IMG/VR virus record: IMGVR_UViG_3300032291_003679
Coordinates: 1 to 64,000 of that record
Strand: one strand, 5' to 3'
DNA length: 64,000 nucleotides
Source of the DNA: a virus
The position numbers and the translations under genes are program-made. Positions 1 to 64,000 of this stretch are shown piece after piece; positions within the stretch are counted from its first letter, which is position 1; every line of letters starts with the position of its first letter. Below the pieces are notes generated by a model. That model worked only from the letters and a program-made list of their open reading frames with translations, was not told where the DNA came from and did no database searches.

Positions 1-1
1 C

Positions 2-259
2 CAAGCAACAGAAATCTTTGACGCTGTTGACATTGGCGCAGTAACGCCAGAAGAAGCAGCACAACTTGTTGAAGCAGTGCAGGAGGCACCAACCGAGGTC
101 AGAGAAGCAATGGAATCTGAAATCAACGTATTCCAAGGGGCAATTGATACTTATATCCCTCTTGGCTCAAGCGTACCTGTCGGAACAAGAAGAGTAATTA
201 TTGGCGCTAGTGCTCTTGCTATTTTTTGTGCGCCCGTACCCGTATCTAGGAGAAGCTAA
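2..259 (+). CDS. C-terminal end of a surface or virion protein (partial)
   Basis: The frame is open to the left window edge, so only the last 85 residues are seen. The visible part is acidic and probably helical (TPEEAAQLVEAV), then has a short Gly/Pro-rich stretch, a hydrophobic segment (VIIGASALAIF) and a short basic tail ending in RRS. That ending resembles a membrane-anchored or exported actinobacterial protein, but there is no LPXTG motif. The stop overlaps the next start (TAATG), so the two genes are probably translationally coupled. Lying directly before the lysis genes, it may be a tail-fibre, surface or lysis-linked protein; the function cannot be assigned from this fragment. Confidence 0.6.
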   Translation, partial: QATEIFDAVDIGAVTPEEAAQLVEAVQEAPTEVREAMESEINVFQGAIDTYIPLGSSVPVGTRRVIIGASALAIFCAPVPVSRRS

Positions 260-429
260 TGTTCAAAAAACTTAAAGATGGATTGAGCGACCTGTCATGG
301 ACTCTTGCTGGAACAGCACTTGTCTTAATAACACTCAGTGGGCAAACAAGAACCTATGGACTGTGGATATCTGGAATTGCTTTAACTGTTTACCTTTTTG
401 GGATGTTTATCAGCAGTAATGATGATTAA
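259..429 (+). CDS. Small membrane protein, holin-like (56 aa)
   Basis: A short ORF whose ATG overlaps the preceding stop. It has two hydrophobic segments (WTLAGTALVLITL and LWISGIALTVYLFGMFI) joined by a short polar loop, and an acidic C-terminal tail (SSNDD). Size, topology and position immediately upstream of the endolysin fit a small holin or antiholin; this is inferred from context, not from a recognised family motif. Confidence 0.6.
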   Translation: MFKKLKDGLSDLSWTLAGTALVLITLSGQTRTYGLWISGIALTVYLFGMFISSNDD

Positions 430-482
430 ACCCAATAGCTATAAGTGCTAAAATTGACTATCCGTTTTCGAAAAGGAATATC

Positions 483-1001
483 ATGCCAAGAAAATACACT
501 GGAAATACTGATGGAAATTCAGGCAAGGCTCTTCCTGGAACACAAAAACTCCTAGAGCTCTGCAAGAAGAGATGGGGCTTTACGAATCTGGGGATATGGG
601 CCAATCGGTCGATGAAAAATCCTAAGGCTATTCCTGGCGACCCAAAGTGGCTCTCCGTTCACGCAACCGGCCGTGCAATCGACATGGGCTACACAGACCG
701 CAAGAAAGCCGTGGAAGCATGGGATTGGTTTATGGCCAACACCGCAGCCCTCGGCATTGAGGAAGTTCACGACTACGCATTTGACTCAAACGTAAAGGAC
801 AAGGTTCTTGGCTGGGGTCGCGGTTATAGATGCTCTCGCGGCGAAGGCTCCGACCCCAAATCTGTCAAGATTTATGATTCAAAAGAGAATGCTGGCTCGC
901 AAGGCGGCCGGTGGTTACACGTAGAGCTTTCTCCAGAAATGGCAAAAGATGCTGAGAAGTTTGAAGCAGCATGGCGCGCACTTCCTAAGCCTGGTGCATG
1001 A
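483..1001 (+). CDS. Endolysin, M15 (VanY/D-Ala-D-Ala carboxypeptidase-like) peptidase
   Basis: 172 residues. The zinc-peptidase signature of the M15 family is visible: H60-x3-R-A-x-D67 (HATGRAIDM) and the C-terminal W-x-H element (RWLHVE, His about 146). Such enzymes cut peptide stems or cross-links of peptidoglycan and are common catalytic domains of actinophage endolysins. No separate wall-binding domain is seen, so this is a single-domain lysin. It is followed at once by a holin-like gene (1008-1235), giving a lysis cassette. The start has an upstream purine-rich RBS (AAAGGAATATC before ATG). Confidence 0.85.
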   Translation: MPRKYTGNTDGNSGKALPGTQKLLELCKKRWGFTNLGIWANRSMKNPKAIPGDPKWLSVHATGRAIDMGYTDRKKAVEAWDWFMANTAALGIEEVHDYAFDSNVKDKVLGWGRGYRCSRGEGSDPKSVKIYDSKENAGSQGGRWLHVELSPEMAKDAEKFEAAWRALPKPGA

Positions 1002-1007
1002 TTCTGA

Positions 1008-1235
1008 ATGGAAGCAATCACAGTTGCTCTCATAACGATGGTCGGTGCCGTAGTTGTTGCTCTTGTTGAAAAGGGTAGACGTGAAAACAAGGCAGACCAC
1101 GGTGTTGTTTCGGAAAAGCTAGACATCATTGGTAAAAACCTAGGTCGCTCTATTGACCGTGTAGAAGCAACTGTTGTTCGCAATGAAACAAAACTAGACC
1201 AGCACATTCGTGACCATGCAAAGGGAGATGTCTGA
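1008..1235 (+). CDS. Holin-like membrane protein
   Basis: 75 residues with an N-terminal transmembrane helix (about residues 4-21, ITVALITMVGAVVVALV) followed by a charged, probably coiled-coil tail. This single-helix layout next to the endolysin is typical of small actinophage holins. The stop overlaps the next ATG (TGATG), so the genes are coupled. Confidence 0.6.
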   Translation: MEAITVALITMVGAVVVALVEKGRRENKADHGVVSEKLDIIGKNLGRSIDRVEATVVRNETKLDQHIRDHAKGDV

Positions 1236-1444
1236 TGGCCGGCAAGAAACCAGCAAAACCAATAGCCGGGCAATCTAAACAGATTATTCAAGACCCTGCG
1301 ATATATGGCTCCATGATTAAGTTCGTAGGCTCAAAAAACGCATCATGCTCTTGTGCTAAATGCGGAAAACTAACAGTTCGTGGAATGGTTCGCTTAAAGA
1401 ACGACAACTACTACTGCTCATTGAGGTGCGCATCAGAGTCCTAA
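1235..1444 (+). CDS. Small zinc-finger-like protein
   Basis: 69 residues. A Cys cluster CSCAKCG is followed about 20 residues later by YYCSLRCA, so a CxxC...CxxxC zinc knuckle is likely. The N-terminus is basic (KKPAKPIAG). It overlaps the preceding holin-like gene by one base. No family is recognised; a DNA-, RNA- or protein-binding role is only a guess. Confidence 0.6.
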   Translation: MAGKKPAKPIAGQSKQIIQDPAIYGSMIKFVGSKNASCSCAKCGKLTVRGMVRLKNDNYYCSLRCASES

Positions 1445-1484
1445 CTAAACATATTTAGACACACAAGGAGAGAGGTGTGGGAAC

Positions 1485-3002
1485 GTGGAAACACGAGCTA
1501 AAAAATTAATTGGTGCAGTCTGTTTAGTTTTGGCAGCAATTTTGCCATTCGCAGTTAGCGTTGAAAAAAGCAATGATGGGATAATATTTGGTTCCCAGGC
1601 AAGCGCAACAACCGGCGGTGGGCCAATCGTCCTCGACGGCATGGACCCAATCTGTCATGCTGCATACAATGAAAATACTGACCAGTACATCGCAAAAGTA
1701 GTCAAAAGCGTTTATGACCAGTCTTCAATGCCTGGCAATAACGGAAAAATTGCAATACTTGGTACCGGCGCAACACCTGGTGGATGTGGCGGAAACTGGA
1801 CAACGTTACTCACAACTAAATTTTTAACTCAATTTGGAACGCTTGCTTCAGGACTCCAGCCCGAGGTTCAGTTTATAAACAGCACTACGGACTTGAATGC
1901 GTTTTTTTCTTCCGGGATAACATCGACTCCACCAAAAATGCTATGGATTCCAGATGACTGGTCCAGAAGCGGTGCTGTCAACTCAATATTTACCGCTAAT
2001 GCTGAAAAGATTGCTGACTTTGTTAACTCTGGCGGCGGTTTGTTCTCCAGCTACAACCCCTATGGATGGCTAACAGCATTGCTTCCCACTGCTGTTTTTA
2101 ACGACGGTGGATGCAACGGTGGCCCAGATGCAACAGCTGACGGAATAGCCGACTTTGGATTAAGCAACTCAATAGTTGCTGCATGTTGGCATGGTTACTT
2201 CACTGGAAACGTTGGAACACTCAAGACACTTGTTGACTACCCGTACCCAAGCCCAACTAGTACCCGTAAGGCTGTTTCAATCGGTGGTGGTTCAGTATCT
2301 CTTCCTAGCTCTTTCACGTTAGCAATCAGCCCTACTTCTCCAAACGCTGGAGAAGACCTGACGATTACTGCAACGGCTCAAACAATTGCCGGAGTTCCGC
2401 AAGCAGGTGTTTCAGTCACTGTAACCGTAAGCGCCGGCCCTGATGCAGGACAGACATTTACCGCAACGACAAATGCCAGTGGAGTAGCAACAATCACTGT
2501 CCGAACAAACTCTACTGGTTCAGCGACATATACGGCTACTGCTGTCGTTGCTGGAGTATCTAAAACAGTATCTGCGACTGTTTCTTGGAACCCACCAACA
2601 ACCGTTCCAACTACGGTTCCACCAAGCACTACAACTCAGCCAAGTACAACTACTACAAGCACTACAACTCAGCCAAGTACAACTACTACAAGCACTACAA
2701 CTCAGCCAAGTACAACTACTACAAGCGCTGCTCCAACCGCTACAACCGCTGCTCCGACTACAAGTGCTGCCCCAACTACTACACAGGTTGAAACTACAAC
2801 AAGTGTTGTTGTAGCGGCTCCGGAAACAACAACCACCCAAGAGCCAGTAGTACCAACAACGGTGCATGACCATAGCTCTCACTCACATGGTCCGCTTCCT
2901 CAGACTGGTTTAAACGCAAAAATTATTTACTTATTAGCACTTGGACTATTCGTTGTTGGCGTTTTATTAATCGGATTCACAAGGAGACAAAATGAAGCGT
3001 GA
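1485..3002 (+). CDS. LPXTG-anchored surface protein with Ig-like domain and Thr-rich stalk
   Basis: 505 residues with a GTG start. Order: signal peptide (basic KK, then LIGAVCLVLAAILPFAV, residues about 6-25); a globular domain (about 45-265) that looks Rossmann-like or ThuA-like (GKIAILGTGA, WIPDDW, SGGGLFSSYNPYG); a bacterial Ig-like (Big_1-type) domain (about 280-370); a Thr/Pro/Ser-rich stalk (about 370-460); then LPQTG at about 471-475, a hydrophobic helix and the tail RRQNEA. This is a full sortase sorting signal, so the product should be attached to the host wall during infection. The stalk contains a 33-bp triplicated unit. Its stop region overlaps the next gene. Possible roles are superinfection exclusion or altered host adhesion; neither is shown. 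Confidence 0.85.
   Translation: METRAKKLIGAVCLVLAAILPFAVSVEKSNDGIIFGSQASATTGGGPIVLDGMDPICHAAYNENTDQYIAKVVKSVYDQSSMPGNNGKIAILGTGATPGGCGGNWTTLLTTKFLTQFGTLASGLQPEVQFINSTTDLNAFFSSGITSTPPKMLWIPDDWSRSGAVNSIFTANAEKIADFVNSGGGLFSSYNPYGWLTALLPTAVFNDGGCNGGPDATADGIADFGLSNSIVAACWHGYFTGNVGTLKTLVDYPYPSPTSTRKAVSIGGGSVSLPSSFTLAISPTSPNAGEDLTITATAQTIAGVPQAGVSVTVTVSAGPDAGQTFTATTNASGVATITVRTNSTGSATYTATAVVAGVSKTVSATVSWNPPTTVPTTVPPSTTTQPSTTTTSTTTQPSTTTTSTTTQPSTTTTSAAPTATTAAPTTSAAPTTTQVETTTSVVVAAPETTTTQEPVVPTTVHDHSSHSHGPLPQTGLNAKIIYLLALGLFVVGVLLIGFTRRQNEA
2624..2722 (+). repeat. Three tandem 33-bp units inside the LPXTG gene
   Basis: Three copies of a 33-bp unit starting AAGCACTACAACTCAGCC encode the repeated TTQPSTTTTS stalk segment. 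In-frame tandem units of this kind can change copy number by slippage and so change stalk length. Confidence 0.9.
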
Positions 3003-3324
3003 GTTATTCGCAAACATTCTTATGAGAATTGTGGCTACTTTTGCCGCATCCGGCCTTGGCGTTATTGGTGCTGGAACAATTGCTGGTGTTCCTGTTTGGA
3101 AATCCGTATTTATGGCTGGCATCGCCGGCGTCGCAACAGTAATAGAAGGTCTTTCCAGAGCCTTCCTTGATGACGGTAAGTTGACTACAAAAGAAATAAA
3201 TGCTGTCTTCTCCCGTTTTGACAAAAAAGGTGCCGCAGTGAGCGACGAAGAACTGACAAACCATGAAGAAACTGTGGCAAAAAAAGTTCGCTCTAGCAAA
3301 AATACTTCTGCCTCAGTGGAATGA
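2992..3324 (+). CDS. Putative holin
   Basis: 110 residues starting inside the end of the LPXTG gene. Two hydrophobic segments (MRIVATFAASGLGVIGAG and VFMAGIAGVATVI) precede a conserved-looking segment FLDDGKLTTKEIN and a charged tail. This resembles holins found beside lysins in actinophages. With the genes at 259 and 1008 this makes three candidate holin or antiholin proteins in 3 kb. Confidence 0.6.
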   Translation: MKRELFANILMRIVATFAASGLGVIGAGTIAGVPVWKSVFMAGIAGVATVIEGLSRAFLDDGKLTTKEINAVFSRFDKKGAAVSDEELTNHEETVAKKVRSSKNTSASVE

Positions 3325-3404
3325 TAAGTGGTAATTTGTGAGTAGGCATTGCTGTCTGTAAAGGGACGTAGTGATTTTTTCAAATTTATCCGAACTGACT
3401 AAAT

Positions 3405-3749
3405 ATGGCAAAGCATCAGGAAGCTGAGCAGATTTGGCACAATGATGGACACACTCTTCAGCTCCGAATAAACAAAGGAGAACTAGAGGTCCTCGAAGTC
3501 ATCTGTCCTCACGAAGAAAACTCCGCATGCAAGAACATTGCAGGAGACTGTGCGGTGACATGGTTTATTAACCGTTTTGGGATGGAATGCAACGGGGGGA
3601 TATGTCCACCGAGCGAGTTCCTTGAAGTCTCATGGACCCTGGTTGGAGACATCAATAATTTTGATTCTTGCCAAGTCTGGTTCATGCCGCTAACTGACGA
3701 AATATTCAGAGCATGGATTGTGGCCAATACTGAAGCAATTGAAAGCTAG
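3405..3749 (+). CDS. Hypothetical protein
   Basis: 114 residues, acidic, rich in Trp and Cys (CPHEENSACKN, GDCAVTW, ECNGGICPP). The six Cys could bind metal or form disulfides. No signal peptide is seen and no family is recognised. It ends converging on the - strand gene at 3746. Confidence 0.55.
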   Translation: MAKHQEAEQIWHNDGHTLQLRINKGELEVLEVICPHEENSACKNIAGDCAVTWFINRFGMECNGGICPPSEFLEVSWTLVGDINNFDSCQVWFMPLTDEIFRAWIVANTEAIES

Positions 3750-4210
3750 CTCTTAATACCACTCTTTTTTCTTTGACGTCTCTTTATCGTCTCTTCAATC
3801 TCTTCAAGTATCAAGTCTTCAGCGTCAAGTTTTTCCATAATCCCCATATTGGTGGAGTGGATTTGACGTATCCGTTCGGCAGCATCTTCCATGTATTTAA
3901 TACTTGTTGTGCGTATCCTGAATTCACGGTAATAGGCAGCTGCAGAAATCATGGCAGATACGCCGTTGCGTGTGATAACCCACGTATCGTCGTTCACGCG
4001 CTGTAGTAGTCCAGCTTTTACAAGTCGTCCAGCTGGCTCCAGAAAATCTGTATTTCTGGTTTTATGAGGAAACAAGCCTTGAAAGCATGCTTTTATTTCT
4101 GATGTCTTGAATTCACCCTTACGTGACACACCGTAATAAAGAATCGTATATGCCTTGCTTCCGTATGGAAAGACTGGCCTTGCAACACTAAGAGTCCTAG
4201 ATGAAACCAT
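3746..4210 (-). CDS. Winged-helix-like regulatory protein
   Basis: About 154 residues from the ATG at 4210 (an in-frame TTG nine bases upstream is possible). The middle part (FKTSEIKACFQG ... LEPAGRLVKAGLLQRVNDDTWVIT) has the pattern of a winged helix, ending in the usual wing strand. A charged C-terminal helix follows (EEIEETIKRRQRKK). It sits just downstream of another winged-helix gene in the same direction. A regulatory role is inferred. Confidence 0.55.
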   Translation of the reverse strand: MVSSRTLSVARPVFPYGSKAYTILYYGVSRKGEFKTSEIKACFQGLFPHKTRNTDFLEPAGRLVKAGLLQRVNDDTWVITRNGVSAMISAAAYYREFRIRTTSIKYMEDAAERIRQIHSTNMGIMEKLDAEDLILEEIEETIKRRQRKKSGIKS

Positions 4211-4226
4211 GCACCGCAAATGTTAT

Positions 4227-4676
4227 CTAGAAAGGCGCAGAATCACTACTGTTTTCTACAACCTCGTCAGAATGATTATTGCTATTCAACATCTTGATAG
4301 CGACCAAAAAGTTCTGTATATCAGGTTGTTCTAGAATCAATTTATTGTTGTATCGATAGACATTTTGTCGATTGACTTTTGTCTTTGTAATTAGGCCTGC
4401 ATTTATAAGCTGTTTGACTGTTTTGTCAATCATCGTTTCGCTCAAATCAAGATAAACAGAGATTGCCCTAATAGTCATGTTTGGGTCTTCAATTAAAGCG
4501 ACAAGAACTCTTCCGGAAGTAGACAGAAGACTTACTTCATGTTCCTTGTGGTAGCGAAGTATCTTCTTGCTGTCGAGAGTCTGCATCACCTTCTCTAAGG
4601 TCAGGTCGTTTCCACCCTGTTCAGCTATTGCTTCTTCAAGCGCTTTTTTAATGTCGTCGACTTTTTGAGACCTCAA
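4227..4676 (-). CDS. MarR/ArsR-like winged-helix regulator
   Basis: 149 residues, TTG start. The segment LSTSGRVLVALIEDPNMTIRAISVYLDLSETMIDKTVKQLINAGLITKTK (broken here by its helices: scaffold, recognition helix, wing) matches a winged helix-turn-helix. It is divergent from the 4796 gene, and the 120-bp spacer holds a promoter-like TACTAT on the + strand and an isolated copy of the 13-mer core (GGTGTAGGTA, reverse strand, about 4680-4691). It may control the divergent genes. Confidence 0.65.
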   Translation of the reverse strand: MRSQKVDDIKKALEEAIAEQGGNDLTLEKVMQTLDSKKILRYHKEHEVSLLSTSGRVLVALIEDPNMTIRAISVYLDLSETMIDKTVKQLINAGLITKTKVNRQNVYRYNNKLILEQPDIQNFLVAIKMLNSNNHSDEVVENSSDSAPF

Positions 4677-4685
4677 GAGATACCT

Positions 4686-4713
4686 ACACCCATGTAGTTT
4701 GATGGTGTACTAT
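4686..4713 (+). promoter_or_regulatory. Candidate + strand promoter of the 4796 operon
   Basis: GATGGTGTACTATGAG contains an extended -10 (TGTACTAT). No clear -35 is seen. It would give a leader of roughly 80 nt before the ATG at 4796. Confidence 0.4.
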
Positions 4714-4795
4714 GAGAGCAACGGTGTGACCATCACTGAGAACACCAAACGTAAGAATAATCACAACTGCGACAATAGCAGGAAAAGGGGTAAAC

Positions 4796-5077
4796 ATGCT
4801 GAGGGATTCACTTCAGAAGTTAATCGACAATCCAGTCCGAGACAGAGACTGCAAACTCGGAAACATTATAAAGTCGCTTGACGAAGAGACTTCAGTAATC
4901 CTGGTTGGCGCGCTTAAAAGCGATGCGTCAACAATGGGGCTAGTTCGGGTACTGAAGGACGAGGGCATTCACCTCAGCAGAGAGTATCTAGGTGAAAAAA
5001 GAAACACATGTTTTAAGGGTGGCTCACAAAATTGCTGCCTTGCCGCTGAAGTCGAATTAAAGGAAAAGAGAAAATAA
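4796..5077 (+). CDS. Small phage protein of unknown function
   Basis: 93 residues. The layout DCKLGNIIKSLDEET...ILVGALKS...STMGLVRVLKDEGIHLSREYLGEKR followed by a Cys pair (NCC) suggests a compact helical DNA-binding fold that ends in a metal site. The stop overlaps the next ATG (TAATG). No function can be named. Confidence 0.6.
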   Translation: MLRDSLQKLIDNPVRDRDCKLGNIIKSLDEETSVILVGALKSDASTMGLVRVLKDEGIHLSREYLGEKRNTCFKGGSQNCCLAAEVELKEKRK

Positions 5078-6291
5078 TGGTTGCCAAAAAAGAAGGCCTC
5101 AAGTCGACACTGAAGACAATGGCAGAAGGTGCAAACCGTGACGCCAACAATAAGAAGGTGCTCAACGACATCGCAGTCATGCTTGAGCGAAAGGGTATCG
5201 ACCCCAGCGAAGTCGGTAGTGTCCAGAAAGTTTCTCTTTATCAGTCAGTAACAAAGAACCCTGACACTGGTGAAGCAATCATCCACGACCTCCAAGCAAT
5301 TCAATTTAGTCCCTCATGGGATAGTGGACCGCAGTGGCCCGTTATGGAACAAGGGCCCAAAATACAAATACAAAAGACAAAGACAAAATCAGGGGCCCCC
5401 AAGGCATGGGAAGTGGCAGTTATCGTACCTGATATACAAATAGGTTTTTACCGCAAATCCCTCGATTCGGTGGAGTTAGAGCCCATCCATGACGAGGCAG
5501 CTATTGCCGTAGCCCTTGCTGTTATTGAAGAAATGAACCCAGACCAGGTGGTTTTGGTTGGTGACAACCTTGACTTTGCCGAATTGGGCAAATATCTGAC
5601 CGCTGCACCCTTTAAGCAGATGCTTCAGGCCTCAATTGATAGAGCGACAATGCTTTGCGCACAGCTTCGTACCGCTGCTCCAAACGCAAAAATCACCTGG
5701 ATTGCTGGAAACCACGAAGCCAGAATGGCCAGATATATCCAGACCAACGCAGAAGCTGCTTTTGGAATCACCCGAGGCAAGGCAAACGACGAACTCCGAG
5801 ACGGATGGCCGGTCATGTCTGTGCCGTTTTTGTGCAGAATGGACGAATTTGGCGTTGATTATCTTCCCGGATACCCGGAATCTGCTCATTACATCAACTC
5901 CAATCTTGTCGTTGTACACGGTGACAAAGTTGTTTCAAACAACTCAACCACTAAAAAGTACCTAGACAACGAAAGAATCTCGGTGATATACGGACACATC
6001 CATCGAAACGAGATGGCTTACCGCACTTATCGCACAGACCAAGGACCACGTACCATCATGGCCGCAAGTCCTGGTTGTCTCTGCAGGGTGGACGGCGCTG
6101 TTCCTTCCACGAAATCTGGAATGGATGAATTTGGTAGACCACTTCTCCAAGGAGCAGAGAACTGGCAGCAAGGTCTAGGCATCGTTACCTACCAGCCATA
6201 TGGGCAGGGGAACGAATGGTTCAACTACGAGCCAATGTGGATATACAACGGTCGAGGCATTCTCAGAGGAAAAGAATACATTGCCGAATGA
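5077..6291 (+). CDS. Calcineurin-like metallophosphoesterase
   Basis: 404 residues. All core motifs of the family are visible in order: D119-x-Q (VPDIQ, where many members have DxH), GDNLD at 162-166, GNHEA at about 211, HGD at about 281, and GHIHR at about 306. These ligate two metal ions in phosphomonoesterases, phosphodiesterases and Mre11/SbcD-like nucleases. The first 110 residues are charged and lack a known domain. A phage role in nucleic-acid processing or nucleotide hydrolysis is possible; the substrate is unknown. It overlaps the next gene by ATGA. Confidence 0.8.
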   Translation: MVAKKEGLKSTLKTMAEGANRDANNKKVLNDIAVMLERKGIDPSEVGSVQKVSLYQSVTKNPDTGEAIIHDLQAIQFSPSWDSGPQWPVMEQGPKIQIQKTKTKSGAPKAWEVAVIVPDIQIGFYRKSLDSVELEPIHDEAAIAVALAVIEEMNPDQVVLVGDNLDFAELGKYLTAAPFKQMLQASIDRATMLCAQLRTAAPNAKITWIAGNHEARMARYIQTNAEAAFGITRGKANDELRDGWPVMSVPFLCRMDEFGVDYLPGYPESAHYINSNLVVVHGDKVVSNNSTTKKYLDNERISVIYGHIHRNEMAYRTYRTDQGPRTIMAASPGCLCRVDGAVPSTKSGMDEFGRPLLQGAENWQQGLGIVTYQPYGQGNEWFNYEPMWIYNGRGILRGKEYIAE

Positions 6292-6527
6292 GCGAAGAAG
6301 ATTCTTACGACTATGAGCGGTACACCGAGCAAGACCTGTACAGGGACCTAGAAGTCCTAAGAAAAGCAGGAATTATCCAAATTGAGGGTATTTCTGACGA
6401 TGGGCAATGGCTTTACGGCATGACCCAAGAAGGCAGAGACTTGATGGCTGGCACTGTCGGCATGAACTACGATGCCCTTGCAAGAGTGTTTGAGAATATC
6501 GAAAGAATCGATAAAGAAGGCGAGTAG
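6288..6527 (+). CDS. Small winged-helix-like protein, paralogue of the 53944 gene
   Basis: 79 residues with the ATG overlapping the preceding stop. The pattern DLYRDLEVLRKAGIIQIEGISDDGQWLYG recurs in the - strand protein at 53944-54165 (DLHDDMEFLRKAGLIEVIGVNPDGQWLW). Helix-helix-Gly-strand-turn-strand is the pattern of a minimal winged helix. The two copies are nearly 48 kb apart in the window. Confidence 0.65.
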   Translation: MSEEDSYDYERYTEQDLYRDLEVLRKAGIIQIEGISDDGQWLYGMTQEGRDLMAGTVGMNYDALARVFENIERIDKEGE

Positions 6528-6532
6528 CCAAA

Positions 6533-7165
6533 ATGACAACAGTAATCGGCATACAGGGAGACGGGTACGCAGTCCTCGCGTCCGACACAAGAATATCCTC
6601 TTTTTCGGATGATGGCCCTGCATATCAGGTATCGACACTGGGTCCAGGAATATCAAAGATAGCCACAAACGGCAAATACCTTATTGGTACTGCAGGAGAC
6701 CTAAGAGCTATCAATCTCCTGACTCACGCATTCTCTCCACCTCCTGTGCCCGCCGATATAAAAGGCAAGAAGCTCGACCACTTCATTACAGTTAAATTTA
6801 TCCCAGCTTTAAGAGCTTGCTTCGACCTACATGGCTATTCGCCCCCAGAGAACAAAGAGAACAAGAACCATAATGCCGAGCAAGGCTCATCAATCCTATT
6901 GGCTGTGAACGCAACCATTTACTTGATTGACAACGACTACTCATGGCTTAGTGATGCTTCTGGGTATTACGCAATAGGTAGTGGCTCAGACTATTCCCTT
7001 GGGGCAGTAACTGCCCTCGCCGGCGGTAAAAAGCTTTCTGCTATACAGGCTAAGAGCATCTGCCTGAAGTCTCTGAGTATCTCAGCAAAGCTAGACCCAC
7101 ACACCGGCTCCCCGTACCACACCTACATTCAGACAGTGGAGCCGAAGACTCCATCCAAAAAGTAA
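6533..7165 (+). CDS. Proteasome beta-subunit-like Ntn hydrolase
   Basis: 210 residues. The start MTTVIGIQGDGYAVLASDTR fits the 20S proteasome/HslV fold: Thr2 becomes Thr1 after Met removal, Asp then falls at position 17 (as in proteasomes), and a Lys follows (GISKIATNG) before the GTAGDLRA turn. The later GSGSDYSLGAVTAL matches the family's G-S-G-x-x-x-A/L-G-A segment. Such enzymes are self-compartmentalised Thr proteases. No ATPase partner lies next to it. Alternatives are a non-proteolytic or other Ntn-type amidase. Confidence 0.7.
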   Translation: MTTVIGIQGDGYAVLASDTRISSFSDDGPAYQVSTLGPGISKIATNGKYLIGTAGDLRAINLLTHAFSPPPVPADIKGKKLDHFITVKFIPALRACFDLHGYSPPENKENKNHNAEQGSSILLAVNATIYLIDNDYSWLSDASGYYAIGSGSDYSLGAVTALAGGKKLSAIQAKSICLKSLSISAKLDPHTGSPYHTYIQTVEPKTPSKK

Positions 7166-7175
7166 GTAGATAAGT

Positions 7176-7433
7176 ATGAACGAATCAACATGGACCTGGC
7201 TTTTATTCCTTATGGAAGTAATAGGTGTATACGGGAGCTACACCATAGGGAACAAGCGCTGGCAGGGGCACATGATTGTTGCCCTCCACTCATTCCCATG
7301 GGCTATTTATTCAATCGTCTTTGATAAGCCAGGCTTCATGGCTATGTGGCTACTCTGGCAGTGGGTCCACTGGCGCAACATGTACAAGTGGTTCAAAGAT
7401 GGAAAAGAAGGCCCTGTCCCACACGGACATTAG
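7176..7433 (+). CDS. Small integral membrane protein
   Basis: 85 residues, very Trp-rich, with three likely membrane segments (WTWLLFLMEVIGVYGSYTIG; MIVALHSFPWAIYSIVF; FMAMWLLWQWVHW) and a basic C-terminus. The topology is reminiscent of a fragment of PnuC-like or SWEET-like transporters, but it is too short to call. Confidence 0.6.
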   Translation: MNESTWTWLLFLMEVIGVYGSYTIGNKRWQGHMIVALHSFPWAIYSIVFDKPGFMAMWLLWQWVHWRNMYKWFKDGKEGPVPHGH

Positions 7434-7592
7434 ATAAATCTATCTGCGATGAGACTCTTTGGGATACTCATCGCCGGCCTCAAATAATGAGATAAACGAG
7501 CGCCCAATAATCCTTCCACGTTTGCGAATTCCGCATAAGGCTCAAACTCTCCCTAGAGAGAGAACACCTAGTAGTAGATAAACACCTACCTT

Positions 7593-7745
7593 TTATCTGT
7601 GCTTCTTCAGATAGGCAGCAAGTGCGTCTTTGATTACCTTTGAGCTAGATATTTCTTGCTTTTCTGCAATCTTTGTAATCTCGTCCAGTGTCTCTTGATT
7701 GAGTCTGAAGGTGATGCGTGGGTACTGTGATTCTGTTCTGGTCAT
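7593..7745 (-). CDS. Ribbon-helix-helix protein (50 aa)
   Basis: A short ORF from ATG at 7745. The strand YPRITFRLN is followed by two helices (QETLDEITKIAEKQE and SSSKVIKDALAAYLKKH), the standard RHH (Arc/CopG) layout for a DNA-binding dimer. It is convergent with the 7176 gene. A close relative in layout is the RHH gene at 54959. Confidence 0.75.
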   Translation of the reverse strand: MTRTESQYPRITFRLNQETLDEITKIAEKQEISSSKVIKDALAAYLKKHR

Positions 7746-7920
7746 ACCTGCAGTATAACTAGCTATTGCGACAGTTACTCATCTGTGTCTCGCCGGTGAT
7801 ACAGACAATATACCTAATTGTATATATCCCCAATAACTACTAGACAGGCACGGGGACACATGTATCGGCTATAAATATAAAAGGAGAGAGAAATAAAGTC
7901 ATATTTCTCAGGAGAATTAA
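7746..7920 (+). promoter_or_regulatory. Promoter region of the whiB-like gene
   Basis: AT-rich spacer holding several -10 candidates (TATAAATATAAAAGG just before 7890). A strong RBS (CAGGAGAATTAA) precedes a TTG start at 7921. It also holds the upstream control region of the divergent RHH gene. Confidence 0.4.
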
Positions 7921-8271
7921 TTGTCAGACGCAGACAAAAACCCCCAACAAAAATTACCCAAAAATAATGCCCAACCAGATAAATCTAACGATATACCTCC
8001 TAAGTCTTGGTTTGACCTTGCTAGTTGCAAAGGAAAAACGGAACTTATGTTTCCCAAACAACATAAGGACATCACCTATATTGCACAGGCGCGGGCAATC
8101 TGCAAAACCTGTCCAGTCAAAGCAGAGTGTTTAGAGTACGCACTGGAGTTTCCAGCGGCAGATATGCATGGGGTATGGGCAGGGCTGACTAGTAGGCAGT
8201 TAGCGGCAGAACAACGAAGACGCAAGATAAAACCAATACGACCAACGCTCGCACAGATGTGGGGAGACTAA
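7921..8271 (+). CDS. WhiB-family iron-sulfur regulator
   Basis: 116 residues. The four cluster-binding cysteines are present (C36, C61, C64, C70; ASCKG and CKTCPVKAEC), followed by the WhiB beta-turn G-V-W-A-G-L (about 84-89) and a basic C-terminal helix (QRRRKIKP). WhiB proteins hold a 4Fe-4S cluster and bind the main sigma factor. They occur only in actinobacteria and their phages, which is a key clue to the host. The TTG start is chosen because of the AGGAG upstream. Confidence 0.92.
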   Translation: MSDADKNPQQKLPKNNAQPDKSNDIPPKSWFDLASCKGKTELMFPKQHKDITYIAQARAICKTCPVKAECLEYALEFPAADMHGVWAGLTSRQLAAEQRRRKIKPIRPTLAQMWGD

Positions 8272-8357
8272 TGCTTGAAGCAGTTATAACAATCGGACTC
8301 ATCATCGCCGGCCTTGTGCTGGGTGAGAAATACCTCTTTAGAGATAAAGACAAGTAG
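8271..8357 (+). CDS. Membrane micropeptide (28 aa)
   Basis: The ATG overlaps the WhiB stop (TAATG). It encodes one hydrophobic helix (AVITIGLIIAGLVLG) with a charged tail (EKYLFRDKDK). The translation overlap supports it as real; function unknown. Confidence 0.5.
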   Translation: MLEAVITIGLIIAGLVLGEKYLFRDKDK

Positions 8358-8412
8358 CGGCTGGCATAGGGCGACACCATTTAATCCCCGTCCGCCGACA
8401 GGAAACCACTGG

Positions 8413-8484
<72 letters not shown>

Positions 8485-8661
8485 AAATGCCGAGGGAGTA
8501 ACCAAAGGTTCGAACAATGCCACCACCTCGACAGGGGAAATAGTAGCGCATTGGACAAACACTTCAAAGCCCAAAAAAGGTCGAAAAGTTTCCGCGCGCC
8601 TGGGTTTTTCAAAAAATTTTTATTTTTGTAGTTACCAATTGCTGATTGTCAAGAGTTGTTG

Positions 8662-9006
8662 CTACTGAATTCTCAGGTTGCAGGTCTCACAAAATTGCAT
8701 GTCATTTAATTGGGTTATTTTTTTATCGCACTCTCTTTTGCCGCAGGGCTGGAGGATATGTTCTCCCCGGACATACGCCAGGACAGTTTCCTCTACAGTC
8801 GGTATAGAGAATTGTGCGGAGCCGGCGAGGGGGATTCCTTTGTCAGCTCGGATAAATTCCCAGACGGCGTACAGGATGACATCATTTACCGCTAAATCTT
8901 TTTTGCGGGCATAGTCGATTATCTCGTTTTTCTGACGGCCCTTCATCCGGACGTTCAGTATGACGTACTTATCTACAAAGCGCGTCTTTTCTGCGCGCCG
9001 GCCCAT
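8662..9006 (-). CDS. RHH-like protein with C-terminal zinc ribbon
   Basis: 114 residues. The N-terminal YVILNVRMKGRQKNEIIDYARKK...VNDVILYAVWEFI looks like a ribbon-helix-helix domain. The C-terminus has CGKRECDKK and FCETC, a likely zinc-binding pair. The start overlaps the stop of the upstream RHH gene (ATGA). Probable DNA-binding regulator. Confidence 0.6.
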   Translation of the reverse strand: MGRRAEKTRFVDKYVILNVRMKGRQKNEIIDYARKKDLAVNDVILYAVWEFIRADKGIPLAGSAQFSIPTVEETVLAYVRGEHILQPCGKRECDKKITQLNDMQFCETCNLRIQ

Positions 9007-9170
9007 CAGCTGTCGCGTTCGACTAGGGCTTTGATGTAGTCAGTGAGGGTGAGGTCTACCGCCTGAGACTGGGCGATGAGTTTTTCTTTGAACTCTTTAC
9101 TGACGCGCAGGGTAAGAGTTACGACTGGCTGTGTTGGTGTAGAGACTGGTCGGCCGGGATTGCGTTTCAT
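9006..9170 (-). CDS. Ribbon-helix-helix protein (54 aa)
   Basis: Short ORF: VVTLTLRVS strand, then KEFKEKLIAQSQAV and TLTDYIKALVERD helices. First gene of a two-gene unit with the gene at 8662. A perfect inverted repeat lies just upstream (9181-9212) and is a likely autoregulatory operator. Confidence 0.75.
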   Translation of the reverse strand: MKRNPGRPVSTPTQPVVTLTLRVSKEFKEKLIAQSQAVDLTLTDYIKALVERDS

Positions 9171-9180
9171 CCCAGAGAAT

Positions 9181-9212
9181 TTACTGCAATACGAACAATC
9201 TCATTGCAGTAA
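9181..9212. promoter_or_regulatory. Inverted-repeat operator upstream of the RHH pair
   Basis: TTACTGCAAT and ATTGCAGTAA are perfect 10-bp inverted copies separated by 12 bp, 11 bp upstream of the RHH start. Half-site spacing of about two turns suits two RHH dimers or a dimer of dimers. Confidence 0.65.
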
Positions 9213-9349
9213 CTATCATCAATATTGCCGCCACTCTAAAGGCTATGTCAAAAGGGGAGTATGCCAGTTTCCAAATTAAAGTTGTGGAACAAATTAGGGC
9301 AAGTATTTTTAGAAACAACATTTAGGCAACTCCAAATGGGTAATTATTA

Positions 9350-9838
9350 TTAGGCAATCTTTTTTGACGGGGGGTCTGGTACAGCGTACTTGTCGGCCTC
9401 TAGCTCTGCAAGTACCTTTTCGTACATCGAGCAGAAGACGCTTCTGTCTGAGTTGGTGTGGAGGTTGTAGGCAGACTGTCCCAGTGAGTGGATAGTTTTG
9501 GAGAGTGCCTCTGATACCTCTATCGATGGAGGCATACCAGAATTGACCTCCTGGGATAGGGTAATCCATTTACCCCAAGCAACAAGGGCGTCATCGAATG
9601 GGGGTATTTTTGTGAGGGCATCAATGGTGGCCCTTCTGAGTTCCCCTGGTCTGGGCATGAACTCTCTAGTGACGGCCAGGTTGCGGAACGTGCGCTTTGT
9701 GTCCTGTAGGTCTAGGTCATGTAGGAGCTCATACCATGCATTGAGGACGGCTTTGACTTCGTCGTCCTTTGTGGGCATCTCTAGGCGGTAGGTGGCATAG
9801 GCCTGGTCTACTAGCTCGACTAATTCTTCTTTGGTCAT
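9350..9838 (-). CDS. Helicase loader/inhibitor, G39P-like
   Basis: 162 residues. The N-terminal part (QAYATYRLEMPT ... VLNAWYELLHDLDLQDTKRTFRNLA ... EFMPRPGELRR) has the pattern of the SPP1 G39P family: small helical proteins that deliver the hexameric helicase to the origin. Its start overlaps the stop of the replication organiser at 9835. No replicative helicase lies in the window. Confidence 0.65.
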   Translation of the reverse strand: MTKEELVELVDQAYATYRLEMPTKDDEVKAVLNAWYELLHDLDLQDTKRTFRNLAVTREFMPRPGELRRATIDALTKIPPFDDALVAWGKWITLSQEVNSGMPPSIEVSEALSKTIHSLGQSAYNLHTNSDRSVFCSMYEKVLAELEADKYAVPDPPSKKIA

Positions 9839-10209
9839 TCGCTTGCCCAGTTAGATTTAGCTGAAGTGTTACCAGCGTCGTACAGTTCCTGGAACTTCTC
9901 TATTTGTGAAGCGTCTCTAAATATGAGAGAGATGTCGTTGTAGGCGGTCTTCTGTTTGTTCTTGCCCATATGGAAGTCTGAGAGTGCGCAGCCGGCGATG
10001 GCGTCTTTGCATCCCTCAACGCTGTATACAGCTATTGCCCACCGTATGTCTCTCTCGCGCTTGATATCGAGCTGTGCGCGTTTCTTTCCCATAGTGAGCT
10101 TCCAGTATTCGAAGACTTCTAGGACTAATGGGAACGCGACCTTTCTGCCGAGTTCTGTTTTGTTCTTATTGTGGGAGTTAGGCCCACGTCCCCTTTTTTC
10201 AGTACTCAT
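9835..10209 (-). CDS. Replication organiser/initiator-like protein (C-terminal type)
   Basis: 124 residues. The C-terminal pattern DFHMGKNKQKTAYNDISLIFRDASQIEKFQELY matches, by family memory, the end of phage replisome organisers, which bind origin DNA and recruit the loader. The order organiser-loader is the usual one. The upstream DNA has a good promoter, TTGACG-N17-TAGAAT, whose -35 lies inside the 16-mer repeat. Confidence 0.55.
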   Translation of the reverse strand: MSTEKRGRGPNSHNKNKTELGRKVAFPLVLEVFEYWKLTMGKKRAQLDIKRERDIRWAIAVYSVEGCKDAIAGCALSDFHMGKNKQKTAYNDISLIFRDASQIEKFQELYDAGNTSAKSNWASE

Positions 10210-10221
10210 AATTCCCTATTC

Positions 10222-10250
10222 TAATTGAGTCTTCCGCCACCGTCAAACAT
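10222..10250 (-). promoter_or_regulatory. Promoter of the replication pair, built on the 16-mer repeat
   Basis: On the - strand TTGACG is followed by exactly 17 bp and TAGAAT, then AGGGA and the ATG at 10209. The -35 is part of a copy (one mismatch) of TTGACGGTGGTGGAAG at 10231-10246. Confidence 0.6.
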
Positions 10251-10696
10251 TTGGACGATTTGATTTTGAACAGACTTTACCTTAAGTCCGTATTCATACT
10301 TTCGTTAAAGCTTCAGCTCTAGCAGGTTACGTGAATGGAAGTATTTGCGGCTTCGCCGTAGAGGATACTTTGGAGGGGGGTTCGGGGGGAACCTTTACAA
10401 ATGTTTTGCAAAAAGGCAACCCGAAAAACACCTCCCCTCGAAGGTGTCAGAAAAATTCTGTAGGTGTGACACTGGCCTGTGTCTGGAAATTTCCATCTTT
10501 GCTCTATTGAGCTAAGTAGTTTGAGAAGCTATCAGCTTCTTCCACCACCGTCAACCACTACCAAGGAATTTTTTATTTTTCTTTGGTCGCGGCCGGCGAT
10601 GCAGTTACGTTTTCACGAAACTTGCGAGCGCGGAGAATTACAATGTGGTAAGTTAGCGGGGCTTCTTGCGGGTTCCCCTTTCGCCCAAGAGAAGCG

Positions 10697-10759
10697 CGCC
10701 CCCGGGTTGAGATTGTTGTTGGGTTGGTAGGTGGCCTTCAACGACTCCCCGGGGGCACC
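10697..10759. terminator. GC hairpin downstream of the 10768 gene
   Basis: Arms GCCCCCGGGTTGA and TTCAAC...CCCGGGGGC can form a long hairpin just after the - strand gene ends at 10768. There is no T-tract, so termination is only suggested. Confidence 0.4.
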
Positions 10760-10767
10760 TTCGCTTT

Positions 10768-11142
10768 TCACTCGCTGCCCCAGTAATTCTTGTCGCTGCC
10801 GTTCTGCTGCGGGAAGATTTTTCCCTGCCGCTGCGGCTTGGTGATTTTCGCGAGAATTTCTCGGGTCTCGCCATCCAGGCCGCCACCCACAGTTTTTGAA
10901 TAATTTGCTGGGTGTTCCATCCGGTTTCTGGCTTTTTCCTTAATCTCTTCTTCGAGAAGAAATTGCTGCAGCTCCAGCTCGAGTAGGTCCTGTGTATTTT
11001 TTTCAATATTTTTAGGATTGCTAGCTCGACGGTATTTAGCTCGGTCGACTGCGTCGTACCAGGCGTCAATGAAATAATCGGCGAAAATTACAATTGCCGC
11101 CATAGCTGTCAGAATAATTCCGAACGTTGCGAGTTCACTCAT
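10768..11142 (-). CDS. Membrane protein with coiled-coil tail
   Basis: 124 residues. One N-terminal membrane helix (FGIILTAMAAIVIFADYFI), then an acidic coiled-coil stretch (NTQDLLELELQQFLLEEEIKEKA, split by no obvious break) and a polar tail. Last gene of the - strand run 13.5-10.8 kb. Its start overlaps the stop of the 11139 gene. Function unknown. Confidence 0.6.
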   Translation of the reverse strand: MSELATFGIILTAMAAIVIFADYFIDAWYDAVDRAKYRRASNPKNIEKNTQDLLELELQQFLLEEEIKEKARNRMEHPANYSKTVGGGLDGETREILAKITKPQRQGKIFPQQNGSDKNYWGSE

Positions 11143-11315
11143 GATTTTTTGTTCCTTTTTTTGTTTATGTAGCGCTTAAGCATGACTCTTCTGTAGTTGA
11201 ACCCAATTTGTAGTTCATCAAAAATTTCTTCAATTCTTCCGTCGTTAACGCGCGGCCGCAGCCAGAAGAAAAACCAGAGAACTAATCCCATGTATAGAAA
11301 AAAGAAAAATTTCAT
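11139..11315 (-). CDS. Small membrane protein (58 aa)
   Basis: MKFFFFLYMGLVLWFFFW forms a membrane anchor; the rest is basic (RRVMLKRYINKKRNKKS). Overlaps at both ends (ATGA at 11139-11142; start inside the end of the next gene) support translation. Confidence 0.55.
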   Translation of the reverse strand: MKFFFFLYMGLVLWFFFWLRPRVNDGRIEEIFDELQIGFNYRRVMLKRYINKKRNKKS

Positions 11316-11470
11316 TCGCCGGCCTCGAGCTCATCCAGGTAAGCATCGCGCATCCCATCCATATGGTCCTGATAAAGAGAATTTATTTCAGCTTCGCGCA
11401 GCAGGTGGTCTTCCCGCTGCCCGTCGAGAAAATTTAAATATTCTGGGTCAGATGTCAGTGGAGAGCTCAT
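11312..11470 (-). CDS. Small acidic protein (52 aa)
   Basis: A short helical, acidic protein (REDHLLREAEINSLYQDHM). The stop overlaps the start at 11315 and the start overlaps the stop of the 11467 gene, as in a tightly packed operon. No family recognised. Confidence 0.55.
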   Translation of the reverse strand: MSSPLTSDPEYLNFLDGQREDHLLREAEINSLYQDHMDGMRDAYLDELEAGE

Positions 11471-11739
11471 CGACCCTCCGCTAGGAATTCTTCGTGTTTT
11501 TGTGAAATTCCTAGGTACGTCTCGACAACTCGCATAAAAGCAGAAAGCAGCAGGACACGTGCTGGCATTGCCATCTCTTCCATGTCTTCAAACAATTTTC
11601 CCATCTCGACGAGTTTTAAACGAATAACGTCCAAGCATCCTGCCCGTTCTTCTGGCGGCTGCAGTTCTCCAGTTTTTTCGTCAAATAGAACAGCTTCGAG
11701 CAGCTGAACTTCAAGTTCCTGAGTTCTCAAATCTTCCAT
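11467..11739 (-). CDS. Hypothetical helical protein
   Basis: 90 residues, acidic and mostly helical (EVQLLEAVLFDEKTGE, VIRLKLVEMGKLFEDMEEM). Middle gene of a run with four-base overlaps. No recognised domain. Confidence 0.55.
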   Translation of the reverse strand: MEDLRTQELEVQLLEAVLFDEKTGELQPPEERAGCLDVIRLKLVEMGKLFEDMEEMAMPARVLLLSAFMRVVETYLGISQKHEEFLAEGR

Positions 11740-11770
11740 TTCTAGTATCCTTATCTTTTTAAAAACTTAC

Positions 11771-11977
11771 CTACACCACGTCGCGGCGGCGAGAGAATTT
11801 TTTCTTTTTTTTGATTTTGTAGCCGGCGATATGCAGCTCATCAATAATGTGCTGGGGGATTCCCGCCCAGATAACTACACCTTTATGGATAAGTGCACGC
11901 GCAATTGCTGCTTGCTTCGGTCCCATATCCTCGATGTGCTGCATGTTAATGACGTTTGAATGTTGGTCTTCCACCAC
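11771..11977 (-). CDS. Small basic protein
   Basis: 68 residues if it starts at the GTG at 11977; an ATG at 11944 gives 57. The GTG is preferred because AAGGAAAGG lies just upstream. The start region is itself a copy of the 16-mer repeat. The C-terminus is strongly basic (KIKKKKKFSRRR). The visible body (IARALIHKGVVIWAGIPQHIIDELHIAGY) has no known family. Confidence 0.5.
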   Translation of the reverse strand: MVEDQHSNVINMQHIEDMGPKQAAIARALIHKGVVIWAGIPQHIIDELHIAGYKIKKKKKFSRRRDVV

Positions 11978-11991
11978 CGTCAATCCTTTCC

Positions 11992-12675
11992 TTAGTTCTT
12001 GGTTAAATCTAGCAGAAACCAACCCCGTTCCCACATCATCCCGATGGCTGAATAACCGATGATGTCGGTGTAGGTATCCGTTAGAGACTCATTGGCTGCT
12101 TGACCGCTGCGCATTAGGTGAAGATTTTTCAATCTTGCGATTTTGTCATGAGTCCTGACAACCAGGCCTCGGCGACCAAAGCGTGCAATATTGTGGTGAC
12201 CGTAATCTGATTGCTTTCGAATTAAAGTTTCTGTTATTTCTTCGCGCAGCATCCAGCTATCGAAGACTCCGGTAGGAGAAGCAGAATTATTTAAAATTTC
12301 TGGATGGCCACTGGGCCCGCCGCGGGAGGGAAATAAATTTCCGTTTTTTATCCCCGCAGCCGCTGCGCTAGAACCAAGAATTCTCCATTCTTCAACCCAG
12401 TACATCTCGTCTGCCTGAAACCAATCCATTGTTTGGACCATCCCCTCAAAATGATTATCAATAATCGATAAACCTTCGAGAATTAAATTCAAAAAACTGT
12501 CAAACTCGTCTGGGCCGGCAGCGCTAATAATTCGTTTTTTTGAATTTTCTGCAACGTTCTGAAGATGCTCCAGGGGTTGGTCTATTCGGTTAAAAATCTC
12601 AGAAACACATATGGCCGCAGCTTCTTGCCAGCTCCTTGGTTGCTCTGGTTCCATCTCTTCCACCACCGTCAACAT
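11992..12675 (-). CDS. Nucleotide-modification-associated domain protein (DUF1599-like)
   Basis: 227 residues. The C-terminal 85 residues carry the pattern RKQSDYGHHNIARFG ... R-x-x-D-KIARLKNL ... DTYTDIIGYSAIG, characteristic of the Nmad1/DUF1599 family found near phage base-modification genes. The N-terminal 130 residues are unknown. The annotated ATG lies in a 16-mer repeat; a second ATG ten codons in (after GGAAGAG) could be the true start. No base-modifying enzyme is obvious nearby. Confidence 0.65.
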   Translation of the reverse strand: MLTVVEEMEPEQPRSWQEAAAICVSEIFNRIDQPLEHLQNVAENSKKRIISAAGPDEFDSFLNLILEGLSIIDNHFEGMVQTMDWFQADEMYWVEEWRILGSSAAAAGIKNGNLFPSRGGPSGHPEILNNSASPTGVFDSWMLREEITETLIRKQSDYGHHNIARFGRRGLVVRTHDKIARLKNLHLMRSGQAANESLTDTYTDIIGYSAIGMMWERGWFLLDLTKN

Positions 12676-12678
12676 TAT

Positions 12679-13143
12679 TTACTGCTCCCCTGTTAATAGT
12701 TCATCCCAGCTTTCGGGGGGATTGTTCTTCATCTCAAGTCTAACCATCTCGGCAAGACTCTCCAATTCGCCGACCCATAAAATGTCGCTAGCTCCTGGGA
12801 GCCCCGTTTTTTCCTGTACAGAATCAACGTTTTCTAGGCGCTCAGCAATGAAGTCTCGCGAGAAAGCTGCGATTATTGATTTTTCATTTCCGCCGCGCAT
12901 GAGTACTGGGCCGTTTTCTCCATTAAGAGATTCTGCTGGGACATGGATGCCCGTTACGACCAGTTGGTTATCGTCGGTAAAAATGAAAATTACGTTGTTA
13001 TTTTCCTGGTCTACCAGGGATAACTGGTTGGCTACTTCATGAGCGATGTCTATATCCGCTCCAGAATTTGTGAGCATTTTGACAAGTTTTTCTTTTTCAA
13101 ACGGGCTTGAATCTTCTGAAGACTCCCAGTATTCTCTTTTCAT
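12679..13143 (-). CDS. Hypothetical protein
   Basis: 154 residues, acidic, with strands NNNVIFIFTDDNQLVVTGIHVP then a helical C-terminus. The ATG overlaps the end of the 13140 gene. No family recognised. Confidence 0.55.
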   Translation of the reverse strand: MKREYWESSEDSSPFEKEKLVKMLTNSGADIDIAHEVANQLSLVDQENNNVIFIFTDDNQLVVTGIHVPAESLNGENGPVLMRGGNEKSIIAAFSRDFIAERLENVDSVQEKTGLPGASDILWVGELESLAEMVRLEMKNNPPESWDELLTGEQ

Positions 13144-13352
13144 TTTTCCTCTTTTTTTGTAGGTTCCGCGGCCGGCGCGGCCAGGGAAGATTCTTTGTTT
13201 TTTCTAATCTCGAGGCCACAGAGCTCACATTTTCCAGTAAAGAAAGATATTGAACCGCACTCGATGCATTCGTAGGCTGGCAACTTTTTAGTCCTCCCCG
13301 TATTCACATCTTTGGCCATCACAGCTCCCGTATTGTCTGCAGAAAATTGCAT
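13140..13352 (-). CDS. Small zinc-ribbon protein
   Basis: 70 residues; YECIECGSISFFTGKCELCGL is a two-knuckle zinc ribbon. The tail is charged (EPTKKEEK). Likely a nucleic-acid- or protein-binding adaptor. Confidence 0.6.
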   Translation of the reverse strand: MQFSADNTGAVMAKDVNTGRTKKLPAYECIECGSISFFTGKCELCGLEIRKNKESSLAAPAAEPTKKEEK

Positions 13353-13355
13353 AAT

Positions 13356-13559
13356 TTAGACAATCGGGGTCACGTGCATCTGGGGTGTCTGGGGCGTCAC
13401 GTTCGGCTCGGCGACGTCCACGTGATTTGCCCACTTTGTAGGCGACAACATGGCTGAGTAATCCCATGCACGCAGCTTATCCACCACCGCACGTTTTGTC
13501 AACTGCTTTTTAAATCTTCTTCGTAAATAAAAAATGTGATTTCTGCCAGCACCGAACAT
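13356..13559 (-). CDS. Hypothetical small protein
   Basis: 67 residues, basic N-terminus (YLRRRFKKQLTKRAVVDKL) and a Pro/Thr-rich tail. First gene of the - strand run; its start is 14 bp from the divergent gene at 13574, so the promoters must overlap the two coding regions. Confidence 0.45.
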   Translation of the reverse strand: MFGAGRNHIFYLRRRFKKQLTKRAVVDKLRAWDYSAMLSPTKWANHVDVAEPNVTPQTPQMHVTPIV

Positions 13560-13573
13560 ACGTTCGTACTAAT

Positions 13574-13957
13574 GTGTCATCCATGGACAACACCACAAAA
13601 TTCAATTTGTACACTGAAGCTCTCGAGCAGTACATTTCAAAAAACGGAAATTCTAAAATTCCGGCAGCGCATATTGAAATTCTGAATGAAAAAGAAATTT
13701 CTCTTGGAGCTTGGGCCGGATATATTCGTCAAAGATTTCGTAAAAATCAACTTCCCGCAGCACGGGTAACCAGGCTTGAACAAATAAACGGCTGGAATTG
13801 GGGTCCTTTCCAACCAGGGCCGGCGACGGATTCTGTAAGAAACGAATCAATTCGTGAACTTCGTGGGCAAGGCAAATCTCTTCGGGAAATCGCCGATGAG
13901 TTTGATTTGTCTCGGCAGCGGGTTCATCAAATAATTAGAAAACTAAAAATCTCGTAA
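13574..13957 (+). CDS. Helicase-associated domain plus sigma-like HTH protein
   Basis: 127 residues. Residues about 10-75 (YISKNGNSKIPAAHI ... ISLGAWAGYIRQRFRKNQLP ... LEQINGWNW) match the helicase-associated (HA) domain pattern. The C-terminus (SIRELRGQGKSLREIADEF-DLSRQRVHQIIRKLKIS) is a helix-turn-helix like sigma region 4.2. It could be a transcription factor for the conserved promoter family of the 14-46 kb region. An in-frame ATG at 13583 is an alternative start. Confidence 0.65.
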   Translation: MSSMDNTTKFNLYTEALEQYISKNGNSKIPAAHIEILNEKEISLGAWAGYIRQRFRKNQLPAARVTRLEQINGWNWGPFQPGPATDSVRNESIRELRGQGKSLREIADEFDLSRQRVHQIIRKLKIS

Positions 13958-14006
13958 GACCGAAGGGTCTTCCACCACCGTCAATTGGTTAGCACGAGGA
14001 GAAGTA

Positions 14007-14330
14007 ATGGTTTCTGAAAACTGGAAACACACCCATAAATCTGGCAGCAGCTTTCCGCGTGCTTTCCGAGATTCTCAAAATTTCCCCACGGTTTCGCGCG
14101 GGGCTCCAACCCGAAAGAAAGACCGACAGGGCAGAAATGCATTTCTCGGATTTCTCATGCTGGTCACTCTGTACTCGGTCTTGCTGTGGCTCGCCGTGCG
14201 TGTTGCTGAATCGGCAGGAGTCGTGTCGTGGAGCGTGGGCGTGTGGGATTCACTGAAACTCGCAACGCTGTATGTCCTGTGGCAGTCGCTCTCGCTTGTG
14301 TCGTGGGGCAGTGTCAAGAGGAAGCAGTAG
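14007..14330 (+). CDS. Two-helix membrane protein
   Basis: 107 residues with a polar basic N-terminus and two membrane segments (FLGFLMLVTLYSVLLWLAV and LATLYVLWQSLSLVSW). A strong RBS (GAGGAGA) precedes the ATG. Its 5' part overlaps a CGGGGCTCC-type fragment of the palindromic element. Function unknown. Confidence 0.55.
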   Translation: MVSENWKHTHKSGSSFPRAFRDSQNFPTVSRGAPTRKKDRQGRNAFLGFLMLVTLYSVLLWLAVRVAESAGVVSWSVGVWDSLKLATLYVLWQSLSLVSWGSVKRKQ

Positions 14331-14331
14331 G

Positions 14332-14424
14332 ACTTACCTACACCTACTAGGTGCATGCATTGCTCATGCAAAGAGCATGCCGTGAGCATGCCTGCGAGAA
14401 CGAGCAGAACAAGTGTAGGTAAGT
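14332..14424. terminator. Inverted pair of 13-mers between convergent genes
   Basis: A reverse copy (ACTTACCTACACC, 14332) and a forward copy (AGTGTAGGTAAGT, 14412) face each other between convergent genes. Between them are GCATGC-rich palindromic bits (AGCATGCC/GAGCATGCC). The pair can fold as a long-loop hairpin. Confidence 0.45.
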
Positions 14425-14427
14425 GGG

Positions 14428-14661
14428 TCACGACTGGTACTGCGCTTGCTGTGTGTCCAGTGAGTCAATGAGGTTTGCGAGAATCGGCAGAACACTCATG
14501 CCCTCGTTGCCTATGAGAGTAGAGAAGTCTCTCTCTGCCATTCGCACCGTGTACTCCTGTGCAATGTCACGCTTCATGCCTTCGTAGTAGTGACAGAGCC
14601 GTGTGAGTGTGTCGTACAACTCGTCCAGCAGTTCTTCTGTTCGTTCGCTTGTTTCTTTCAT
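14428..14661 (-). CDS. Hypothetical helical protein
   Basis: 77 residues from the ATG at 14661, which follows AGAAAGACACACG. Helical and acidic (TEELLDELYDTLTRLCHYYEG). No family recognised. Confidence 0.5.
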   Translation of the reverse strand: MKETSERTEELLDELYDTLTRLCHYYEGMKRDIAQEYTVRMAERDFSTLIGNEGMSVLPILANLIDSLDTQQAQYQS

Positions 14662-14688
14662 CGTGTGTCTTTCTAGTAACGATTCCAA

Positions 14689-14859
14689 GTTATCTAACTT
14701 TCCCCCTTCCCACTACCCCTCACGGAGAACCAAAGGAGTAAAGATTCTCAACGCTCGGGGCAGTGGTGGTACAGGTGTAGGTAACTCCTGTACCAACGCC
14801 TTTGGAGTGGCAGTGAGTGTCCAAGCCCACTGCCACCCCTTAGGGCGACTTACCTACAC
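14689..14859. terminator. Hairpins downstream of the VWA gene
   Basis: GTGGCAGTG and CACTGCCAC (about 14809-14838) form a strong hairpin just after the - strand stop at 14860. A forward 13-mer at 14773 sits inside a smaller hairpin (ACAGG...CCTGT), and a reverse copy overlaps 14848-14860. Confidence 0.5.
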
Positions 14860-16422
14860 CTACTCACGCTCGGGGAGTGGTGTTCCCATGTGTTCGTACC
14901 ACACCTTACGGAACATGTGAGGGTACACGCTGTGCGCTTTGCCGTTCACTTTGAGGTTGTGCAACTGCGTAATGGCTTCCTCAATGTGAGGAACAACGAT
15001 GTAGCCGTGCTGTCGTGCGTAGGTCATGCACTGCATGGAAAGCAGTTCAGAGAATCCGTCATTTGCTCCACACACTCCACCGTCTGTTACCCATACGAGA
15101 GGTGTGTTCTTGTATTGACGATTCTTTACGCCCCACTCAATCGCAGGGAAGTCCACGCCGTTGCCGTGTCCGTAGTCAATGTATTCCACATTCTCAACCA
15201 TGCGTCCCTTGTCAGCAACTACCCAAGCGTTTGGGTGTTCTCCACCTGCTCGGTAACGGTCACTGTAAATCATCACGGTTGCGCCTTGTGCGTTCTCAAT
15301 GATTTCTGCAATCTGTTCAGTAGTGAATGACATAGAACCACTTGCGTCAATGATGACCATGCCACCACTGCCACGAACGGTCTTGTCAAAGACACGCTTC
15401 GCAGGGTCGGTCATGTAACGGTGCAATCGGCGTGGTCTGCGTCCCATGTTCGTAGCAATGCGCTTCTTGCCCATTGAGCCGTAGTGATAACGAGGCAGAG
15501 GCTCACGACTGACAACCAGTTCTGCCCACCCTGTCGCTCCACCGTGGTCGGCTGGAACTACTTTCCCATGTGGGTTTCCGTCCTTGTCGCCTTCGCTGTC
15601 TCCGTCCTGATACTCGGCAGAGTGTTCACCTGTCTTGTCACCGTCATCGGACTTACCTACACCTTCGCCTTCGCCATTTCCCTTCCCCTTCTTAGGGTCG
15701 TTCTTGCGAGCCTTCGGTGGTGGGAACGAGGCGAGCCTGTCCACCCATTCTGCTAAACGCTCGGTGTGAACGAATCCGTATGGAGCAATGCCGTCATGGG
15801 TGTCGGTGCTTGCGAGTGTGCGTGACTGGTGCGACTTGCGCATTTCCTTCATTGCTCGCTTGCCAATGTCCAGCAGTGCGTCACCCCATGCTCGGTTGTG
15901 CCTGCGTACTCCGTTCAGGAATGGCTTGTGTCCAGCCGTGCCGACTGTGGCGATACAGGTTGCAACTGCACCTGCCCAATCGTTTGACTTTGCTAGTTGT
16001 TCGCCTGCTGAAAGTTCGTTTCCGTCTGCGAGGTGATTCTTCACATCAAAGCCAGCCTGCTGACAGAGGTAGTTCACTCGTAGTTCCTCAACAACTGTCA
16101 TGGCAGTAGCAGAGGCAATAGAGCGACTAACAAACACTTCCATTTGCTCGGGCGAGGGTGACACTTTCGCATGCATCATTTCATGCGCACGAACTACACG
16201 CTCTAACTCACCGTCTGCTGACGGAGCGAACATGACACGGTTGGCAATGTCTGTACGAGGCTCGCCACGCACTGCACGACAGTCCTCAACGACCCAACGC
16301 TCATGGGCTAGGTCTTTGCGACCAAGCATGTTCGGTTCGGCACGGCTTGCGCCCCTCTCCACATCTGACAGTGGAGAGGGAAACGACTTACCTACACCTG
16401 ATTTGGTGGGGTTAGTGGACAT
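14860..16422 (-). CDS. VWA-domain protein (CobT-like partner of the AAA+ ATPase)
   Basis: 520 residues. A metallopeptidase-like HEMMH (about 80) lies in the N-terminal helical part. A charged, Gly/Asp/Lys-rich linker (about 240-290) precedes a von Willebrand A domain with the MIDAS motif D-A-S-G-S (about 359-363) and a later WVTDGG. This matches the layout of CobT-like or MoxR-partner VWA proteins. Two copies of the 13-mer are read in frame as GVGKS (near residue 10 and in the linker), so the repeat has spread into coding DNA. The gene follows the ATPase at 16425 by two bases and surely works with it. Confidence 0.75.
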   Translation of the reverse strand: MSTNPTKSGVGKSFPSPLSDVERGASRAEPNMLGRKDLAHERWVVEDCRAVRGEPRTDIANRVMFAPSADGELERVVRAHEMMHAKVSPSPEQMEVFVSRSIASATAMTVVEELRVNYLCQQAGFDVKNHLADGNELSAGEQLAKSNDWAGAVATCIATVGTAGHKPFLNGVRRHNRAWGDALLDIGKRAMKEMRKSHQSRTLASTDTHDGIAPYGFVHTERLAEWVDRLASFPPPKARKNDPKKGKGNGEGEGVGKSDDGDKTGEHSAEYQDGDSEGDKDGNPHGKVVPADHGGATGWAELVVSREPLPRYHYGSMGKKRIATNMGRRPRRLHRYMTDPAKRVFDKTVRGSGGMVIIDASGSMSFTTEQIAEIIENAQGATVMIYSDRYRAGGEHPNAWVVADKGRMVENVEYIDYGHGNGVDFPAIEWGVKNRQYKNTPLVWVTDGGVCGANDGFSELLSMQCMTYARQHGYIVVPHIEEAITQLHNLKVNGKAHSVYPHMFRKVWYEHMGTPLPERE

Positions 16423-16424
16423 GG

Positions 16425-17147
16425 TTATTTCACTCCGTCCACTGCGAGAGCGTCAAGAATCTGCTTTGCACGATTTCCGAAAGTGAGTTGGCATGCTCGC
16501 TCCATTCCGACTGCCTTGCGCAACTTGTCCAACGCCATGAAAGCACGGAGAGAGATACGAGCCTCGCCACCGTCAGCCATGCGAACGGCGTATCCACGCA
16601 GGTCAGGAGAAAGACGGAGAAGTGCGTTTGGGTGTGGTTCGTTGATACGAACACGAATCGGGAAACGGTCAGCGAGTGCTGTTGGCAGTTCGCTCATGTT
16701 CTCAATGTTCGTGGTCATCACGGCAGAGAATCCGTCAAGTGGACGGACGATTTCACCAGTCTCGGGGTGTTGGAATGTTGCAGATTCAGGAGAATCCAAC
16801 ATGGCAAGAAGTGTTGCGAACACATCGCCACCAGCCTTGTCCACTTCATCAACAATAAGACGACCACCTGTTGTGCCGTTGCCTTTCCATGCTTTGAGAG
16901 CAGAGCCGTCAAGCCACTGGAAGCCACCGTCTTTGCTAGGCATGAAGCCACCAGTTACATCCATGTTGGTCATGTCCTCGGTGCAGACCAAGCGATGTGC
17001 GCCAGCCTCAATGTTTCCGAATGAAAGACCAGCGTAGGTCTTTCCTGTTCCAGCAGGTCCGAACAGAATGATTCTGTCAATACCCGAGTCAAGTGCGTCC
17101 TTGACATCTTGCCAGCACTGTGGCAATACCTCTTGTGTTGTGTCCAT
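16425..17147 (-). CDS. MoxR/CobS-like AAA+ ATPase
   Basis: 240 residues from ATG 17147; the longer frame upstream would run through a promoter. Walker A GPAGTGKT (about 30-37), Walker B RLIVDEVDKAG (about 95), sensor 1 VMTTNIE and an arginine-finger region ADRFPIRV are all visible. MoxR/CobS ATPases act as chaperones that remodel or insert metal into partner complexes with VWA proteins. CobS-like genes are known in many phages, with unknown substrates. Its promoter belongs to the 27-bp family (17188-17214). Confidence 0.8.
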   Translation of the reverse strand: MDTTQEVLPQCWQDVKDALDSGIDRIILFGPAGTGKTYAGLSFGNIEAGAHRLVCTEDMTNMDVTGGFMPSKDGGFQWLDGSALKAWKGNGTTGGRLIVDEVDKAGGDVFATLLAMLDSPESATFQHPETGEIVRPLDGFSAVMTTNIENMSELPTALADRFPIRVRINEPHPNALLRLSPDLRGYAVRMADGGEARISLRAFMALDKLRKAVGMERACQLTFGNRAKQILDALAVDGVK

Positions 17148-17187
17148 TGTTTGCTCCTTTGTAAGCGATTGGTTAGGGACAAGCAAA

Positions 17188-17214
17188 CCATACCACTCGT
17201 GGGTCAGACTTCCC
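17188..17214 (-). promoter_or_regulatory. Family promoter of the ATPase/VWA operon
   Basis: GGAAGTCTGACCC-N3-GAGTGGTATGGT: -10 TATGGT. It lies inside the false N-terminal extension of the ATPase frame, which fixes the start at 17147. Confidence 0.7.
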
Positions 17215-17328
17215 AACTTCACTTGACACCTTGCAACACAAGGGATTTGGACTTACCTACACCTATTGTTCTGACGATTCCGTGCCACTTACCTACACCT
17301 CTTATGTGTGGTCTGTGCGTTCCGAGCC

Positions 17329-17439
17329 ACCTGCCGTGCGCCCCAACGCCGAGCCAGCCCTTACCTGCCCTGCCACCCCGAGTGCCTGCGCCTTCTTCGG
17401 GTGGAGCCCCGCGTTGTTCGGCGAGTCGGGCGGGGCTTA
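17329..17439. repeat. Palindromic element, copy 1
   Basis: CACCTGCCGTGCGCCCC arm, a second CTTACCTGCCCTGCC arm, then GTGGAGCCCCG and GGCGGGGCTT forming the inner hairpin. The 3' outer arm is missing. Confidence 0.6.
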
Positions 17440-17484
17440 GGCCGACTTACCTACACCTAATGGGGACTTACCTACACCTAATGG

Positions 17485-17970
17485 TTACTCGTTGTCTTTG
17501 GGGTCTGAGATTCGCCACAGCCCCTTCTTGACCTTGATAAAAAGTGGAGATTCGCTCACATACTTCAGTGTTGTCTGGTACGAGAACCCAGCAACCTCAA
17601 CGAGCTGGTCGGTGGTGTATTCCTCACCTCGGTGTTCGTCTACCCACTTCTCAAAAGTTCCGTATTTATCTTTGCGTCTCTCGGTCTTGATGATTCCGTT
17701 ATTCGCAGTGCTGATGTGGGTAAGATACTTCTTGACGAACTCATTTATTACATCGTCACTGACGGAGTAAAAGCGAAGCATTGATACAGGGTTCCCATTG
17801 CACCCTTCCCTTTGCCACTTCTCCATGACATACAGCGCACGGACTGTCTCTGCAATGCGCCACATTTCCTGATGGTTGGCGTATTTCTGTTGTGGCTTCT
17901 TGTACTTCTTATCAAACTCGGCATACAACCGTGTGTTTTCTTCATGCACGAAATCAATAGTAAAGTTCAC
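17485..17970 (-). CDS. Hypothetical protein, winged-helix-like C-terminus
   Basis: 161 residues from a GTG at 17970 (AAGGAAAAAGAA upstream). The in-frame extension above it contains a family promoter and is rejected. The C-terminal part (YTTDQLVEVAGFSYQTTLKYVSESPLFIKVKKGLWRI, a helix pair then wing) looks like a winged helix. A regulatory or DNA-binding role is likely. Confidence 0.55.
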   Translation of the reverse strand: MNFTIDFVHEENTRLYAEFDKKYKKPQQKYANHQEMWRIAETVRALYVMEKWQREGCNGNPVSMLRFYSVSDDVINEFVKKYLTHISTANNGIIKTERRKDKYGTFEKWVDEHRGEEYTTDQLVEVAGFSYQTTLKYVSESPLFIKVKKGLWRISDPKDNE

Positions 17971-18012
17971 TTCTTTTTCCTTATTTAGATGTACCTGCAG
18001 CGCAACCCGTAT

Positions 18013-18041
18013 GGACTCTAGCACTCGTCATCCAGACTTCC
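18013..18041 (-). promoter_or_regulatory. Family promoter of the 17485 gene
   Basis: GGAAGTCTGGATGAC then GAGTGCTAGAGT: -10 TAGAGT, the only copy with TAG instead of TAC or TAT. Confidence 0.6.
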
Positions 18042-18251
18042 CCAAGTTGCAAATAAAAAATGAAAAACTGTGTTGCCAGTAAGCCCTATGGCTCGACTTC
18101 CACCACCGTCAAAGGGAAACCAACTAGAAAATCCTGCCGCCGGCTCGAGAACTGTTTTTCAAAAAATCAAAAAATCTGACACCCCTTAGTTGCTACGTAG
18201 CATTTTGACCGTTTCGTGCGGGGCTCCATCCCCCAAATGGCGAGGAAAAGA

Positions 18252-18292
18252 AAGAGGAGTGTCACTGCCAACTGAACAGCGACACCCCTCTT
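18252..18292 (-). terminator. Rho-independent terminator after the 18322 gene
   Basis: On the - strand AAGAGGGGTGTCGCTG pairs (two mismatches) with CAGTGACACTCCTCTT across a nine-base loop, followed by TCTTTTCC. Confidence 0.7.
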
Positions 18293-18321
18293 GGTGTAGG
18301 TAACTGAAAGGGGGGACTTAC

Positions 18322-18531
18322 CTACACCTGACCTATAACTACGAACTGGTCTCCTGCTTCCTCAACAAGACCGAGGTTGCTTCCGTTGTCCCATTTGACA
18401 AACACCGTTCCGATGTCGTCCACAAAGTCCACCGTCCCCTCTTCTCCTGATTTGAGTTTCGTGTAGGGGTCTGTGCATGTGATTAGCCTGACCCTCTTGC
18501 CGACTAGGTGTTCGTTTCTTGCTCGCCTCAT
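18322..18531 (-). CDS. DUF4314-family protein
   Basis: 69 residues. The pattern GKRVRLITCTDPYTKLKSGEEGTV ... DDIGTVFVKWDNGSNLGL (shown in parts: G-x-RVRLI, TDPYT, GTV, WDNGS) is that of the small DUF4314 SH3-like family common in phages and plasmids. Overlaps the next gene by ATGA. Confidence 0.75.
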   Translation of the reverse strand: MRRARNEHLVGKRVRLITCTDPYTKLKSGEEGTVDFVDDIGTVFVKWDNGSNLGLVEEAGDQFVVIGQV

Positions 18532-18674
18532 GCTGGAACCTCGCTTTCTGTATTGGTGCTGATTAGTAGGCGAATGTCTAAGAGCAGGTCGGTCATCTCT
18601 ACTGATGACACAATGTCCCTGCCCGAGCAGTGCGCTATTGCTTTATCCACTAGGGCGACAAGTTCAGTATCCAT
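18528..18674 (-). CDS. Small hypothetical protein (48 aa)
   Basis: ATG at 18674 directly follows a 13-mer (GGTGTAGGTAAGTC-ATG); the stop overlaps the DUF4314 start. Two acidic helices (ELVALVDKAIAH, MTDLLLDIRLLI). Confidence 0.55.
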   Translation of the reverse strand: MDTELVALVDKAIAHCSGRDIVSSVEMTDLLLDIRLLISTNTESEVPA

Positions 18675-18681
18675 GACTTAC

Positions 18682-19377
18682 CTACACCCCCTTGTCTTTC
18701 TTTTTCGGAGCCTTGTCAAGCATGTCTTTGTAAGCAAGCGTCTTGGTGGCAAGGTGCATGTAGCCAACCGTGGCAAGTAAAGCGTCAGGAATACGACCAT
18801 TTGTTTCATGCTCTTTGTCCACTGTGAATGTGTTGCACATTGGTTCTTCGTCAAACTCGGGAACTCCGTGGTCGTCATAGCGATAGAGGCTCGCAATGCT
18901 CCACACATTCGTAGCGTTCCAATCCACGGCAGTCATTATGATTCCTTCACGAACATCAGAAAATGGATTTTCTTTGTAGTCCTTCTCAAAGTCGCCTCTG
19001 TCGTGGTTATGTGCCTCTTCTTCGGTCATCTCTGACTTTGCGTATCCCTCAACGAGTAGAACAATAAAGTCAAACGGACGAATCGGGAGTGACTTCACAA
19101 CATCTTCGTAAGCGTCAAAAATGTCCTCTTTGTGAATGAGAGGAATCATCGCCAAGTGGTATGGCTTTGAGAGTGAGAACTCATGTTGGTAGTCCACGCA
19201 TGCTTCGTGGTCGGGATTACTGTCATTGCTCTCAACGGCAACAAGGAACAGTGGTGGACTGTCTTGCATTGGCTCGTCTTTGCACATTTCTGTCTTTGCA
19301 AAGACGGCTCGGTTGAGCAAATCTTCCATTATTGCTCTGATGTCGTTGTCAATAACTTCATTCTCTTGTGGTGTCAT
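18682..19377 (-). CDS. Hypothetical protein
   Basis: 231 residues, acidic, mixed alpha/beta (PFDFIVLLVEGYAKS, GIIMTAVDWNATNVWSIASLYRYDD). It has its own family promoter and the shared AAAGGGG leader (CTGAAAGGGGCAACCA). No family recognised. Confidence 0.6.
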   Translation of the reverse strand: MTPQENEVIDNDIRAIMEDLLNRAVFAKTEMCKDEPMQDSPPLFLVAVESNDSNPDHEACVDYQHEFSLSKPYHLAMIPLIHKEDIFDAYEDVVKSLPIRPFDFIVLLVEGYAKSEMTEEEAHNHDRGDFEKDYKENPFSDVREGIIMTAVDWNATNVWSIASLYRYDDHGVPEFDEEPMCNTFTVDKEHETNGRIPDALLATVGYMHLATKTLAYKDMLDKAPKKKDKGV

Positions 19378-19412
19378 TGGTTGCCCCTTTCAGGCGTTTT
19401 GTGTTCATTGGA

Positions 19413-19439
19413 AGCATACCACTTGTGGGACAGACTTCC
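19413..19439 (-). promoter_or_regulatory. Family promoter of the 18682 gene
   Basis: GGAAGTCTGTCCC-N4-GTGGTATGCT: -10 TATGCT. A partial 13-mer (AGTGTAGGTAAC) lies just upstream. Confidence 0.7.
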
Positions 19440-19499
19440 AATAGTTACCTACACTGGATAGTGGGAGTCGGTACAAGCCCCCACATGCCAGCCATTTTT

Positions 19500-19724
19500 C
19501 TACTTCTCTCCGAGCAGTGTGTTCACCGATACTCCAAGAGCATTACTTACAGCGAGCAGTGTTTCCACACTCGGCGTGAACTGCCCATTCTCAATACGGT
19601 TCACCGTTTTTCGGTCAAGACCTGCACGGTTGGCAAGTTCCAACTGTGACCAGCCGTTCTCGCTTCTGTGAACTCGTACGATTTCTGAGATTTGCTCAAT
19701 GGATTTAGTTGATGATGTTCCCAT
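19500..19724 (-). CDS. XRE-family (Cro/C1-type) helix-turn-helix regulator
   Basis: 74 residues. VRVHRSENGWSQLELANRAG, LDRKTVNRIENGQFTPSVETLLAVSNAL are the five helices of the XRE domain, with the recognition helix at about 37-47. It is the only classical repressor-type HTH in the 14-33 kb region and is therefore one candidate to bind the 13-mer or 16-mer repeats. Confidence 0.85.
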   Translation of the reverse strand: MGTSSTKSIEQISEIVRVHRSENGWSQLELANRAGLDRKTVNRIENGQFTPSVETLLAVSNALGVSVNTLLGEK

Positions 19725-19787
19725 GTTGGGATTCCTTCTTTCTTTATTGGGGGATTATTTGTGTGTGTGTAGTTACCTACACCTATT

Positions 19788-20528
19788 TCAGACAGACGAA
19801 ATGAATGTGCGTGGCGTTCTCCCTTCTTTATCGCAACGGCGAACATAGGCGAGGTGCTTCTTGTATTCGTTCATGCACAAAGACATGTCGGTATCGCATT
19901 GGTCTAAAAGGTGGTGGTTCCACTCGGAGTGTGCTTCCCACCATTCTTCCATTGCGTCATCGGGGGCGTCCTCTGCCTCTGCTTTTTCACAGAGTTTGCT
20001 CAACTCGGGGGTGAGATGTTGGGGGTCACGCTCGCCAGCCTCAATGATGATTCCATTATGAAACACTGACCAACAGATGAACGCCATTGACTCTTCATCA
20101 GAGCAGGTTCCAAAAATAAGATTTGGATAAAGAGTAGAAATCTTTTGGATTAGTCCGTCGGCAGGCGACCATGCAGATTCGTAACGCACAGAAATCGTGT
20201 TTTTTACAGGGGTTGTGTCGTCAATCTCGGGTCGGCATGCACCCCACTTACTTCCCCAAGTTTCGCAAGCGTCTAAGTACCCATCAAATCCATCACTTGC
20301 GCTAGTGAACGCAGTGAATGTAGTTTCTACTCCATCAGCGTTAGTCGTCTTGATTTCCTTTGACCCTCGTGGGTCTAGTGGTACGAGTTTATTCAGGTCG
20401 TACTCAACGGTAACTCGTGATTTATCTCCCTCAACTTTGACATCGGCAACTGTAATGTCTTTGACGAACTTGGCGAGTTCTCGCTTATTCCCCATGACGG
20501 TCATGTATGTGTAACACCAGTTAGGCAT
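19788..20528 (-). CDS. DUF1281/YubB ferredoxin-like protein (Api92-like)
   Basis: 246 residues from ATG 20528 (AACCGAAAGGAAAATCAA upstream). The start MPNWCYTYMTVMGNKREL is the family hallmark. Such proteins are widespread in plasmids and phages; function unknown. Confidence 0.7.
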   Translation of the reverse strand: MPNWCYTYMTVMGNKRELAKFVKDITVADVKVEGDKSRVTVEYDLNKLVPLDPRGSKEIKTTNADGVETTFTAFTSASDGFDGYLDACETWGSKWGACRPEIDDTTPVKNTISVRYESAWSPADGLIQKISTLYPNLIFGTCSDEESMAFICWSVFHNGIIIEAGERDPQHLTPELSKLCEKAEAEDAPDDAMEEWWEAHSEWNHHLLDQCDTDMSLCMNEYKKHLAYVRRCDKEGRTPRTFISSV

Positions 20529-20560
20529 TTGATTTTCCTTTCGGTTTGGTAGATACACAG

Positions 20561-20587
20561 AGCGTACCACCCTCGGGACAAACTTCC
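20561..20587 (-). promoter_or_regulatory. Family promoter of the 19788 gene
   Basis: GGAAGTTTGTCCC-N3-GGGTGGTACGCT: -10 TACGCT. Upstream come a 13-mer (20593) and a 16-mer (20607-20622), then the palindromic element: a complete cassette boundary. Confidence 0.75.
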
Positions 20588-20640
20588 CCGAGTTACCTAC
20601 ACCTCTCTTCCACCACCGTCAAAGGGTTTAGTGGGGTGGG

Positions 20641-20760
20641 CTACCTGCTGCGCCCCCCGTCACGCGAGACCTCTTGCCCCCGACCCCGACTTGCCTGCCG
20701 AGCACCCCCAACTGCCTGCTCGTGCTGGAGCCCCGGCCGACTCGGAGCATGCGGGGCTTC
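20641..20760. repeat. Palindromic element, copy 2
   Basis: CTACCTGCTGCGCCCCCC arm, a nested TGCCTGCCGAGCACCCCC arm, inner hairpin GCTGGAGCCCCG / GCGGGGCTTC. Confidence 0.65.
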
Positions 20761-20765
20761 TTGTC

Positions 20766-20787
20766 AAAGTATCCAATCGGATACTTT
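20766..20787. terminator. Symmetric hairpin terminator
   Basis: AAAGTATCC-aatc-GGATACTTT followed by TT on the + strand; T-rich on both sides, so it may act in both directions. Confidence 0.6.
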
Positions 20788-20811
20788 TTGTGCTGGAAAA
20801 GTTACCTACAC

Positions 20812-21114
20812 CTAATCGGCTGGGTCGGCAGAGAGCAGGGAAACAGCCCTGACCCTGTGACCGACTCTCTTGGAGTCGTGAATGAATGTCAGTAGGTTGC
20901 GTAGGCTGGGAATGTAGGTAAATGTCTCGTCCACAGACCAGCCGTAGTCGTCAAATAGGGCTTCACTCTCTGGCTCGGGAGCGAAGGAAATGGTAAAAGT
21001 GTCATCACTGGTGTTGCCCGACCAGCGCACAACTATTGACGCCCCAACCAGCAACTCATGTCCTAAACGGACACGGCGAAAGTATGAGATAAGGAGAGAG
21101 ATGTACAGGAACAC
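20812..21114 (-). CDS. Hypothetical protein
   Basis: 100 residues from a GTG at 21114 that follows a 13-mer; the true start may be further in. The body (GASIVVRWSGNTSDDTFTISF, FDDYGWSVDETFTYIPSLRNLLTFI) is beta-rich then helical. No family recognised. Confidence 0.5.
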   Translation of the reverse strand: MFLYISLLISYFRRVRLGHELLVGASIVVRWSGNTSDDTFTISFAPEPESEALFDDYGWSVDETFTYIPSLRNLLTFIHDSKRVGHRVRAVSLLSADPAD

Positions 21115-21124
21115 TTACCTACAC

Positions 21125-21574
21125 CTATCTTTCCCACTCCTTGTAGACCTGCATTGCTGGCTTGTGTCTGTCCTCGGCAGAGAGTGACCCAACGAACTTG
21201 GTCAGTTCGCCAAGAATGATGAGATAGTCCACTTCCGTCAGACCATGCTCGTCCACTATCCATTTCACGATGTTGTCGTAATCGTCCCAAAGAATCTCCA
21301 TAGCCTGAACTGCTGTTGTCGCCAGCGTGTAGTGGTTCTCCCACAGTAAGTCTCGCACTTCTTCTCTCATGTCTGGACTGGTCATAGACTTACCTACACC
21401 TTCTTTGTTGCATTTACACATGTCGGCAACATCACACTGACACCAGTCTGCTGTCATGTCGCAGTAGAAACAATAGCGAGTATTCTCGTCTTTCTCGGGA
21501 ATCAGTCCACAAGTTGGACAGAGTGGGCGATACATGTCGTCAAGAATCTCGGAAAGTCGTTTCATTTCTCCCAT
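21125..21574 (-). CDS. Cys-rich protein, apparent fusion across a 13-mer
   Basis: About 150 residues (ATG 21574 or 21565). The first half is a zinc-binding module (CPTCG, YCFYC, CQCDVADMCKC). The repeat then encodes GVGKS, followed at once by M-T-S-P-D and a separate helical acidic half. The repeat is open in only one of three frames, so this looks like two ORFs joined by read-through of the repeat. Confidence 0.55.
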   Translation of the reverse strand: MGEMKRLSEILDDMYRPLCPTCGLIPEKDENTRYCFYCDMTADWCQCDVADMCKCNKEGVGKSMTSPDMREEVRDLLWENHYTLATTAVQAMEILWDDYDNIVKWIVDEHGLTEVDYLIILGELTKFVGSLSAEDRHKPAMQVYKEWER

Positions 21575-21575
21575 T

Positions 21576-21881
21576 TCAGTCCTCACATTCACAGTCGTAC
21601 AAATCTTCTCCACATTCATCGCAGAGGTCAAGTTCGTCTAGTTCTACATCGTCAATGTCCAAACCTTTATCATGGGCAAACCATGTCATAACGGTCAGAA
21701 GTAGTTTGTCGTAGTCGCCAGAAGTTGCTTCCTTGTGGAACTCGTCCCACTCGTGATGAATCTTGTTCTGCTTCATGATTCGGCTCACTCGTCCGAGAAT
21801 GGCAAACGCATTGCCGTCCTCTCCAACAAGTGGAATGTTGATGTTTGGATACTTCGGGTTGATTATGGTGTAGGTGCTCAT
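21576..21881 (-). CDS. Hypothetical acidic protein with Cys-rich tail
   Basis: 101 residues; C-terminus LDLCDECGEDLYDCECED resembles a zinc ribbon half. ATGA overlap with the 21878 gene. Confidence 0.55.
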   Translation of the reverse strand: MSTYTIINPKYPNINIPLVGEDGNAFAILGRVSRIMKQNKIHHEWDEFHKEATSGDYDKLLLTVMTWFAHDKGLDIDDVELDELDLCDECGEDLYDCECED

Positions 21882-22093
21882 TGTGACTGTTCTCCTGTTT
21901 CGTCGTTGATAGCAAATGCGTCATGAATCTTTGCCCCAGCAAGTTCTGCTTCCTGACGGGCAAACTCCCATGCGAGTTTCTTTGCTTCTGCCATGCTCTT
22001 GGCTTCCACTGTTGTGGATTCGTGCCATTCAGCAAGCCCTTGTGGTTCCTGCTTGGTCAAGAAGACCATCAGTTCGTATGTTTGTGTTGCCAT
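21878..22093 (-). CDS. Small hypothetical protein
   Basis: 71 residues; a beta-alpha pattern (YELMVFLTKQE, TVEAKSMAEAKKLAWEFAR) that resembles small phage proteins with one strand-helix repeat. First gene of a three-gene unit with its own promoter and a GGGAAATC leader. Confidence 0.6.
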   Translation of the reverse strand: MATQTYELMVFLTKQEPQGLAEWHESTTVEAKSMAEAKKLAWEFARQEAELAGAKIHDAFAINDETGEQSQ

Positions 22094-22122
22094 GATTTCC
22101 CTTTCGCATTGGCTTCGCCATC

Positions 22123-22149
22123 ACAGTACCACACAGGGGACAGACTTCC
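22123..22149 (-). promoter_or_regulatory. Family promoter of the 21878 unit
   Basis: GGAAGTCTGTCCC-N2-TGTGTGGTACTGT: -10 TACTGT; a 13-mer (22160) and a 16-mer (22181-22196) lie upstream. Confidence 0.7.
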
Positions 22150-22208
22150 CAAAGCACAGAGTTACCTACACCCACACGGTCTTCCACCACCGTCATTGTG
22201 TTGAGAGA

Positions 22209-22352
22209 TACCTGCTGCGCCCACCCGTTGTTTTTTCATTTTTTTGTTTTTTCAGTTTTTTCGGGTTACCTGCTGCGCACCCCCACGCGTTCCAGCGACT
22301 GCTTCCCGAGGAAGCCCCGGCCCGATTCGTGGTCCGATTCGTAGCGGGGCTC
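22209..22352. repeat. Palindromic element, copy 3, with nested arm
   Basis: Two successive 5' arms (ACCTGCTGCGCCCACCCG and TTACCTGCTGCGCACCCC) separated by a T-rich stretch (22230-22260), then AAGCCCCG / GTAGCGGGGCTCC. Looks like one element inserted into, or duplicated within, another. Confidence 0.6.
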
Positions 22353-22460
22353 CTACTCCAAAGCCCGACTCGGGAGTCACTTATCTAGCCGTGACCCGAG
22401 AGTTACCTACACCTATCCCCCCTCGCCCAACCGAGACGAGAGAGAACAGGTGTAGGTAAG

Positions 22461-22802
22461 TCAGAGCGTGAACTGACCACCTCGTTGCTCGTAACGCTGA
22501 ACGGCTGTTCCGACATGCTCGCAGTAGTCGCCGTCTGCCAGCGACCAGCCCTCGGGACGGTCATACGCAGTCCACACGGCGAAAGGGTGGAGAGAGTTGT
22601 GGGGCAGGTGGCACAGAACGAGCCACCAAGCGTAAGCGTCCACATCGCTGGAACGAACCAGCCAGCAAGCGAGAACGGTCACGGCATGCTCCATGCTCGT
22701 GGGCGTGATGACTTCGCCAGCACGGAGCATGCGCATGGGGTATGTGTCTGTCGGGGACTTACCTACACCTTCCACGGTCACTTCCCCTCTCCGTTGAGCC
22801 AT
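22461..22802 (-). CDS. Hypothetical protein
   Basis: Up to 113 residues. The ATG at 22802 lies inside the end of the DUF3846 gene and reads through a 13-mer as GVGKS; the ATG at 22736 avoids this but lacks an RBS. The core (HAVTVLACWLVRSSDVDAYAWWLVLCHLPH) is Trp-rich. No family recognised. Confidence 0.5.
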   Translation of the reverse strand: MAQRRGEVTVEGVGKSPTDTYPMRMLRAGEVITPTSMEHAVTVLACWLVRSSDVDAYAWWLVLCHLPHNSLHPFAVWTAYDRPEGWSLADGDYCEHVGTAVQRYEQRGGQFTL

Positions 22803-23227
22803 GCGTCAAACTGCTCGTCTGTCAAGGTTGTGACCTTTGGAGAGAGGTCAATGTCTGCGATAGTCGCTTTGACTAGTTCGCTTACTTCCTCATTAGCGAG
22901 GAACGCATGAGCCACTTCTACGAAACGGTCAGAGATGTACTGCTCGGGAACATCGTGGTTCTCTCCGTCGTACTCGCCTTCTTGGCTTAGTGCGCCAAGA
23001 ACGACCACATCGCCAACGAGAGGACGACCAAACAGAACGCTTGCGATGATGTTGGGAGCAAGTCCGATGAGCAGACCTTCGTCGTTCACATAGCCAACGA
23101 TGTCATCGTTGCGAACGCAGTCAATCCAGCCACCACATAGTTCATTGAGAACAAGATGACCTTCCTCGCTCGGAATGTCTGTTTGGTAGAGGTCGCCCTC
23201 TGCCGTGATTACTAGTGCATTTGCCAT
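22778..23227 (-). CDS. DUF3846-family protein
   Basis: 149 residues. The pattern EGHLVLNELCGGWIDCV ... YVNDEGLLIGLAPNIIAS, FGRPLVGDVVVLG is that of the phage/plasmid DUF3846 family, whose function is unknown. It has its own promoter and a CTGAAAGGGGTTAGCA leader. Confidence 0.75.
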   Translation of the reverse strand: MANALVITAEGDLYQTDIPSEEGHLVLNELCGGWIDCVRNDDIVGYVNDEGLLIGLAPNIIASVLFGRPLVGDVVVLGALSQEGEYDGENHDVPEQYISDRFVEVAHAFLANEEVSELVKATIADIDLSPKVTTLTDEQFDAWLNGEGK

Positions 23228-23265
23228 TGCTAACCCCTTTCAGGTTGTGTATTGGTGGCGACCAC

Positions 23266-23292
23266 AGCGTACCACTAGTGGTTCAGACTTCC
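23266..23292 (-). promoter_or_regulatory. Family promoter of the DUF3846 gene
   Basis: GGAAGTCTGAACC-N3-TAGTGGTACGCT: -10 TACGCT; 13-mer at 23300 just upstream. Confidence 0.75.
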
Positions 23293-23332
23293 ACCCGAGA
23301 CTTACCTACACCTGTTGCGCAGGCTTGCGAAA

Positions 23333-23430
23333 CCTACCTGCCGAGCACACCCGTGTTCTCTCCTCCCCCCTGCTGGGGGTGGGAGCCCCGTCTGTGGTCG
23401 GGCATCGGGCGGGGCTTCTGCCCCCAACCC
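23333..23430. repeat. Palindromic element, copy 4
   Basis: CTACCTGCCGAGCACACC arm, GGGGGTGGGAGCCCCG / CGGGCGGGGCTTCTGCCCCC inner hairpin; 3' outer arm missing. Confidence 0.7.
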
Positions 23431-23507
23431 TCGCCCCTCGGTGGAGTTACCTACACCTAACCCAACGCCTGAACCCCCTTGCGCCTCTCGGACACTCGGG
23501 GGCTGAT

Positions 23508-23541
23508 AGGTGTAGGTAAGTGGGGGAGACTTACCTACACC
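23508..23541. terminator. Facing 13-mer pair after the 23559 gene
   Basis: Forward copy (GGTGTAGGTAAGT) then reverse copy (ACTTACCTACACC) separated by about six bases form a short-loop hairpin just after the - strand stop. Confidence 0.5.
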
Positions 23542-23558
23542 CTTTCAGGCTCGGTTGG

Positions 23559-23960
23559 TCAGACTGCTTCTGACTTGGCAGTGGGCTTGACTGCGCCCTT
23601 CGCAGGGCGTACCAGCACTCGTACTGACGAGGTGACGGACACGACTGCTTTGATGACTTTCGCAGACACTTTGCCTTCCTTCACAGCCCTGTCCCACGCA
23701 GAGGTGTCCACAGAGGGCTTGGTGACGGTACGGAACAGAGGTGCGCTGATGAGGTCACGCAACTTGTCGGTGTCAAATGAACGACGGTCACTTGGGCTGA
23801 CCTTGATGTTGAGTTCTGCGTAATCCAGCGTTTCTACGCCGTGCTTCGCATAGACATTCAGCAAGAGTTCACGAGCCTCGTCGTGAGCCTGCTCTGCTTG
23901 TTCTCGGGCAGTGAGAGCGTTTAGAAACGCCTCGGTTGCTTCCAATACTTCCTTGTTCAT
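23559..23960 (-). CDS. Hypothetical protein
   Basis: 133 residues, charged helices (TAREQAEQAHDEARELLLNVYAKHG) then a strand-rich part (LNIKVSPSDRRSFDTDKL). The layout resembles small phage recombination-accessory or siphovirus Gp157-like proteins, but similarity is weak. Own promoter and leader (CTGAAAGGGTGTCC). Confidence 0.55.
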   Translation of the reverse strand: MNKEVLEATEAFLNALTAREQAEQAHDEARELLLNVYAKHGVETLDYAELNIKVSPSDRRSFDTDKLRDLISAPLFRTVTKPSVDTSAWDRAVKEGKVSAKVIKAVVSVTSSVRVLVRPAKGAVKPTAKSEAV

Positions 23961-24020
23961 TTGGACACCCTTTCAGTGGTAGATGAACGCCACACGCCGT
24001 GTTGCTTGTGGCTTGCCACA

Positions 24021-24048
24021 AGCATACACCCCCTCGGTCAGACTTTCC
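24021..24048 (-). promoter_or_regulatory. Family promoter of the 23559 gene
   Basis: GGAAAGTCTGACC-N4-GGGTGTATGCT: -10 TATGCT; one extra base in the upstream box. Confidence 0.6.
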
Positions 24049-24118
24049 AACTTCGCTTGACGGACTTACCTACACCTAATCCGAGTTCCCCTTCCAGCCA
24101 GCACCTCTCGGATAGATT

Positions 24119-24248
24119 TACCTGCTATGCCCACCCGTGTTGCGCCCCCTTCCCTTTGGTCGGGTGGAGCCCCGCAGGTTTGTGGTCTAGGCCGGGGCTC
24201 CTGCCCCACAAGTGGTTCGGCAACACAGTCGGGGAAGCACGGCAGGTA
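24119..24248. repeat. Palindromic element, copy 5
   Basis: TTACCTGCTATGCCCACC arm, inner GTGGAGCCCCG / GCCGGGGCTCCTGCCCC, and a 3' arm end CACGGCAGGTA that directly joins the start of the + strand gene at 24249. Confidence 0.7.
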
Positions 24249-24425
24249 ATGGAGATTTATGTGTGGGATTACACGGGTCGGCTTGCTCGGATACGGCAAC
24301 TGACTGATGAGGCAAACAGGCTGACTGCTCTTGTTCGTGAAGCGAACGACAACACTCGTGCGAGCCTTCGCAGGGGGGAGTTCAGAGTTACCTACACCAC
24401 CTCTGCCGACCCTCTGCCTGAATAG
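24249..24425 (+). CDS. Small + strand protein (58 aa) attached to a palindromic element
   Basis: ATG follows CACGGCAGGTA, the 3' arm of the element. Helical and charged (RLARIRQLTDEANRLTALVREAND). Its stop TAG is supplied by the following 13-mer (AATAGGTGTAGG). It is opposite in direction to its neighbours. It may be a recently acquired cassette; moderate confidence that it is expressed. Confidence 0.45.
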   Translation: MEIYVWDYTGRLARIRQLTDEANRLTALVREANDNTRASLRRGEFRVTYTTSADPLPE

Positions 24426-24447
24426 GTGTAGGTAAGTCCAAGGACAA

Positions 24448-24490
24448 GAGAAAGGGGCTGACTCGCCTTCTTGGCAAGCCAGCCCCTCTC
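24448..24490 (-). terminator. Terminator of the 24525 gene
   Basis: GAGAGGGGCTG and CAGCCCCTTTCTC pair across a 19-base loop, followed by TTGTCC on the - strand. Confidence 0.65.
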
Positions 24491-24524
24491 GGGTGAAGTC
24501 CCCTGTTGAGGTAGGGAAAGGGGA

Positions 24525-24968
24525 TTAGAGGTACTTCACCACGCTGTGATAAGTGCTTGTGGACACAACCTCTTGGTCGCTCATCTCCAACACTCGGATA
24601 GCGTTCTCCAACGCTTCCTTGTCGTTCTTGTATTCCCATTCACGGTATGTCTCAGGGCTTTCAGGCTGTTGTGCGAGCAGAGCCTTCGGAAGGGACACGG
24701 TGAGTTCTACGACTTCGTGAGTGTCGGGAACGGTGTTTCGGTGATAACCGACAATGGTGACATTGACAGGCTTCGCTTTGCCGTTCTTGACAGAAGCGAT
24801 TACTGCCTTCTCAAAGTCTGCTTTCCACTTGTCGTAAGCCTTCTTGTGGTCGGCTTCTTTCTTGTCGTTGTTGGCGAAGCGTTCCTCACGCTCTGCCAAT
24901 GCTTTACGCAAGGCTGTAAGCAGAACGCTCACTTTCACCTTGACGCTGATGTTGCTGTTTCGTGCCAT
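24525..24968 (-). CDS. Hypothetical charged protein
   Basis: 147 residues from ATG 24968 (AACCGAAAGGGAAACCA leader). Lys/Glu-rich helices (LAEREERFANNDKKEADHKKAYDKW) then strands. No family recognised. Confidence 0.6.
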   Translation of the reverse strand: MARNSNISVKVKVSVLLTALRKALAEREERFANNDKKEADHKKAYDKWKADFEKAVIASVKNGKAKPVNVTIVGYHRNTVPDTHEVVELTVSLPKALLAQQPESPETYREWEYKNDKEALENAIRVLEMSDQEVVSTSTYHSVVKYL

Positions 24969-25002
24969 TGGTTTCCCTTTCGGTTGGAGTTGTAGGCACA
25001 CG

Positions 25003-25030
25003 AACAGTACCACTCGTGGTTCAGACTTCC
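25003..25030 (-). promoter_or_regulatory. Family promoter of the 24525 gene
   Basis: GGAAGTCTGAACC-N3-GAGTGGTACTGTT: -10 TACTGT; 13-mer at 25033. Confidence 0.75.
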
Positions 25031-25056
25031 GAGAGTTACCTACACCTAGATAGTAA

Positions 25057-25090
25057 GAAGCCCCCGTCAGGGGGGACTGACAGGGGCTTC
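25057..25090 (-). terminator. Hairpin after the 25117 gene
   Basis: GAAGCCCCCGTCA / TGACAGGGGCTTC pair with one mismatch around GGGGGGAC. No clear T-tract. Confidence 0.6.
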
Positions 25091-25116
25091 CGACTTGGGG
25101 GAACTAGGACTGTGCG

Positions 25117-25587
25117 CTAGTTGCTCTTGGTTGCGCCTGACTGTACGAACTGCTGGATTGCGTTAGCGAGTGAACCACTTGCGCTACCTTCGTCAGTAAT
25201 CACATTATTTGGCTCGTCAGCGAAACGCAAGACGCTGGCAACGCTTTGACGGTTGGCGATACAGGCAAGACGAACACGCCTGCGCTGTGGGTGCTGTGAA
25301 GGTGCGCCTTCCACTTCGCCATTCTCACCAAGTGGGGAAGCCCAACCTGTCGTGACGATAAGTGTCCAAGCGTATGCGCTTGCTACCAATGCGTTGTAGT
25401 CATTGTCAAGCAGGTCATACACATCAGTATGAGACTCAATGAACACAAGTTTCGGTGCGCCTTCGGGGGTGTAATCCACGCCGTAAAGGTATGCGCCTTC
25501 TAAGGCGAACGGATTAGACTCGTCACCCTTTGAGAGTAGAGAATGTATCTCTGCCTCTATCTGTTCTGCTATTGCTACTGTGTCCAT
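25117..25587 (-). CDS. Hypothetical protein
   Basis: 156 residues, acidic (AEQIEAEIHSLLSKGDESNPF; TDVYDLLDNDYNALVASAYAWTLIVTTGWASP). The segment YNALVASAYAWTLIVTTGW with later Arg-rich RRRVRLACIAN is shared with small actinobacterial and phage proteins of unknown role. Own promoter and leader (AACCGAAAGGGTATCCA). Confidence 0.6.
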   Translation of the reverse strand: MDTVAIAEQIEAEIHSLLSKGDESNPFALEGAYLYGVDYTPEGAPKLVFIESHTDVYDLLDNDYNALVASAYAWTLIVTTGWASPLGENGEVEGAPSQHPQRRRVRLACIANRQSVASVLRFADEPNNVITDEGSASGSLANAIQQFVQSGATKSN

Positions 25588-25625
25588 TGGATACCCTTTC
25601 GGTTGGTTGTTAGTGGAACACCGTC

Positions 25626-25652
25626 AGCGTACCACGCTTAGTACAAACTTCC
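25626..25652 (-). promoter_or_regulatory. Family promoter of the 25117 gene
   Basis: GGAAGTTTGTACT-N3-CGTGGTACGCT: -10 TACGCT. Here the 13-mer runs straight into the box (GGTGTAGGTAAGTCGG-GAAG). Confidence 0.75.
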
Positions 25653-25734
25653 CGACTTACCTACACCTGTCAGGTCGCTTTCCACCACCGTCATTCATTT
25701 GAGGGGGTGTGCTGTTCCTCTCAAACGCCCTGAC

Positions 25735-25838
25735 CTGCCTGCCGTACCCACCCGTGTTCCCACCCCGATAGTTGCGCTCGCAACCATCTTGGGCGTGGGA
25801 GCCCCGGCCTTTCCGAGCGTAGCGGGGCTCCTGCCCCG
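25735..25838. repeat. Palindromic element, copy 6
   Basis: CTGCCTGCCGTACCCACC arm, GCGTGGGAGCCCCG / GTAGCGGGGCTCCTGCCCC hairpin; a second small hairpin TTGCGCTCGCAA lies inside. Confidence 0.7.
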
Positions 25839-25918
25839 AAACCAGCCGAGTAGTGAATAGGTCGGGGACTTACCTACACCTCACATGAAAGGGGGGTGTG
25901 AGGTGTAGGTATCCCGAA

Positions 25919-25950
25919 CGCCTAGCCCTGTGGGGTGGTGGGGCTAGGCG
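25919..25950 (-). terminator. Perfect 10-bp hairpin after the 25954 gene
   Basis: CGCCTAGCCC and GGGCTAGGCG flank a 12-base G-rich loop. No T-tract. Confidence 0.6.
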
Positions 25951-25953
25951 AGG

Positions 25954-26244
25954 CTAGGGGCGAGGCGAGGCTACGGGCAGGTGAATGGTCTGCCATGTGT
26001 CTAGGGTCGTGCCGTACATGTCCACGAGCGTGTCAATAACGGCAGACACCTCACCCGAACAATGACGGTGAGCAATGTCCCAGAACGTGTCTCCACTTTC
26101 CACATTCACGGTGAGGGTGTCGCACGAGAATGTCGGGGGCTTGACCGTCTGACGCAGACCCCACAGACCGACCCACAGTAGAGCGATGATGAGAGGCGTG
26201 AACACCACGAAACGGCGCACGGTGTACTTACCTACACCTCTCAT
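25954..26244 (-). CDS. Membrane-anchored LysM protein
   Basis: 96 residues from ATG 26244 (ATGA overlap with the upstream stop). The 13-mer encodes residues 3-6 (GVGK). A membrane helix follows (FVVFTPLIIALLWVGLWGL), then a LysM domain (VESGDTFWDIAHRHC ... YGTTLDTWQTIHLP), which binds peptidoglycan. It may be exported or anchored at the wall side. Confidence 0.7.
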   Translation of the reverse strand: MRGVGKYTVRRFVVFTPLIIALLWVGLWGLRQTVKPPTFSCDTLTVNVESGDTFWDIAHRHCSGEVSAVIDTLVDMYGTTLDTWQTIHLPVASPRP

Positions 26245-26690
26245 GCCGTTACCTCTTTGAGTGCGATGCTCTCCCATGGGAAAGCGTTGTGATAGACCGT
26301 GACATCGTGACCATTCTCGGCTCGGTCAATGCGCCGAACTTCCAGCATTGTGTCGTGAATAATGTAAAGCCATTCAGCCCACGCTAGGTCTGTGTCGTTC
26401 TGGGTGAACAGGTCGCTGTCCTCTAATGTCACATCGGTGTGGGCGTATCCGTAGCCCTCTACTAATGCGTGTTGTTCATAGAGGTTAGGAACTCCACTCT
26501 TTGTGAGTGGCTCAATCTGTGACCATGACGGCGTATCGGTGATGAGGGTCTGAACGACCTTACCTACACCATCTCGGGCTACTAGTTCTCCCAAGACATA
26601 AACCATGCGCTCGGGATAGTTGTCCCAATGGGTGTAGCGACCTTCCCACCCTTCGTTAGTTGCTCTCGCAACTATTCCTCGTGTTGCCAT
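26241..26690 (-). CDS. Hypothetical protein with in-frame 13-mer
   Basis: 149 residues from ATG 26690 (leader AACCGAAAGGGGACAACA). N-terminal GIVARATNEGWEGRYTHWDNYPERM is typical of a small phage/plasmid family of unknown role. The 13-mer is read as GVGK near residue 40. Confidence 0.6.
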   Translation of the reverse strand: MATRGIVARATNEGWEGRYTHWDNYPERMVYVLGELVARDGVGKVVQTLITDTPSWSQIEPLTKSGVPNLYEQHALVEGYGYAHTDVTLEDSDLFTQNDTDLAWAEWLYIIHDTMLEVRRIDRAENGHDVTVYHNAFPWESIALKEVTA

Positions 26691-26728
26691 TGTTGTCCCC
26701 TTTCGGTTGGTGATGTAGTGGACACCTG

Positions 26729-26756
26729 AACTGTACCACCACACGGACAGACTTCC
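26729..26756 (-). promoter_or_regulatory. Family promoter of the 26241 unit
   Basis: GGAAGTCTGTCCG-N3-GTGGTACAGT: -10 TACAGT. Directly upstream is the end of the palindromic element rather than a 13-mer. Confidence 0.7.
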
Positions 26757-26763
26757 GACCCGA

Positions 26764-26896
26764 CCTACCTGCCGAACCCACCCGTGTTGAGCCCCTGCCC
26801 TGCTTGTCCGTAGGGAGCCCCGTTGCTTTGCCGATTCGTAGCGGGGCTCCCACCCCCAAGCCGACCCCTCGGTGAACGGGTTGGCTCGGCAGGTAG
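26764..26896. repeat. Palindromic element, copy 7 (complete)
   Basis: CTACCTGCCGAACCCACC arm and its mate GGGTTGGCTCGGCAGGTAG close the element; inner GGGAGCCCCG / GTAGCGGGGCTCCC. One of the best copies for a consensus. Confidence 0.8.
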
Positions 26897-26953
26897 CTCA
26901 AACATTCTGCTATTCCCTTTGTTCCTGTTTGTGAGGAGAGAATAACGGAGTTG

Positions 26954-26997
26954 TCTGTGTCGCCTCTCGCCTCATTCTGTGTCGCCTCTCGCCTCAT
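26954..26997. repeat. 22-bp perfect tandem repeat
   Basis: Two adjacent copies of a 22-bp unit starting TCTGTGTCGCCTCTCG. Confidence 0.9.
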
Positions 26998-27102
26998 TAG
27001 GTGTAGGTAAGTCTCGGGGGCAGTCTGCTGACAACAACATACCTACACCCAATAGGTCATCCCATTAGGTGTAGGTAAGTCTCGGGGCAGGGGCAGAGAG
27101 GG

Positions 27103-27366
27103 TTAGTCTAGGCAGATACAGGTCGGGAACTCGGATGTATGACCGTTCAGGTAGCGCACATGGAGAATGGCACAGTTGCGAGTCTTTGCTAACCACAGTT
27201 GAGTGGTGTCATCCTCTGCACGAATGAACTCCGAGGTGGACTCGCTAAAGATACCCCAACCGTTGATAACGCCTTCGGGCGAGATAACGGTGACTTCGCC
27301 TACGCAATACCAAGGAGTAGGCGTAGCAGGAGTAGGGGCTGTAAGTGGTGTAAGTAACTCTGTCAT
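27103..27366 (-). CDS. Hypothetical small protein, probably leaderless
   Basis: 87 residues; Pro/Thr-rich start (LTAPTPATPTPWY) then strands (GEVTVISPEGVINGWGIF). The -10 (TACGGT) lies only six bases before the ATG, so the mRNA is probably leaderless. Confidence 0.55.
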   Translation of the reverse strand: MTELLTPLTAPTPATPTPWYCVGEVTVISPEGVINGWGIFSESTSEFIRAEDDTTQLWLAKTRNCAILHVRYLNGHTSEFPTCICLD

Positions 27367-27371
27367 GTCAT

Positions 27372-27399
27372 TACCGTACCACGCTAGGTACAGACTTCC
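27372..27399 (-). promoter_or_regulatory. Family promoter of the 27103 gene
   Basis: GGAAGTCTGTACC-N4-GTGGTACGGT; upstream two 13-mers in tandem (27407, 27427). Confidence 0.7.
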
Positions 27400-27446
27400 A
27401 AACAGAGTTACCTACACCCAATCGGACTTACCTACACCCAATCGGG

Positions 27447-27860
27447 CTAGCCGTAGATGAGCGTTCCGAATACGGCGAACTGAATAATCACATCGCCTGC
27501 CTCTGCGTCAATGTCAAGGTCGCAATCGCCATCGCTGTAGTAATCAAAGCCGATGTCCTGTTTCTGCGCAGAACACGCCGAGATGTATCCGTTGTAGATG
27601 TCCTGCACCGTGAGAACACGATGAACAAGGTCAGAGTCATCATCGCCATCAGGGTCAATGACTGCAACTTTCAGGAAAGGCTGGTCATCGCTGTCGGGAA
27701 TGTTGTTGTAATCCACGCCGACCCACCAATCGTATGACTCCCACACGGAGTCAATGATTGCCGAGATGAACTCCGTGCGCTCAATGAGCGTTTCAGGCTT
27801 CACGGTTGGATAGTTGCGCTCAACCAATGTGGTTGAGTCAAGTGGGGTGAGTTCGGACAT
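27447..27860 (-). CDS. Hypothetical acidic protein
   Basis: 137 residues from ATG 27860 (leader AACCGAAAGGCAGGC). Very acidic (DPDGDDDSDLV, DYYSDGDCDLDIDAEAGD). Could mimic DNA or bind metal; not recognised. Confidence 0.6.
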   Translation of the reverse strand: MSELTPLDSTTLVERNYPTVKPETLIERTEFISAIIDSVWESYDWWVGVDYNNIPDSDDQPFLKVAVIDPDGDDDSDLVHRVLTVQDIYNGYISACSAQKQDIGFDYYSDGDCDLDIDAEAGDVIIQFAVFGTLIYG

Positions 27861-27899
27861 TGTGTGCCTGCCTTTCGGTTGGTGGTTGCTGGCGACACC

Positions 27900-27926
27900 A
27901 ATGTACCACGACAGGGTCAGACTTCC
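27900..27926 (-). promoter_or_regulatory. Family promoter of the 27447 gene
   Basis: GGAAGTCTGACCC-N3-CGTGGTACATT: -10 TACATT; 13-mer at 27935. Confidence 0.75.
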
Positions 27927-27950
27927 CACTCGGACTTACCTACACCTGTT

Positions 27951-27980
27951 GGGGACAACCGAGCGAAGCGAGAGCGTCAG
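27951..27980. repeat. 30-bp dispersed repeat, copy a
   Basis: GGGGACAACCGAGCGAAGCG then AGAGCGTCAG. Related copies at 30059-30088 and 43249-43278, always just upstream of a family promoter and its 13-mer. Confidence 0.75.
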
Positions 27981-27991
27981 ACACCCCCGAC

Positions 27992-28122
27992 CTACCTGCC
28001 GAACTCCCCCGTGTTACGCCCACGAGGGGTTGGGCGTGGGAGCCCCGGTTGATTTGCGAAGTGCAACGGGGCTCCTCCCCCACGCAGGCTTTGCGCTGTG
28101 AACGGGTTGGCTCGGCAGGTAG
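27992..28122. repeat. Palindromic element, copy 8 (complete)
   Basis: CTACCTGCCGAACTCCCC arm, GCGTGGGAGCCCCG / AACGGGGCTCCTCCCCCACGC inner stem, 3' arm GGGTTGGCTCGGCAGGTAG identical to copy 7. Confidence 0.8.
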
Positions 28123-28247
28123 CGCACAAGTTTATTATTTTGTTCGTTCCTTTTTGTGGGGGGCAATACGACTCGCCTACACCCAACAGGTCTCCCCGTT
28201 AGGTGTAGGTAAGTCAGAGCGCAAGTTGTCGGGAGAGTTACCTACAC

Positions 28248-28649
28248 CTATTCGTCATCGGACTCAATGACTGGAACAACAACGCTTGCACTGCCCGTAG
28301 GTGCGTCATGGTGCGACAGAGAGAACTCAATGCGTTCCGTGCCGAACACTTGGTAACGGAGAGTCCATGCTGAGTTCACGGTGATTCCCTGAACGAAGTC
28401 ACGGACATTGTTGGCAGTGAACACGCCACCAACCTCACGATTCCACAGACGGATTCCTGAAACTCGGAAAGTATCGGACTCAGCGAGAAAGTACTGAATG
28501 GAGTTCTCAAAGAATCCCAAGTCCGTTTCGTAACAGTCTCCGAAACACTCAGGCGATTCCACGAACTCATGCGTTTCCTCATCGGCAATAAGACAGGTGC
28601 AGGTGTTGGTGAGTTCACCCCATGCAGTTGGAGTTTCGGTAATGGTCAT
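28248..28649 (-). CDS. Hypothetical protein
   Basis: 133 residues from ATG 28649 (AACCGAAAGGAACGG leader). An upstream in-frame extension would translate the palindromic element and promoter and is rejected. Cys residues near the start (TCTCLIAD, CFGDCYETD) may bind metal. Confidence 0.6.
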   Translation of the reverse strand: MTITETPTAWGELTNTCTCLIADEETHEFVESPECFGDCYETDLGFFENSIQYFLAESDTFRVSGIRLWNREVGGVFTANNVRDFVQGITVNSAWTLRYQVFGTERIEFSLSHHDAPTGSASVVVPVIESDDE

Positions 28650-28685
28650 GTCCGTTCCTTTCGGTTGGTGGTAAGGGACAGCCAC

Positions 28686-28712
28686 AGAGTACCACGCACG
28701 GGACAGCCTTCC
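28686..28712 (-). promoter_or_regulatory. Family promoter of the 28248 gene
   Basis: GGAAGGCTGTCCC-N3-CGTGGTACTCT: -10 TACTCT. Confidence 0.7.
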
Positions 28713-28717
28713 CGACT

Positions 28718-28845
28718 TACCTGCCGTGTTCCCCCGTGTTGCGCCCCCCTCTCTTGCGAGTGGGAGCCCCGTTGCTTGCCCGAGCATGGCCGGGGCTCCT
28801 GCCCCCAAGACGACCCTCGGCAAACGGGTGAGCGCAGCAGGTAGG
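28718..28845. repeat. Palindromic element, copy 9 (complete)
   Basis: TTACCTGCCGTGTTCCCC arm, GTGGGAGCCCCG / GCCGGGGCTCCTGCCCCC, then ACGGGTGAGCGCAGCAGGTAG. Confidence 0.75.
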
Positions 28846-28903
28846 TGAGAAACTTTCTTTTTTTTGTTTGACATTCTCACACGCAACGACACTTCTACTA
28901 AGT

Positions 28904-29209
28904 ATGACTACCTATGGTTCACACACACCCCTTCCATACACGACCAAGCCACGCCACGAGTGGACACAGCGAGACTTCTTTGATTACGAGGTGGACTCGT
29001 ATTGCCGTTGCGCTACTCGTATTCGTTATCGCTCTCGTGAGTGGCACGAGTTCACGGAACGCTTCCTGCCGTATTGCGAGGATTGGAACGGTTGTTGGGT
29101 TGCAGAGGAAGCGTGGCACGAGTTCACGCTCTATCTCACTCTCCCTGAGGGCGAGTATGTGCCTGAGGAATACCCTAAGGGCTGGCACTTCCGTAGGGGT
29201 TACGACTAA
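28904..29209 (+). CDS. Hypothetical + strand protein
   Basis: 101 residues from ATG 28904. Aromatic and charged (EWHEFTERFLPYCEDWNGCWVAEEAWHEFTLYL, two W-H-E-F repeats). TTGACA lies 40 bp upstream. It follows a palindromic element and is opposite to its neighbours, like the genes at 24249 and 30338. Confidence 0.5.
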   Translation: MTTYGSHTPLPYTTKPRHEWTQRDFFDYEVDSYCRCATRIRYRSREWHEFTERFLPYCEDWNGCWVAEEAWHEFTLYLTLPEGEYVPEEYPKGWHFRRGYD

Positions 29210-29212
29210 CAG

Positions 29213-29279
29213 GTGTAGGTAACATTCGCAATACGCCACTTACCTACACCCATTCGCAACGGAATAGGTGTAGGTAAGT
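29213..29279. terminator. Three alternating 13-mers between convergent genes
   Basis: Forward (29213), reverse (29239) and forward (29267) copies with shared flanks ATTCGCAA. Alternative hairpins can form on either strand. Confidence 0.5.
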
Positions 29280-29285
29280 CGGGGG

Positions 29286-29594
29286 TTATTCGGACTCGCA
29301 ACGCCCACACAAGTAGTCAGCACCCCAAGCGTCACCAATGTAAGTGCCGTGCTTGCAGTAGAGACTCGCTTGGTATTCAGCCTCTCGTGCTTCACGAGCC
29401 TCGTAACGCTCGTAGTAAGCGTCATAGTGCTTCTCACAGCGTGGGAACACAACGAACGCACCTGAACGGCGATAACGCACAGGCAGAGTCATGTGATACT
29501 CCACAACGCCCTCACAAGGGCTGTCCTCGTGGTGGTGGTCTAAGCAGTCCTCGTGCGTGAGTTCTACTGTTTCTTCTTCGTGGTCAATGCTCAT
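29286..29594 (-). CDS. Hypothetical His/Cys-rich protein
   Basis: 102 residues; HEDCLDHHHEDSPC, RCEKHYD and LYCKHG...LCGRC suggest two zinc sites. A coiled central part (YEAREAREAEYQ). The ATG comes five bases after a 13-mer and overlaps the previous stop. Confidence 0.55.
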   Translation of the reverse strand: MSIDHEEETVELTHEDCLDHHHEDSPCEGVVEYHMTLPVRYRRSGAFVVFPRCEKHYDAYYERYEAREAREAEYQASLYCKHGTYIGDAWGADYLCGRCESE

Positions 29595-29791
29595 GAGTTA
29601 CCTACACTCTTTCTTAGTTGTTCAGCGTTGTATTTACGGTCACGCTCAATGCCATTCAGCACGGCGAGTATTTGCTTCTCGGATAGAACGCCTTTGCGCT
29701 CAAACTGAAACAGCAGGTTGGCGTAGAACTTGTTGCGAGTGCGATTAGCGCACAAGTAGTCATACGCTCTGTCAAGGTCAGTCAGTCTCAT
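29591..29791 (-). CDS. Small hypothetical protein
   Basis: 66 residues, basic and helical (DRAYDYLCANRTRNKFYANLLF, SEKQILAVLNGIERDRKY). The 13-mer supplies the final residues (SVGNS). Confidence 0.55.
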   Translation of the reverse strand: MRLTDLDRAYDYLCANRTRNKFYANLLFQFERKGVLSEKQILAVLNGIERDRKYNAEQLRKSVGNS

Positions 29792-29982
29792 TGTCCTGCC
29801 TCATTGGCAAGTTTTTCGGCGTATCTAATCGCCTTGTCACGGTAAAAGAATGCAACTGTGCTTTGTTGTATGTACGGTTTTTTCTCTTGCATAAGAAACT
29901 TGCCGTTGTGCTGTATGTGGTAAGTCAGTCTCATTGGACAATACAAGACTGAATAGTTACCTGCTGTGTGGATTGTTTCCAT
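29788..29982 (-). CDS. Small hypothetical protein
   Basis: 64 residues, beta-strands (NYSVLYCPMRLTYHIQHNGKF) then a helix (AIRYAEKLANEAGQ). First gene of a three-gene unit; leader CTGAAAGGGGAAACACATG. Confidence 0.55.
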   Translation of the reverse strand: METIHTAGNYSVLYCPMRLTYHIQHNGKFLMQEKKPYIQQSTVAFFYRDKAIRYAEKLANEAGQ

Positions 29983-30010
29983 GTGTTTCCCCTTTCAGTT
30001 GGAACGCCCT

Positions 30011-30038
30011 AACTGTACCACGCACGGTTCAGGCTTCC
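30011..30038 (-). promoter_or_regulatory. Family promoter of the 29788 unit
   Basis: GGAAGCCTGAACC-N3-CGTGGTACAGTT: -10 TACAGT; 13-mer at 30044. Confidence 0.7.
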
Positions 30039-30058
30039 GATAGTTACCTACACCTCTT

Positions 30059-30088
30059 GGGGACAAACGAGCAAAGCGAGTGCGTCAG
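30059..30088. repeat. 30-bp dispersed repeat, copy b
   Basis: GGGACAAACGAGCAAAGCGA then GTGCGTCAG; three or four differences from copy a. Confidence 0.7.
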
Positions 30089-30104
30089 TCTCACAGGACT
30101 GAGT

Positions 30105-30266
30105 CACCTGCCGACCCGACCCGTCACGCCCCCCTCTTGGGGCTACCTGCCGAACCCACCCGTGTTGCTCTCTTGGGGGTTGGGGGTGGAGCCCCGGCGT
30201 GAGCGCACAGCGCGGGGCTCTTGCCCCAAAGTCGCAGAGCCGAGAACGGGGCAGAACGGCAGGTAG
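30105..30266. repeat. Palindromic element, copy 10, nested
   Basis: A first arm CACCTGCCGACCCGACCC is followed by a second CTACCTGCCGAACCCACC, then GTGGAGCCCCG / GCGCGGGGCTC and a 3' arm AACGGCAGGTAGG. As in copy 3, two elements seem to be nested. Confidence 0.7.
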
Positions 30267-30337
30267 GTCGGAATGTCCGATTACCCGACTTAGGCAACCT
30301 CTATACAGATGAGAGCGAAAGAGCGAAAGAAACACAG

Positions 30338-30580
30338 ATGACAAACTCGGACAGATACGACAACTCACTAAGCGTTTCCAGAGTCCTTTACGACGAACTC
30401 CGTGACGGTTTCGTGTGCGCCTTCTGCCTAGACGACTTCACCTTCTCGCAACTCCACGCGACCTTCGGTGGAGACATTCTCCCAATGCCAATACAACTCA
30501 CCAGCAAGACAGCGAGAGCGTTGGCAAGCGAGCCGTGCCTTATTTGCGACTTGTCGTGTTCACGGTTCTTAGACGACTAG
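30338..30580 (+). CDS. Small Cys-rich + strand protein
   Basis: 80 residues from ATG 30338 (GAAAGAAACACAG upstream). CAFCLDD and CLICDLSC look like two halves of a zinc site. Follows a palindromic element. Confidence 0.5.
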   Translation: MTNSDRYDNSLSVSRVLYDELRDGFVCAFCLDDFTFSQLHATFGGDILPMPIQLTSKTARALASEPCLICDLSCSRFLDD

Positions 30581-30585
30581 GGACA

Positions 30586-30618
30586 GACTTACCTACACTC
30601 ATTAGGTGTAGGTAAGTC
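30586..30618. terminator. Near-perfect facing 13-mer pair between convergent genes
   Basis: GACTTACCTACACT-CATT-AGGTGTAGGTAAGTC: 14 paired bases with a four-base loop and T-poor flanks. A strong hairpin made solely of two repeats. Confidence 0.6.
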
Positions 30619-30659
30619 CGAGAGTCCTAGCGTTCGCGCTAACAGGAACGCTCGCGAGC

Positions 30660-31826
30660 CTACGAAACCAGTATGCGCGCCTTGCTTGGGCGTTTGTAGA
30701 ACCCAAAGCACTCATCACGGTCTGAACGCTCAACGCTCGCCGTGAACTCGATACGGTCACCCACGCTTGGGTCAAGCGCGCTAGGTTGCGAACCCCACAC
30801 GGTAAAGCCAGAGTCGTCACGCACGGTCATGACATAGCGCGTACCAAAGTCAGTATCTTTACTGTCCACCGATACAACCTTGCCGACTATCGTCACGCGA
30901 CCCACAGGGCAGGGTACGCGAACCTCATTAGCGCGTTCTTGCTCGCGTTCAGCCTTGCGCTCGGCAGATTCGAGGTGCTTGTCATAGGCACGAGCAAGGG
31001 ACACCAGCAAGCCCATGCGCTTGCTATCGGTCACGCCAGCAAGCACCACAGAACGCAGGTTCGCGAGATAGCCACTTTCATCAGTAGTTGCGCTAATCCA
31101 CTCGATAGCCAGCACAGCGCGCTCGTAATGCTCGCTAGTGGTCTCGACTTTCTCATCGCGACCTCTTGGGCGTAGAGCGTTATCTACTCGCATACGCGTA
31201 GTAATACCTTCGACACGATTACCGTCAGCGTCAGTAGAACTACGCCAGCCATGCGCCTCGATACACGCGAACGACAGCGCGACAATGCGTGTCAGGGACT
31301 CGCTCGAACCACCACCCGATGAACGGTAGTCATCACTCCACTCGCTCAAATCGTCATCGAAAGTTTCCCACACAGCAGGCAAATCATGACCAGTAAAGTC
31401 ACGCAAGCATGACTTACCTACACGATGACTAACGCCAGCCTCATCGCGAATAACTATCGTGAACTTGCGCGCACGATTATGCCCACAATGGTCACAGGTA
31501 GCAGGTGCGTTCAGCAGGTCAGTAGGTGCGTGTTCGCGAGCGTATGGTGCAACGCTCACGATGTTGCCCGTATCGAAATGCTCAACGCTTGCTACTACTT
31601 GCCAGCCACCAGCCAACACAGGGCGTTCACCGTGAACCACATACGCGATGAACGGCTCGACACACTCGCGACCCGACTCATCAGTACGCTTCTCGATAAA
31701 TCGACGCGTAATCTCGACTACGGGTGCAGATACACCCATGCGCTGGCAACGCTTCGCTAGAACGCGCTCGCGCTCGACTAACTCGGCTTCATAGTACGCA
31801 GGAACGATAATCTCGCTAGTGGTCAT
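30660..31826 (-). CDS. Zinc-finger and OB-fold protein
   Basis: 388 residues from ATG 31826. A CDHCGHNR...CLRDF zinc site lies near residue 113-140; the 13-mer is read there as RVGKS. A long charged helix (RKAEREQERANEV) leads to a C-terminal OB-fold-like domain (VTIVGKVVSVDSKD...YVMTVRDDSGFTVWG...VGDRIEFTASV). Related proteins occur on plasmids and large phages and are likely single-strand DNA or RNA binders. Confidence 0.65.
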   Translation of the reverse strand: MTTSEIIVPAYYEAELVERERVLAKRCQRMGVSAPVVEITRRFIEKRTDESGRECVEPFIAYVVHGERPVLAGGWQVVASVEHFDTGNIVSVAPYAREHAPTDLLNAPATCDHCGHNRARKFTIVIRDEAGVSHRVGKSCLRDFTGHDLPAVWETFDDDLSEWSDDYRSSGGGSSESLTRIVALSFACIEAHGWRSSTDADGNRVEGITTRMRVDNALRPRGRDEKVETTSEHYERAVLAIEWISATTDESGYLANLRSVVLAGVTDSKRMGLLVSLARAYDKHLESAERKAEREQERANEVRVPCPVGRVTIVGKVVSVDSKDTDFGTRYVMTVRDDSGFTVWGSQPSALDPSVGDRIEFTASVERSDRDECFGFYKRPSKARILVS

Positions 31827-31854
31827 GACTTCCCCTTTCAGTAGGAACACCCAA

Positions 31855-31881
31855 ACAATACCAGCACAGGTACAGGCTTCC
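31855..31881 (-). promoter_or_regulatory. Family promoter of the OB-fold gene
   Basis: GGAAGCCTGTACC-N3-CTGGTATTGTT: -10 TATTGT. Upstream three 13-mers lie in tandem (31891, 31906, 31920). Confidence 0.65.
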
Positions 31882-31889
31882 CGATAGAG

Positions 31890-31935
31890 ACTTACCTACA
31901 CCTGATGCGACTTACCTACACCTCTCGGACTTACC
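31890..31935 (-). repeat. Three tandem 13-mers
   Basis: Three direct copies of ACTTACCTACACC spaced 14-15 bp apart (+ strand view). The closest clustering in the window. Confidence 0.9.
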
Positions 31936-31988
31936 TACACCTAATCCGTCAGCAGGCGAACGAACAACAGCGTCAGCGTCAGCACGAC

Positions 31989-32080
31989 CTACCTGCCGAC
32001 CCCACCCGTGTCGCGCCCCCTTCTGGGGGTTTGGGGGTGGGAGCCCCGAGGAAATCGGCGAAGTGCAACGGGGCTCCTCT
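31989..32080. repeat. Palindromic element, copy 11
   Basis: CTACCTGCCGACCCCACC arm and GTGGGAGCCCCG / CAACGGGGCTCCT inner stem; 3' arm lost. Confidence 0.7.
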
Positions 32081-32120
32081 TTCCAGCGCTGTCCCCACCC
32101 TCGCATGGTCGGGGACTTAC

Positions 32121-32288
32121 CTACACCTTCCTCTCTCGGAGTTCTCGGTATTGCTCTGCGAGGTCTTCCATAACAACTCGGGCACATGCGCCACAGAGTT
32201 GCTGGGAGACGCCCTCACAGGTGCAGTCGGGGGGAATCGGGAACTCGCCCGAATCGTCAGGAATCGGGGTGTTGTGAATCGCTCGCAT
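32121..32288 (-). CDS. Small Cys-rich protein
   Basis: 55 residues from ATG 32288 (TAATG overlap). CTCEGVSQQLCGACAR suggests a zinc knuckle; C-terminus charged helix (DLAEQYRELRERK). Confidence 0.55.
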   Translation of the reverse strand: MRAIHNTPIPDDSGEFPIPPDCTCEGVSQQLCGACARVVMEDLAEQYRELRERKV

Positions 32289-32788
32289 TAGAACGCTCCT
32301 TCCTTGTCGGCGAGGAACTCCTCGTAACGCTCTGCGTCTGTCTTGTGCTCCTCGGAGACCCACTCGTGACCGTTGGAGCAACGCCAACCAACATCAACGC
32401 CGTTACGAAGAATGGGCTCAACTTCTCCGTGACAAGGAACAATGCTCCACAAGTCGGAAGGCTGGTCGGGCTCGGGATTGCCCGAAGGGACTTCCACTTG
32501 CCAGTCGCACAGTGGAGTCCAACCAACTGAATCGCAACGGAATGTCGTTCCGTCTACTTCCACTTCATCACGAACCGAAAGCGCCGTGTGTGTTCGGTTG
32601 TCCCACAGGAGAGGCTCAATGATGTCCCACAGCGAACCGTTGTATGTGTTCGTGTCGTGGAACACTCGCTCGCAAATGGCAAGCGCTGAATCTTCCGTGT
32701 CTAGGTCAAACTCAACCGATGTGATGTATTCGTTATGAATCACTGATTCTCCGAATGCCTTCCATGTGACTTTGATGTGCTTCTTCAT
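32288..32788 (-). CDS. Hypothetical protein with C-terminal zinc-ribbon part
   Basis: 166 residues from ATG 32788; the leader has a GTGGGC/GCCCAC hairpin followed by AAAGGGG. The C-terminus (IVPCHGEVEPILRNGVDVGWRCSNGHEW) looks like a treble-clef zinc site. Confidence 0.6.
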   Translation of the reverse strand: MKKHIKVTWKAFGESVIHNEYITSVEFDLDTEDSALAICERVFHDTNTYNGSLWDIIEPLLWDNRTHTALSVRDEVEVDGTTFRCDSVGWTPLCDWQVEVPSGNPEPDQPSDLWSIVPCHGEVEPILRNGVDVGWRCSNGHEWVSEEHKTDAERYEEFLADKEGAF

Positions 32789-32830
32789 TGGTGTGTCCCC
32801 TTTGTTGTTGGTGGGCTGCTGCCCACAAGC

Positions 32831-32857
32831 AATGTACCACGCACGGTTCAGACTTCC
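32831..32857 (-). promoter_or_regulatory. Family promoter of the 32288 unit
   Basis: GGAAGTCTGAACC-N3-CGTGGTACATT: -10 TACATT. Confidence 0.75.
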
Positions 32858-32861
32858 GAGG

Positions 32862-32988
32862 GTTACCTGCCGTTCTCCCCCGTTTCCGTGCCGTGTGCCG
32901 AGCAGGGGAGCCCCGTCGGTTGTCGCCGACTTTCGCGGGGCTCCTGCCCCCAGCGAGAACCTCTGGCACGGGTGGGTTCGGCAGGTAA
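32862..32988. repeat. Palindromic element, copy 12 (complete) between divergent promoters
   Basis: TTACCTGCCGTTCTCCCC arm, GGGGAGCCCCG / CGCGGGGCTCCTGCCCCC, 3' arm CACGGGTGGGTTCGGCAGGT. A promoter points outward from each end (32831 on -, 32993 on +), so the element sits at the centre of a two-way start region. Confidence 0.8.
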
Positions 32989-32992
32989 GTGT

Positions 32993-33019
32993 GGAAGCCT
33001 GCCCCACGAGTGGTATCGT
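32993..33019 (+). promoter_or_regulatory. Family promoter of the ParA-like gene
   Basis: GGAAGCCTGCCCC-N3-AGTGGTATCGT: -10 TATCGT. Leader ends CTGAAAGGGGTATCCA. Confidence 0.75.
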
Positions 33020-33059
33020 TTGGCAGGCCAACAAGGGCCGTACCTGAAAGGGGTATCCA

Positions 33060-33680
33060 ATGAAAGTAATAGAAGTAAGCGCACGAAAGGGTGGGGTCGG
33101 CACAAGCACTGTGGCCGTATCGCTCGCCGTTGCTCTCTCGCAGGCCAAGCCCAAGAGCGTTCTGTTGGTGGACACTTCACCAAACTCGGACACATGGGCT
33201 ATCGCAGGAGCCTCTACTCCTGTCGGCCCAAAGAAGTCCAGCACCACGCTCGGAGAGCATGAACTCTTGCTCATCAAGACAGGTGGCAACACTCTCGCCA
33301 CCTTGGAACACGATGACCTGTTCTCATTTGACTTCGTCGTTATTGACGCAGGCCTTTCACCAGCCTCTCACTACTTCGGCGAGACACCATTCCGTGTGTC
33401 CGTCGTGAACAACTCGTATCTCTCGCTTCGTGCGCAGGCGTTCACAGGTGGCCTCTACGCCGATGGGATTGTGTGCGTTCATAACGACGGCTTCGTTCTG
33501 AATGAGAAAGATGTCAAGAGTGTTCTCGGTGGTCGTTTCGTTCACTACTTCGGAGTGGACAACGCTGTTGCTCGTGCGATTGACGCAGGCCTCTACGCCA
33601 CATCACGCACCAACCTGTTCGCAGATTGGACAGGCTCGTTCATACAGTTTCACGAACTCGTAGAGCCTTCCAAAGTCTGA
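33060..33680 (+). CDS. ParA/MinD-like protein with altered P-loop
   Basis: 206 residues. KGGVGTSTVAVSLAVAL is a deviant Walker A: the signature Lys (KGG) is kept, but the second P-loop Lys (GK[ST]) is Thr. Then LLVDTSPNSD and FDFVVIDAGLS (switch/Walker B-like). This pattern is also seen in CpaE/TadZ-type relatives that do not hydrolyse ATP normally. No ParB gene is adjacent. It may segregate or position phage DNA, or be a non-enzymatic relative. Confidence 0.7.
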   Translation: MKVIEVSARKGGVGTSTVAVSLAVALSQAKPKSVLLVDTSPNSDTWAIAGASTPVGPKKSSTTLGEHELLLIKTGGNTLATLEHDDLFSFDFVVIDAGLSPASHYFGETPFRVSVVNNSYLSLRAQAFTGGLYADGIVCVHNDGFVLNEKDVKSVLGGRFVHYFGVDNAVARAIDAGLYATSRTNLFADWTGSFIQFHELVEPSKV

Positions 33681-33706
33681 CCAACTAGGTGTAGGTAAGT
33701 CTCACG

Positions 33707-33733
33707 GGAAGTCTGAACCGTTGGTGGTACATT
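33707..33733 (+). promoter_or_regulatory. Family promoter of the 33778 gene
   Basis: GGAAGTCTGAACC-N3-GGTGGTACATT; a forward 13-mer (33688-33700) ends six bases upstream. Confidence 0.8.
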
Positions 33734-33736
33734 CCT

Positions 33737-33764
33737 TCTGTCGGCAGGACCGTCTTGCCGACAG
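33737..33764 (+). promoter_or_regulatory. 5'-leader hairpin next to the RBS
   Basis: TCTGTCGGCA and TGCCGACAGA pair perfectly and are followed at once by AAGGGG, the RBS. The hairpin may set access to the RBS. Confidence 0.6.
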
Positions 33765-33777
33765 AAAGGGGCCACCA

Positions 33778-33969
33778 GTGGCACAGTTCATAATCACCGA
33801 GTTTCCGAGAGGCTCACGCAAGGCAAACGCCCAGTGGGAGTTCGCAACTCGTGCCGAGGCCGAGGCCTTCCGAGACGCAAAGGTAGCCGAGGGCAACGAG
33901 AGCGTGTCCTACCAACTCGCTCACCGTGACCGACCAGCAGGCCTAGCAAACCTGCTTCGCCGTCAATAG
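33778..33969 (+). CDS. Small hypothetical protein
   Basis: 63 residues from a GTG at 33778. Starts beta then helix (QFIITEFPRGSRKANAQWEFATRAEAEAFRDAK), resembling small phage proteins with one strand-helix repeat; basic C-terminus. Confidence 0.55.
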   Translation: MAQFIITEFPRGSRKANAQWEFATRAEAEAFRDAKVAEGNESVSYQLAHRDRPAGLANLLRRQ

Positions 33970-33982
33970 CCGACAGGCCGAC

Positions 33983-34019
33983 AGACTTACCTACACCCTC
34001 ACGGCAATGGGTGTAGGTA
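33983..34019. terminator. Facing 13-mer pair
   Basis: Reverse copy (33985) and forward copy (34008) around CTCACGGCAAT. The same spacer recurs at 35085-35120, so the pair has been copied as a unit. Confidence 0.55.
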
Positions 34020-34040
34020 AGTGGCTGACGGGGCACGGCT

Positions 34041-34128
34041 TGGGGGTGGGAGCCCCGGTGGGGGCGCTGGGCGTAGCGGGGCTTCTCCCCTCAAAAGCGT
34101 TCGTGAACACGGGTGGCACGGCAGGTGA
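34041..34128. repeat. Palindromic element, copy 13 (3' half)
   Basis: GGGTGGGAGCCCCG / GTAGCGGGGCTTCTCCCC and the arm ACACGGGTGGCACGGCAGGT; the 5' arm is missing. It leads directly into a promoter. Confidence 0.7.
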
Positions 34129-34132
34129 GTCG

Positions 34133-34159
34133 GGAAGTCTGACCCATGGGTGGTACATT
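34133..34159 (+). promoter_or_regulatory. Family promoter of the 34190-35074 unit
   Basis: GGAAGTCTGACCC-N3-GGTGGTACATT: -10 TACATT. Confidence 0.8.
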
Positions 34160-34189
34160 GTGTGTATCACCAACAAGAAAGGGATACCG

Positions 34190-34375
34190 ATGAACGAGCC
34201 AATCAATCACACAGAAACAGACTGGGACGCCATTCTCGCAGAAGAGGCTCTCGCCGAACAGGCGTTTGAGGAACTTGCTGCTTTCGGAGAAGGCGCGACA
34301 ATCGTGAATGTTCTGACTGGCGAGCGCTGGACAGCAGGGAAGCGTCAGCGTCCAACAACAAGAAAGAAGGCATGA
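34190..34375 (+). CDS. Small acidic protein
   Basis: 61 residues from ATG 34190 (AAGAAAGGGATACCG leader). Acidic helix (ILAEEALAEQAFEELAAFGEG) then basic tail (KRQRPTTRKKA). The longer upstream frame passes through the palindromic element and is rejected. Confidence 0.55.
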   Translation: MNEPINHTETDWDAILAEEALAEQAFEELAAFGEGATIVNVLTGERWTAGKRQRPTTRKKA

Positions 34376-34728
34376 GAGAAATGAGCGAAGCACTCACTAA
34401 CTACTGGAACGACGTAGAGGAGGCAGTCAAGGGCTCACGCCTCATCGCGTGGGACACCTGCCACAAAATCTACATCGCGATGGACGAAGAGCAGGTTGAC
34501 TGGTTCAGCGAACACTACGCCCCCAACACGTTCACGGGGACAGCGAACGAAATGCTCGCAACGCTTCGTCAGTGGTACAGCGACTCGTGCCCACTGAAGT
34601 TCATCTCAGCCGTGACCACGAACCACGAAGACCCGAACGCAGGATTTGAGAGCCTCATTCCTCAGGGTGCTGAATGGGAAGATGAAGAAGACGAAGACGA
34701 AGACGACTACGAAGACGAAGAGGTGTAG
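34372..34728 (+). CDS. Hypothetical protein with acidic tail
   Basis: 118 residues (ATGA overlap; ATG 34381 possible). The C-terminus is almost only Glu/Asp (EWEDEEDEDEDDYEDEEV). The 13-mer provides the final Val codon and the stop (GAG-GTG-TAG). Confidence 0.6.
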   Translation: MREMSEALTNYWNDVEEAVKGSRLIAWDTCHKIYIAMDEEQVDWFSEHYAPNTFTGTANEMLATLRQWYSDSCPLKFISAVTTNHEDPNAGFESLIPQGAEWEDEEDEDEDDYEDEEV

Positions 34729-34735
34729 GTAACTC

Positions 34736-35074
34736 ATGGCGACCGAAACAACACCCGATGAGTTCGCCCTCATGGACTCACGCAATGCGTTCGCGTGGAA
34801 CCTGCTGACCGAACTGCGCGAGCGTTCCACGAACCCCGAGGTCGTGGAGGCTTCCGAGATTCTGCTCGCGAACATCACCGACCCGACCGACTACGCCGTC
34901 ATCGTGTGGGCGAATGAGGACGACCTCTGTTCGTTTGACGAGACCGAGTGGGGAACGGACGAGAACGGTTATTGGAGCGACTGCTACGAGACCCCTCTCG
35001 TGTGGTGCGACCGACAGGACGAGCACTCGCTCATCGTCTGGTACTCAGCGAAGTACGGAGAGACAGAGGTGTAG
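34736..35074 (+). CDS. Hypothetical acidic protein
   Basis: 112 residues. Starts seven bases after the 13-mer that ends the previous gene, and itself ends in E-V-stop inside the next 13-mer. No family recognised. Confidence 0.6.
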   Translation: MATETTPDEFALMDSRNAFAWNLLTELRERSTNPEVVEASEILLANITDPTDYAVIVWANEDDLCSFDETEWGTDENGYWSDCYETPLVWCDRQDEHSLIVWYSAKYGETEV

Positions 35075-35249
35075 GTAAGTCCCCCACTTACCTACGCCCT
35101 CACGGCAATAGGTGTAGGTAAGTCGGCTGACGGGGTGGGAGCCCCGGCTGACGCCCTCACTTTGTTCGGTTGTCCTCGGCAGCAATGAAGGGAAGCAGGC
35201 GGGGCTCTTTGATGAAGTAAACCCCCTGACCTCTTTCGAGGGGGGGGTT
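35065..35249. terminator. 13-mer array, element half and terminator between convergent genes
   Basis: Forward (35068), reverse (35087) and forward (35111) 13-mers, a GTGGGAGCCCCG ... GGCGGGGCTC element remnant (35133-35208), and a strong hairpin AACCCCCT / AGGGGGGGTT (35219-35249). Confidence 0.6.
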
Positions 35250-35270
35250 ACCTACACCTATCGGACTTAT

Positions 35271-35555
35271 CTACTTTCTTTCTAGTTCTCGCTCGGCCTC
35301 TTCGAGGTTGTCTGCGTGGAAGATGTCAGAGCATCCGTCTGGCAGCGTTGTGACAACGATGTACTCGGTGATGTTGAGAAGTTCTGTCCGATGCTCTCCG
35401 ACGGCCTCAACCTCGGCAACTCGCTTCCACAATGCCTTGCTGCCGTTCGTTATCAGGATGCTCTCATCACCCGTGTAAGTCCCAATGAACTCTAAGGATA
35501 CATCGGCTGCCTTAGCCCATTCCTCTGCCTCGAACCATTCGCTGAACTGTTTCAT
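35271..35555 (-). CDS. Hypothetical protein
   Basis: 94 residues, acidic; helix (FSEWFEAEEWAKAADVS) then strands and a C-terminal helix (NLEEAERELERK). Own promoter; leader AAGTGAAAGGGGCAGCA. Confidence 0.55.
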   Translation of the reverse strand: MKQFSEWFEAEEWAKAADVSLEFIGTYTGDESILITNGSKALWKRVAEVEAVGEHRTELLNITEYIVVTTLPDGCSDIFHADNLEEAERELERK

Positions 35556-35582
35556 TTGCTGCCCCTTTCACTTGGCTGCCAT

Positions 35583-35610
35583 AACAGTACCACAGCAGGT
35601 ACAGACTTCC
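35583..35610 (-). promoter_or_regulatory. Family promoter of the 35271 gene
   Basis: GGAAGTCTGTACC-N3-TGTGGTACTGTT: -10 TACTGT; 13-mer at 35614. Confidence 0.7.
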
Positions 35611-35657
35611 CAAGACTTACCTACACCTACTAGCAGGCGTGACCTGCACGGCTTTGA

Positions 35658-35763
35658 CTTACCTGCTGCCCTTCCCGTGTTGTTCTCTGCGACCTCGCTC
35701 TTCTCCCCTTCGGGGAGCCCCGTTTATTTTGGTTGCTTGCAAACGGGTCAGTACGGCAGGTAG
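35658..35763. repeat. Palindromic element, copy 14
   Basis: TTACCTGCTGCCCTTCCC arm, CGGGGAGCCCCG, and 3' arm AACGGGTCAGTACGGCAGGTAG. The GGGGCTCC half of the inner stem is missing; CCCCTTCGGGG replaces it. Confidence 0.65.
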
Positions 35764-35802
35764 CATTTCGTCATCAAGCCACATCACCTCAAGGAGAGAA
35801 CA

Positions 35803-36126
35803 ATGGCAACACCAAAGAAGAAACCAGTCGTAAAGAAAGCTCCGGCCAAGAAAAAGCCTGCAGCCAAGAAAGCCGTAGCGAAGAAGACCCCAGCGAAGAA
35901 GACCCCAGCAAAGAAAGCTCCTGCCAAGAAGACTGCAGCCAAGAAGGCATCGCCGGCAAAGAAGGGCACGCTCCCTCGTAAGAGCGCAAAGACAACCACA
36001 AGTGCTGCAACTGCTACTTCCACGACTTCTGTCACTTCACGTGTGAAGATTATCCCCATCACCAAGACCAGCGTTACCTCCACTGTTTCGGGTGCGAAGG
36101 TTACCTACAAGGTTAAGAAAAAGTGA
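35803..36126 (+). CDS. Histone H1-like Lys/Ala-rich protein
   Basis: 107 residues. Residues 5-55 are repeats of AKK/PAKK (KKAPAKK, AKKTPAKK), as in H1-like and HupB C-terminal tails; the rest is Ser/Thr-rich with basic patches (KVTYKVKKK). Expected to bind and compact DNA without sequence preference. Strong RBS (AAGGAGAGAAC). Confidence 0.8.
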   Translation: MATPKKKPVVKKAPAKKKPAAKKAVAKKTPAKKTPAKKAPAKKTAAKKASPAKKGTLPRKSAKTTTSAATATSTTSVTSRVKIIPITKTSVTSTVSGAKVTYKVKKK

Positions 36127-36398
36127 AAGAAATAACTCGGCAAGAAATCTCCGACATGTTTGAGGACATGGGGGAATCTGCGCTATTGATGGATGGATTC
36201 GAAAGTGCGTTCATCGGGCACAGCCAAAGAATCAACGAGCCGGTTCTCGCCGTCTACTCGAGGGCCAAGATGGTGGAAGTCCTTATGTCCCGTGACGGGA
36301 TGACAGACGACGAAGCAGAAGAGTTTATCGAATACAACTGCGTTGGTGCGTGGGTAGGGGAACAGACGCCAATCATTGTCAACGACTTCTTGGTTTAG
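36123..36398 (+). CDS. Hypothetical acidic protein
   Basis: 91 residues from a GTG that overlaps the preceding stop. Pattern MFEDMGESALLMDGFESAFIG ... VYSRAKMVEVLMSRDGMTDDEAEEFIEYN is a known small phage family (function unknown) with conserved Asp/Glu and the ending GAWVGEQTPIIV. Confidence 0.7.
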   Translation: MKEITRQEISDMFEDMGESALLMDGFESAFIGHSQRINEPVLAVYSRAKMVEVLMSRDGMTDDEAEEFIEYNCVGAWVGEQTPIIVNDFLV

Positions 36399-36414
36399 TC
36401 GACTTTTCGACTAA
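36394..36414 (+). terminator. Hairpin overlapping the stop of the 36123 gene
   Basis: TTAGTCG and CGACTAA around ACTTTT; the first arm contains the stop codon. Confidence 0.5.
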
Positions 36415-36602
36415 GGGCAACAAGACCGGCGAGGGCCCTTGCGCAAACGCCGTGAGCTCGCTGCTTCAGAAACAGGGACAGCACGCGTCCGAAAAGATTT
36501 CTTCTCTTTGCCTTGTTCTTCTGGCTTCTTCTTTTCGTCCATAGACCCATTTTCCCACATTTTGCCAAACTAGACGGGGAGGTGTAGGTAAGTCGAAAGG
36601 TG

Positions 36603-36803
36603 CTAAAAAAGTGGAATGTCTGCGCTTGGAGCCTTAGAGGCGCAGAACTCATGCTTGTATTCATGAAGCTCCTCAACAACACGATTGACTGTCTTGCCGT
36701 TCGACTTCAGCCATACGATGGTTTTACGTTCTACCGTATTGTCTCCAGGGCGAAGCGAAAGTCCACAGATAGAGCAGGTGAATAGTGGTGGCAATCCAGC
36801 CAT
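36603..36803 (-). CDS. Small zinc-finger protein
   Basis: 66 residues; CSICGLSLRPGD ... HEYKHEFCASK fits a CxxC...HxxxC site. Confidence 0.6.
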   Translation of the reverse strand: MAGLPPLFTCSICGLSLRPGDNTVERKTIVWLKSNGKTVNRVVEELHEYKHEFCASKAPSADIPLF

Positions 36804-36804
36804 G

Positions 36805-36888
36805 TCAGTCCCTCCCTCGTGGGGATTTCTTTAGAAGTAGATAAGTAAGCAAGAGCACTGCCAGTCCAAGGAAAGCGCTGCAACTCAC
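36805..36888 (-). CDS. Membrane micropeptide (27 aa)
   Basis: GTG start overlapping the previous stop (GTGA). One hydrophobic helix (AFLGLAVLLLTYLLL) and a basic end (KKSPRGRD). The stop is one base before the next ATG. Confidence 0.45.
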   Translation of the reverse strand: MSCSAFLGLAVLLLTYLLLKKSPRGRD

Positions 36889-37070
36889 TTTCGCCAGTCC
36901 CTTACGAAACCGTCCATGTAGTTCTCCATGGCTTCGTCTGTGCCACACTCAGAGCAGATTTCCGTCTTGTTATCAAGGCGCGAAATAGCCCCCGGGTATG
37001 CCCCCGGCATTTCGTTGTTGGGAATAAATCCCTCACAACGGGGACAAATGTGCTTTGTCGCTGTGTGCAT
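36885..37070 (-). CDS. Zinc-ribbon protein of actinophage type
   Basis: 61 residues from ATG 37070. CPRCEGFIPNNEMPGAYPGA ... ICSECGTDEAMENYM is a two-CxxC ribbon with the conserved Gly/Pro loop common in actinophage small proteins. Confidence 0.7.
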   Translation of the reverse strand: MHTATKHICPRCEGFIPNNEMPGAYPGAISRLDNKTEICSECGTDEAMENYMDGFVRDWRK

Positions 37071-37254
37071 TGTTTCTCTCCTGTGTCTAGGTACATGAGG
37101 AATAATAGCCCCACTTATGGAATCTTGCAACAGTTTGCTGCAGCAGGTCATTATGTGACTAGTATGTGCCTAGGACCGGTGGGGCTCGCGCAACCTCTCT
37201 CCTTTCGGTACATCCCCAGTGCGAGCCTCGCCGGTTTCTACTATTCTAGAAACA

Positions 37255-39171
37255 ATGAGGTTGTACCTAGATAAGAATGAGATAGTGCTGGACTTTCCCT
37301 ACGACCAGCATCAGGTTTCCGAACTGAAGCAGATTCGTGGAGCACGGTGGGATAAGCAGACGAAGTTGTGGCGTGTACCTATTACGTCTCTTGCAGAGGC
37401 ACGTGAGTTTGCTATCAAACATGAGTTCGACGTAACAATCGACGTACTTACATTCAGTGCCCCCAAGCCACGCACCGGCACAGCGAAGGTGTACCTCGAT
37501 GAAGACATGATTGCTGTTCGTGTTCCGTACGAACGCGTCATAGTAAAAGCAGTGAAACAGATTCCGGCAGTGTCGTGGAATGCGAAGAAACATTATTGGC
37601 AGGCACCAGCGTCATCTGTTCTCAATGTAATGGAGTGGGCAGAGAAGTTCGAAGTACCCGTAGAGCCCGAAGTATCTGCGATGTCGAGCGAAGTTACTGC
37701 ACGCATGAATCAGTTCATTGAGGCATCACGCTCAACAGAGGCAGAGATAGAGATACCTACACTCCAAGGAGAACTGCTGCCATACCAGCGCGCAGGTGTT
37801 GCCTACGCATCGAGTGCCAAGCGCACATTCATTGCTGACGACATGGGATTAGGCAAGACGCTGCAATCAATAGCAACGCTCGAATACGTGTGGGATTCGT
37901 ATCCTGCTGTTGTCGTGTGTCCTCCAAGTCTTGTACTCAACTGGGTAGCAGAATGGAATCGATGGCTTCCGAACAGAAGAATCGCTCACGTGACGAACCG
38001 AAAGGATTTCCCTGAACGTGGTTCGTATGACGTCGTCATTGTTGGATACAGCAACATTGCTCATTGGGAGAAGAGACTCGCCGGCCATCGTGCTTACATC
38101 TTCGACGAGAGCCACTATGCGAAGACTCCAACTGCACAGCGCACAAAGGCAGCAGTGAAGATGGCAAAGTCTGCGCACAAAGATGGAATAGTTTTGTGCC
38201 TCACTGGAACACCCGTGACTAACCGACCAAACGAATACGCATCACAGTTAGAGATTCTCGGTCGTCTCAAAGACTTCGGAGGACTATGGGGTTTTTATCG
38301 TCGTTATTGTGCTGCGTATCAAGACAACTTTGGACAATGGAACATCAGTGGCAACTCACATCTCGATGAACTAAACGAAAGACTGCGTGGCACGTGTTAC
38401 ATACGTCGAACAAAAGACCAAGTTCTATCAGAGTTGCCACCCGTAATACATAGTCGTGTTCTTGTCGAAGGAAGCTCGACAACGATGAAAGAATACGTCA
38501 AAGCAGAGAAGGACATTCTTCTTTACATCGCAGAGAGAGCACGTCAACTCGCTCTCGAACAAGGAAAGCCATCGTATGGAGCAGCGATTGCAGCGATGAT
38601 TCGTGCAGAAGCAAATGAGCATCTTGTACGACTATCAGTACTGCGCAAAATTGCAGCAAAAGCAAAAATGGAAGTAGCAGAGGAATGGATAAATGCGCGT
38701 ATCGAGAATGGTAAGAAAGTCGTTGTCGCTGCTCACCACCGTGACATCGTTGATGAACTCGCTCGTAAATACGGCAATCTTCGAATTCAGGGTGGCATGT
38801 CGGTCGAAGAGGTGGAAGAGAATAAGCGTCGCTTTCAGACCGAGAGCGTGGAAAGCGCACCTGTCATTGTTCTTTCGATTCAGGCTGCAAAAACGGGACA
38901 CACACTAACAGCAGCAGAGGAATGTCTATTCTTGGAACTTCCGTGGACGCCTGCTGATGTTGACCAAACTTATAGTCGGCTCCATCGTCTTGGACAAAAA
39001 GGCAGCGTAACGGCGACTTACATGTTGACGTCAGGAACGATTGATGAGGAAATCTATGAAATCATCGAAGCAAAGCGTTCTGTTGTAGACGCAGCAGTCG
39101 AAGGTGGAAGTGTAGGTAACTCTGACTTGTCTACAAAGATGATTATGAGTCTGCTCGACAAACTTGCTTAG
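37255..39171 (+). CDS. SNF2-family helicase (SMARCAL1-like)
   Basis: 638 residues from ATG 37255. Two short N-terminal repeats (VSELKQIRGARWDKQTKLWRVP; VKAVKQIPAVSWNAKKHYWQAP) resemble HARP domains of annealing helicases. Helicase motifs follow: DDMGLGKTLQ (about 196), DESH (about 283), LTGTPV, and C-terminal VIVLSIQAAKTGHTL and QTYSRLHRLGQ. Such enzymes rewind DNA or remodel forks. Near the end the 13-mer is read as SVGNS. The -10 TACTAT lies ten bases before the ATG, so the leader is very short. Confidence 0.85.
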   Translation: MRLYLDKNEIVLDFPYDQHQVSELKQIRGARWDKQTKLWRVPITSLAEAREFAIKHEFDVTIDVLTFSAPKPRTGTAKVYLDEDMIAVRVPYERVIVKAVKQIPAVSWNAKKHYWQAPASSVLNVMEWAEKFEVPVEPEVSAMSSEVTARMNQFIEASRSTEAEIEIPTLQGELLPYQRAGVAYASSAKRTFIADDMGLGKTLQSIATLEYVWDSYPAVVVCPPSLVLNWVAEWNRWLPNRRIAHVTNRKDFPERGSYDVVIVGYSNIAHWEKRLAGHRAYIFDESHYAKTPTAQRTKAAVKMAKSAHKDGIVLCLTGTPVTNRPNEYASQLEILGRLKDFGGLWGFYRRYCAAYQDNFGQWNISGNSHLDELNERLRGTCYIRRTKDQVLSELPPVIHSRVLVEGSSTTMKEYVKAEKDILLYIAERARQLALEQGKPSYGAAIAAMIRAEANEHLVRLSVLRKIAAKAKMEVAEEWINARIENGKKVVVAAHHRDIVDELARKYGNLRIQGGMSVEEVEENKRRFQTESVESAPVIVLSIQAAKTGHTLTAAEECLFLELPWTPADVDQTYSRLHRLGQKGSVTATYMLTSGTIDEEIYEIIEAKRSVVDAAVEGGSVGNSDLSTKMIMSLLDKLA

Positions 39172-39620
39172 TCGTTGTTCGGCTTTGACTCAGTCGTGTC
39201 GACACCCGAGATTATTTCCTGAGCAATCAACTTCGCATACTTTCTGCGAAGACGCCAAATCTTTCGATTCATCTCAATCAGTTCTTTGCTCATGCGAGCC
39301 TTGATGATTGCGTCGTCATCGAATACGCCATGAATAGTAAACAGCGCATCGTGCAGTTCTGTGTCTTCGATGAGAATGTCTGAAATCCACCCAGCACGAT
39401 TGTCGATTGCCATCATCAATTCACACATTCCCTCGACACCAAACTCGTCGAAAAGTCTGTTTACGACAATGTTGCAGAAGTGTCTTCTGTACAACCTTTG
39501 GGCCTTCTGTGATTGAGACATGAACTCTGACAGCCATACTGCAAGTTCTGCGCTCGAACGTTCATCTCCACTTTCATAGGCAGAGTCGATGAAGTCGTCA
39601 TCATCTTCGTCATCATGCAT
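39168..39620 (-). CDS. Hypothetical protein
   Basis: 150 residues, very acidic start (HDDEDDDDFIDSAYESGDE), then helical, with a basic patch near the end (RKIWRLRRKYAKL). Convergent with the helicase; stops overlap by four bases. Confidence 0.55.
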   Translation of the reverse strand: MHDDEDDDDFIDSAYESGDERSSAELAVWLSEFMSQSQKAQRLYRRHFCNIVVNRLFDEFGVEGMCELMMAIDNRAGWISDILIEDTELHDALFTIHGVFDDDAIIKARMSKELIEMNRKIWRLRRKYAKLIAQEIISGVDTTESKPNND

Positions 39621-39673
39621 GACGCCTCTCCCTTATGTCCGGAACTCTACCCAAATGATAACAGCAGTAGACA

Positions 39674-40699
39674 TTACACTGCTGACAAGAGATGGTCTTG
39701 CGCTTTTACCTTTGCTCGTGACACCCATGAATTCGCACTCATCGAAGCAAGCGCACGTTCTGTCAATGTTGCGTCACGATAGTGGTCAAGGTATTCACCA
39801 ATCGCATTGACAAGCGACCAGCCGTTATACCCATAGTTCTTTGCGTTGTTGTCATTCGCATACACGGCACGAACTAGCGCAACTACCTCTTCACGGTTCT
39901 TTTGCTGACGTTCGGTTGCATCTTTTGCTAATGGAAACACGGCGTCAAGAGTCTTGTCGAGAATAGGTGACGATGCAGGGACATTGATTGATAACAGTTG
40001 TTCTGCTGTGCGAGAGAACTCACGAGCCCATGCGCTAGAAATGTTGAGAACTTCGTTTGCCTGTTCCATTGCTCTATCTGCATTGCGTGTATGTCTTGCA
40101 GTGAATACTCGCTTCGCTGACGAAACGCCAGCAATCACTGTGTTTTTACACACGGCACGAATGCTTGTGTTTGCGAACGTGATTGCCGTCTTGCCGTCGT
40201 GACCGTTATGCACTAGCAGGTAACGCTCGATTGAGTCGTTGATACCCATGGGGTCGATGATGAGGGAACCCATGTCAATAGATGCAAAGAACTCTCGACC
40301 ATCATGCAGGACTCCACACGTATCTACAACGGCGTCTCCCCCCGATGCGCCAACGATGTCGAGCGCATAGTCAAGACATTCACGATTTTGCTGAACGACA
40401 TAGCGTGTACCAACGGTGGCGAGACCGTCGAACGAACCGTCTGCGTTCACCCGTACGGTTGCACGGGAATCGGGAACAAGAATCGTAGTGCCATCAGGCT
40501 GACGAATCGGCTCACCGGTATCGTCACATACGGCAACCCGTGTTGTCACTACGTCGAAATCTGCCTGCGCTGCTTGGAGCATTGCCTCTGCTGTTTGCAG
40601 ACCTTTCATGGCTGTACCCATTCGGTGCCACGGGATTTCTCGGTCTACATACGCCATGCGTACTGTGCCGTCTTCGTTGATTTCTAACTGATGAGCCAT
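39674..40699 (-). CDS. DUF932 phage/plasmid-like protein (TIGR03299 type)
   Basis: 341 residues. PWHRMGTAMKGLQTAEAML, the central FFASIDMGSLIID and ERYLLVHNGHDGKTAI, and ANDNNAKNYGYNGWSLVNAIGEYLDH follow the DUF932 family order. These proteins are common on mobile elements; a role in recombination or repair has been proposed but is unproven. Confidence 0.8.
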   Translation of the reverse strand: MAHQLEINEDGTVRMAYVDREIPWHRMGTAMKGLQTAEAMLQAAQADFDVVTTRVAVCDDTGEPIRQPDGTTILVPDSRATVRVNADGSFDGLATVGTRYVVQQNRECLDYALDIVGASGGDAVVDTCGVLHDGREFFASIDMGSLIIDPMGINDSIERYLLVHNGHDGKTAITFANTSIRAVCKNTVIAGVSSAKRVFTARHTRNADRAMEQANEVLNISSAWAREFSRTAEQLLSINVPASSPILDKTLDAVFPLAKDATERQQKNREEVVALVRAVYANDNNAKNYGYNGWSLVNAIGEYLDHYRDATLTERALASMSANSWVSRAKVKAQDHLLSAV

Positions 40700-40775
40700 A
40701 GTGTCTCCGTCTCTCTATCGTGTAGATAAATCTATCTGAAAGATGTGTCGTGTAGGGGAAGTGTAGGTAAGTAGT

Positions 40776-40838
40776 GCGGGGCTCCCGAAGGGAGGAGGCT
40801 CACCTGTGCGCTGTGAGACGGGTGAGCACGGCAGGTGA
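40776..40838. repeat. Palindromic element, copy 15 (3' half)
   Basis: GCGGGGCTCCCGAAGGGAGG then ACGGGTGAGCACGGCAGGTGA, leading into a promoter. A 13-mer lies just upstream (40760). Confidence 0.65.
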
Positions 40839-40842
40839 CTCG

Positions 40843-40869
40843 GGAAGCCTGACCCACCCGTGGTACTCT
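40843..40869 (+). promoter_or_regulatory. Family promoter of the 40912 gene
   Basis: GGAAGCCTGACCC-N3-CGTGGTACTCT: -10 TACTCT. Confidence 0.75.
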
Positions 40870-40876
40870 GTGGGTG

Positions 40877-40899
40877 TCGGGGGGAAAGTCTCCCCGACA
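40877..40899 (+). promoter_or_regulatory. 5'-leader hairpin next to the RBS
   Basis: GTCGGGG and CCCCGAC pair around GGAAAGTCT, followed by AAAGGAG (RBS). Same position as the hairpin at 33737. Confidence 0.6.
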
Positions 40900-40911
40900 A
40901 AGGAGTTCATC

Positions 40912-41418
40912 ATGTTCCCAGCATCTATCCACCAAGCACTCACAGGCGAGGCGACCACCGACCTCGGTAACGGGGCATACTCTGTGGGGCAGGTTCCCAC
41001 AGAGGCAGAGGCGTTCGTCAAGTCGTACGAGCCATGCGAAAACTCACCCGTCCATACCGTCCCCACCGACCCAACTGTCGTCACGCTCGCCGAGGTGACC
41101 ACCTACCTGCGCCTCGTTGCCGAAGGTACAAGCAAGGACGCAGGATTTGCAGGGAGCCTCGTGGCATACGCCGAGCGCACGGGAACGCTCACCGAGAAGC
41201 AGGCGAAACACGCTCGCCGACTCTACGCTAAATGGCACCGTGCCTGCGAGTGGCTCGCTCGCCACAAGAACGGACAGCACGCGTGGAAGTACGCAGGGAC
41301 AAAGTGTCACAACAGCAACTACGACCTCGGCACCTACGCCGAAACCTCGTACTACCAGTGCGAGCAGTGTGGGAAGTGGAAGTCGCAGTACACGAACAAG
41401 AACTACTCGGGGGACTGA
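40912..41418 (+). CDS. Hypothetical protein with C-terminal zinc site
   Basis: 168 residues from ATG 40912. Helical middle part (KQAKHARRLYAKWHRACEWLARHKNGQHAW) and end YYQCEQCGKWKSQY, a CxxC ribbon half with an earlier Cys/His (GTKCHN). No family recognised. Confidence 0.6.
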   Translation: MFPASIHQALTGEATTDLGNGAYSVGQVPTEAEAFVKSYEPCENSPVHTVPTDPTVVTLAEVTTYLRLVAEGTSKDAGFAGSLVAYAERTGTLTEKQAKHARRLYAKWHRACEWLARHKNGQHAWKYAGTKCHNSNYDLGTYAETSYYQCEQCGKWKSQYTNKNYSGD

Positions 41419-41451
41419 CCCGAAGAGGTGTAGGTAACCCAAGACGGACAG

Positions 41452-41490
41452 CCCCCACCCCACGCCCCCACCCCACGCCCCCACCCCACG
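41452..41490. repeat. 13-bp C-rich tandem repeat (three copies)
   Basis: Three copies of CCCCCACCCCACG, then decayed copies to about 41510. The G-rich complement could form a quadruplex. Confidence 0.85.
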
Positions 41491-41571
41491 CCCGAACACC
41501 CACGCCCCCACCTGCCTCCGAGAGCAGAGGGCAAGCCGAGCGAAGCGAGACGGGAGAAAGCGAGGAACCAA

Positions 41572-41631
41572 GCGGGGCTCCTACCCCAATGACGGTGCAT
41601 GGGTGCATACACGGGTGGGCACGGCAGGTAG
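41572..41631. repeat. Palindromic element, copy 16 (3' half)
   Basis: GCGGGGCTCCTACCCC then ACACGGGTGGGCACGGCAGGTAG, leading into the promoter at 41639. Confidence 0.7.
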
Positions 41632-41638
41632 TCCGATT

Positions 41639-41665
41639 TGGAAGTCTGAACCGTTAGTGGTACAT
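41639..41665 (+). promoter_or_regulatory. Family promoter of the 41673 gene (leaderless)
   Basis: GGAAGTCTGAACC-N3-AGTGGTACATT; the ATG is seven bases after the -10. Confidence 0.75.
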
Positions 41666-41672
41666 TTATGGC

Positions 41673-42881
41673 ATGACCGAAGTTTCATCTGCCTCAATCG
41701 CCTTTGACCTGCACACGCGATACTTGGAATATCGCAAGAGCCACCCAACGATGGACAGGCTCTTACATCTCGGATACTTTCGCGCCATGTGGGCAGACGA
41801 CGATACGCCTATTCTGACCCGTGAGGCATTAGAGAGCGAAGCAAAAATGGGCGCAGTTCATCACGAAGTACATCGCGCACTAGACGACACAATCATCGCA
41901 CTCGGTGACACCGTGTTTCTCACTGACGACTTGCGTGAGTTGGTCAAGACGGCAGAAGTAACAATGCCTGATGAGGTGTTATTTGAGACGGACATTTTCA
42001 CCCCGTGTGGATTCATCGTGATGGAGACTCCACTGCCACAAACGGTGAAGTCGCTTATCAAGGCCGAAGATTTTGACGAAGTGCTAACACTCTCAAAAAA
42101 GTACGGCGCAATCATCACTGGAACGCGCAACGACACTGAACCTGACGAAGATGGAAACTATGTAGGCGTAGAGAACTGGGAAGTGCAGGCGTTTGCATGG
42201 GCTGACGCGAGCGCAATAACACCCGAAGCACTTTCGGAAATAGAGAGACGGTTTGGGAAAGACAGCAACGAGTACGCCTTCGCTCAAAACATTTCTAAGA
42301 ACTCAGGAAATGACAGTGCCATTCAGGTGCGTGTTTTCGGAACTCTTATCTCTACCACTGTCAATGGGCTAACGATAGAAGTTCCACAACTACACCTTGC
42401 CCCTTTACGACTAATGGATATGTACGCGTTCTTCTACGGCGAAGATGGAATGGAAATAGAACGCGAAGTAAGTGGTGTAGGTAACTTTTCAGAGGCCGAC
42501 CTGAACGAGTCCTCATGGGAACGAAGCAGAGAAGTGCGCCGATTTCTTGTTGCTCTGTTCCGTCTCATGGACGAGTATGTGGACATTGACAGGCACGGCC
42601 TGCATCGCGCTTTCGGAAAGCGAGCAACCCGTGGTGGCCGAACAGGTGACACGAAGAATGTCACGATTCTCTCACTGCGTCGTGCGCTCGGTGATGATGA
42701 AGAAGGAATCGGTGCAGGAGCGAAGGTGACGCTCGCGCATCTCGTCCGTGGCCACTGGCGCAATCAGTGGTATCCATCACAGAAGATGCACCGTGCGAAA
42801 TGGATACGCGCACACCGTCGTGGTGGCAGTGCTGGTGATGAAGTGACTGCACGGCCTCGCATCATCAAGGTGGACAGATAG
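41673..42881 (+). CDS. Actinobacterial-type hypothetical protein (RGHWRNQWYPS motif)
   Basis: 402 residues. The C-terminal block VTILSLRRAL ... HLVRGHWRNQWYPSQKMHRAKWI resembles proteins found in many actinobacterial genomes and phages; role unknown. The 13-mer is read in frame as GVGN near residue 270. Expected to be translated from a leaderless mRNA. Confidence 0.65.
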   Translation: MTEVSSASIAFDLHTRYLEYRKSHPTMDRLLHLGYFRAMWADDDTPILTREALESEAKMGAVHHEVHRALDDTIIALGDTVFLTDDLRELVKTAEVTMPDEVLFETDIFTPCGFIVMETPLPQTVKSLIKAEDFDEVLTLSKKYGAIITGTRNDTEPDEDGNYVGVENWEVQAFAWADASAITPEALSEIERRFGKDSNEYAFAQNISKNSGNDSAIQVRVFGTLISTTVNGLTIEVPQLHLAPLRLMDMYAFFYGEDGMEIEREVSGVGNFSEADLNESSWERSREVRRFLVALFRLMDEYVDIDRHGLHRAFGKRATRGGRTGDTKNVTILSLRRALGDDEEGIGAGAKVTLAHLVRGHWRNQWYPSQKMHRAKWIRAHRRGGSAGDEVTARPRIIKVDR

Positions 42882-42888
42882 AACCTGT

Positions 42889-42937
42889 GGACTTACCTAC
42901 ACCCGTAGCAGGCTCGCTATCAGGTGTAGGTAAGTCC
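42889..42937. terminator. Facing 13-mer pair between convergent genes
   Basis: GGACTTACCTACACC and GGTGTAGGTAAGTCC: 15 paired bases around an 18-base spacer. Confidence 0.6.
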
Positions 42938-42947
42938 GTTGGCCGTA

Positions 42948-43139
42948 TTAGTCTCGCGTTGGCGTGATTGCGAAACTGACTGAACGCTCGTCGTTGCGAG
43001 TCTCTGGAAAGTAGAACGCAAGACCGAGCCACGCTTGCGCTTCTCGCTTGCTGGCGAAGCCCGTGGCCTCAACCGTTGAGCGAGAGCGTCCGTTCGCGAG
43101 AACGGCAACGCGTGTGATGGTGAATGTGGAATGTGCCAT
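42948..43139 (-). CDS. Small basic protein
   Basis: 63 residues from ATG 43139 (CGAAAGGGGTTCATC leader). Strand-rich start, then RSTVEATGFASKREAQAWLGLAFYF, a strand-helix pattern as in other small proteins of the region. Confidence 0.55.
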   Translation of the reverse strand: MAHSTFTITRVAVLANGRSRSTVEATGFASKREAQAWLGLAFYFPETRNDERSVSFAITPTRD

Positions 43140-43169
43140 GATGAACCCCTTTCGTTCGGCAACACACAC

Positions 43170-43197
43170 AGAGTACCACCGATGGAACAGACTTTCC
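43170..43197 (-). promoter_or_regulatory. Family promoter of the 42948 gene
   Basis: GGAAAGTCTGTTCC-N3-GGTGGTACTCT: -10 TACTCT; 13-mer at 43210. Confidence 0.7.
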
Positions 43198-43248
43198 AAA
43201 AGTGCATGATTACCTACACCTATTCGGCGCAACACTCGCACTCTATGC

Positions 43249-43294
43249 GAGGACAACCGAACGAAGTGAGGGCGTCAGCACCGGGGCTCCCACT
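43249..43294. repeat. 30-bp dispersed repeat, copy c, with element fragment
   Basis: AGGACAACCGAACGAAGTGA then GGGCGTCAG, joined to CCGGGGCTCCCAC, a fragment of the palindromic element. Confidence 0.65.
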
Positions 43295-43378
43295 CTCCAA
43301 CCATGCATAAGCACCGTGCCGAGACTTACCTACACCTAGTAGATGAGTGCCGACACGGTGAATACGCCGTGTACCGAA

Positions 43379-44083
43379 TCAGTATGCGTGTGGCGCGTCT
43401 ACTTCCATAGGTGCACGACACACATGACAGAGTGGGGACTCTGAACCGTCCTCACCGAATAGAGGTGTTTCGTCATCAGCGAGCGAGTACCCATGAGACT
43501 GCGAAAGCATTTCACCGTAGTTGCATTCCACTGAATGTTCTTCATCGTTCGGGCAAGTGAGCGAGTAGTTTGCGTTGTCGTATGGGAACGACTCTGCCAT
43601 GTCTACCGTGACACGGAATGCACGAGGACGCGTGTAGCCACCACGAACATCGCAACCCCCGTGAATCTGCAAGAGCACGAACACTTCACCACCGTCCGAG
43701 AATGTCACGCCCTGCAATGTCTGCGCGAGTGAGTCCTCTCCGTTGTATGTGTTCCATGTGTGTGCACTGTCGTCCTTTTCTGTTGCGAACTCTTGTGCGA
43801 GACCGAGCCACCCGTCATCAGGGTTCTCTTCACAGAACGCACGGAACTGCTTGTCCAAGAGTGGTGCATACTCCAATCGTTCTGAAAGGTAGTGATAGAC
43901 CGAGAGCGTCACGCCCCACTTGTCTGCCCATGCGCGAGGTTGCGCGTCCCACTCTGCGAGTGTGCGACCTGCGTTCTGTTCCCAGTGTCTCCCGTAGGCT
44001 CCACCACTGTCCAAGATGTGTCGTCCCGTAGGCTCCGTGAGCATTTCTGCGATTACTTCGCGTGTGCGTGTTGTTGTCTTCAT
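43379..44083 (-). CDS. Plasmid/phage-type hypothetical protein
   Basis: 234 residues. The start TREVIAEMLTEPTGRHILDSGGAYGRHWEQN is a recognisable motif of a family found on mobile elements; the C-terminus has CHVCRAPME (zinc-like). The ATG is directly preceded by a 13-mer (GGTGTAGGTAAGTC-ATG). Confidence 0.65.
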   Translation of the reverse strand: MKTTTRTREVIAEMLTEPTGRHILDSGGAYGRHWEQNAGRTLAEWDAQPRAWADKWGVTLSVYHYLSERLEYAPLLDKQFRAFCEENPDDGWLGLAQEFATEKDDSAHTWNTYNGEDSLAQTLQGVTFSDGGEVFVLLQIHGGCDVRGGYTRPRAFRVTVDMAESFPYDNANYSLTCPNDEEHSVECNYGEMLSQSHGYSLADDETPLFGEDGSESPLCHVCRAPMEVDAPHAY

Positions 44084-44397
44084 GACTTACCTACACCCTT
44101 GTAAGGGTATGACGGGTGTGCCCGTCGCCCCTTGTGGCGAAGTGTGGCGATTTCGTTGCGTGACCACAGCGTGAGAAGTGTGCTGACAATCGTGCCAACA
44201 ATGGTGACGAACAATCCTGCGAAAGTATCGTACGCAGTGTGACTCCAATAAGAGAGAACAACAAGGTACGCACCAAGCGTGGTCACGAGATACGAAGCCC
44301 CCGTGATGAATCGGTAGATGAATGTTGGATAGTTGTCGTCCAACCAGTTAGTAGCCCGTGCGTCTGCTCGGTCTAGTTTGTCAATAATGTTTGCCAT
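44080..44397 (-). CDS. Two-helix membrane protein
   Basis: 105 residues from ATG 44397. Membrane segments YRFITGASYLVTTLGAYLVV and FAGLFVTIVGTIVSTLLTLW. The 13-mer encodes the last residues (GVGKS) and the stop overlaps the next ATG. Confidence 0.6.
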   Translation of the reverse strand: MANIIDKLDRADARATNWLDDNYPTFIYRFITGASYLVTTLGAYLVVLSYWSHTAYDTFAGLFVTIVGTIVSTLLTLWSRNEIATLRHKGRRAHPSYPYKGVGKS

Positions 44398-44430
44398 GTG
44401 GATTCCCTTTCCGTTTGAGTTGGCAAGATG

Positions 44431-44458
44431 AGCGTACCACAGTGGGGACAGACTTTCC
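44431..44458 (-). promoter_or_regulatory. Family promoter of the 44080-43379 unit
   Basis: GGAAAGTCTGTCCC-N2-TGTGGTACGCT: -10 TACGCT. Confidence 0.7.
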
Positions 44459-44461
44459 GAC

Positions 44462-44530
44462 CTACCTGCCGTGCCTCCCCGATGTGGCGAGGGGTGGGAT
44501 ACTTCCCCTGCTGGGAGCCCCGTTGTTTTT
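44462..44530. repeat. Palindromic element, copy 17 (5' half)
   Basis: CTACCTGCCGTGCCTCCCCG and CTGGGAGCCCCG followed by TTGTTTTT; the second half is missing, and here it ends like a terminator. Confidence 0.65.
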
Positions 44531-44568
44531 GACTCTTCTGTCATAACAGACACGAGTCGGTGACTTAC

Positions 44569-44826
44569 CTACACCTCGTCATCACCACGCAGGTAGTTGG
44601 CACGCATCACTTCCGTGCTGGCCTCACCTGTTTGGTCAAGCGTCGTGATGTCGTACACAGCACCACAGCGATAACACAGGTACGAAAAACCGTCCCATGC
44701 ACCCGTGGCGTCGGGGGCGATTATCTCTCCTGTTGGGAGACACGAGTAGAAGCCGTCGATGTCAGGTTCATTACCACATTCACAGACGAGCCAGTCTGCT
44801 GTAGTGCGTTCGAGATTGAGTGTCAT
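44569..44826 (-). CDS. Small zinc-binding protein
   Basis: 85 residues; VCECGNEP and YLCYRCGAVY give a CxC/CxxC pair. ATGA overlap with the 44823 gene. Confidence 0.6.
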   Translation of the reverse strand: MTLNLERTTADWLVCECGNEPDIDGFYSCLPTGEIIAPDATGAWDGFSYLCYRCGAVYDITTLDQTGEASTEVMRANYLRGDDEV

Positions 44827-45302
44827 GATGGTTCCTCTTGATGGGTGATGGAAGATACATCATAGGGGTTTTCTTCAGGGTCGTCATGCCACACGCCATC
44901 AGGCCATGCAGTACGTGTGTGTACTCCATGAACGTTCTTGCCGAAGATGTCAGTGGCCTGCCATGCATGTGTGCAACACGGCACTGGGGTGTCTCGTGAG
45001 TCAGGGTGACAGTTCTGTCCAATGTCTTGAGCGAGTAGAGGGAACGTAGCGAGGAACTTGGCAACACAGTCATGACAAAGAATCCATTCACGTGTACGCA
45101 GGCTTCCTGTCAGTACACGAACGTTGTCATCGAATCCACCGTAGTAGCCGAATGTGTCAAAGGGTAAGACCCAACCATTGTCAGGGTATGACTCCTGTTG
45201 TGTACACGGCACTGATGCACAGCATGCTGAACATCGTGCGTGCTTGACGACTGGTGTAGATGGTGTGATGAATGGTGACTGTGTGTCAGGCGTATCGCTC
45301 AT
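44823..45302 (-). CDS. Cys-rich hypothetical protein, leaderless
   Basis: 159 residues with several Cys motifs (CSACCASVPC, CHDCVAKF, PCCTHAW). The -10 (TACTCT) lies seven bases before the ATG. Confidence 0.6.
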   Translation of the reverse strand: MSDTPDTQSPFITPSTPVVKHARCSACCASVPCTQQESYPDNGWVLPFDTFGYYGGFDDNVRVLTGSLRTREWILCHDCVAKFLATFPLLAQDIGQNCHPDSRDTPVPCCTHAWQATDIFGKNVHGVHTRTAWPDGVWHDDPEENPYDVSSITHQEEPS

Positions 45303-45309
45303 GCGAGAA

Positions 45310-45336
45310 AGAGTACCAGTATGGGGACAGACTTAC
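45310..45336 (-). promoter_or_regulatory. Family promoter of the 44823 unit (leaderless)
   Basis: GTAAGTCTGTCCC-N3-ACTGGTACTCT; the first G of the box is changed. Confidence 0.65.
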
Positions 45337-45396
45337 AACGTACCTGCAGTGCAACCCATGAGACGCCCGTGGCACTTGCGTCGTTCATGCTGATGG

Positions 45397-45762
45397 TCAG
45401 GTGACGATGTGTCCTGATGTCATGCGATACAGCACTGCGTAGCAGAAGCGTCTGCGCTGTGTGATGCTCCACTCCACCTGATAACGATGGTGTCTGTTGA
45501 GCATGTCGATGTCTGCCTGCGAACGGTGTATGCCTAGTTCCATCTCTGTCTCTATCATGATGGACATGATGTTCACCTCACTACCCGTGGCACTGCGAGG
45601 CGTCACACCTGCCTCTCGGCACGCCTGAAACACCTTGGTCATGAACATCGAGCATGCGAGCATGTGCTCAAGCTCTTCATCGTCAGTGAGGTAGTCATTG
45701 GTCAAGCGTGATACACGAATGGCCTGATGTACCTTGCGCTTAGGTATGTAGATGCCTGACAT
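45397..45762 (-). CDS. Hypothetical protein
   Basis: 121 residues; helical, Met-rich (EHMLACSMFMTKVFQACREAG; NIMSIMIETEMELGI). No family recognised. No family promoter or 13-mer is seen at its start. Confidence 0.55.
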   Translation of the reverse strand: MSGIYIPKRKVHQAIRVSRLTNDYLTDDEELEHMLACSMFMTKVFQACREAGVTPRSATGSEVNIMSIMIETEMELGIHRSQADIDMLNRHHRYQVEWSITQRRRFCYAVLYRMTSGHIVT

Positions 45763-45798
45763 GAGGCAAGGGTATCACTCACTAGGTGAGCGTGTCCC

Positions 45799-45972
45799 CT
45801 ATCCCCATTTGATTTCTTTCGTCTGTTTCTCTTGGGGCTCTACTGCTACTACATCAAGCATGCTCCCCTGATTGAGTAGAGAGTGAACCATTGAGATTGC
45901 TTCGTCAATGTTCATTGGGGCGTCAAGGTCACTGCGCTTACGCACTGCGACGGTGATTCTGTATGTATCCAT
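45799..45972 (-). CDS. Small hypothetical protein
   Basis: 57 residues from ATG 45972, two bases after the previous stop. Strand RITVAVRKR then a helix (NIDEAISMVHSLLNQG). Confidence 0.5.
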   Translation of the reverse strand: MDTYRITVAVRKRSDLDAPMNIDEAISMVHSLLNQGSMLDVVAVEPQEKQTKEIKWG

Positions 45973-45974
45973 GC

Positions 45975-46184
45975 TTAGCACCATACAGCCTTCCATAGTC
46001 GCGCAACGCTTTGTGCTTGCTGAGGTGATTGACAAGGGATACGTCTGATGGTGTGTTGCGTCCCCTCTGATGAGGGTAGGGACAACCACACCTCCACGTC
46101 ATCACCAATGGCATTGACGTGAGTGACTGTCCCCTCTGATGAAAGGTCAGTGATGTGAGAGGTGAGTAGGTCTAGTGATGTCAT
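45975..46184 (-). CDS. Small hypothetical protein
   Basis: 69 residues from ATG 46184 (TTG/ATG starts up to 46193 possible). Beta-rich (GTVTHVNAIGDDVEVWLSL). Confidence 0.5.
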   Translation of the reverse strand: MTSLDLLTSHITDLSSEGTVTHVNAIGDDVEVWLSLPSSEGTQHTIRRIPCQSPQQAQSVARLWKAVWC

Positions 46185-46274
46185 GAGGGACACAGTACAT
46201 CAGGGGTGGTACATAGTCAATGGGGTGACGATGATGTGGGGTAGCGATGTTCAGGGGGGTATGGTGTTACTCGT

Positions 46275-46481
46275 ATGACACCCGTGACACCTCGCAAACA
46301 TTCACGCTCTCACTCACCTATGGCACGCCTATGGCAAGGGTGGTGCGACCTCTATGACAAGTGGTGGTCACGATGGTCACGATGGAGCAATGGCATAGGG
46401 CTTGACCCCTTTCCTCTCGCAATCGCAATCGGGTGTGTGGTGATGGCACTGCTCACACTGCTGTCTATTGGTCGTGTGTAG
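46275..46481 (+). CDS. Small basic membrane protein
   Basis: 68 residues; basic, Trp-rich N-terminus (WCDLYDKWWSRWSRWSNG) and one membrane helix at the end (LAIAIGCVVMALLTLLSIG). Confidence 0.45.
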   Translation: MTPVTPRKHSRSHSPMARLWQGWCDLYDKWWSRWSRWSNGIGLDPFPLAIAIGCVVMALLTLLSIGRV

Positions 46482-47243
46482 TACACCCGTGGCCCCCTGC
46501 GATTGACCTTACCTACACCTCAGGCGAACAGGTACGGCTTGACCTACTGGCCTTGCGCTTGTGGCATAGACGACACGCTTGCTTGCCTCATACATTGCGA
46601 GCATCACGCTATGCGCTTGCCTCACTAAGACATACGTCATTGGTAAACGATTGACGCTTGTCTGTTGTCTGCTTTGATTGGGCTATGTGCTTTCGCATAG
46701 CGTCAAGCACAACTCGGACAGTGCTCTCGCATAAGTCGTATGACCCACAGAACCCGAGAACCCGAAGGACCCGAAAACCCGAAAGGCATTGCGCTGACCT
46801 TGCTTGTATGAAAGGCAACGACGAACGACCAACGCACTTCGTGTGCGTGCGTCATTGAGTGGTGAGAGCAGGGGTATGTGTGTGTTTCTCTGTGTAGACA
46901 AGACACTGCTAGGGGCGAGACGAAGGGTGGCGTTTGGTTGTGACGTTCGCCTTCGCTGTGCTCCTCTATTGACGAGATACCTGCTGTGCTTCCCCACTCT
47001 TGGCTCTGCTCTGCTTGCTTCGTTCTGTCCACAGTGGTCGACGATTGACACGGTCACGCCTCTGTCCACAGAACTGACCATCGACGCCACCAGAGAGAAG
47101 GCACCCCCTTGGAGCCCCGCCGGCTTTCAGTCGAACCCCCAGCGCCGGGGGGAGCTAAAAATCAAATTTTTATGGCCACCTTTTTTTATCTTAATTTATC
47201 CAAACCGCTTGTGTTCGTCCCCAGGGCTGTGTACTATGTGCTC
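46482..47243. other. 762-bp region without a supported gene
   Basis: ORFs here overlap on several frames and none looks protein-like. It holds the last 13-mer (46505), a run of four AACCCGAAR-type units (about 46748-46790), a hairpin with GGAGCCCCGCCGG / GCCGGGGGGAGC (about 47112-47155) that ends the palindromic-element series, and the promoter at 47209. It marks the right border of the accessory region. Confidence 0.6.
47209..47237 (+). promoter_or_regulatory. Promoter of the 47244 gene (leaderless)
   Basis: TTGTGT-N17-TACTAT, with the ATG six bases after the -10. A vegetative-type promoter, unlike the 27-bp family. Confidence 0.6.
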
Positions 47244-47501
47244 ATGAGTACTATTTACAGCTATGACGAATTCCTGGTTTTTGTTGCTCAAGAGCATCAT
47301 CAGCTCAAGGCCGGCGACCCCACTGTTCGCCTCGGTCAGACGTATTTCAACTGTTTGTGGGAGTTTCGTCCCAGCATTGCCAATGCAATCCGAGCTACCA
47401 AGTATGACCCTTTTCACAAGGAAGAGGTCCATCCTGACATCCACGTCCATGTGAATGACCTGTGGGATGAGATGAACACTAAGGTGTTGTCAGAGGAATA
47501 A
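47244..47501 (+). CDS. Hypothetical protein
   Basis: 85 residues. Helical (YDEFLVFVAQEHHQLKAGDPTVRLGQTYFNCLWEFRPSIANAIRATKYDPF in parts). A small family of phage proteins with the R-x-GQ-x-YFN pattern; role unknown. Confidence 0.65.
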   Translation: MSTIYSYDEFLVFVAQEHHQLKAGDPTVRLGQTYFNCLWEFRPSIANAIRATKYDPFHKEEVHPDIHVHVNDLWDEMNTKVLSEE

Positions 47502-47511
47502 GTGTAGGGTT

Positions 47512-47724
47512 ATGGATTACCTGCTTCTTGTGTTTCTCGGTTTAGGGGCTCTGTGGGGTGTGGGAGCCCTTCTAGGGACCATGTTCACCGAGGAGCCCTG
47601 TGAGGCCTGTGGGAACTGGGATGCAGCTAATCGCATGGTAGTAGGCACAAACGGCAAGCTCTACCATCCTTCTTGTTACCAGCTCAGCGATAGCGTTGAG
47701 TCCCCCCATTCTCCCAGCGAATAA
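47512..47724 (+). CDS. Membrane-anchored zinc-ribbon protein
   Basis: 70 residues. One membrane helix (LLLVFLGLGALWGVGALLG) then CEACGNWDAANRMV...GKLYHPSCYQ. The gene at 54759 has the same layout (helix, CxxC, HxxC), so the two may be paralogues. Confidence 0.6.
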   Translation: MDYLLLVFLGLGALWGVGALLGTMFTEEPCEACGNWDAANRMVVGTNGKLYHPSCYQLSDSVESPHSPSE

Positions 47725-48062
47725 CTAACTAACTCTCCAGTTGGATGTCCATCTAGCTGTTCTCAGCCCCCTCGTGGAGGGAAATAAGGCCGCCCGTTAA
47801 TTTTCCTAGGCTGGATATTGCCTACCCCCTATATATTTTGAGGTCCTGCAGCATGCTGGGATAAATTTATCCAAAAGAGGGTGTGCGAAAAAAAAATCGC
47901 GTTGGGTTGTCTCTTTTCTGTTTATTGGAGTCCCCGGCGGGGTGGGGTTGTGGGGGGCGCGTTTGGAGGCTAGGGTGTCTAGATGGTAGAATTAATTACT
48001 GCCAAATATGAACCCGCTGTTAACAGGGTTGTCCGTATCCGCCGAGTACAGGAGCACGTATA
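47725..48062. other. 338-bp intergenic region
   Basis: No ORF. A TAGAAT (about 47987) is the best -10 for the lysis gene at 48063, and CAGGAGCACGTATA is its RBS. The left part has TAACTAACTAAC repeats and a hairpin-poor, AT-rich stretch. Confidence 0.5.
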
Positions 48063-49277
48063 GTGAAACCACACCGACTGATTGCCACTGCATTGTCCTT
48101 TTTAGTCTTAAGCCCTGCTGTGCAGGCTCAGGCTACCCCTGATGGGGAGACAGTAAAGGAGGTAGTTAGTCGGTCGGCGTTTACAGTGCAGACAGCAGGT
48201 TCACCTGTTGCTCACTCAGCTCTTGGCCTTCGACAATCGTCCGTACCGCGCGCTCATGCTTATGCCACTGAAGAATTTTGGGACAAGCTAGCGCAGTGTG
48301 AAACGGCCAACAATTGGCAGGACAAGGGCACCTGGGCAGGTGGTCTTGGTATTTACACCAAGAGCAAATTCCCGAAGGCCGCAATGGGGACGTGGGAGCG
48401 TTATGGTGGCGAGCAGTTCGCTTCCTCTCCAGATAAAGCGACTCGCGAAGAGCAGATAATTGTGGCTAACCGTATTTCGGTTGAGGGCTACAAGCAGATG
48501 GTTCATCGCGACCCAGATTGGGCTCGTCGACAGGGTGTTCCAGCTACGTATTTGTGGGACCAGAAACCAGTGGGGCTTGGTGGCTGGGGATGCTATAAGT
48601 CCAAGTCCACGGGTAAGTACAGAATGTCTAAGCCAAAGATGTACTACTACGAAAACTACAAAGATGTTGTTTTGTTCTCGTTTAAATTTAACGAAAGAAG
48701 CAAGGCTGTTCATGACTTGCAGATGTTCCTTGGAATAAAAGTAGATAACCACTACGGTAAGAAAACCAAGACTGCTCACATTAAGTACTTGAAGAAAAAG
48801 AAACTTCCTCTTGATGGCATTCCCGGAATGGCACCGAAAATTGAAAGCACGGGAACGGTCAGTGCTCAAAGTGTTGGGTCTGGCGATTCAACCGAGAAGA
48901 GTTGCCCTAAGTGGGAAAAACTTCTGAAGAAGTACAAACTTCCAGTTAAAGAATTCTCTTACATTATGTGGAGAGAAAGCAGATGCCAGACGATGGCTAT
49001 TGGATGGAACTATAAAAAAGGTTATGGACCTTCTAATTGTCGACTTGACGTGGCAAAGGTCTACAAGAACTGTCATGCTGTGCGTTCTTACGACATTGGC
49101 TTGTTGCAAGTCAACTCAAGTTGGAAGACCGTTACCGCGAAGGTGTGTAATCGACCTATCCGTCAGATAATAAAATCTCTAACGAATCCTGAGTGCAATG
49201 TAAAGGTCGCCCGCTATCTCTACGACAACGGCGGCATGCATCACTGGAAGGCAACGTCAGGCCGAGGTTCAAGATAG
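48063..49277 (+). CDS. Secreted Rpf-like/transglycosylase cell-wall hydrolase
   Basis: 404 residues, GTG start. Signal peptide (LIATALSFLVLSPAVQAQA). Residues about 70-180: resuscitation-promoting-factor/transglycosylase fold (FWDKLAQCETANNW, WAGGLGIY, ATREEQIIVANRISVEGY, GLGGWGCY) with the catalytic Glu in C-E-T. Residues about 205-255: peptidoglycan-binding-like (AVHDLQMFLGIKVDNHYGKKT). Residues about 285-400: a second lysozyme-like SLT domain (YIMWRESRCQ, SYDIGLLQVNSSW). Two muralytic domains in one exported protein suggest action from outside, either in late lysis or wall penetration. It is not part of the main lysis cassette. Confidence 0.8.
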   Translation: MKPHRLIATALSFLVLSPAVQAQATPDGETVKEVVSRSAFTVQTAGSPVAHSALGLRQSSVPRAHAYATEEFWDKLAQCETANNWQDKGTWAGGLGIYTKSKFPKAAMGTWERYGGEQFASSPDKATREEQIIVANRISVEGYKQMVHRDPDWARRQGVPATYLWDQKPVGLGGWGCYKSKSTGKYRMSKPKMYYYENYKDVVLFSFKFNERSKAVHDLQMFLGIKVDNHYGKKTKTAHIKYLKKKKLPLDGIPGMAPKIESTGTVSAQSVGSGDSTEKSCPKWEKLLKKYKLPVKEFSYIMWRESRCQTMAIGWNYKKGYGPSNCRLDVAKVYKNCHAVRSYDIGLLQVNSSWKTVTAKVCNRPIRQIIKSLTNPECNVKVARYLYDNGGMHHWKATSGRGSR

Positions 49278-50114
49278 CAGTTTGGCTATAAGTCTTTCCA
49301 TCGGCACTAGATGATTGTCTAGCAGTGTCATTCCCTCGTCTTCCATTCTCTTGTTAGCGAGAACGGAGTTGAGTGGGCGTAGTGCTGGTCTCTGCGTGCG
49401 GATGGTTACATTTTTTATAGGTTTTACTGGTATGTCGATGCCGGCGAAATCTATAACATTCTTGGCGAATTCGTACCAAGATGTAGAGCCTTGATTTGTG
49501 ACGTGCCAAATACCTGATGCGCTATTTGTTGCGAGCTCAAGTATTCGAAGAGATGCATCATCTGCGAACGTTGGGTTACTGAACTGGTCATCAACAAATG
49601 AAAGCTCGGATGATTCTTTTGCAATTTTTAAAATTGTTTTAAGAATGTTCTTGCCGTTTTTTCCGCAAACAGAAGAAACGCGAATTACTGCGTCAGTTGG
49701 ACGCATGCATGTTTCTCCTTGAAGTTTGGTAAGTCCATAAGCAGAGATTGGAGAAGGAGAGTCATACTCTTCGTATGGAGAATCTTTTTTTCCATCAAAA
49801 ACGTAATCAGTAGAAATATAGGTGACGTGTGCCCCTACTTCTGATGCAGCCCGAACGATGTGTATTGCTCCGTCAGCGTTTACTCGCTCTGCCTTTATTT
49901 GATTGCGCTCGCAACCATCTACATCTGTCCATGCTGCACAGTGAATAATGTGCGTTGGTTCGTGTGTATGGATAGCTTCCGTAACTGCCGATTGGTTTGA
50001 CACATCAAGGCTTTTGTGGTCCATGGCAACAATTTCGTAGGCATGCTCATCGGCTCTTTCTACAATCTCTGAACCAAGTTGGCCGGTTGCGCCGGTAACA
50101 AGAATCTTAGGCAT
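49269..50114 (-). CDS. rmlD: dTDP-4-dehydrorhamnose reductase
   Basis: 281 residues. GATGQLG (NADPH-binding, residues about 7-13), the catalytic YGLTK (Y-x3-K) and the STDYVFDG loop are visible. Last step of dTDP-L-rhamnose synthesis. It overlaps rmlB and ends converging on the lysis gene. Confidence 0.9.
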   Translation of the reverse strand: MPKILVTGATGQLGSEIVERADEHAYEIVAMDHKSLDVSNQSAVTEAIHTHEPTHIIHCAAWTDVDGCERNQIKAERVNADGAIHIVRAASEVGAHVTYISTDYVFDGKKDSPYEEYDSPSPISAYGLTKLQGETCMRPTDAVIRVSSVCGKNGKNILKTILKIAKESSELSFVDDQFSNPTFADDASLRILELATNSASGIWHVTNQGSTSWYEFAKNVIDFAGIDIPVKPIKNVTIRTQRPALRPLNSVLANKRMEDEGMTLLDNHLVPMERLIAKLLS

Positions 50115-51072
50115 TTTTAAGCGGTTCCCACCACCAACGGTTTGACCTGTACCAAGAAATTACGTACCAAAGTTCATCTACGAGAATGTGCTTTTTTACC
50201 CAGCCAAGCTTCTGAACTTTATCCGTATTAACAGAATAGCGACGGTCATGTCCTTTTCTGTCTGCAACATATTCAATAGAGTCTTCTGGAAGCATGTCCA
50301 TGTATTCGAGAATCATGTTAACTATGTCAATATTTGGAGTTTCGTTACCGGCACCAATATTGTAAATCTCTCCATCAGCTCCGCTTGTTAGAACTTTATA
50401 AACCGCAGAGCAATGGTCCTCGACGTGAATCCAGTCTCTCTCATTCAGGCCGTCTCCATAGAGAGGTATTTTCTTCCCTTGAAACAAGTTTGTTATAAAG
50501 AGCGGAATTGCTTTTTCTGGAAACTGAAATGGGCCAAAGTTGTTTGTGCAGCGCGTTACAGAAACTGGAAGTCCGTGGGTGTGGAAGTGTGAAAGCGCGA
50601 GAAGGTCTGAACCAGCCTTAGAAGCAGAATATGGCGACCTAGGCTCCAATGGGTCGGTCTCCAGAGAGGAGCCAACTTCTACAGAGCCGTACACTTCATC
50701 TGTTCCTATGTGTACTATGCGCTCAGCTTCAATAAAGCGAGCAACATCCATCACGGTGTCCGTCCCTAGGCAGTTTGTGCGAACGAATGTGTCCGATAAT
50801 GAAATTGAGCGGTCGACATGGCTTTCTGCAGCAAAGTGAACTACGTAATCAGAACCTTTCATTGACTCAACAAGCTTGTCTTTATCGCAGATATCTCCGT
50901 GAACAAAGGAAACACGCTGAGAATCTATAAAATCTTGCATTGTTGACATGCGTCCGGCGTACGTGAGAGCGTCGTAGACAACCACATTGTCGTCTGTGTT
51001 TTGCAAAACATAACGAACGTAGTTTGAGCCAATAAATCCAGCTCCACCAGTGACAAATTGTTTTTTTATCAT
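50107..51072 (-). CDS. rmlB: dTDP-glucose 4,6-dehydratase
   Basis: 321 residues. TGGAGFIGSNYVRY at the N-terminus (NAD-binding), TDEVYGSVE and YSASKAGSD (catalytic T-D-E and Y-x3-K), CTNNFGPFQ substrate loop. Makes the 4-keto-6-deoxy sugar. Overlaps rmlC by ATGA. RmlB enzymes are usually about 330-360 residues, so this is slightly short. Confidence 0.92.
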   Translation of the reverse strand: MIKKQFVTGGAGFIGSNYVRYVLQNTDDNVVVYDALTYAGRMSTMQDFIDSQRVSFVHGDICDKDKLVESMKGSDYVVHFAAESHVDRSISLSDTFVRTNCLGTDTVMDVARFIEAERIVHIGTDEVYGSVEVGSSLETDPLEPRSPYSASKAGSDLLALSHFHTHGLPVSVTRCTNNFGPFQFPEKAIPLFITNLFQGKKIPLYGDGLNERDWIHVEDHCSAVYKVLTSGADGEIYNIGAGNETPNIDIVNMILEYMDMLPEDSIEYVADRKGHDRRYSVNTDKVQKLGWVKKHILVDELWYVISWYRSNRWWWEPLKNA

Positions 51073-51638
51073 GTTCTAGAACCGTACTGCGGCTTCAGGT
51101 GTGGCGGTATGTCTTTTATCAGCGGATTCTGCATATCTCGTGCTGATAGGTTTGGCTTGCGATACATCCAGTCGGCTTTTATCTCTGGGTCGGACCACAA
51201 GATTCCAAGCTCATCATTCGAGTTGTAGTAATTATCCACCATGTATGTAATCGTCATGTCTGTTAGGGCAACAAAGCCGTGAGCGACTCCAGGGGGTATA
51301 AATACGCCCAGATGAATAAATTCTGGCTCCGTGATTACCGCACCGACATCAATTGTGAGTGTGTTTCCGTATGTTGGTGAACCCTTACGAATGTCGTGAA
51401 GAACTATTCGGCATGCTCCGAATGGGATATACCAGTAGTCGGCCTGATGAAGATGGTAGTGAAGACCAACTACCGAGCCAGCGATGCGGTCAGCCCTGTT
51501 CCCTTGAACCATCTCTCGCCCGAGAGGCAGCCACTGTCTACGATATGTCTCAAGAAACATTCCACGGTTGTCTTTGTGTGCATCTAAATGAACAAGAACT
51601 ACGTCTTTAATTTCTTCAGACTCGGTAATTAATGGCAT
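51069..51638 (-). CDS. rmlC: dTDP-4-dehydrorhamnose 3,5-epimerase
   Basis: 189 residues, cupin fold. Visible: HKDNRGMFLETYRRQW, VVGLHYHLHQADYWY (catalytic His region), VDVGA-type strand, and IPPGVAHGFVALTD. Its genes overlap rmlA and rmlB by one to four bases. Confidence 0.88.
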   Translation of the reverse strand: MPLITESEEIKDVVLVHLDAHKDNRGMFLETYRRQWLPLGREMVQGNRADRIAGSVVGLHYHLHQADYWYIPFGACRIVLHDIRKGSPTYGNTLTIDVGAVITEPEFIHLGVFIPPGVAHGFVALTDMTITYMVDNYYNSNDELGILWSDPEIKADWMYRKPNLSARDMQNPLIKDIPPHLKPQYGSRT

Positions 51639-52711
51639 TACTCAACCTCAACTATGCTTTGGTCACTTATCATCAGTTTTAAGGCTGACGGTTTTTCTTC
51701 TGAACGATGCACGACAGCGCCTTTTCCAATTAGTGAATCACTAATGCGGCTAATATCGCGAATCACATTATTTCCTAGGAGAACAGAATTCTGTATCTCA
51801 GAGTTTTCGATGACACATCCATGTCCAACGGATGTATAGGGGCCGATATACGCATCACGAATTACGCATCCATCAGCAATACTTGCTGGACCAACGATTC
51901 GCGAGTTGTATATAAGGGAGTCTCCTATGACGACTCTTCCGTCAGCCGTAAACGAGTTATTGTCGTTTTCGTATATTTTTCGCTCGATAGTGTTAAGAAC
52001 CAAACGGTTGCACTCTAATAGAGGGTCTTTTTTTCCTGTGTCAATCCACCAGCCATGAAGCTTATGACACGTAACAGTTTCTCCTGAATCAAGAAGGTGC
52101 TGGATGGCGTCCGTTATTTCCAACTCCCCTCTATGTGATGCCTTAATAGAATTAACCGCTTCATGTATGGCCGAAGTAAAGAAGTAAACACCAACCATTG
52201 CGAGGTTTGATTTTGGTTCTTTTGGTTTTTCCTCAAGACGAACTAGACGTCCCTTTTCGTCTATTTCTGCGACTCCAAAATGCTCTGGGTTATCGACGGG
52301 GGTGACAAGTATTGAAGCTGCAGGTTTATCTACTGAGTAATGAATTGGCTCATAGAAATCACGAATGCTTTTTTGGAGCATATTGTCTCCAAGGTACATT
52401 ATGAAGTCGTCGTCGCCCAAAAAAAGACGAGATACTGCTACGCAGTGAGCAAGGCCGAGTGGTTGAGTTTGCTCGATGTATGTAACTTTTGCACCAAACT
52501 TAGAACCATCTCCAACGGCGCTTCTAATCTCTTCGCCTGTTTGTCCGATTACAATGCCAATCTCTGTTATCCCAGCATCTACCATTGACTCTATTCCGTA
52601 AAAGAGAATTGGCTTGTTCGCAATTGGAACTAACTGTTTTGCTCCAGTGTAGGTAATAGGCCTGAGCCGAGTTCCGTTTCCACCGGAGAGAATAAGTCCT
52701 TTTAGGCTCAT
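51638..52711 (-). CDS. rmlA: Glucose-1-phosphate thymidylyltransferase, long form
   Basis: 357 residues. N-terminal LSGGNGTRLRPITYTGAKQL is the nucleotidyltransferase signature. The C-terminal 110 residues add left-handed beta-helix turns (VVIGDSLIYNSRIVGPASIADGCVIRD in parts), as in the RmlA_long type of actinobacteria and archaea. Uses dTTP, so it depends on the dTMP made by ThyX from the gene just upstream. Confidence 0.9.
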   Translation of the reverse strand: MSLKGLILSGGNGTRLRPITYTGAKQLVPIANKPILFYGIESMVDAGITEIGIVIGQTGEEIRSAVGDGSKFGAKVTYIEQTQPLGLAHCVAVSRLFLGDDDFIMYLGDNMLQKSIRDFYEPIHYSVDKPAASILVTPVDNPEHFGVAEIDEKGRLVRLEEKPKEPKSNLAMVGVYFFTSAIHEAVNSIKASHRGELEITDAIQHLLDSGETVTCHKLHGWWIDTGKKDPLLECNRLVLNTIERKIYENDNNSFTADGRVVIGDSLIYNSRIVGPASIADGCVIRDAYIGPYTSVGHGCVIENSEIQNSVLLGNNVIRDISRISDSLIGKGAVVHRSEEKPSALKLMISDQSIVEVE

Positions 52712-53415
52712 GGTGCTACCTTTCCATTATCAATCCATGCTTGGTAAGTTACAGGCATCACGTCTTTGAATAATTGCTCGACAGCATCAGCGTATTCACG
52801 AATCTCAAGCTGAGCATTTTTATCAGTGCGCAGTGATAGGAAGTTCATTAATGAACGCGCATTGACTGTCCAGTAAAACTGAGTGAACATGGAAACTGGC
52901 AGCACCATTCGCGCTACTTCTTTAGCAATCCCAGCCTCAACCATCTCTTTATAAATTTTGTAAGAAGCAATGTTATTTGAATTGATTGCCGTCATCGCCA
53001 TACTAACCCGTGGGTCAGATGTGTCTAGCTGCTCAAAATCATAAGCACCAGGTTTTCCTGTCTGCGTGCGTATGTGTTCTGGAAGAGGAACATGAAACTC
53101 GTTTGGGACTTCAGAATATCTAGCAGAGAACTCGTTGAACGACCCCACTCTGTGGCGAAACCATTCGCGAGCAACAAACATCGGGCACTTAACGTGAAAC
53201 CTAAAAGAGTTGTGCTCAAAAGGTGTTCCATGCCGTTCTCTCATCAGAAATCCGATTAGCCCCTTGTCTTTGCCGGACAAATCACTATGCAATTCTGAAG
53301 AGTGCTGAGCAAAAGAAACTCTTGCTGAGTTAACGACAGACATGTCGTCGGCCATATAACCGTCAAGCCTTACGAATCCACCGCTGCCAGGCATTACTTC
53401 AATGAGGTTCCCCAC
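52708..53415 (-). CDS. thyX: Flavin-dependent thymidylate synthase
   Basis: 235 residues. The ThyX signature R-H-R-x2-S-x-N-E-x-S-x-R-Y is present at about 87-100 (RHRVGSFNEFSARY), with FEHNSFRFHVKCP before it. Makes dTMP from dUMP with FAD, methylene-THF and NADPH. First gene of the thyX-rmlACBD operon. Confidence 0.95.
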   Translation of the reverse strand: MGNLIEVMPGSGGFVRLDGYMADDMSVVNSARVSFAQHSSELHSDLSGKDKGLIGFLMRERHGTPFEHNSFRFHVKCPMFVAREWFRHRVGSFNEFSARYSEVPNEFHVPLPEHIRTQTGKPGAYDFEQLDTSDPRVSMAMTAINSNNIASYKIYKEMVEAGIAKEVARMVLPVSMFTQFYWTVNARSLMNFLSLRTDKNAQLEIREYADAVEQLFKDVMPVTYQAWIDNGKVAP

Positions 53416-53461
53416 ACTCGCTCCTATTTGTATCTTTTTGCCAATCCTAAAACTAGCAGGG

Positions 53462-53537
<76 letters not shown>

Positions 53538-53738
53538 TCATGGAGGGTTCGGCTTCTTTCGCAACGCTTCCCGCTGGCTTCAAAACAACGCTCAAACAAG
53601 GTGTTGGCTAAAACTCCAACTTTCGGTACACGACCTTAATATGCCTCTAACGTTAATCTCCACCTTGAGTACTAACATTCTTACTTGCCTCATTTAACTA
53701 ACAGCTGTACATGCTGCAAGCCCTCTGGCGAAATTTAC
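53538..53738. other. AT-rich spacer
   Basis: No gene, hairpin or repeat is seen apart from the upstream part of the tRNA-Lys transcript. Confidence 0.4.
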
Positions 53739-53951
53739 TTATATTGATGTTTCTTCATTGCTTGCTGCGTTTATTGCGTTCAAGTGTCTTGTCGGCAAGT
53801 AGTTTAACGCCGTAACAATTAGTTGCACAAAACGCCTATCAACGGTTCCTATCTCTTCCCAGCCATCCACCTCTTGGGTTGAGCAGAGAAGCGTACACTC
53901 CGAAGGATTATCGGCTTTGATGGAATAAGCGTAAGTGGGTTTATCAGTCAA
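53739..53951 (-). CDS. Small hypothetical protein
   Basis: 70 residues; strands and one helix (TVDRRFVQLIVTALNYLP). Overlaps the next gene. Confidence 0.5.
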   Translation of the reverse strand: MTDKPTYAYSIKADNPSECTLLCSTQEVDGWEEIGTVDRRFVQLIVTALNYLPTRHLNAINAASNEETSI

Positions 53952-54165
53952 CTTGGTCTTCCCCCATCAAGCGAAGAAGCTCCTCCTGGGTCATGGTTTT
54001 ACTTTTTTCGGTCGCCGCCCACAGCCATTGCCCGTCCGGGTTTACGCCGATTACTTCAATTAGGCCAGCTTTGCGGAGGAATTCCATGTCGTCGTGGAGG
54101 TCCTCGGGTGTGTATTCATCTTCCATGCCAGAAGAGTAGCCGCTGGTTACATCTCTGTCAAGCAT
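53944..54165 (-). CDS. Small winged-helix-like protein, paralogue of the 6288 gene
   Basis: 73 residues (ATG 54165; ATG 54126 gives 60). DMEFLRKAGLIEVIGVNPDGQWLW matches the 6288 protein closely. C-terminal acidic helix (MTQEELLRLMGEDQ). Confidence 0.6.
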   Translation of the reverse strand: MLDRDVTSGYSSGMEDEYTPEDLHDDMEFLRKAGLIEVIGVNPDGQWLWAATEKSKTMTQEELLRLMGEDQVD

Positions 54166-54369
54166 TTAAACATTTTCTAACAAAAGTTTTTCGATAAGAA
54201 CAACGGCATCACTCGCATTTGGGTGGTCTTTGTGTTTCGTGAGGAAGTCTCGTTTTTTACGCCGAAGCATTCGGGTCTGCATCGCTGGATGCACGGGTAC
54301 GACTGTTTCTATTGTTGAAAGTATTGCATTTAACTGAATCAAGAGTGTGCGCTGCTCTATTGATGTCAT
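54166..54369 (-). CDS. Small basic helical protein
   Basis: 67 residues; RMLRRKKRDFLTKHKDHPN basic patch between two helices. First of three genes. Confidence 0.5.
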   Translation of the reverse strand: MTSIEQRTLLIQLNAILSTIETVVPVHPAMQTRMLRRKKRDFLTKHKDHPNASDAVVLIEKLLLENV

Positions 54370-54389
54370 TGTTTTCTTTCTTTATTTAG

Positions 54390-54468
54390 TGGGCTTGGAG
54401 GGACTCGAACCCTCACTCCGAAGAACTGGTACCTAAAACCAGCGCGTCTGCCATTCCGCCACAAACCC
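54390..54468 (-). tRNA. tRNA-Leu (anticodon UAG)
   Basis: Acceptor GGGTTTG/CAAGCCC, anticodon arm CTGGT-TTTAGGT-ACCAG (anticodon TAG, reads CUA), a class II variable arm (TTCTTCGGAGT region), T arm GAGGG-TTCGAGT-CCCTC. No encoded CCA. Confidence 0.9.
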
Positions 54469-54483
54469 GGGTTTTGAGCCCAT

Positions 54484-54651
54484 CTAGCGCTTGGATGCTT
54501 CTTCTATCGCCATACAGTAGGAGCACCGAACACCGTACTCGCAGTTATCGTCATGATACGGCAGCGTGAGGCGATAAGCAATGTCGCGCCACTTATTCAG
54601 CTCTTGTTGCATTTTTGCTATGCGCTCGGTGAGTACTTCGTGCGTTTCCAT
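54484..54651 (-). CDS. Small Cys-containing protein (55 aa)
   Basis: Coiled start (LTERIAKMQQELNKWRDIAYRL), then CEYGVRCSYCMAIEE, a CxxC-type site. Lies between two tRNA genes. Confidence 0.55.
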   Translation of the reverse strand: METHEVLTERIAKMQQELNKWRDIAYRLTLPYHDDNCEYGVRCSYCMAIEEASKR

Positions 54652-54672
54652 GGTACGCAAGATAATACACTA

Positions 54673-54749
<77 letters not shown>

Positions 54750-54758
54750 GTGAATGTT

Positions 54759-54959
54759 TTATTTCTTGACCTTAAGAACACACCCTTGATGAGTATGTAC
54801 GGATTTCCCTTTTTCATCAACATGGTGGTTCATGTATTCTTCAGGTCCAAGATTTTTACAGACAGCACACTTTTTTGAATCAGTAGAGAATCCGATAAGC
54901 ATAAGAATGCCAGCAGCTCCCATAATAAAAGACGAGACTATGGCGAGATTATCAATCAT
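54759..54959 (-). CDS. Membrane-anchored zinc protein
   Basis: 66 residues. Membrane helix (IVSSFIMGAAGILMLIGF) then CAVCKNLGPEEYMNHH...HTHQGC. Same layout as the 47512 gene. TAATG overlap with the upstream RHH gene. Confidence 0.6.
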   Translation of the reverse strand: MIDNLAIVSSFIMGAAGILMLIGFSTDSKKCAVCKNLGPEEYMNHHVDEKGKSVHTHQGCVLKVKK

Positions 54960-55123
54960 TACTTTGAACCCTTTTTCTCTGAGTTTTCTAAATAGTCCCC
55001 GATTGCTTTTCTTATTACAGAAGCAACAGAGAGTTTGTTTCTTTCAGCAGCAGCTAGAAGCTTATCGTGCAGTTCTCTTGAAATATGCATAACAAGTTTT
55101 TCAAAGTCTTTATCTTTTGACAT
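54959..55123 (-). CDS. Ribbon-helix-helix protein (54 aa)
   Basis: KLVMHISRELHDKLLAAAERNKLSVASVIRKAIGDYLEN in parts: strand, helix, helix of the RHH fold. Likely a DNA-binding regulator. Confidence 0.75.
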   Translation of the reverse strand: MSKDKDFEKLVMHISRELHDKLLAAAERNKLSVASVIRKAIGDYLENSEKKGSK

Positions 55124-55135
55124 TTTTCTCCTTAG

Positions 55136-55210
55136 TGCTGGAGGCGGGATTTGAACCCGCGTGCACCCCTACGGTTTCCACACTTTATAAGAGTGAGCCG
55201 ATACTCCAGC
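55136..55210 (-). tRNA. Atypical tRNA, predicted anticodon UAU (Ile)
   Basis: Acceptor GCTGGAG/CTCCAGC (7 pairs) and T arm GCGGG-TTCAAAT-CCCGC are perfect. The best anticodon arm is CACT-CTTATAA-AGTG with only four pairs. The D arm is reduced to about nine bases (TATCGGCTC) and the variable region is long (about 20 bases). It could be a D-armless or decayed tRNA. Confidence 0.6.
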
Positions 55211-55229
55211 CATCGCGTATTAGATATGC

Positions 55230-55559
55230 CTAATCGGCGATGGCTATTCGTATGTTCTCAATAATTCGACTCTTGTTGAAACCGCCCGCCAAGGCTACGC
55301 GGCCAATTGGCGAGCCGTCCTTCAAAGCAACTAAAGCAGGTATTGATTTGATGTCGTATCGGATTCCGAATTCAGGAAACTCCTCGATATTGAGTTTGGC
55401 AAATTTTACTTCACTCTCCATCTCGGTTGACAGCTCATCAATGAGCGGCGCAATAATTTTGCATGGCCCGCACCACGGAGCCCAGAAATCTACAATTACA
55501 GGAATGTCGGAGCTGTTGACAAACTCGTCGTATGTATCTGCTGTTAGTTCTACTGTCAT
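55230..55559 (-). CDS. Thioredoxin
   Basis: 109 residues with the active site WAPWCGPCK (Cys30, Cys33) and cis-Pro region SIPALVALKDG. Reduces disulfides in the cytoplasm; in phages it may serve ribonucleotide reductase or a polymerase. Confidence 0.93.
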   Translation of the reverse strand: MTVELTADTYDEFVNSSDIPVIVDFWAPWCGPCKIIAPLIDELSTEMESEVKFAKLNIEEFPEFGIRYDIKSIPALVALKDGSPIGRVALAGGFNKSRIIENIRIAIAD

Positions 55560-55595
55560 GGTGAAATACTACCTTCCTTTGAGATGAATGCTACA

Positions 55596-56045
55596 TTAAT
55601 CATAAAGTTCGTTGATGAGCAAATCCTTGACATCGTCAGCCATAAGCAAAAAACCTCTGGCTGGGTTGTCTGCTCCACCAAGGGATATTTTCGTTGACTC
55701 GTTAAATTTGTCTTTGTTTGCTCTTAGGTATCTCTTTAGACGGCCTACGTCAATTACCACAAAACCTTGACCTGGGGAAAAAACGTAAACCCACCATTTG
55801 GCGGTTGTTACATTGATTCCGCTCTTGTGCCAAATTGGTTCGCCGTCTTGGTTGCGTACGCCACGTGGATTTTGGTCTGTTTCCACAACCATCCGACCGT
55901 TTCTATAGCGGTCTGTTTTTACTTCGAATGCTCCGTCAGACAGGTCATCAAGGAAACTTGATATTTCCTTCTCGCTCTGTTGGCCAAACTCTAAGTCAGC
56001 TTTGAAATCGAACTTGCGTCCGGGAATATCAAATGCTGAACTCAT
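55596..56045 (-). CDS. PD-(D/E)XK nuclease-like protein
   Basis: 149 residues. FEVKTDRYRNGRMVVET carries the E-x-K half of a PD-(D/E)XK site after a helix (EKEISSFLDDLSD). This layout is typical of phage Holliday-junction-resolvase-like nucleases. The first acidic residue (D34 region) is less clear. Overlaps the 56029 gene. Confidence 0.5.
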   Translation of the reverse strand: MSSAFDIPGRKFDFKADLEFGQQSEKEISSFLDDLSDGAFEVKTDRYRNGRMVVETDQNPRGVRNQDGEPIWHKSGINVTTAKWWVYVFSPGQGFVVIDVGRLKRYLRANKDKFNESTKISLGGADNPARGFLLMADDVKDLLINELYD

Positions 56046-56274
56046 CAGGAACAGCCTTAGTAAGTGTGGCTTCTATCTCGCCTTTTTCGTTCGGTCCATC
56101 GTTGACCGTAAGTCCGATAATTCCAAGAATACTTTCGGCCGCATCTTCTGTTGTAAGACGATTTTCTCTGTCTTCTTCAGGGCTCACATCTTCGTTATCT
56201 AGAAACTCATAAATTGTGTTTGCTATTAAATCATTGAGTGAAAGTCTTAGTTCAGCAGAACTTCTATTTGTCAT
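56029..56274 (-). CDS. Small acidic protein
   Basis: 81 residues; helical (LSLNDLIANTIYEFLDNE; EDAAESILGIIGL). No family recognised. Divergent from ssb. Confidence 0.55.
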   Translation of the reverse strand: MTNRSSAELRLSLNDLIANTIYEFLDNEDVSPEEDRENRLTTEDAAESILGIIGLTVNDGPNEKGEIEATLTKAVPDEFSI

Positions 56275-56346
56275 GGTTGACAGGCTACCACTATGGGTGT
56301 AGTCTGAACATGCCTTAGGGCGAACTTATAGAAAAGAGACAAACCA

Positions 56347-56823
56347 ATGAATTTGGCACCAGTGACAATCATCGGGAATCTGACAGCAGACCCCGAACTC
56401 ACCTTCACAACAACAGGACAGGCGAAGCTCAGCTTCTCTGTTGCAAACACCCATATCTGGTACGATGCAGCCGGTGAAAAGCAGGAGAAGACCAGCTACT
56501 TCAACGTAACAGCATGGCGTTACCTTGCAGAGAACTCAGCACGCACCCTTGAAAAGGGAATCGGAGTTGTTGTTTATGGACGCCTTGAGCAGCGCAGCTA
56601 CGAAGACAAGGAAGGCAACAAGCGTTCAATTGTTGAGCTCGTAGCAGAGGAAGTTGCAATTTCGACAAAGTCCCTTGAGACAATCGAGCGCCGTCAGCGC
56701 AGCGAAGGTGGCGAAGGTGGAGCACCTCGTGGAGGTTCAGCACAGCCACGTCGCTCACGTCCAAGCACAGCCAAGGTCCCAGCAGGCGGACTCCTTGAGG
56801 ACGCAGACTCAGAACCGTTCTGA
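56347..56823 (+). CDS. ssb: Single-stranded DNA-binding protein
   Basis: 158 residues. N-terminal OB-fold of bacterial type (VTIIGNLTADPELTFTTTGQAKLSFSVA; TSYFNVTAWRYLAENSARTLEKG in parts), a Gly/Arg-rich linker and the tip DADSEPF, close to the usual acidic DDxPF tip that binds partner proteins. Confidence 0.95.
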   Translation: MNLAPVTIIGNLTADPELTFTTTGQAKLSFSVANTHIWYDAAGEKQEKTSYFNVTAWRYLAENSARTLEKGIGVVVYGRLEQRSYEDKEGNKRSIVELVAEEVAISTKSLETIERRQRSEGGEGGAPRGGSAQPRRSRPSTAKVPAGGLLEDADSEPF

Positions 56824-56868
56824 GCATTAATTAGCCGTTAAGAGAGCCCGAGAGGCTCAACGGACAGC

Positions 56869-56908
56869 AAGCCCGGCCCTAGGGAAACCTAGAAAGGCCG
56901 GGTTTTTG
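56869..56908 (+). terminator. Rho-independent terminator of ssb
   Basis: CCCGGCC and GGCCGGG flank a 17-base loop with its own CCTAG/CTAGG pairing, followed by TTTTT. A smaller hairpin (GAGCC/GGCTC) lies at 56844-56858. Confidence 0.85.
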
Positions 56909-57023
56909 CATTTATATGGCAGTTATGGATAGAAAAACATTTCAAAAAAAAATCTGAGAAAAGTGTTGTCAAAGTAAAACCAGCGCCTTATGATTTCCTT
57001 ATCCCATTCACCTACTTATAAAC

Positions 57024-57284
57024 ATGGAGATACAAATGTCGGAATATAACAAGCTTCGCGAAAAAGGAATCAACCGAGGTCGGCCTCGTCATAGCCCTGA
57101 GCAAAAGGCTGAATCACAGCTTCGCAACTCGCTTCGCCAAGAGGCTCGTCGTCGCGCTCATCTTGTCCTCAAGGCTCGTCACACAGACGAGTTCAATGAG
57201 ATTTACGAGACAGAGATGAAAGACCTCATTAAGCAGGCAACAGCAGCAGAAACTGCTAAACCAAAGAAGACACGTAAGTCTTAG
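57024..57284 (+). CDS. Small basic helical protein
   Basis: 86 residues; KAESQLRNSLRQEARRRAHLVLKARH and a basic tail (KPKKTRKS). Likely nucleic-acid-binding. Convergent with the next gene (stops overlap). Confidence 0.6.
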   Translation: MEIQMSEYNKLREKGINRGRPRHSPEQKAESQLRNSLRQEARRRAHLVLKARHTDEFNEIYETEMKDLIKQATAAETAKPKKTRKS

Positions 57285-57430
57285 TCTTTTTCTTCTTGTT
57301 CTTCTTTGGACTCACCAGGACGAACAAATTCCTTAAGAAAACTTTTGGCCCATTCCCGGCGCTCTTCATCGTTCTGATTGAAGATGTCGTCGGGAATTGG
57401 TCTTACTCGGGGCAGTCTGCTATTCGACAT
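57281..57430 (-). CDS. Small charged protein (49 aa)
   Basis: RVRPIPDDIFNQNDEERREWAKSFLKEFVRPGE and acidic tail. Overlaps the end of the 57420 gene by 11 bases. Confidence 0.55.
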   Translation of the reverse strand: MSNSRLPRVRPIPDDIFNQNDEERREWAKSFLKEFVRPGESKEEQEEKD

Positions 57431-57617
57431 CGTTTTCTACCGCTTCATCTTCTGGGAATACTTTTTCGCCCGTCTTAAAGGCCATTTTTCTACGAATATG
57501 TTCGTATGAAGCAATAAGGTCTAGCGCCCGCTCTTCACCTTGTGTGTTTCTTTTTGCATCGATTGCAGCAATATCTGCGAGGAGCTTAATGTCTCCGTCA
57601 AAACCAGGGAATGTCAT
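57420..57617 (-). CDS. Small hypothetical protein
   Basis: 65 residues from ATG 57617 (TAAG-ATG after the previous stop). Helical (DGDIKLLADIAAIDAKRNT, ALDLIASYEHIRRK). Confidence 0.55.
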   Translation of the reverse strand: MTFPGFDGDIKLLADIAAIDAKRNTQGEERALDLIASYEHIRRKMAFKTGEKVFPEDEAVENDVE

Positions 57618-57618
57618 C

Positions 57619-57804
57619 TTAAAAGTCCTTATCTCTACCCTTGCGCACGTTACGCTTAAGTGCTTTGCGGCGTGAACTACCATATTCTATCTCAAGCCAT
57701 TCGTCAAAATCCTCATACGTCCCAGGACTCGCTTGTATGTATCTTTCATACTGCGCTAAAAGCTTGAGGTAATCTTCATCATCCGCGTCAAACTGTGATG
57801 GCAT
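57619..57804 (-). CDS. Small hypothetical protein
   Basis: 61 residues from ATG 57804. Acidic helices (DEDYLKLLAQYERYIQ; YEDFDEWLEIEYG) then a basic tail (SSRRKALKRNVRKGR). Confidence 0.55.
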   Translation of the reverse strand: MPSQFDADDEDYLKLLAQYERYIQASPGTYEDFDEWLEIEYGSSRRKALKRNVRKGRDKDF

Positions 57805-57811
57805 AACAATT

Positions 57812-58309
57812 CTATCCTTTTCTAACTTTCCTACCTGCTGCCGCGGCAGATTCTGTATTGGAAACAAATTGTCTCCCTTTCCTGCTACCAAGAATTTTTT
57901 TTCTATTGGTGGCTGCTCTTTGTGACGGCGTCAATTTTGACCAAGCCTTTGCTGGAAGGTACCTACGCGTGCCGCCTTTTCTTATGGCTGGCTTGCCGTC
58001 TGAAGTAGTCCACTTCTCACGAGTCCACTTCTTAAGCGAGCGCTGTGATTTTTTAGGAGCGCCTCTATATCCACCACCAGCTTTGCGGTACTCCATCGCA
58101 AGAAGCTGAGCTTTTCTTGCACTCCACTGACCAGGTTTTCCTCCACGTGAACCAGCCATAATGCGATTCTTAATTCGTTCACGGACTTCAGGCTTCGTGT
58201 AAGACATTTTGGCTGTCTTTTCAAGCATTGTGGGGGCGTCTTCAACAAACTTGGAGATAGAGTCTTCAACCCATGCCGGGCACTCTGGGGAATTTTTGTT
58301 TTCTCTCAT
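57812..58309 (-). CDS. DUF5872-like protein with viral N-terminal domain
   Basis: 165 residues. The segment YTKPEVRERIKNRIMAGSRGG, GKPGQWSARKAQLLAMEYRKAGGGY is a short viral domain; LKKWTREKWTTSDGKPAIRKGG, RYLPAKAWSKLTP is the DUF5872 pattern known from phages and large DNA viruses. Very basic; role unknown, perhaps packaged with DNA. Confidence 0.7.
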   Translation of the reverse strand: MRENKNSPECPAWVEDSISKFVEDAPTMLEKTAKMSYTKPEVRERIKNRIMAGSRGGKPGQWSARKAQLLAMEYRKAGGGYRGAPKKSQRSLKKWTREKWTTSDGKPAIRKGGTRRYLPAKAWSKLTPSQRAATNRKKILGSRKGRQFVSNTESAAAAGRKVRKG

Positions 58310-58548
58310 TGCTTGTCTTCTGCTTCTTTTTTGGCCTGATTAATTATCCATGTTGTTTCTGCGTTCATATTGTCAAGCCACGGGTGTGATTTAGCGAAAT
58401 CCGCCACTTGTTTAGCGCCGTCTTCTGCAGAATAGTCAATGCCAATCTGTCTAAACAGGTCGTAGATGTCTTCACATTCAGGAATGTCAAGTGTTCTGAA
58501 TTTTATAAAGTCTGCATTTTCTTGCGAATTGTCTATATTCATTGTCAT
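58306..58548 (-). CDS. Small acidic protein
   Basis: 80 residues; IPECEDIYDLFRQIGIDYSAEDGAKQVADFAKSHPW in parts. Overlaps both neighbours by four bases, so it is in the same operon as the polyprotein. Confidence 0.55.
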   Translation of the reverse strand: MTMNIDNSQENADFIKFRTLDIPECEDIYDLFRQIGIDYSAEDGAKQVADFAKSHPWLDNMNAETTWIINQAKKEAEDKQ

Positions 58549-61500
58549 ATCATTACCGCCACTGTTTTATCGCCCATCTGAATTCCGACTCTTGATAGGT
58601 CATTTGAAAATCCGTATAGATTTGCCATACCCGAGGTGAGGCCTCTATTTTTGTGTTCTTTAGAGACTTTTGCTTTACCAACATTGCGTCCACCAGCAAA
58701 CGACATAGACGCAACTGGCTTGGTGTTCTTCGCTTCAAACATGCTTGCCAGAATGTCTGACTGTGTTGACATCTTGTCAAAAAGCCCTTGTATTTTTCTG
58801 TCGCGAACCTTGAGGTATTGTTCGTGGGTAAAGACTTTGACCATGCCGTTTGTTCCAGCAACCATCCAGTAATCTTGCTTTTCTCCAGTTGCAAAATCAG
58901 TATTGCGAACTCTACGAGCTCCAGACACTGGTCCTTTTGTGAACTTCTTCGTGTTGCCTATCCTCTTTAGCTGCATTGAGCCGGTGTTGAACTTGTTCGA
59001 ATTAAGGTCACTCAGGGCTGCGCTAACTCGCTTTACGGATTCTTCATCAAGCGTAAAACCACCAGTTCCACCAGAATCTATAAACGCTGGACTGACATCT
59101 TCTCCACTCTCAAGAAGTTCCCAAAGTTTATTAAGGTTAGTTACTGCAATCTGGTCCTCTCCTAGTCCCATATCTGCAGCTTTGGTAAGGTTTTCTTCAG
59201 TATTTGGATAAACATCTACTACGTCAAGATAAACGGTTCCATCAGATACCCATCCACCGATTGTGGTTTTTTCAGCACCAGACTTAGGTTCCATAAAGGT
59301 CTTTGGTCCGTGGAAGTCCATCCAAGCCAAGAACGTGTCAACCAGTTCGTCTGATGGGTTTCCCTCGGCATCAAAGTCAGCCACTGCATCTACCTTCATG
59401 CCGTGCTTATTACGAGCAATCGCTATGCCTTCTTTGATGTCGTCCATTCGGTCGACCTCTACAGTGAAGCCACCCATAAACCCCTTTGTCAGAGTCGACT
59501 TAACCGCTGCAACGCGTTCTGGGTCTCTATTAAACGTGACTTTTATGTCGGCAGCTCGCATGCGCGCTTCAACAAAGTTGTACTTGATTACTTTTCCTGA
59601 AGAAAGACGATTTGAATTCTTCGAGGGAACAGGTCCAATGTTGTCTATTGCGTTGTCGTAAGTGTCTATTGTCGAACGGTAGGTTTTATTTTTTTGTATT
59701 TTAAGAATTTCTTCGTCGCTCATGTTGTCCAACAAAAGCATCTCGTTGCTTATGAAGTCTAGGAATCTAGAAAAATGCTCGCCTAAGTAGTCGCCACCCC
59801 TGCCGTCAATATGTCTGGACTCGTATAGTTCATTTGCATCATAAGTTCTGTTTTTTAGATACTGACGAACAACACCTGCATCTGACATTTCTGATTCTCT
59901 ATAGGCTCTCCCTACTTCTTTCCTAATTTCAGATATCGGCGGAATGCTTCTCTTGGCTCTAGCCCCAGAAGAAAGTTTTGCCGTTTGGCCCGTCATGGAG
60001 TCAAATTCTGTTTTAAATTCGTCAATATCGAGTGCTGCAAGCCTGTGATATGGCGGGTTTGTTTGTTTGTCTCGGTCGCTAAAGCTTGCGTTGATTAGTT
60101 TTACAAATTCTTTATCTTCATCGCTTTCAACACGCTTAAGCACCTCGGCGGGGAAAAATACAGATGGTGGCGTCATCATCATTGCTTCGGTCGGGCGACC
60201 AAGCAGAACTACTTCATCTTCGCCCAGACATCCAAAGCCGGTTAATGGATTTGAGAATATATTCTCGATAGGGACATACGCTTTAATAAGAATATTGTCG
60301 TCAAATAAATCTGGGTTGTCTACTTTTCCTGTCAACGATGTAGCGAAAGCCTGTGCCATGGAGCTGTTTGTTGTCCATGAAGAAAGAGGACGCATAGAAA
60401 CAGTATCTGCTTTTAGCTCTCCTCTAGGTACGCGCATTTCTGGAGTACCCTTCATGCCTCTCCATACCGCAACATGGGTAACGCCTTTTGTTTTGTAGTA
60501 ATGCTGTGTTGCTTCGTATATTGCAGACACCACAGAACGAACGGCTGCGCGTTGTTTTTCACTCAAAGACGGCGCGTCGTCGAATTCTAGGGCTGTCAAC
60601 TCTCCTCTTTCTTCAGGGTCAACTGCATCACCAAACCCGCTACCGGAACGAGGCAAGCCGCGAATGCCGCCATTCCATCCAACTGCTTCATCAAGTCCAA
60701 ACATTTCTCTTGCTTCGTGCTGTATAGCCAAAGCAACCGGGTTTGAGTTGTTCGCAGAAATAGCCCATGTATGAATGATGTCTGAAACTATCGCTGCCGC
60801 TGCTTCTCTTTCCCCCTCAGGGGTGTCGATATCAAAAAACGAAATACCTGAAGTGTATTCATATCTGTTCTTAAAATCTTCAGCAAAACCAGCAGAAGCT
60901 CGCAGCCTATTTATTAGAAAACCTTTAAATAGCTCTTTTGTTTCTTCGGAATCGATATTGGATTTATCAACAGTGATTATTCCCGCTTCAGCGATTTTTC
61001 GAAGGTATTCGTCAGTAAACCCGAGTTCCGACACAACCTTGACATAAGCTTTTCGCTGTTCCGGCGTTTGTTCGCTATCTGGAATTATTTTTCCATCTTT
61101 AATTACTGATTTTAGTAATTCAATCGGCTCACGCGGAGATAAGCCTAGTTTTGAAATTATGGCGTAACCATTTTTTCCAGTGGTAGGGTCAACCTCTCCT
61201 ATGGGGGAAAAAGCTACGACTAAGTCACTGCTTCCTCGTAGCTCTTCTCCACTCCGTATTCCTTTTGAGAATTCTTGAAGCATGTCACGTATGCGTAGGC
61301 CGAGCTCCATTTGTTTTTTAATGTCGTCTCCACCAACTTTAGTAAGGAGGTATGGAGTAAATATCGACTTCTCATCACCTATGTATATGTTGGTTAAGGC
61401 GTCCCACTCTGGACCAAAAAGTTCATCAAAAGAACGAGCTTCTAGTTGGTCAATCATTTCGTCAAAATAAAAACGACGTTGAATTATTTTGTCATGCTCT

Positions 61501-64000
61501 GTAACGGACACTAGCGACCCTGTAACTCTATCTACAGCAAATCTTCTAGCCTTTTTGCGTTCTTCATCTGTTTGAGCTTTATCTACTGCTTCAAAAACAG
61601 ACATTAACGCTTTAAAATTGCGAGCCGCCGAAAAAAACCGTCGCTGCAGTTGAGCGTCAGATATTCCAGAGCCTGTTATCTCGGCTTCAGAAAAAGCTTG
61701 TATAAATTCTCTTGGTTTAATTTTTGCTGTTTGAGAAAGGTTTAGGGAAATCATTCGTTTTGCAGCAGAACTTGCCTTGCGGTCCTCCATTGGGGCAAAC
61801 ATACTGACGCCAAAACCATGAATTTTATTTGAAGATTTTGCCCCTAGCTCTTTAAGTATTGGGTCTTCAGGAATTTGGGCAACGTCATTTTTTAGTTCAT
61901 CGCTAAGGTTGTATTCTCCCGGAACAGGGAGGGACTCACGTAATTGCTCTGATGGTTCTGAAGCGAAGGAGACCAAGGACTCTGGGCGCTCTGGGGCCTC
62001 GAAGGTGTAGTCGGGTTTGCGTTTCGACGGCTCTTCCTGTTCTGAAGATTCGTCCCCAGCCCCAACCAATTGACGAAGCGCTCTAGAAATACGACCGCGG
62101 CGCTTTTCTCTTCCTGGCTTTGCCTCCGCGCCAGAGGACAACGACATGCTGATTGATGGGCGGCCATCGGGACGCGCTTCCCACGGAAGGTTGTCTGGGT
62201 TAACCCCAGCTAGTGCGTAAATATCACGGCGAAGCTTGGGGCTCAGTATGTTTTTTGCCAAGTCCTTGTTTGGGTGCATGATTGCAACAAAAGCTTCAGC
62301 GATTGCTTCACGCTTGTTTACATTTCCATAAGATGTTGCAAGGAGAGCTTTGTCTGGGTGCGTCTTAAACATCTCGCCAGCATCACGGCCGGTTAGGTCA
62401 ATGAACTGAGAGTAAATTTCAATTGCTTCGTTATCAGTATCGGGATTTGCGTACTCTTCAGCTACGTCTAGGGCTGCACGGTACATAGGGTCGTCGAGCT
62501 TGCCACTTCCATAATACGTTTTTGACCCCCCAGAACTATTCGTTTCCAGGTCACGTATTGCTCTGTAGTGAAGCCAGTGGCCGTACTCGTGAATCAACGT
62601 CCCATGGAGCGAGCGGTCGATATGCGCCTCTCTGAGTCCTGGTTTCCGATTTGGGTCAAGCTCTAGTGGATACTTGGCCCCTACGTTGTCGTACGATTCT
62701 CTGTCGATAAGTGCGCGTGGCGTTAGGCCGACAAAACCAAACTCGCGAGATGCGAGTCCACTAACAAATGGAGTTTTTTCCATGCCACGCTGCTGGCGAA
62801 GAAGCTCCATTCTTTCCTTTACGTCAGGACGCCCCTCGTACTCGTTCATTGCATCTCTTGTAAATACACCAACAAGTGGTGCGCCAAAATTTTCAAACAT
62901 CCACTTCATTTGTGGAGAAGAATCAAGCATGCTGCGAACCAGTTCTCGAGACGCCTCTAGCCCTTCTGGAGAGTAATCAATTCTCAAGGCATTTTCATGT
63001 CCATCGAGCTGGTCGTAGTACTGCTTTAGATATTTTCTGTACTTTCTGTCTTTGTTCCAGCCAGTTCCAGCCAGGTCATCAGCCCACATCTCAAAATGCT
63101 CTTCTTTACTGGAAGGTACAAGAGCAAGAGACATTTCCTCGGATGTCATTCCTGCTAGCCATTTTGTTGAAGACCTACGTACTTCTTTGCCCGAGGCGTC
63201 TGCTTGCCCGTAGCCCTTAACTCCACGCTTGCCTGGCTCTACTGGTGTGCGTTCTGACACTCTTCTCATTGGAATAAGCGGGCGTTGTCTTCCGGAGCTT
63301 AGGCTTTGATTGTCGTCATCTGAGATGCGGCCAGAAGAAAGACGGTCGCTTTTTCCTAATGCGTCATGCGCAAGGGCAAGCTCAACATCTTTGGCGTCGG
63401 CTTCATAGATTGACTTGCGTCCAGAAGATAATTTCCCGCTAGTAGATACTGCATCAAATTTCTTAACAACCGAATCAAAATCACCGGCATAGACGCGTAC
63501 CGCAACGCCCGTATCAGGGCTTGTCATATCAGTAATATCAAATACGCTTCTTGGTCTATTACGAAACGACTCTGATTCTCTTTGGTTTTGCTCCTGCTCG
63601 TCAAGCCTGCCTGTATGCAGCATCCGCTGAGCCGAGTACATCATATAGGTGAGATGCTTTACGGCTAGTTTTTCTTGCGGCGTCAATGGTGAGTCCGGAT
63701 GGTCAACGATAGAAAACATCGCTAAGTCATTGGCCCATTCTCCATGACGGTCAAAAGCTCTTCCGGTTCCGAGGTGTCCAAATAAGTCATGGGAAGCCTG
63801 AAGTGCTTTACCATCAAGCCCCATATTGAATTTAGACGGGTCGGTTATGCCACCGATGTACCCACGAAGATAAGTACTCGTGCTGGTGCTAATTCTGGAA
63901 CCTGGAACAAAAAGCTCCTCGTCGCCCATCAGTTCTCCAGCGCGACGTGAAAGCTCTCTAAGAAACTGGCTGTGTTTTTTCCATGCCTCAAGATATGGTG
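58545..64000 (-). CDS. Giant multidomain virion-type polyprotein (partial): zincin and ADP-ribosyltransferase motifs
   Basis: Open to the right edge; at least 1,817 residues. Positions are counted from the window edge. Visible parts: a zincin motif HEYGHWLHY near 470 (Zn-metallopeptidase type); an ADP-ribosyltransferase-like region with VAVWRG (about 1176, Arg motif), PLSSWTTN (about 1200, STT/STS-like) and GEDEVVLLG (about 1255, E-x-E motif); and a later module GGWVSDGTVYLDVVDVYP ... DQIAVTNLNKLWEL. The segments are separated by repeated L-S-S-G-R/K/A sites (near 188, 218, 233, 620, 1343, 1465). Such chimeras occur as MuF-like or capsid-packaged effector proteins in phages. Injection into the host is possible but unproven. 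Confidence 0.7.
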   Translation of the reverse strand, partial: PYLEAWKKHSQFLRELSRRAGELMGDEELFVPGSRISTSTSTYLRGYIGGITDPSKFNMGLDGKALQASHDLFGHLGTGRAFDRHGEWANDLAMFSIVDHPDSPLTPQEKLAVKHLTYMMYSAQRMLHTGRLDEQEQNQRESESFRNRPRSVFDITDMTSPDTGVAVRVYAGDFDSVVKKFDAVSTSGKLSSGRKSIYEADAKDVELALAHDALGKSDRLSSGRISDDDNQSLSSGRQRPLIPMRRVSERTPVEPGKRGVKGYGQADASGKEVRRSSTKWLAGMTSEEMSLALVPSSKEEHFEMWADDLAGTGWNKDRKYRKYLKQYYDQLDGHENALRIDYSPEGLEASRELVRSMLDSSPQMKWMFENFGAPLVGVFTRDAMNEYEGRPDVKERMELLRQQRGMEKTPFVSGLASREFGFVGLTPRALIDRESYDNVGAKYPLELDPNRKPGLREAHIDRSLHGTLIHEYGHWLHYRAIRDLETNSSGGSKTYYGSGKLDDPMYRAALDVAEEYANPDTDNEAIEIYSQFIDLTGRDAGEMFKTHPDKALLATSYGNVNKREAIAEAFVAIMHPNKDLAKNILSPKLRRDIYALAGVNPDNLPWEARPDGRPSISMSLSSGAEAKPGREKRRGRISRALRQLVGAGDESSEQEEPSKRKPDYTFEAPERPESLVSFASEPSEQLRESLPVPGEYNLSDELKNDVAQIPEDPILKELGAKSSNKIHGFGVSMFAPMEDRKASSAAKRMISLNLSQTAKIKPREFIQAFSEAEITGSGISDAQLQRRFFSAARNFKALMSVFEAVDKAQTDEERKKARRFAVDRVTGSLVSVTEHDKIIQRRFYFDEMIDQLEARSFDELFGPEWDALTNIYIGDEKSIFTPYLLTKVGGDDIKKQMELGLRIRDMLQEFSKGIRSGEELRGSSDLVVAFSPIGEVDPTTGKNGYAIISKLGLSPREPIELLKSVIKDGKIIPDSEQTPEQRKAYVKVVSELGFTDEYLRKIAEAGIITVDKSNIDSEETKELFKGFLINRLRASAGFAEDFKNRYEYTSGISFFDIDTPEGEREAAAAIVSDIIHTWAISANNSNPVALAIQHEAREMFGLDEAVGWNGGIRGLPRSGSGFGDAVDPEERGELTALEFDDAPSLSEKQRAAVRSVVSAIYEATQHYYKTKGVTHVAVWRGMKGTPEMRVPRGELKADTVSMRPLSSWTTNSSMAQAFATSLTGKVDNPDLFDDNILIKAYVPIENIFSNPLTGFGCLGEDEVVLLGRPTEAMMMTPPSVFFPAEVLKRVESDEDKEFVKLINASFSDRDKQTNPPYHRLAALDIDEFKTEFDSMTGQTAKLSSGARAKRSIPPISEIRKEVGRAYRESEMSDAGVVRQYLKNRTYDANELYESRHIDGRGGDYLGEHFSRFLDFISNEMLLLDNMSDEEILKIQKNKTYRSTIDTYDNAIDNIGPVPSKNSNRLSSGKVIKYNFVEARMRAADIKVTFNRDPERVAAVKSTLTKGFMGGFTVEVDRMDDIKEGIAIARNKHGMKVDAVADFDAEGNPSDELVDTFLAWMDFHGPKTFMEPKSGAEKTTIGGWVSDGTVYLDVVDVYPNTEENLTKAADMGLGEDQIAVTNLNKLWELLESGEDVSPAFIDSGGTGGFTLDEESVKRVSAALSDLNSNKFNTGSMQLKRIGNTKKFTKGPVSGARRVRNTDFATGEKQDYWMVAGTNGMVKVFTHEQYLKVRDRKIQGLFDKMSTQSDILASMFEAKNTKPVASMSFAGGRNVGKAKVSKEHKNRGLTSGMANLYGFSNDLSRVGIQMGDKTVAVMI

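What the first reader, a model, noticed from the sequence alone, without database searches (positions are those of the whole stretch)
14332..46520. A stoperator-like 13-mer repeated nearly 80 times through the accessory region
Seen: GGTGTAGGTAAGT and close variants occur about once per 400 bp from 14.3 to 46.5 kb. Outside this region I found only one isolated core at about 4680. Copies are asymmetric and mostly point along local transcription, lie between genes, just upstream of promoters, or as facing pairs between convergent genes. Known: mycobacteriophage L5-type phages carry 24-30 asymmetric 13-bp stoperators, bound by the repressor, spread over short intergenic gaps in one orientation. 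Inference: this may be an unrelated, much denser system of the same kind that silences or insulates the accessory region. Other options are an mRNA processing site, a Chi/KOPS-like strand marker, or a recombination target.
Basis: partly seen in the sequence, partly recalled or inferred. Interest (0 to 1): 0.9.

Follow-up and report, generated by a model that had tools for sequence, protein, structure and literature searches.

The report
Oriented phage operator sites, early region
A large, uncultured virus of bacteria (probably of freshwater Actinomycetota) carries about 80 copies of one short directional DNA word at the ends and starts of its small early genes; related viruses have the word at the same places in a different spelling, so it is most likely the landing site of a virus protein that switches this gene region off, much as the unrelated 'stoperators' of mycobacterial viruses do.

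Summary
The repeat is real. GGTGTAGGTAAGT (up to 2 mismatches) occurs 81 times in the window against 1.0 expected, and the 158-kb record holds almost none outside 11.7-46.5 kb. It marks gene boundaries. In gaps between same-direction genes the copies follow transcription (180 against 34 in five lineages); in divergent gaps 28 of 28 point towards the nearer gene. One class sits at stop codons, often supplying the TAG; the other lies just upstream of early promoters. Related phages carry equally dense arrays with other spellings (GAGTAGATAAGT, AGAGTAGATAACT, CTAATAGATAACT and others). All 20 testable orthologous junctions keep a site in a relative with a different motif. At 24 matched sites two bases have switched everywhere, while a G/C variant is retained site by site (22/24, p=0.0008): in-situ co-evolution with a trans-acting DNA reader, not copying. 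Best reading: dual operator and stoperator-like sites of a phage protein controlling the early region. It resembles Cluster A stoperators in logic but not in sequence, confinement or integrase. Silencing is inferred, not shown.

The parts
11765..46519 (.). span of the site array (early/accessory region)
11765..11777 (-). site, exact, between small genes; conserved in G001 and G013
14332..14344 (-). site, exact
14412..14424 (+). site
14774..14786 (+). site
14848..14860 (-). site at stop codon of 14860-16422
15651..15663 (-). site inside a gene
16386..16398 (-). site inside a gene, near its start
17251..17263 (-). promoter-side site of 16425-17222
17287..17299 (-). tandem site
17445..17457 (-). 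gene-end site after 17485-18024
17466..17478 (-). gene-end site, 21 bp from the previous one
18293..18305 (+). site of an inverted pair
18316..18328 (-). site at a stop codon
18676..18688 (-). site in an 8-bp gap, followed by ATG
19443..19455 (-). promoter-side site
19771..19783 (-). operon-internal site upstream of the Xre HTH gene; present in six genomes
20591..20603 (-). promoter-side site
20800..20812 (-). gene-end site (TAG is the stop codon)
21113..21125 (-). gene-end site (TAG is the stop codon)
21388..21400 (-). site inside a gene
22160..22172 (-). promoter-side site
22401..22413 (-). site, outward pair with 22449
22449..22461 (+). site, outward pair, abuts a stop codon
22757..22769 (-). 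site at a start/stop junction
23300..23312 (-). promoter-side site
23445..23457 (-). site
23509..23521 (+). site
23529..23541 (-). gene-end site
24064..24076 (-). site in a divergent gap, pointing to the nearer gene
24386..24398 (-). site, outward pair
24425..24437 (+). gene-end site
25034..25046 (-). promoter-side site
25655..25667 (-). promoter-side site
25868..25880 (-). site, outward pair
25902..25914 (+). degenerate site GGTGTAGGTATCC, outward pair
26226..26238 (-). site at a start/stop junction
26558..26570 (-). site inside a gene
27000..27012 (+). site
27037..27049 (-). site
27068..27080 (+). site
27347..27359 (+). weak site
27406..27418 (-). promoter-side tandem site
27426..27438 (-). 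gene-end/tandem site
27934..27946 (-). promoter-side site
28171..28183 (-). weak site
28202..28214 (+). site
28236..28248 (-). gene-end site (TAG is the stop codon)
28602..28614 (+). weak match, possibly chance
29212..29224 (+). gene-end site
29238..29250 (-). site
29267..29279 (+). site
29596..29608 (-). site followed by ATG; switched spelling in an 86% identical block of L093
30042..30054 (-). promoter-side site; switched spelling in L093
30587..30599 (-). site, outward pair
30605..30617 (+). site, outward pair
31412..31424 (-). site inside a gene (not a site in L093)
31890..31902 (-). promoter-side triple array
31910..31922 (-). promoter-side triple array
31929..31941 (-). promoter-side triple array
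32115..32127 (-). gene-end site
33688..33700 (+). promoter-side/gene-end site
33985..33997 (-). site, outward pair
34010..34022 (+). site, outward pair
34722..34734 (+). site in an 8-bp gap, TAG is the stop codon, ATG follows
35068..35080 (+). gene-end site
35086..35098 (-). site
35111..35123 (+). site
35246..35258 (-). gene-end site
35615..35627 (-). promoter-side site
36581..36593 (+). site
39109..39121 (+). site near the 3' end of the helicase gene
40760..40772 (+). promoter-side site
41427..41439 (+). gene-end site
42474..42486 (+). site inside a gene
42891..42903 (-). outward pair between convergent genes
42923..42935 (+). outward pair between convergent genes
43208..43220 (-). promoter-side site
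43324..43336 (-). gene-end site
44085..44097 (-). site followed by ATG
44563..44575 (-). site
46507..46519 (-). weak site at the right edge
4678..4690 (-). isolated weak core, probably chance
19500..19724 (-). candidate reader: 74-aa Xre/Cro-C1 HTH protein (g40)
   Evidence: Pfam HTH_3 2.7e-15; absent from 24 of 25 records of relatives without the array
17485..17970 (-). candidate reader: protein with C-terminal winged helix (g36); site or degenerate site in its own leader in several genomes
13574..13957 (+). less likely reader: HA domain + sigma-r4-like HTH protein (g30), also in relatives without the array
44456..44469 (-). example of a degenerate promoter-side site, GCAGGTAGGTCGGA

Best explanation
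The 13-mers are asymmetric binding sites of a sequence-specific, phage-encoded DNA-binding protein that controls the early region. Copies just upstream of (in one lineage overlapping) the -35 region of early promoters act as operators. Copies at stop codons and in short operon gaps act as orientation-dependent roadblocks, stoperator-like, that stop RNA polymerase running from one small gene into the next. When the protein is present, the whole 35-kb early region is shut down or each unit is insulated. SHOWN by sequence: array, placement, orientation, confinement, concerted specificity switch. INFERRED: a protein reads it, it works on DNA, the effect is repressive, and it acts as an early-gene shut-off (or prophage silencing).
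For: Count and confinement. Orientation with transcription: tandem gaps 180 vs 34, divergent gaps 28 vs 0; promoter-side sites 59 vs 2, gaps of 60 bp or less 36 vs 1. Peak exactly at stop codons. Sites upstream of the fixed early promoter block GGAAGTCTGnnCC..GTGGTAnnnT. Same junctions carry sites in relatives with another spelling: G000/G001 20 of 20. At 24 matched sites two bases are switched everywhere, while the G/C variant is retained 22/24, p=0.0008. Inside homologous 86-89% identical DNA the site bases switch. Sites in divergent gaps argue for a DNA-level role. No cross-spelling: G001 has 0 GTGTAGGTAAST and G000 only 4 AGTAGATAAST. An HTH protein is encoded by every array-bearing relative with enough flank. 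Published analogue: L5-type repressor sites are operators plus stoperators, with orientation matched to transcription (PMC9283540, PMC6550527).
Against: No binding or expression data. No tyrosine or large serine integrase, so a prophage-silencing role is doubtful. Promoter-side sites lie at variable distance upstream of -35, which is unusual for a simple operator. Orientation is not kept in convergent gaps.
Confidence: 0.58

Rival explanations
1. Activator boxes: a phage regulator binds the site upstream of each early promoter and recruits RNA polymerase (MotA- or Ogr-like logic). Gene-end copies belong to the next promoter or are remnants.
For: Promoter-side sites are co-oriented with their promoter (59 vs 2; divergent 28 vs 0) and nearly every early promoter has a full or degenerate copy. 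In G005 the site overlaps -35.
Against: Spacing to -10 varies over several turns without clear phasing. Many sites lie in gaps of 60 bp or less with no room for a promoter, at stop codons, or between convergent genes.
Confidence: 0.15
2. Cassette borders: each small gene with its promoter is bracketed by direct repeats that serve as recombination targets for single-gene exchange (like the PeSL idea for T4-type phages, recalled from memory).
For: Sites bracket transcription units in gene orientation. Recently exchanged genes (28863-29196, 29591-29793, 30658-31878; about 89% identical to L093) have block ends near sites.
Against: No tyrosine or large serine recombinase. Individual sites keep their own G/C variant while switching spelling, and foreign-spelling sites are almost absent, so exchange does not carry sites. 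Gene-end sites are often inverted (17 of 59). Gene boundaries are expected block ends under any model.
Confidence: 0.1
3. RNA-level element: the transcribed site at gene ends is an mRNA processing, decay or terminator signal.
For: Position at stop codons and co-orientation in operon gaps.
Against: Sites upstream of divergent promoters lie outside expected transcripts. Inverted pairs often mismatch at the S position (read, roughly 8 of 19 pairs complementary), so a hairpin is not selected. Antisense copies are common at gene ends.
Confidence: 0.07
4. Host-encoded reader: the motif is a site of a host regulator, and spelling differs because the phages infect different hosts.
For: Lineage-specific spelling; no phage reader proven.
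Against: Confinement to one region, and HTH genes present in every array-bearing relative with enough flank, favour a phage reader.
Confidence: 0.1

Closest known systems
Cluster A mycobacteriophage stoperators (L5, Bxb1, TipsytheTRex; also Gordonia A15 and Rhodococcus CA phages)
   Same: 13-14 bp, asymmetric, intergenic or overlapping gene ends, oriented with transcription, a few at promoters, consensus drifting between relatives with synteny kept (PMC9283540, PMC6550527, PMC5559632, PMC13313380).
   Different: Sequence unrelated (TAGRTAAST core against TGTCAAG end); about 80 instead of 21-30 copies and confined to a 35-kb early region of a 158-kb genome; many copies at promoters; no integrase; no recognisable repressor.
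Start-associated sequences (SAS) of Cluster K mycobacteriophages
   Same: 13-bp asymmetric repeats between genes, mostly one orientation (PMC3203893).
   Different: SAS sit at translation starts and overlap the ribosome-binding site; here most copies are at stop codons or 60-90 nt upstream of starts.
17-bp repeats of Cluster O mycobacteriophages (Corndog)
   Same: More than 30 dispersed, partly intergenic repeats denser in one arm; function unknown (PMC4351075).
   Different: Those are palindromes with a third inside genes; these are asymmetric and mostly intergenic.

Membership tests
Cluster A-type stoperators | asymmetric site of about 13 bp in many copies | tested here: met
Cluster A-type stoperators | orientation correlated with transcription | tested here: met
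   not so in convergent gaps
Cluster A-type stoperators | intergenic or overlapping gene termini, some at promoters | tested here: met
Cluster A-type stoperators | spread over the whole genome | tested here: not met
   0 of 31 gaps of 60 bp or more outside the span have a site
Cluster A-type stoperators | consensus ending in TGTCAAG | tested here: not met
   against PMC5559632
Cluster A-type stoperators | cognate consensus drifts between relatives while sites stay syntenic | tested here: met
Cluster A-type stoperators | immunity repressor with HTH plus stoperator domain | tested here: inconclusive
   three candidates (two by PDB sequence search, one by fold search) did not list it; others not tested
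Cluster A-type stoperators | temperate phage with integrase or parABS | tested here: inconclusive
   no PF00589 or PF07508; one ParA-like protein with atypical Walker A; record may be incomplete
Cluster A-type stoperators | bound protein stops RNA polymerase in an orientation-dependent way | not testable with these tools
   needs a wet experiment
SAS (Cluster K) | sits at the translation start, overlapping the ribosome-binding site | tested here: not met
   only a handful have ATG about 10 nt downstream
Cluster O 17-bp repeats | dyad symmetry | tested here: not met
Chi/KOPS-type strand marker | orientation constant along a replichore | tested here: not met
   orientation follows each gene

The most novel reading that the evidence does not exclude
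An independently evolved stoperator-type system in a large phage family without cultured members or a recognised integrase: one phage protein shuts off or insulates dozens of separately promoted early genes through about 80-100 oriented operator/roadblock sites, and its specificity has been re-set several times, with the sites following base by base in place.
Probability: 0.45. Interest if true: 0.78.

Novelty: new variant of a known kind. Interest (0 to 1): 0.64.

Why it matters
It would be, as far as found here, a second, unrelated case of stoperator-like control, several times denser and limited to the early region. At least six lineages share the site positions but differ in the site spelling, so they form a natural series for asking how a regulator and about 80 targets change specificity together: the order of substitutions can be read from orthologous sites. 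It also gives a quick flag for early regions in uncultured phages and a short list of regulators to test.

Tried and rejected
Chance or composition: rejected (81 vs 1.0). RNA family: nothing but tRNAs in Rfam. RNA hairpins from inverted pairs: not favoured, since many pairs mismatch at the variable S position (read). Helical phasing of tandem sites or site-to-promoter spacing: no clear pattern. Chi/KOPS: orientation follows genes. Spread by copying or gene conversion: disfavoured by site-by-site retention of the G/C variant. Other repeats in more distant relatives (L047, L050, L056, L060, L199, L205, L208, L241) first looked like further spellings but are -35/spacer/-10 blocks of early promoters, a different thing. 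g40 as sole reader from co-occurrence: weakened because the array-bearing phages form one clade, because L062 and others have an Xre protein without an array, and because its recognition helix is nearly constant. g36 helix against the base before TAG: suggestive (K with G, E with A, G/N with C) but L248 and L182 break it. g36 fold search: weak winged-helix matches only. Exact double-site scan of IMG/VR: nothing. No cultured relatives: g34, g36 and g30 have no match in 50,697 phage records, and the terminase only about 42%.
Full report
WHAT IS THERE. The window is the first 64 kb of a 158,021-bp IMG/VR virus record. GGTGTAGGTAAGT with up to two mismatches occurs 81 times in it, with 1.0 expected from dinucleotide shuffles; 47 are exact. 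The wider logo is atta-GGTGTAGGTAA(G/C)TC. All 69 GTGTAGGTAAST of the record lie between 11,765 and 44,574, none in the remaining 94 kb, and the reversed pattern gives none. Inside the span 30 of 37 gaps of 60 bp or more contain a site; outside it, none of 31. So the confinement is not caused by a lack of intergenic space.

PLACEMENT. Genes were called with a simple hexamer model written here, so individual boundaries may be off. In five distinct lineages pooled (G000, G001, G005, G007, G009), sites in gaps between same-direction genes point along transcription 180 times and against it 34 times. In divergent gaps 28 of 28 point towards the nearer gene; in convergent gaps there is no such preference (15 to 25). 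Split by position: promoter-side sites 59:2, sites in gaps of 60 bp or less 36:1, gene-end sites 42:17. There is a spike where the TAG of the site is itself the stop codon of the upstream gene. Promoter-side copies lie directly upstream of a constant early promoter, GGAAGTCTGnnCCnnnnnGTGGTAnnnT; in G005 they overlap its -35 region. Promoters lacking the 13-mer mostly carry a degenerate form, CGGCAGGTRRSTCG. Long gaps therefore typically read: stop codon and site, spacer, site, promoter, gene.

RELATIVES. Searches with the VWA protein (14860-16422) and the helicase (37219-39171) brought about 100 loci. A clade of them carries equally dense arrays at the same place with other spellings: GTGTAGGTAAST (G000, G002-G004), GAGTAGATAAGTC (G001), AGGTAGATAAGTC (G005), AGAGTAGATAACT (G006, G007, G013), CTAATAGATAACT (G008, G009). 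A search with the HTH protein added AATAGATAAGTC (L182-184), ACTAACTAGATAAGT (L190-197) and, more distant, GAATAAAGATAGCG (L181); contigs filed in bacterial MAGs added GGGGTAGATAAC (L248) and another ACTAGATAAGT (L251, in an Actinomycetota MAG). Spellings do not mix: G001 has none of the G000 form, and G000 has four AGTAGATAAST.

SITES ARE INHERITED, SPELLING IS RE-SET. Of the junctions conserved between G000 and G001, all 20 that carry a site in G000 carry one in G001. At 24 sites matched within 10 bp of the same gene boundary, two positions differ at all sites, which is partly so by definition of the patterns, while the flanks are only about 41% identical. The variable position TAA(G/C)T, free in both patterns, agrees at 22 of 24 sites (Fisher p = 0.0008). 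Hence sites descend one by one and were respelled in place by point changes, rather than overwritten from a template. In blocks of 86-89% identical DNA shared with L093, sites are again respelled (29596-29608, 30042-30054). The straightforward reading is selection by a trans-acting reader whose specificity changed.

DNA OR RNA. Sites upstream of divergent promoters should not be transcribed, orientation there is strict, and the arms of inverted pairs often mismatch at the variable position (read). These point to a DNA-level role. The one known design that combines both is the L5-type repressor with operators and stoperators (PMC9283540, PMC6550527). I therefore favour a dual operator/stoperator-like system. 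Whether it shuts off early genes in a lytic cycle or silences a prophage is open. No tyrosine or large serine integrase was found; a ParA-like protein at 33060-33680 has an atypical Walker A (KGGVGTS).

WHO READS IT. g40 (19500-19724, Xre HTH) is present in every array-bearing locus with enough flank and absent from 24 of 25 records of relatives without an array. But the array-bearing phages form a clade, Xre proteins also occur in phages without an array, and its recognition helix is nearly constant. g36 (17485-17970) has a predicted C-terminal winged helix (fold matches weak). In several lineages (G001, G005, G009, L024, L185) a site lies between its promoter and its start codon, and a degenerate form does in G000 and G002. 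This differs from the usual upstream placement and would suit autoregulation. It is, however, also present in relatives without an array.

NOVELTY. Site logic equals Cluster A stoperators; sequence, density, confinement and the apparent lack of an integrase do not. No cultured relative was found, and no paper found describes this array. Literature coverage is limited to open-licence papers. Caveats: pooled counts come from related genomes and are not independent, gene calls are approximate, and the function is inferred.

Noticed in passing
L047, L050, L056, L060, L199, L205, L208, L241: More distant relatives have lineage-specific conserved blocks inside their early promoters (e.g. GGTTGT..CCTTACTACCC, TATAACCGATAAAGT, CCTAATAACGGATACnGT, ATTATTGCCTGTAAGGT), 13-30 copies each; perhaps operators or a dedicated RNA-polymerase partner.
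   Followed up: partly
window 17334-44469, e.g. 26772(-), 32981(+), 44469(-): A longer element, ACGGGtGGGnnCGGCAGGTARGTCGG, recurs about 19 times; it looks like a degenerate form of the site and often precedes early promoters.
   Followed up: partly
long gaps in the window and in the relatives' loci: GGAGCCCCG and TGACGGTGGTGGAAG recur in long gaps across the whole family, including relatives without the 13-mer array.
   Followed up: no
window 28863-29196, 29591-29793, 30658-31878: Three blocks about 89% identical to L093 look like recent single-gene exchanges with a phage that uses another site spelling.
   Followed up: partly
window 33060-33680: ParA/CpaE-like ATPase with atypical Walker A (KGGVGTS), about 33-45% identical in G001, G005 and G007; no ParB partner seen.
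   Followed up: no
window 14860-17222: VWA protein plus CobS/MoxR-like AAA ATPase pair, the best conserved genes of the region across about 80 loci.
   Followed up: no
window 18682-19377: Acidic 231-aa protein of unknown function next to the Xre HTH gene; follows the array in most loci, with weak relatives in L205 and L241.
   Followed up: no
window 55136-55210 (-): A fifth, weak tRNA seen by Rfam (35.3 bits) but not by ARAGORN.
   Followed up: no
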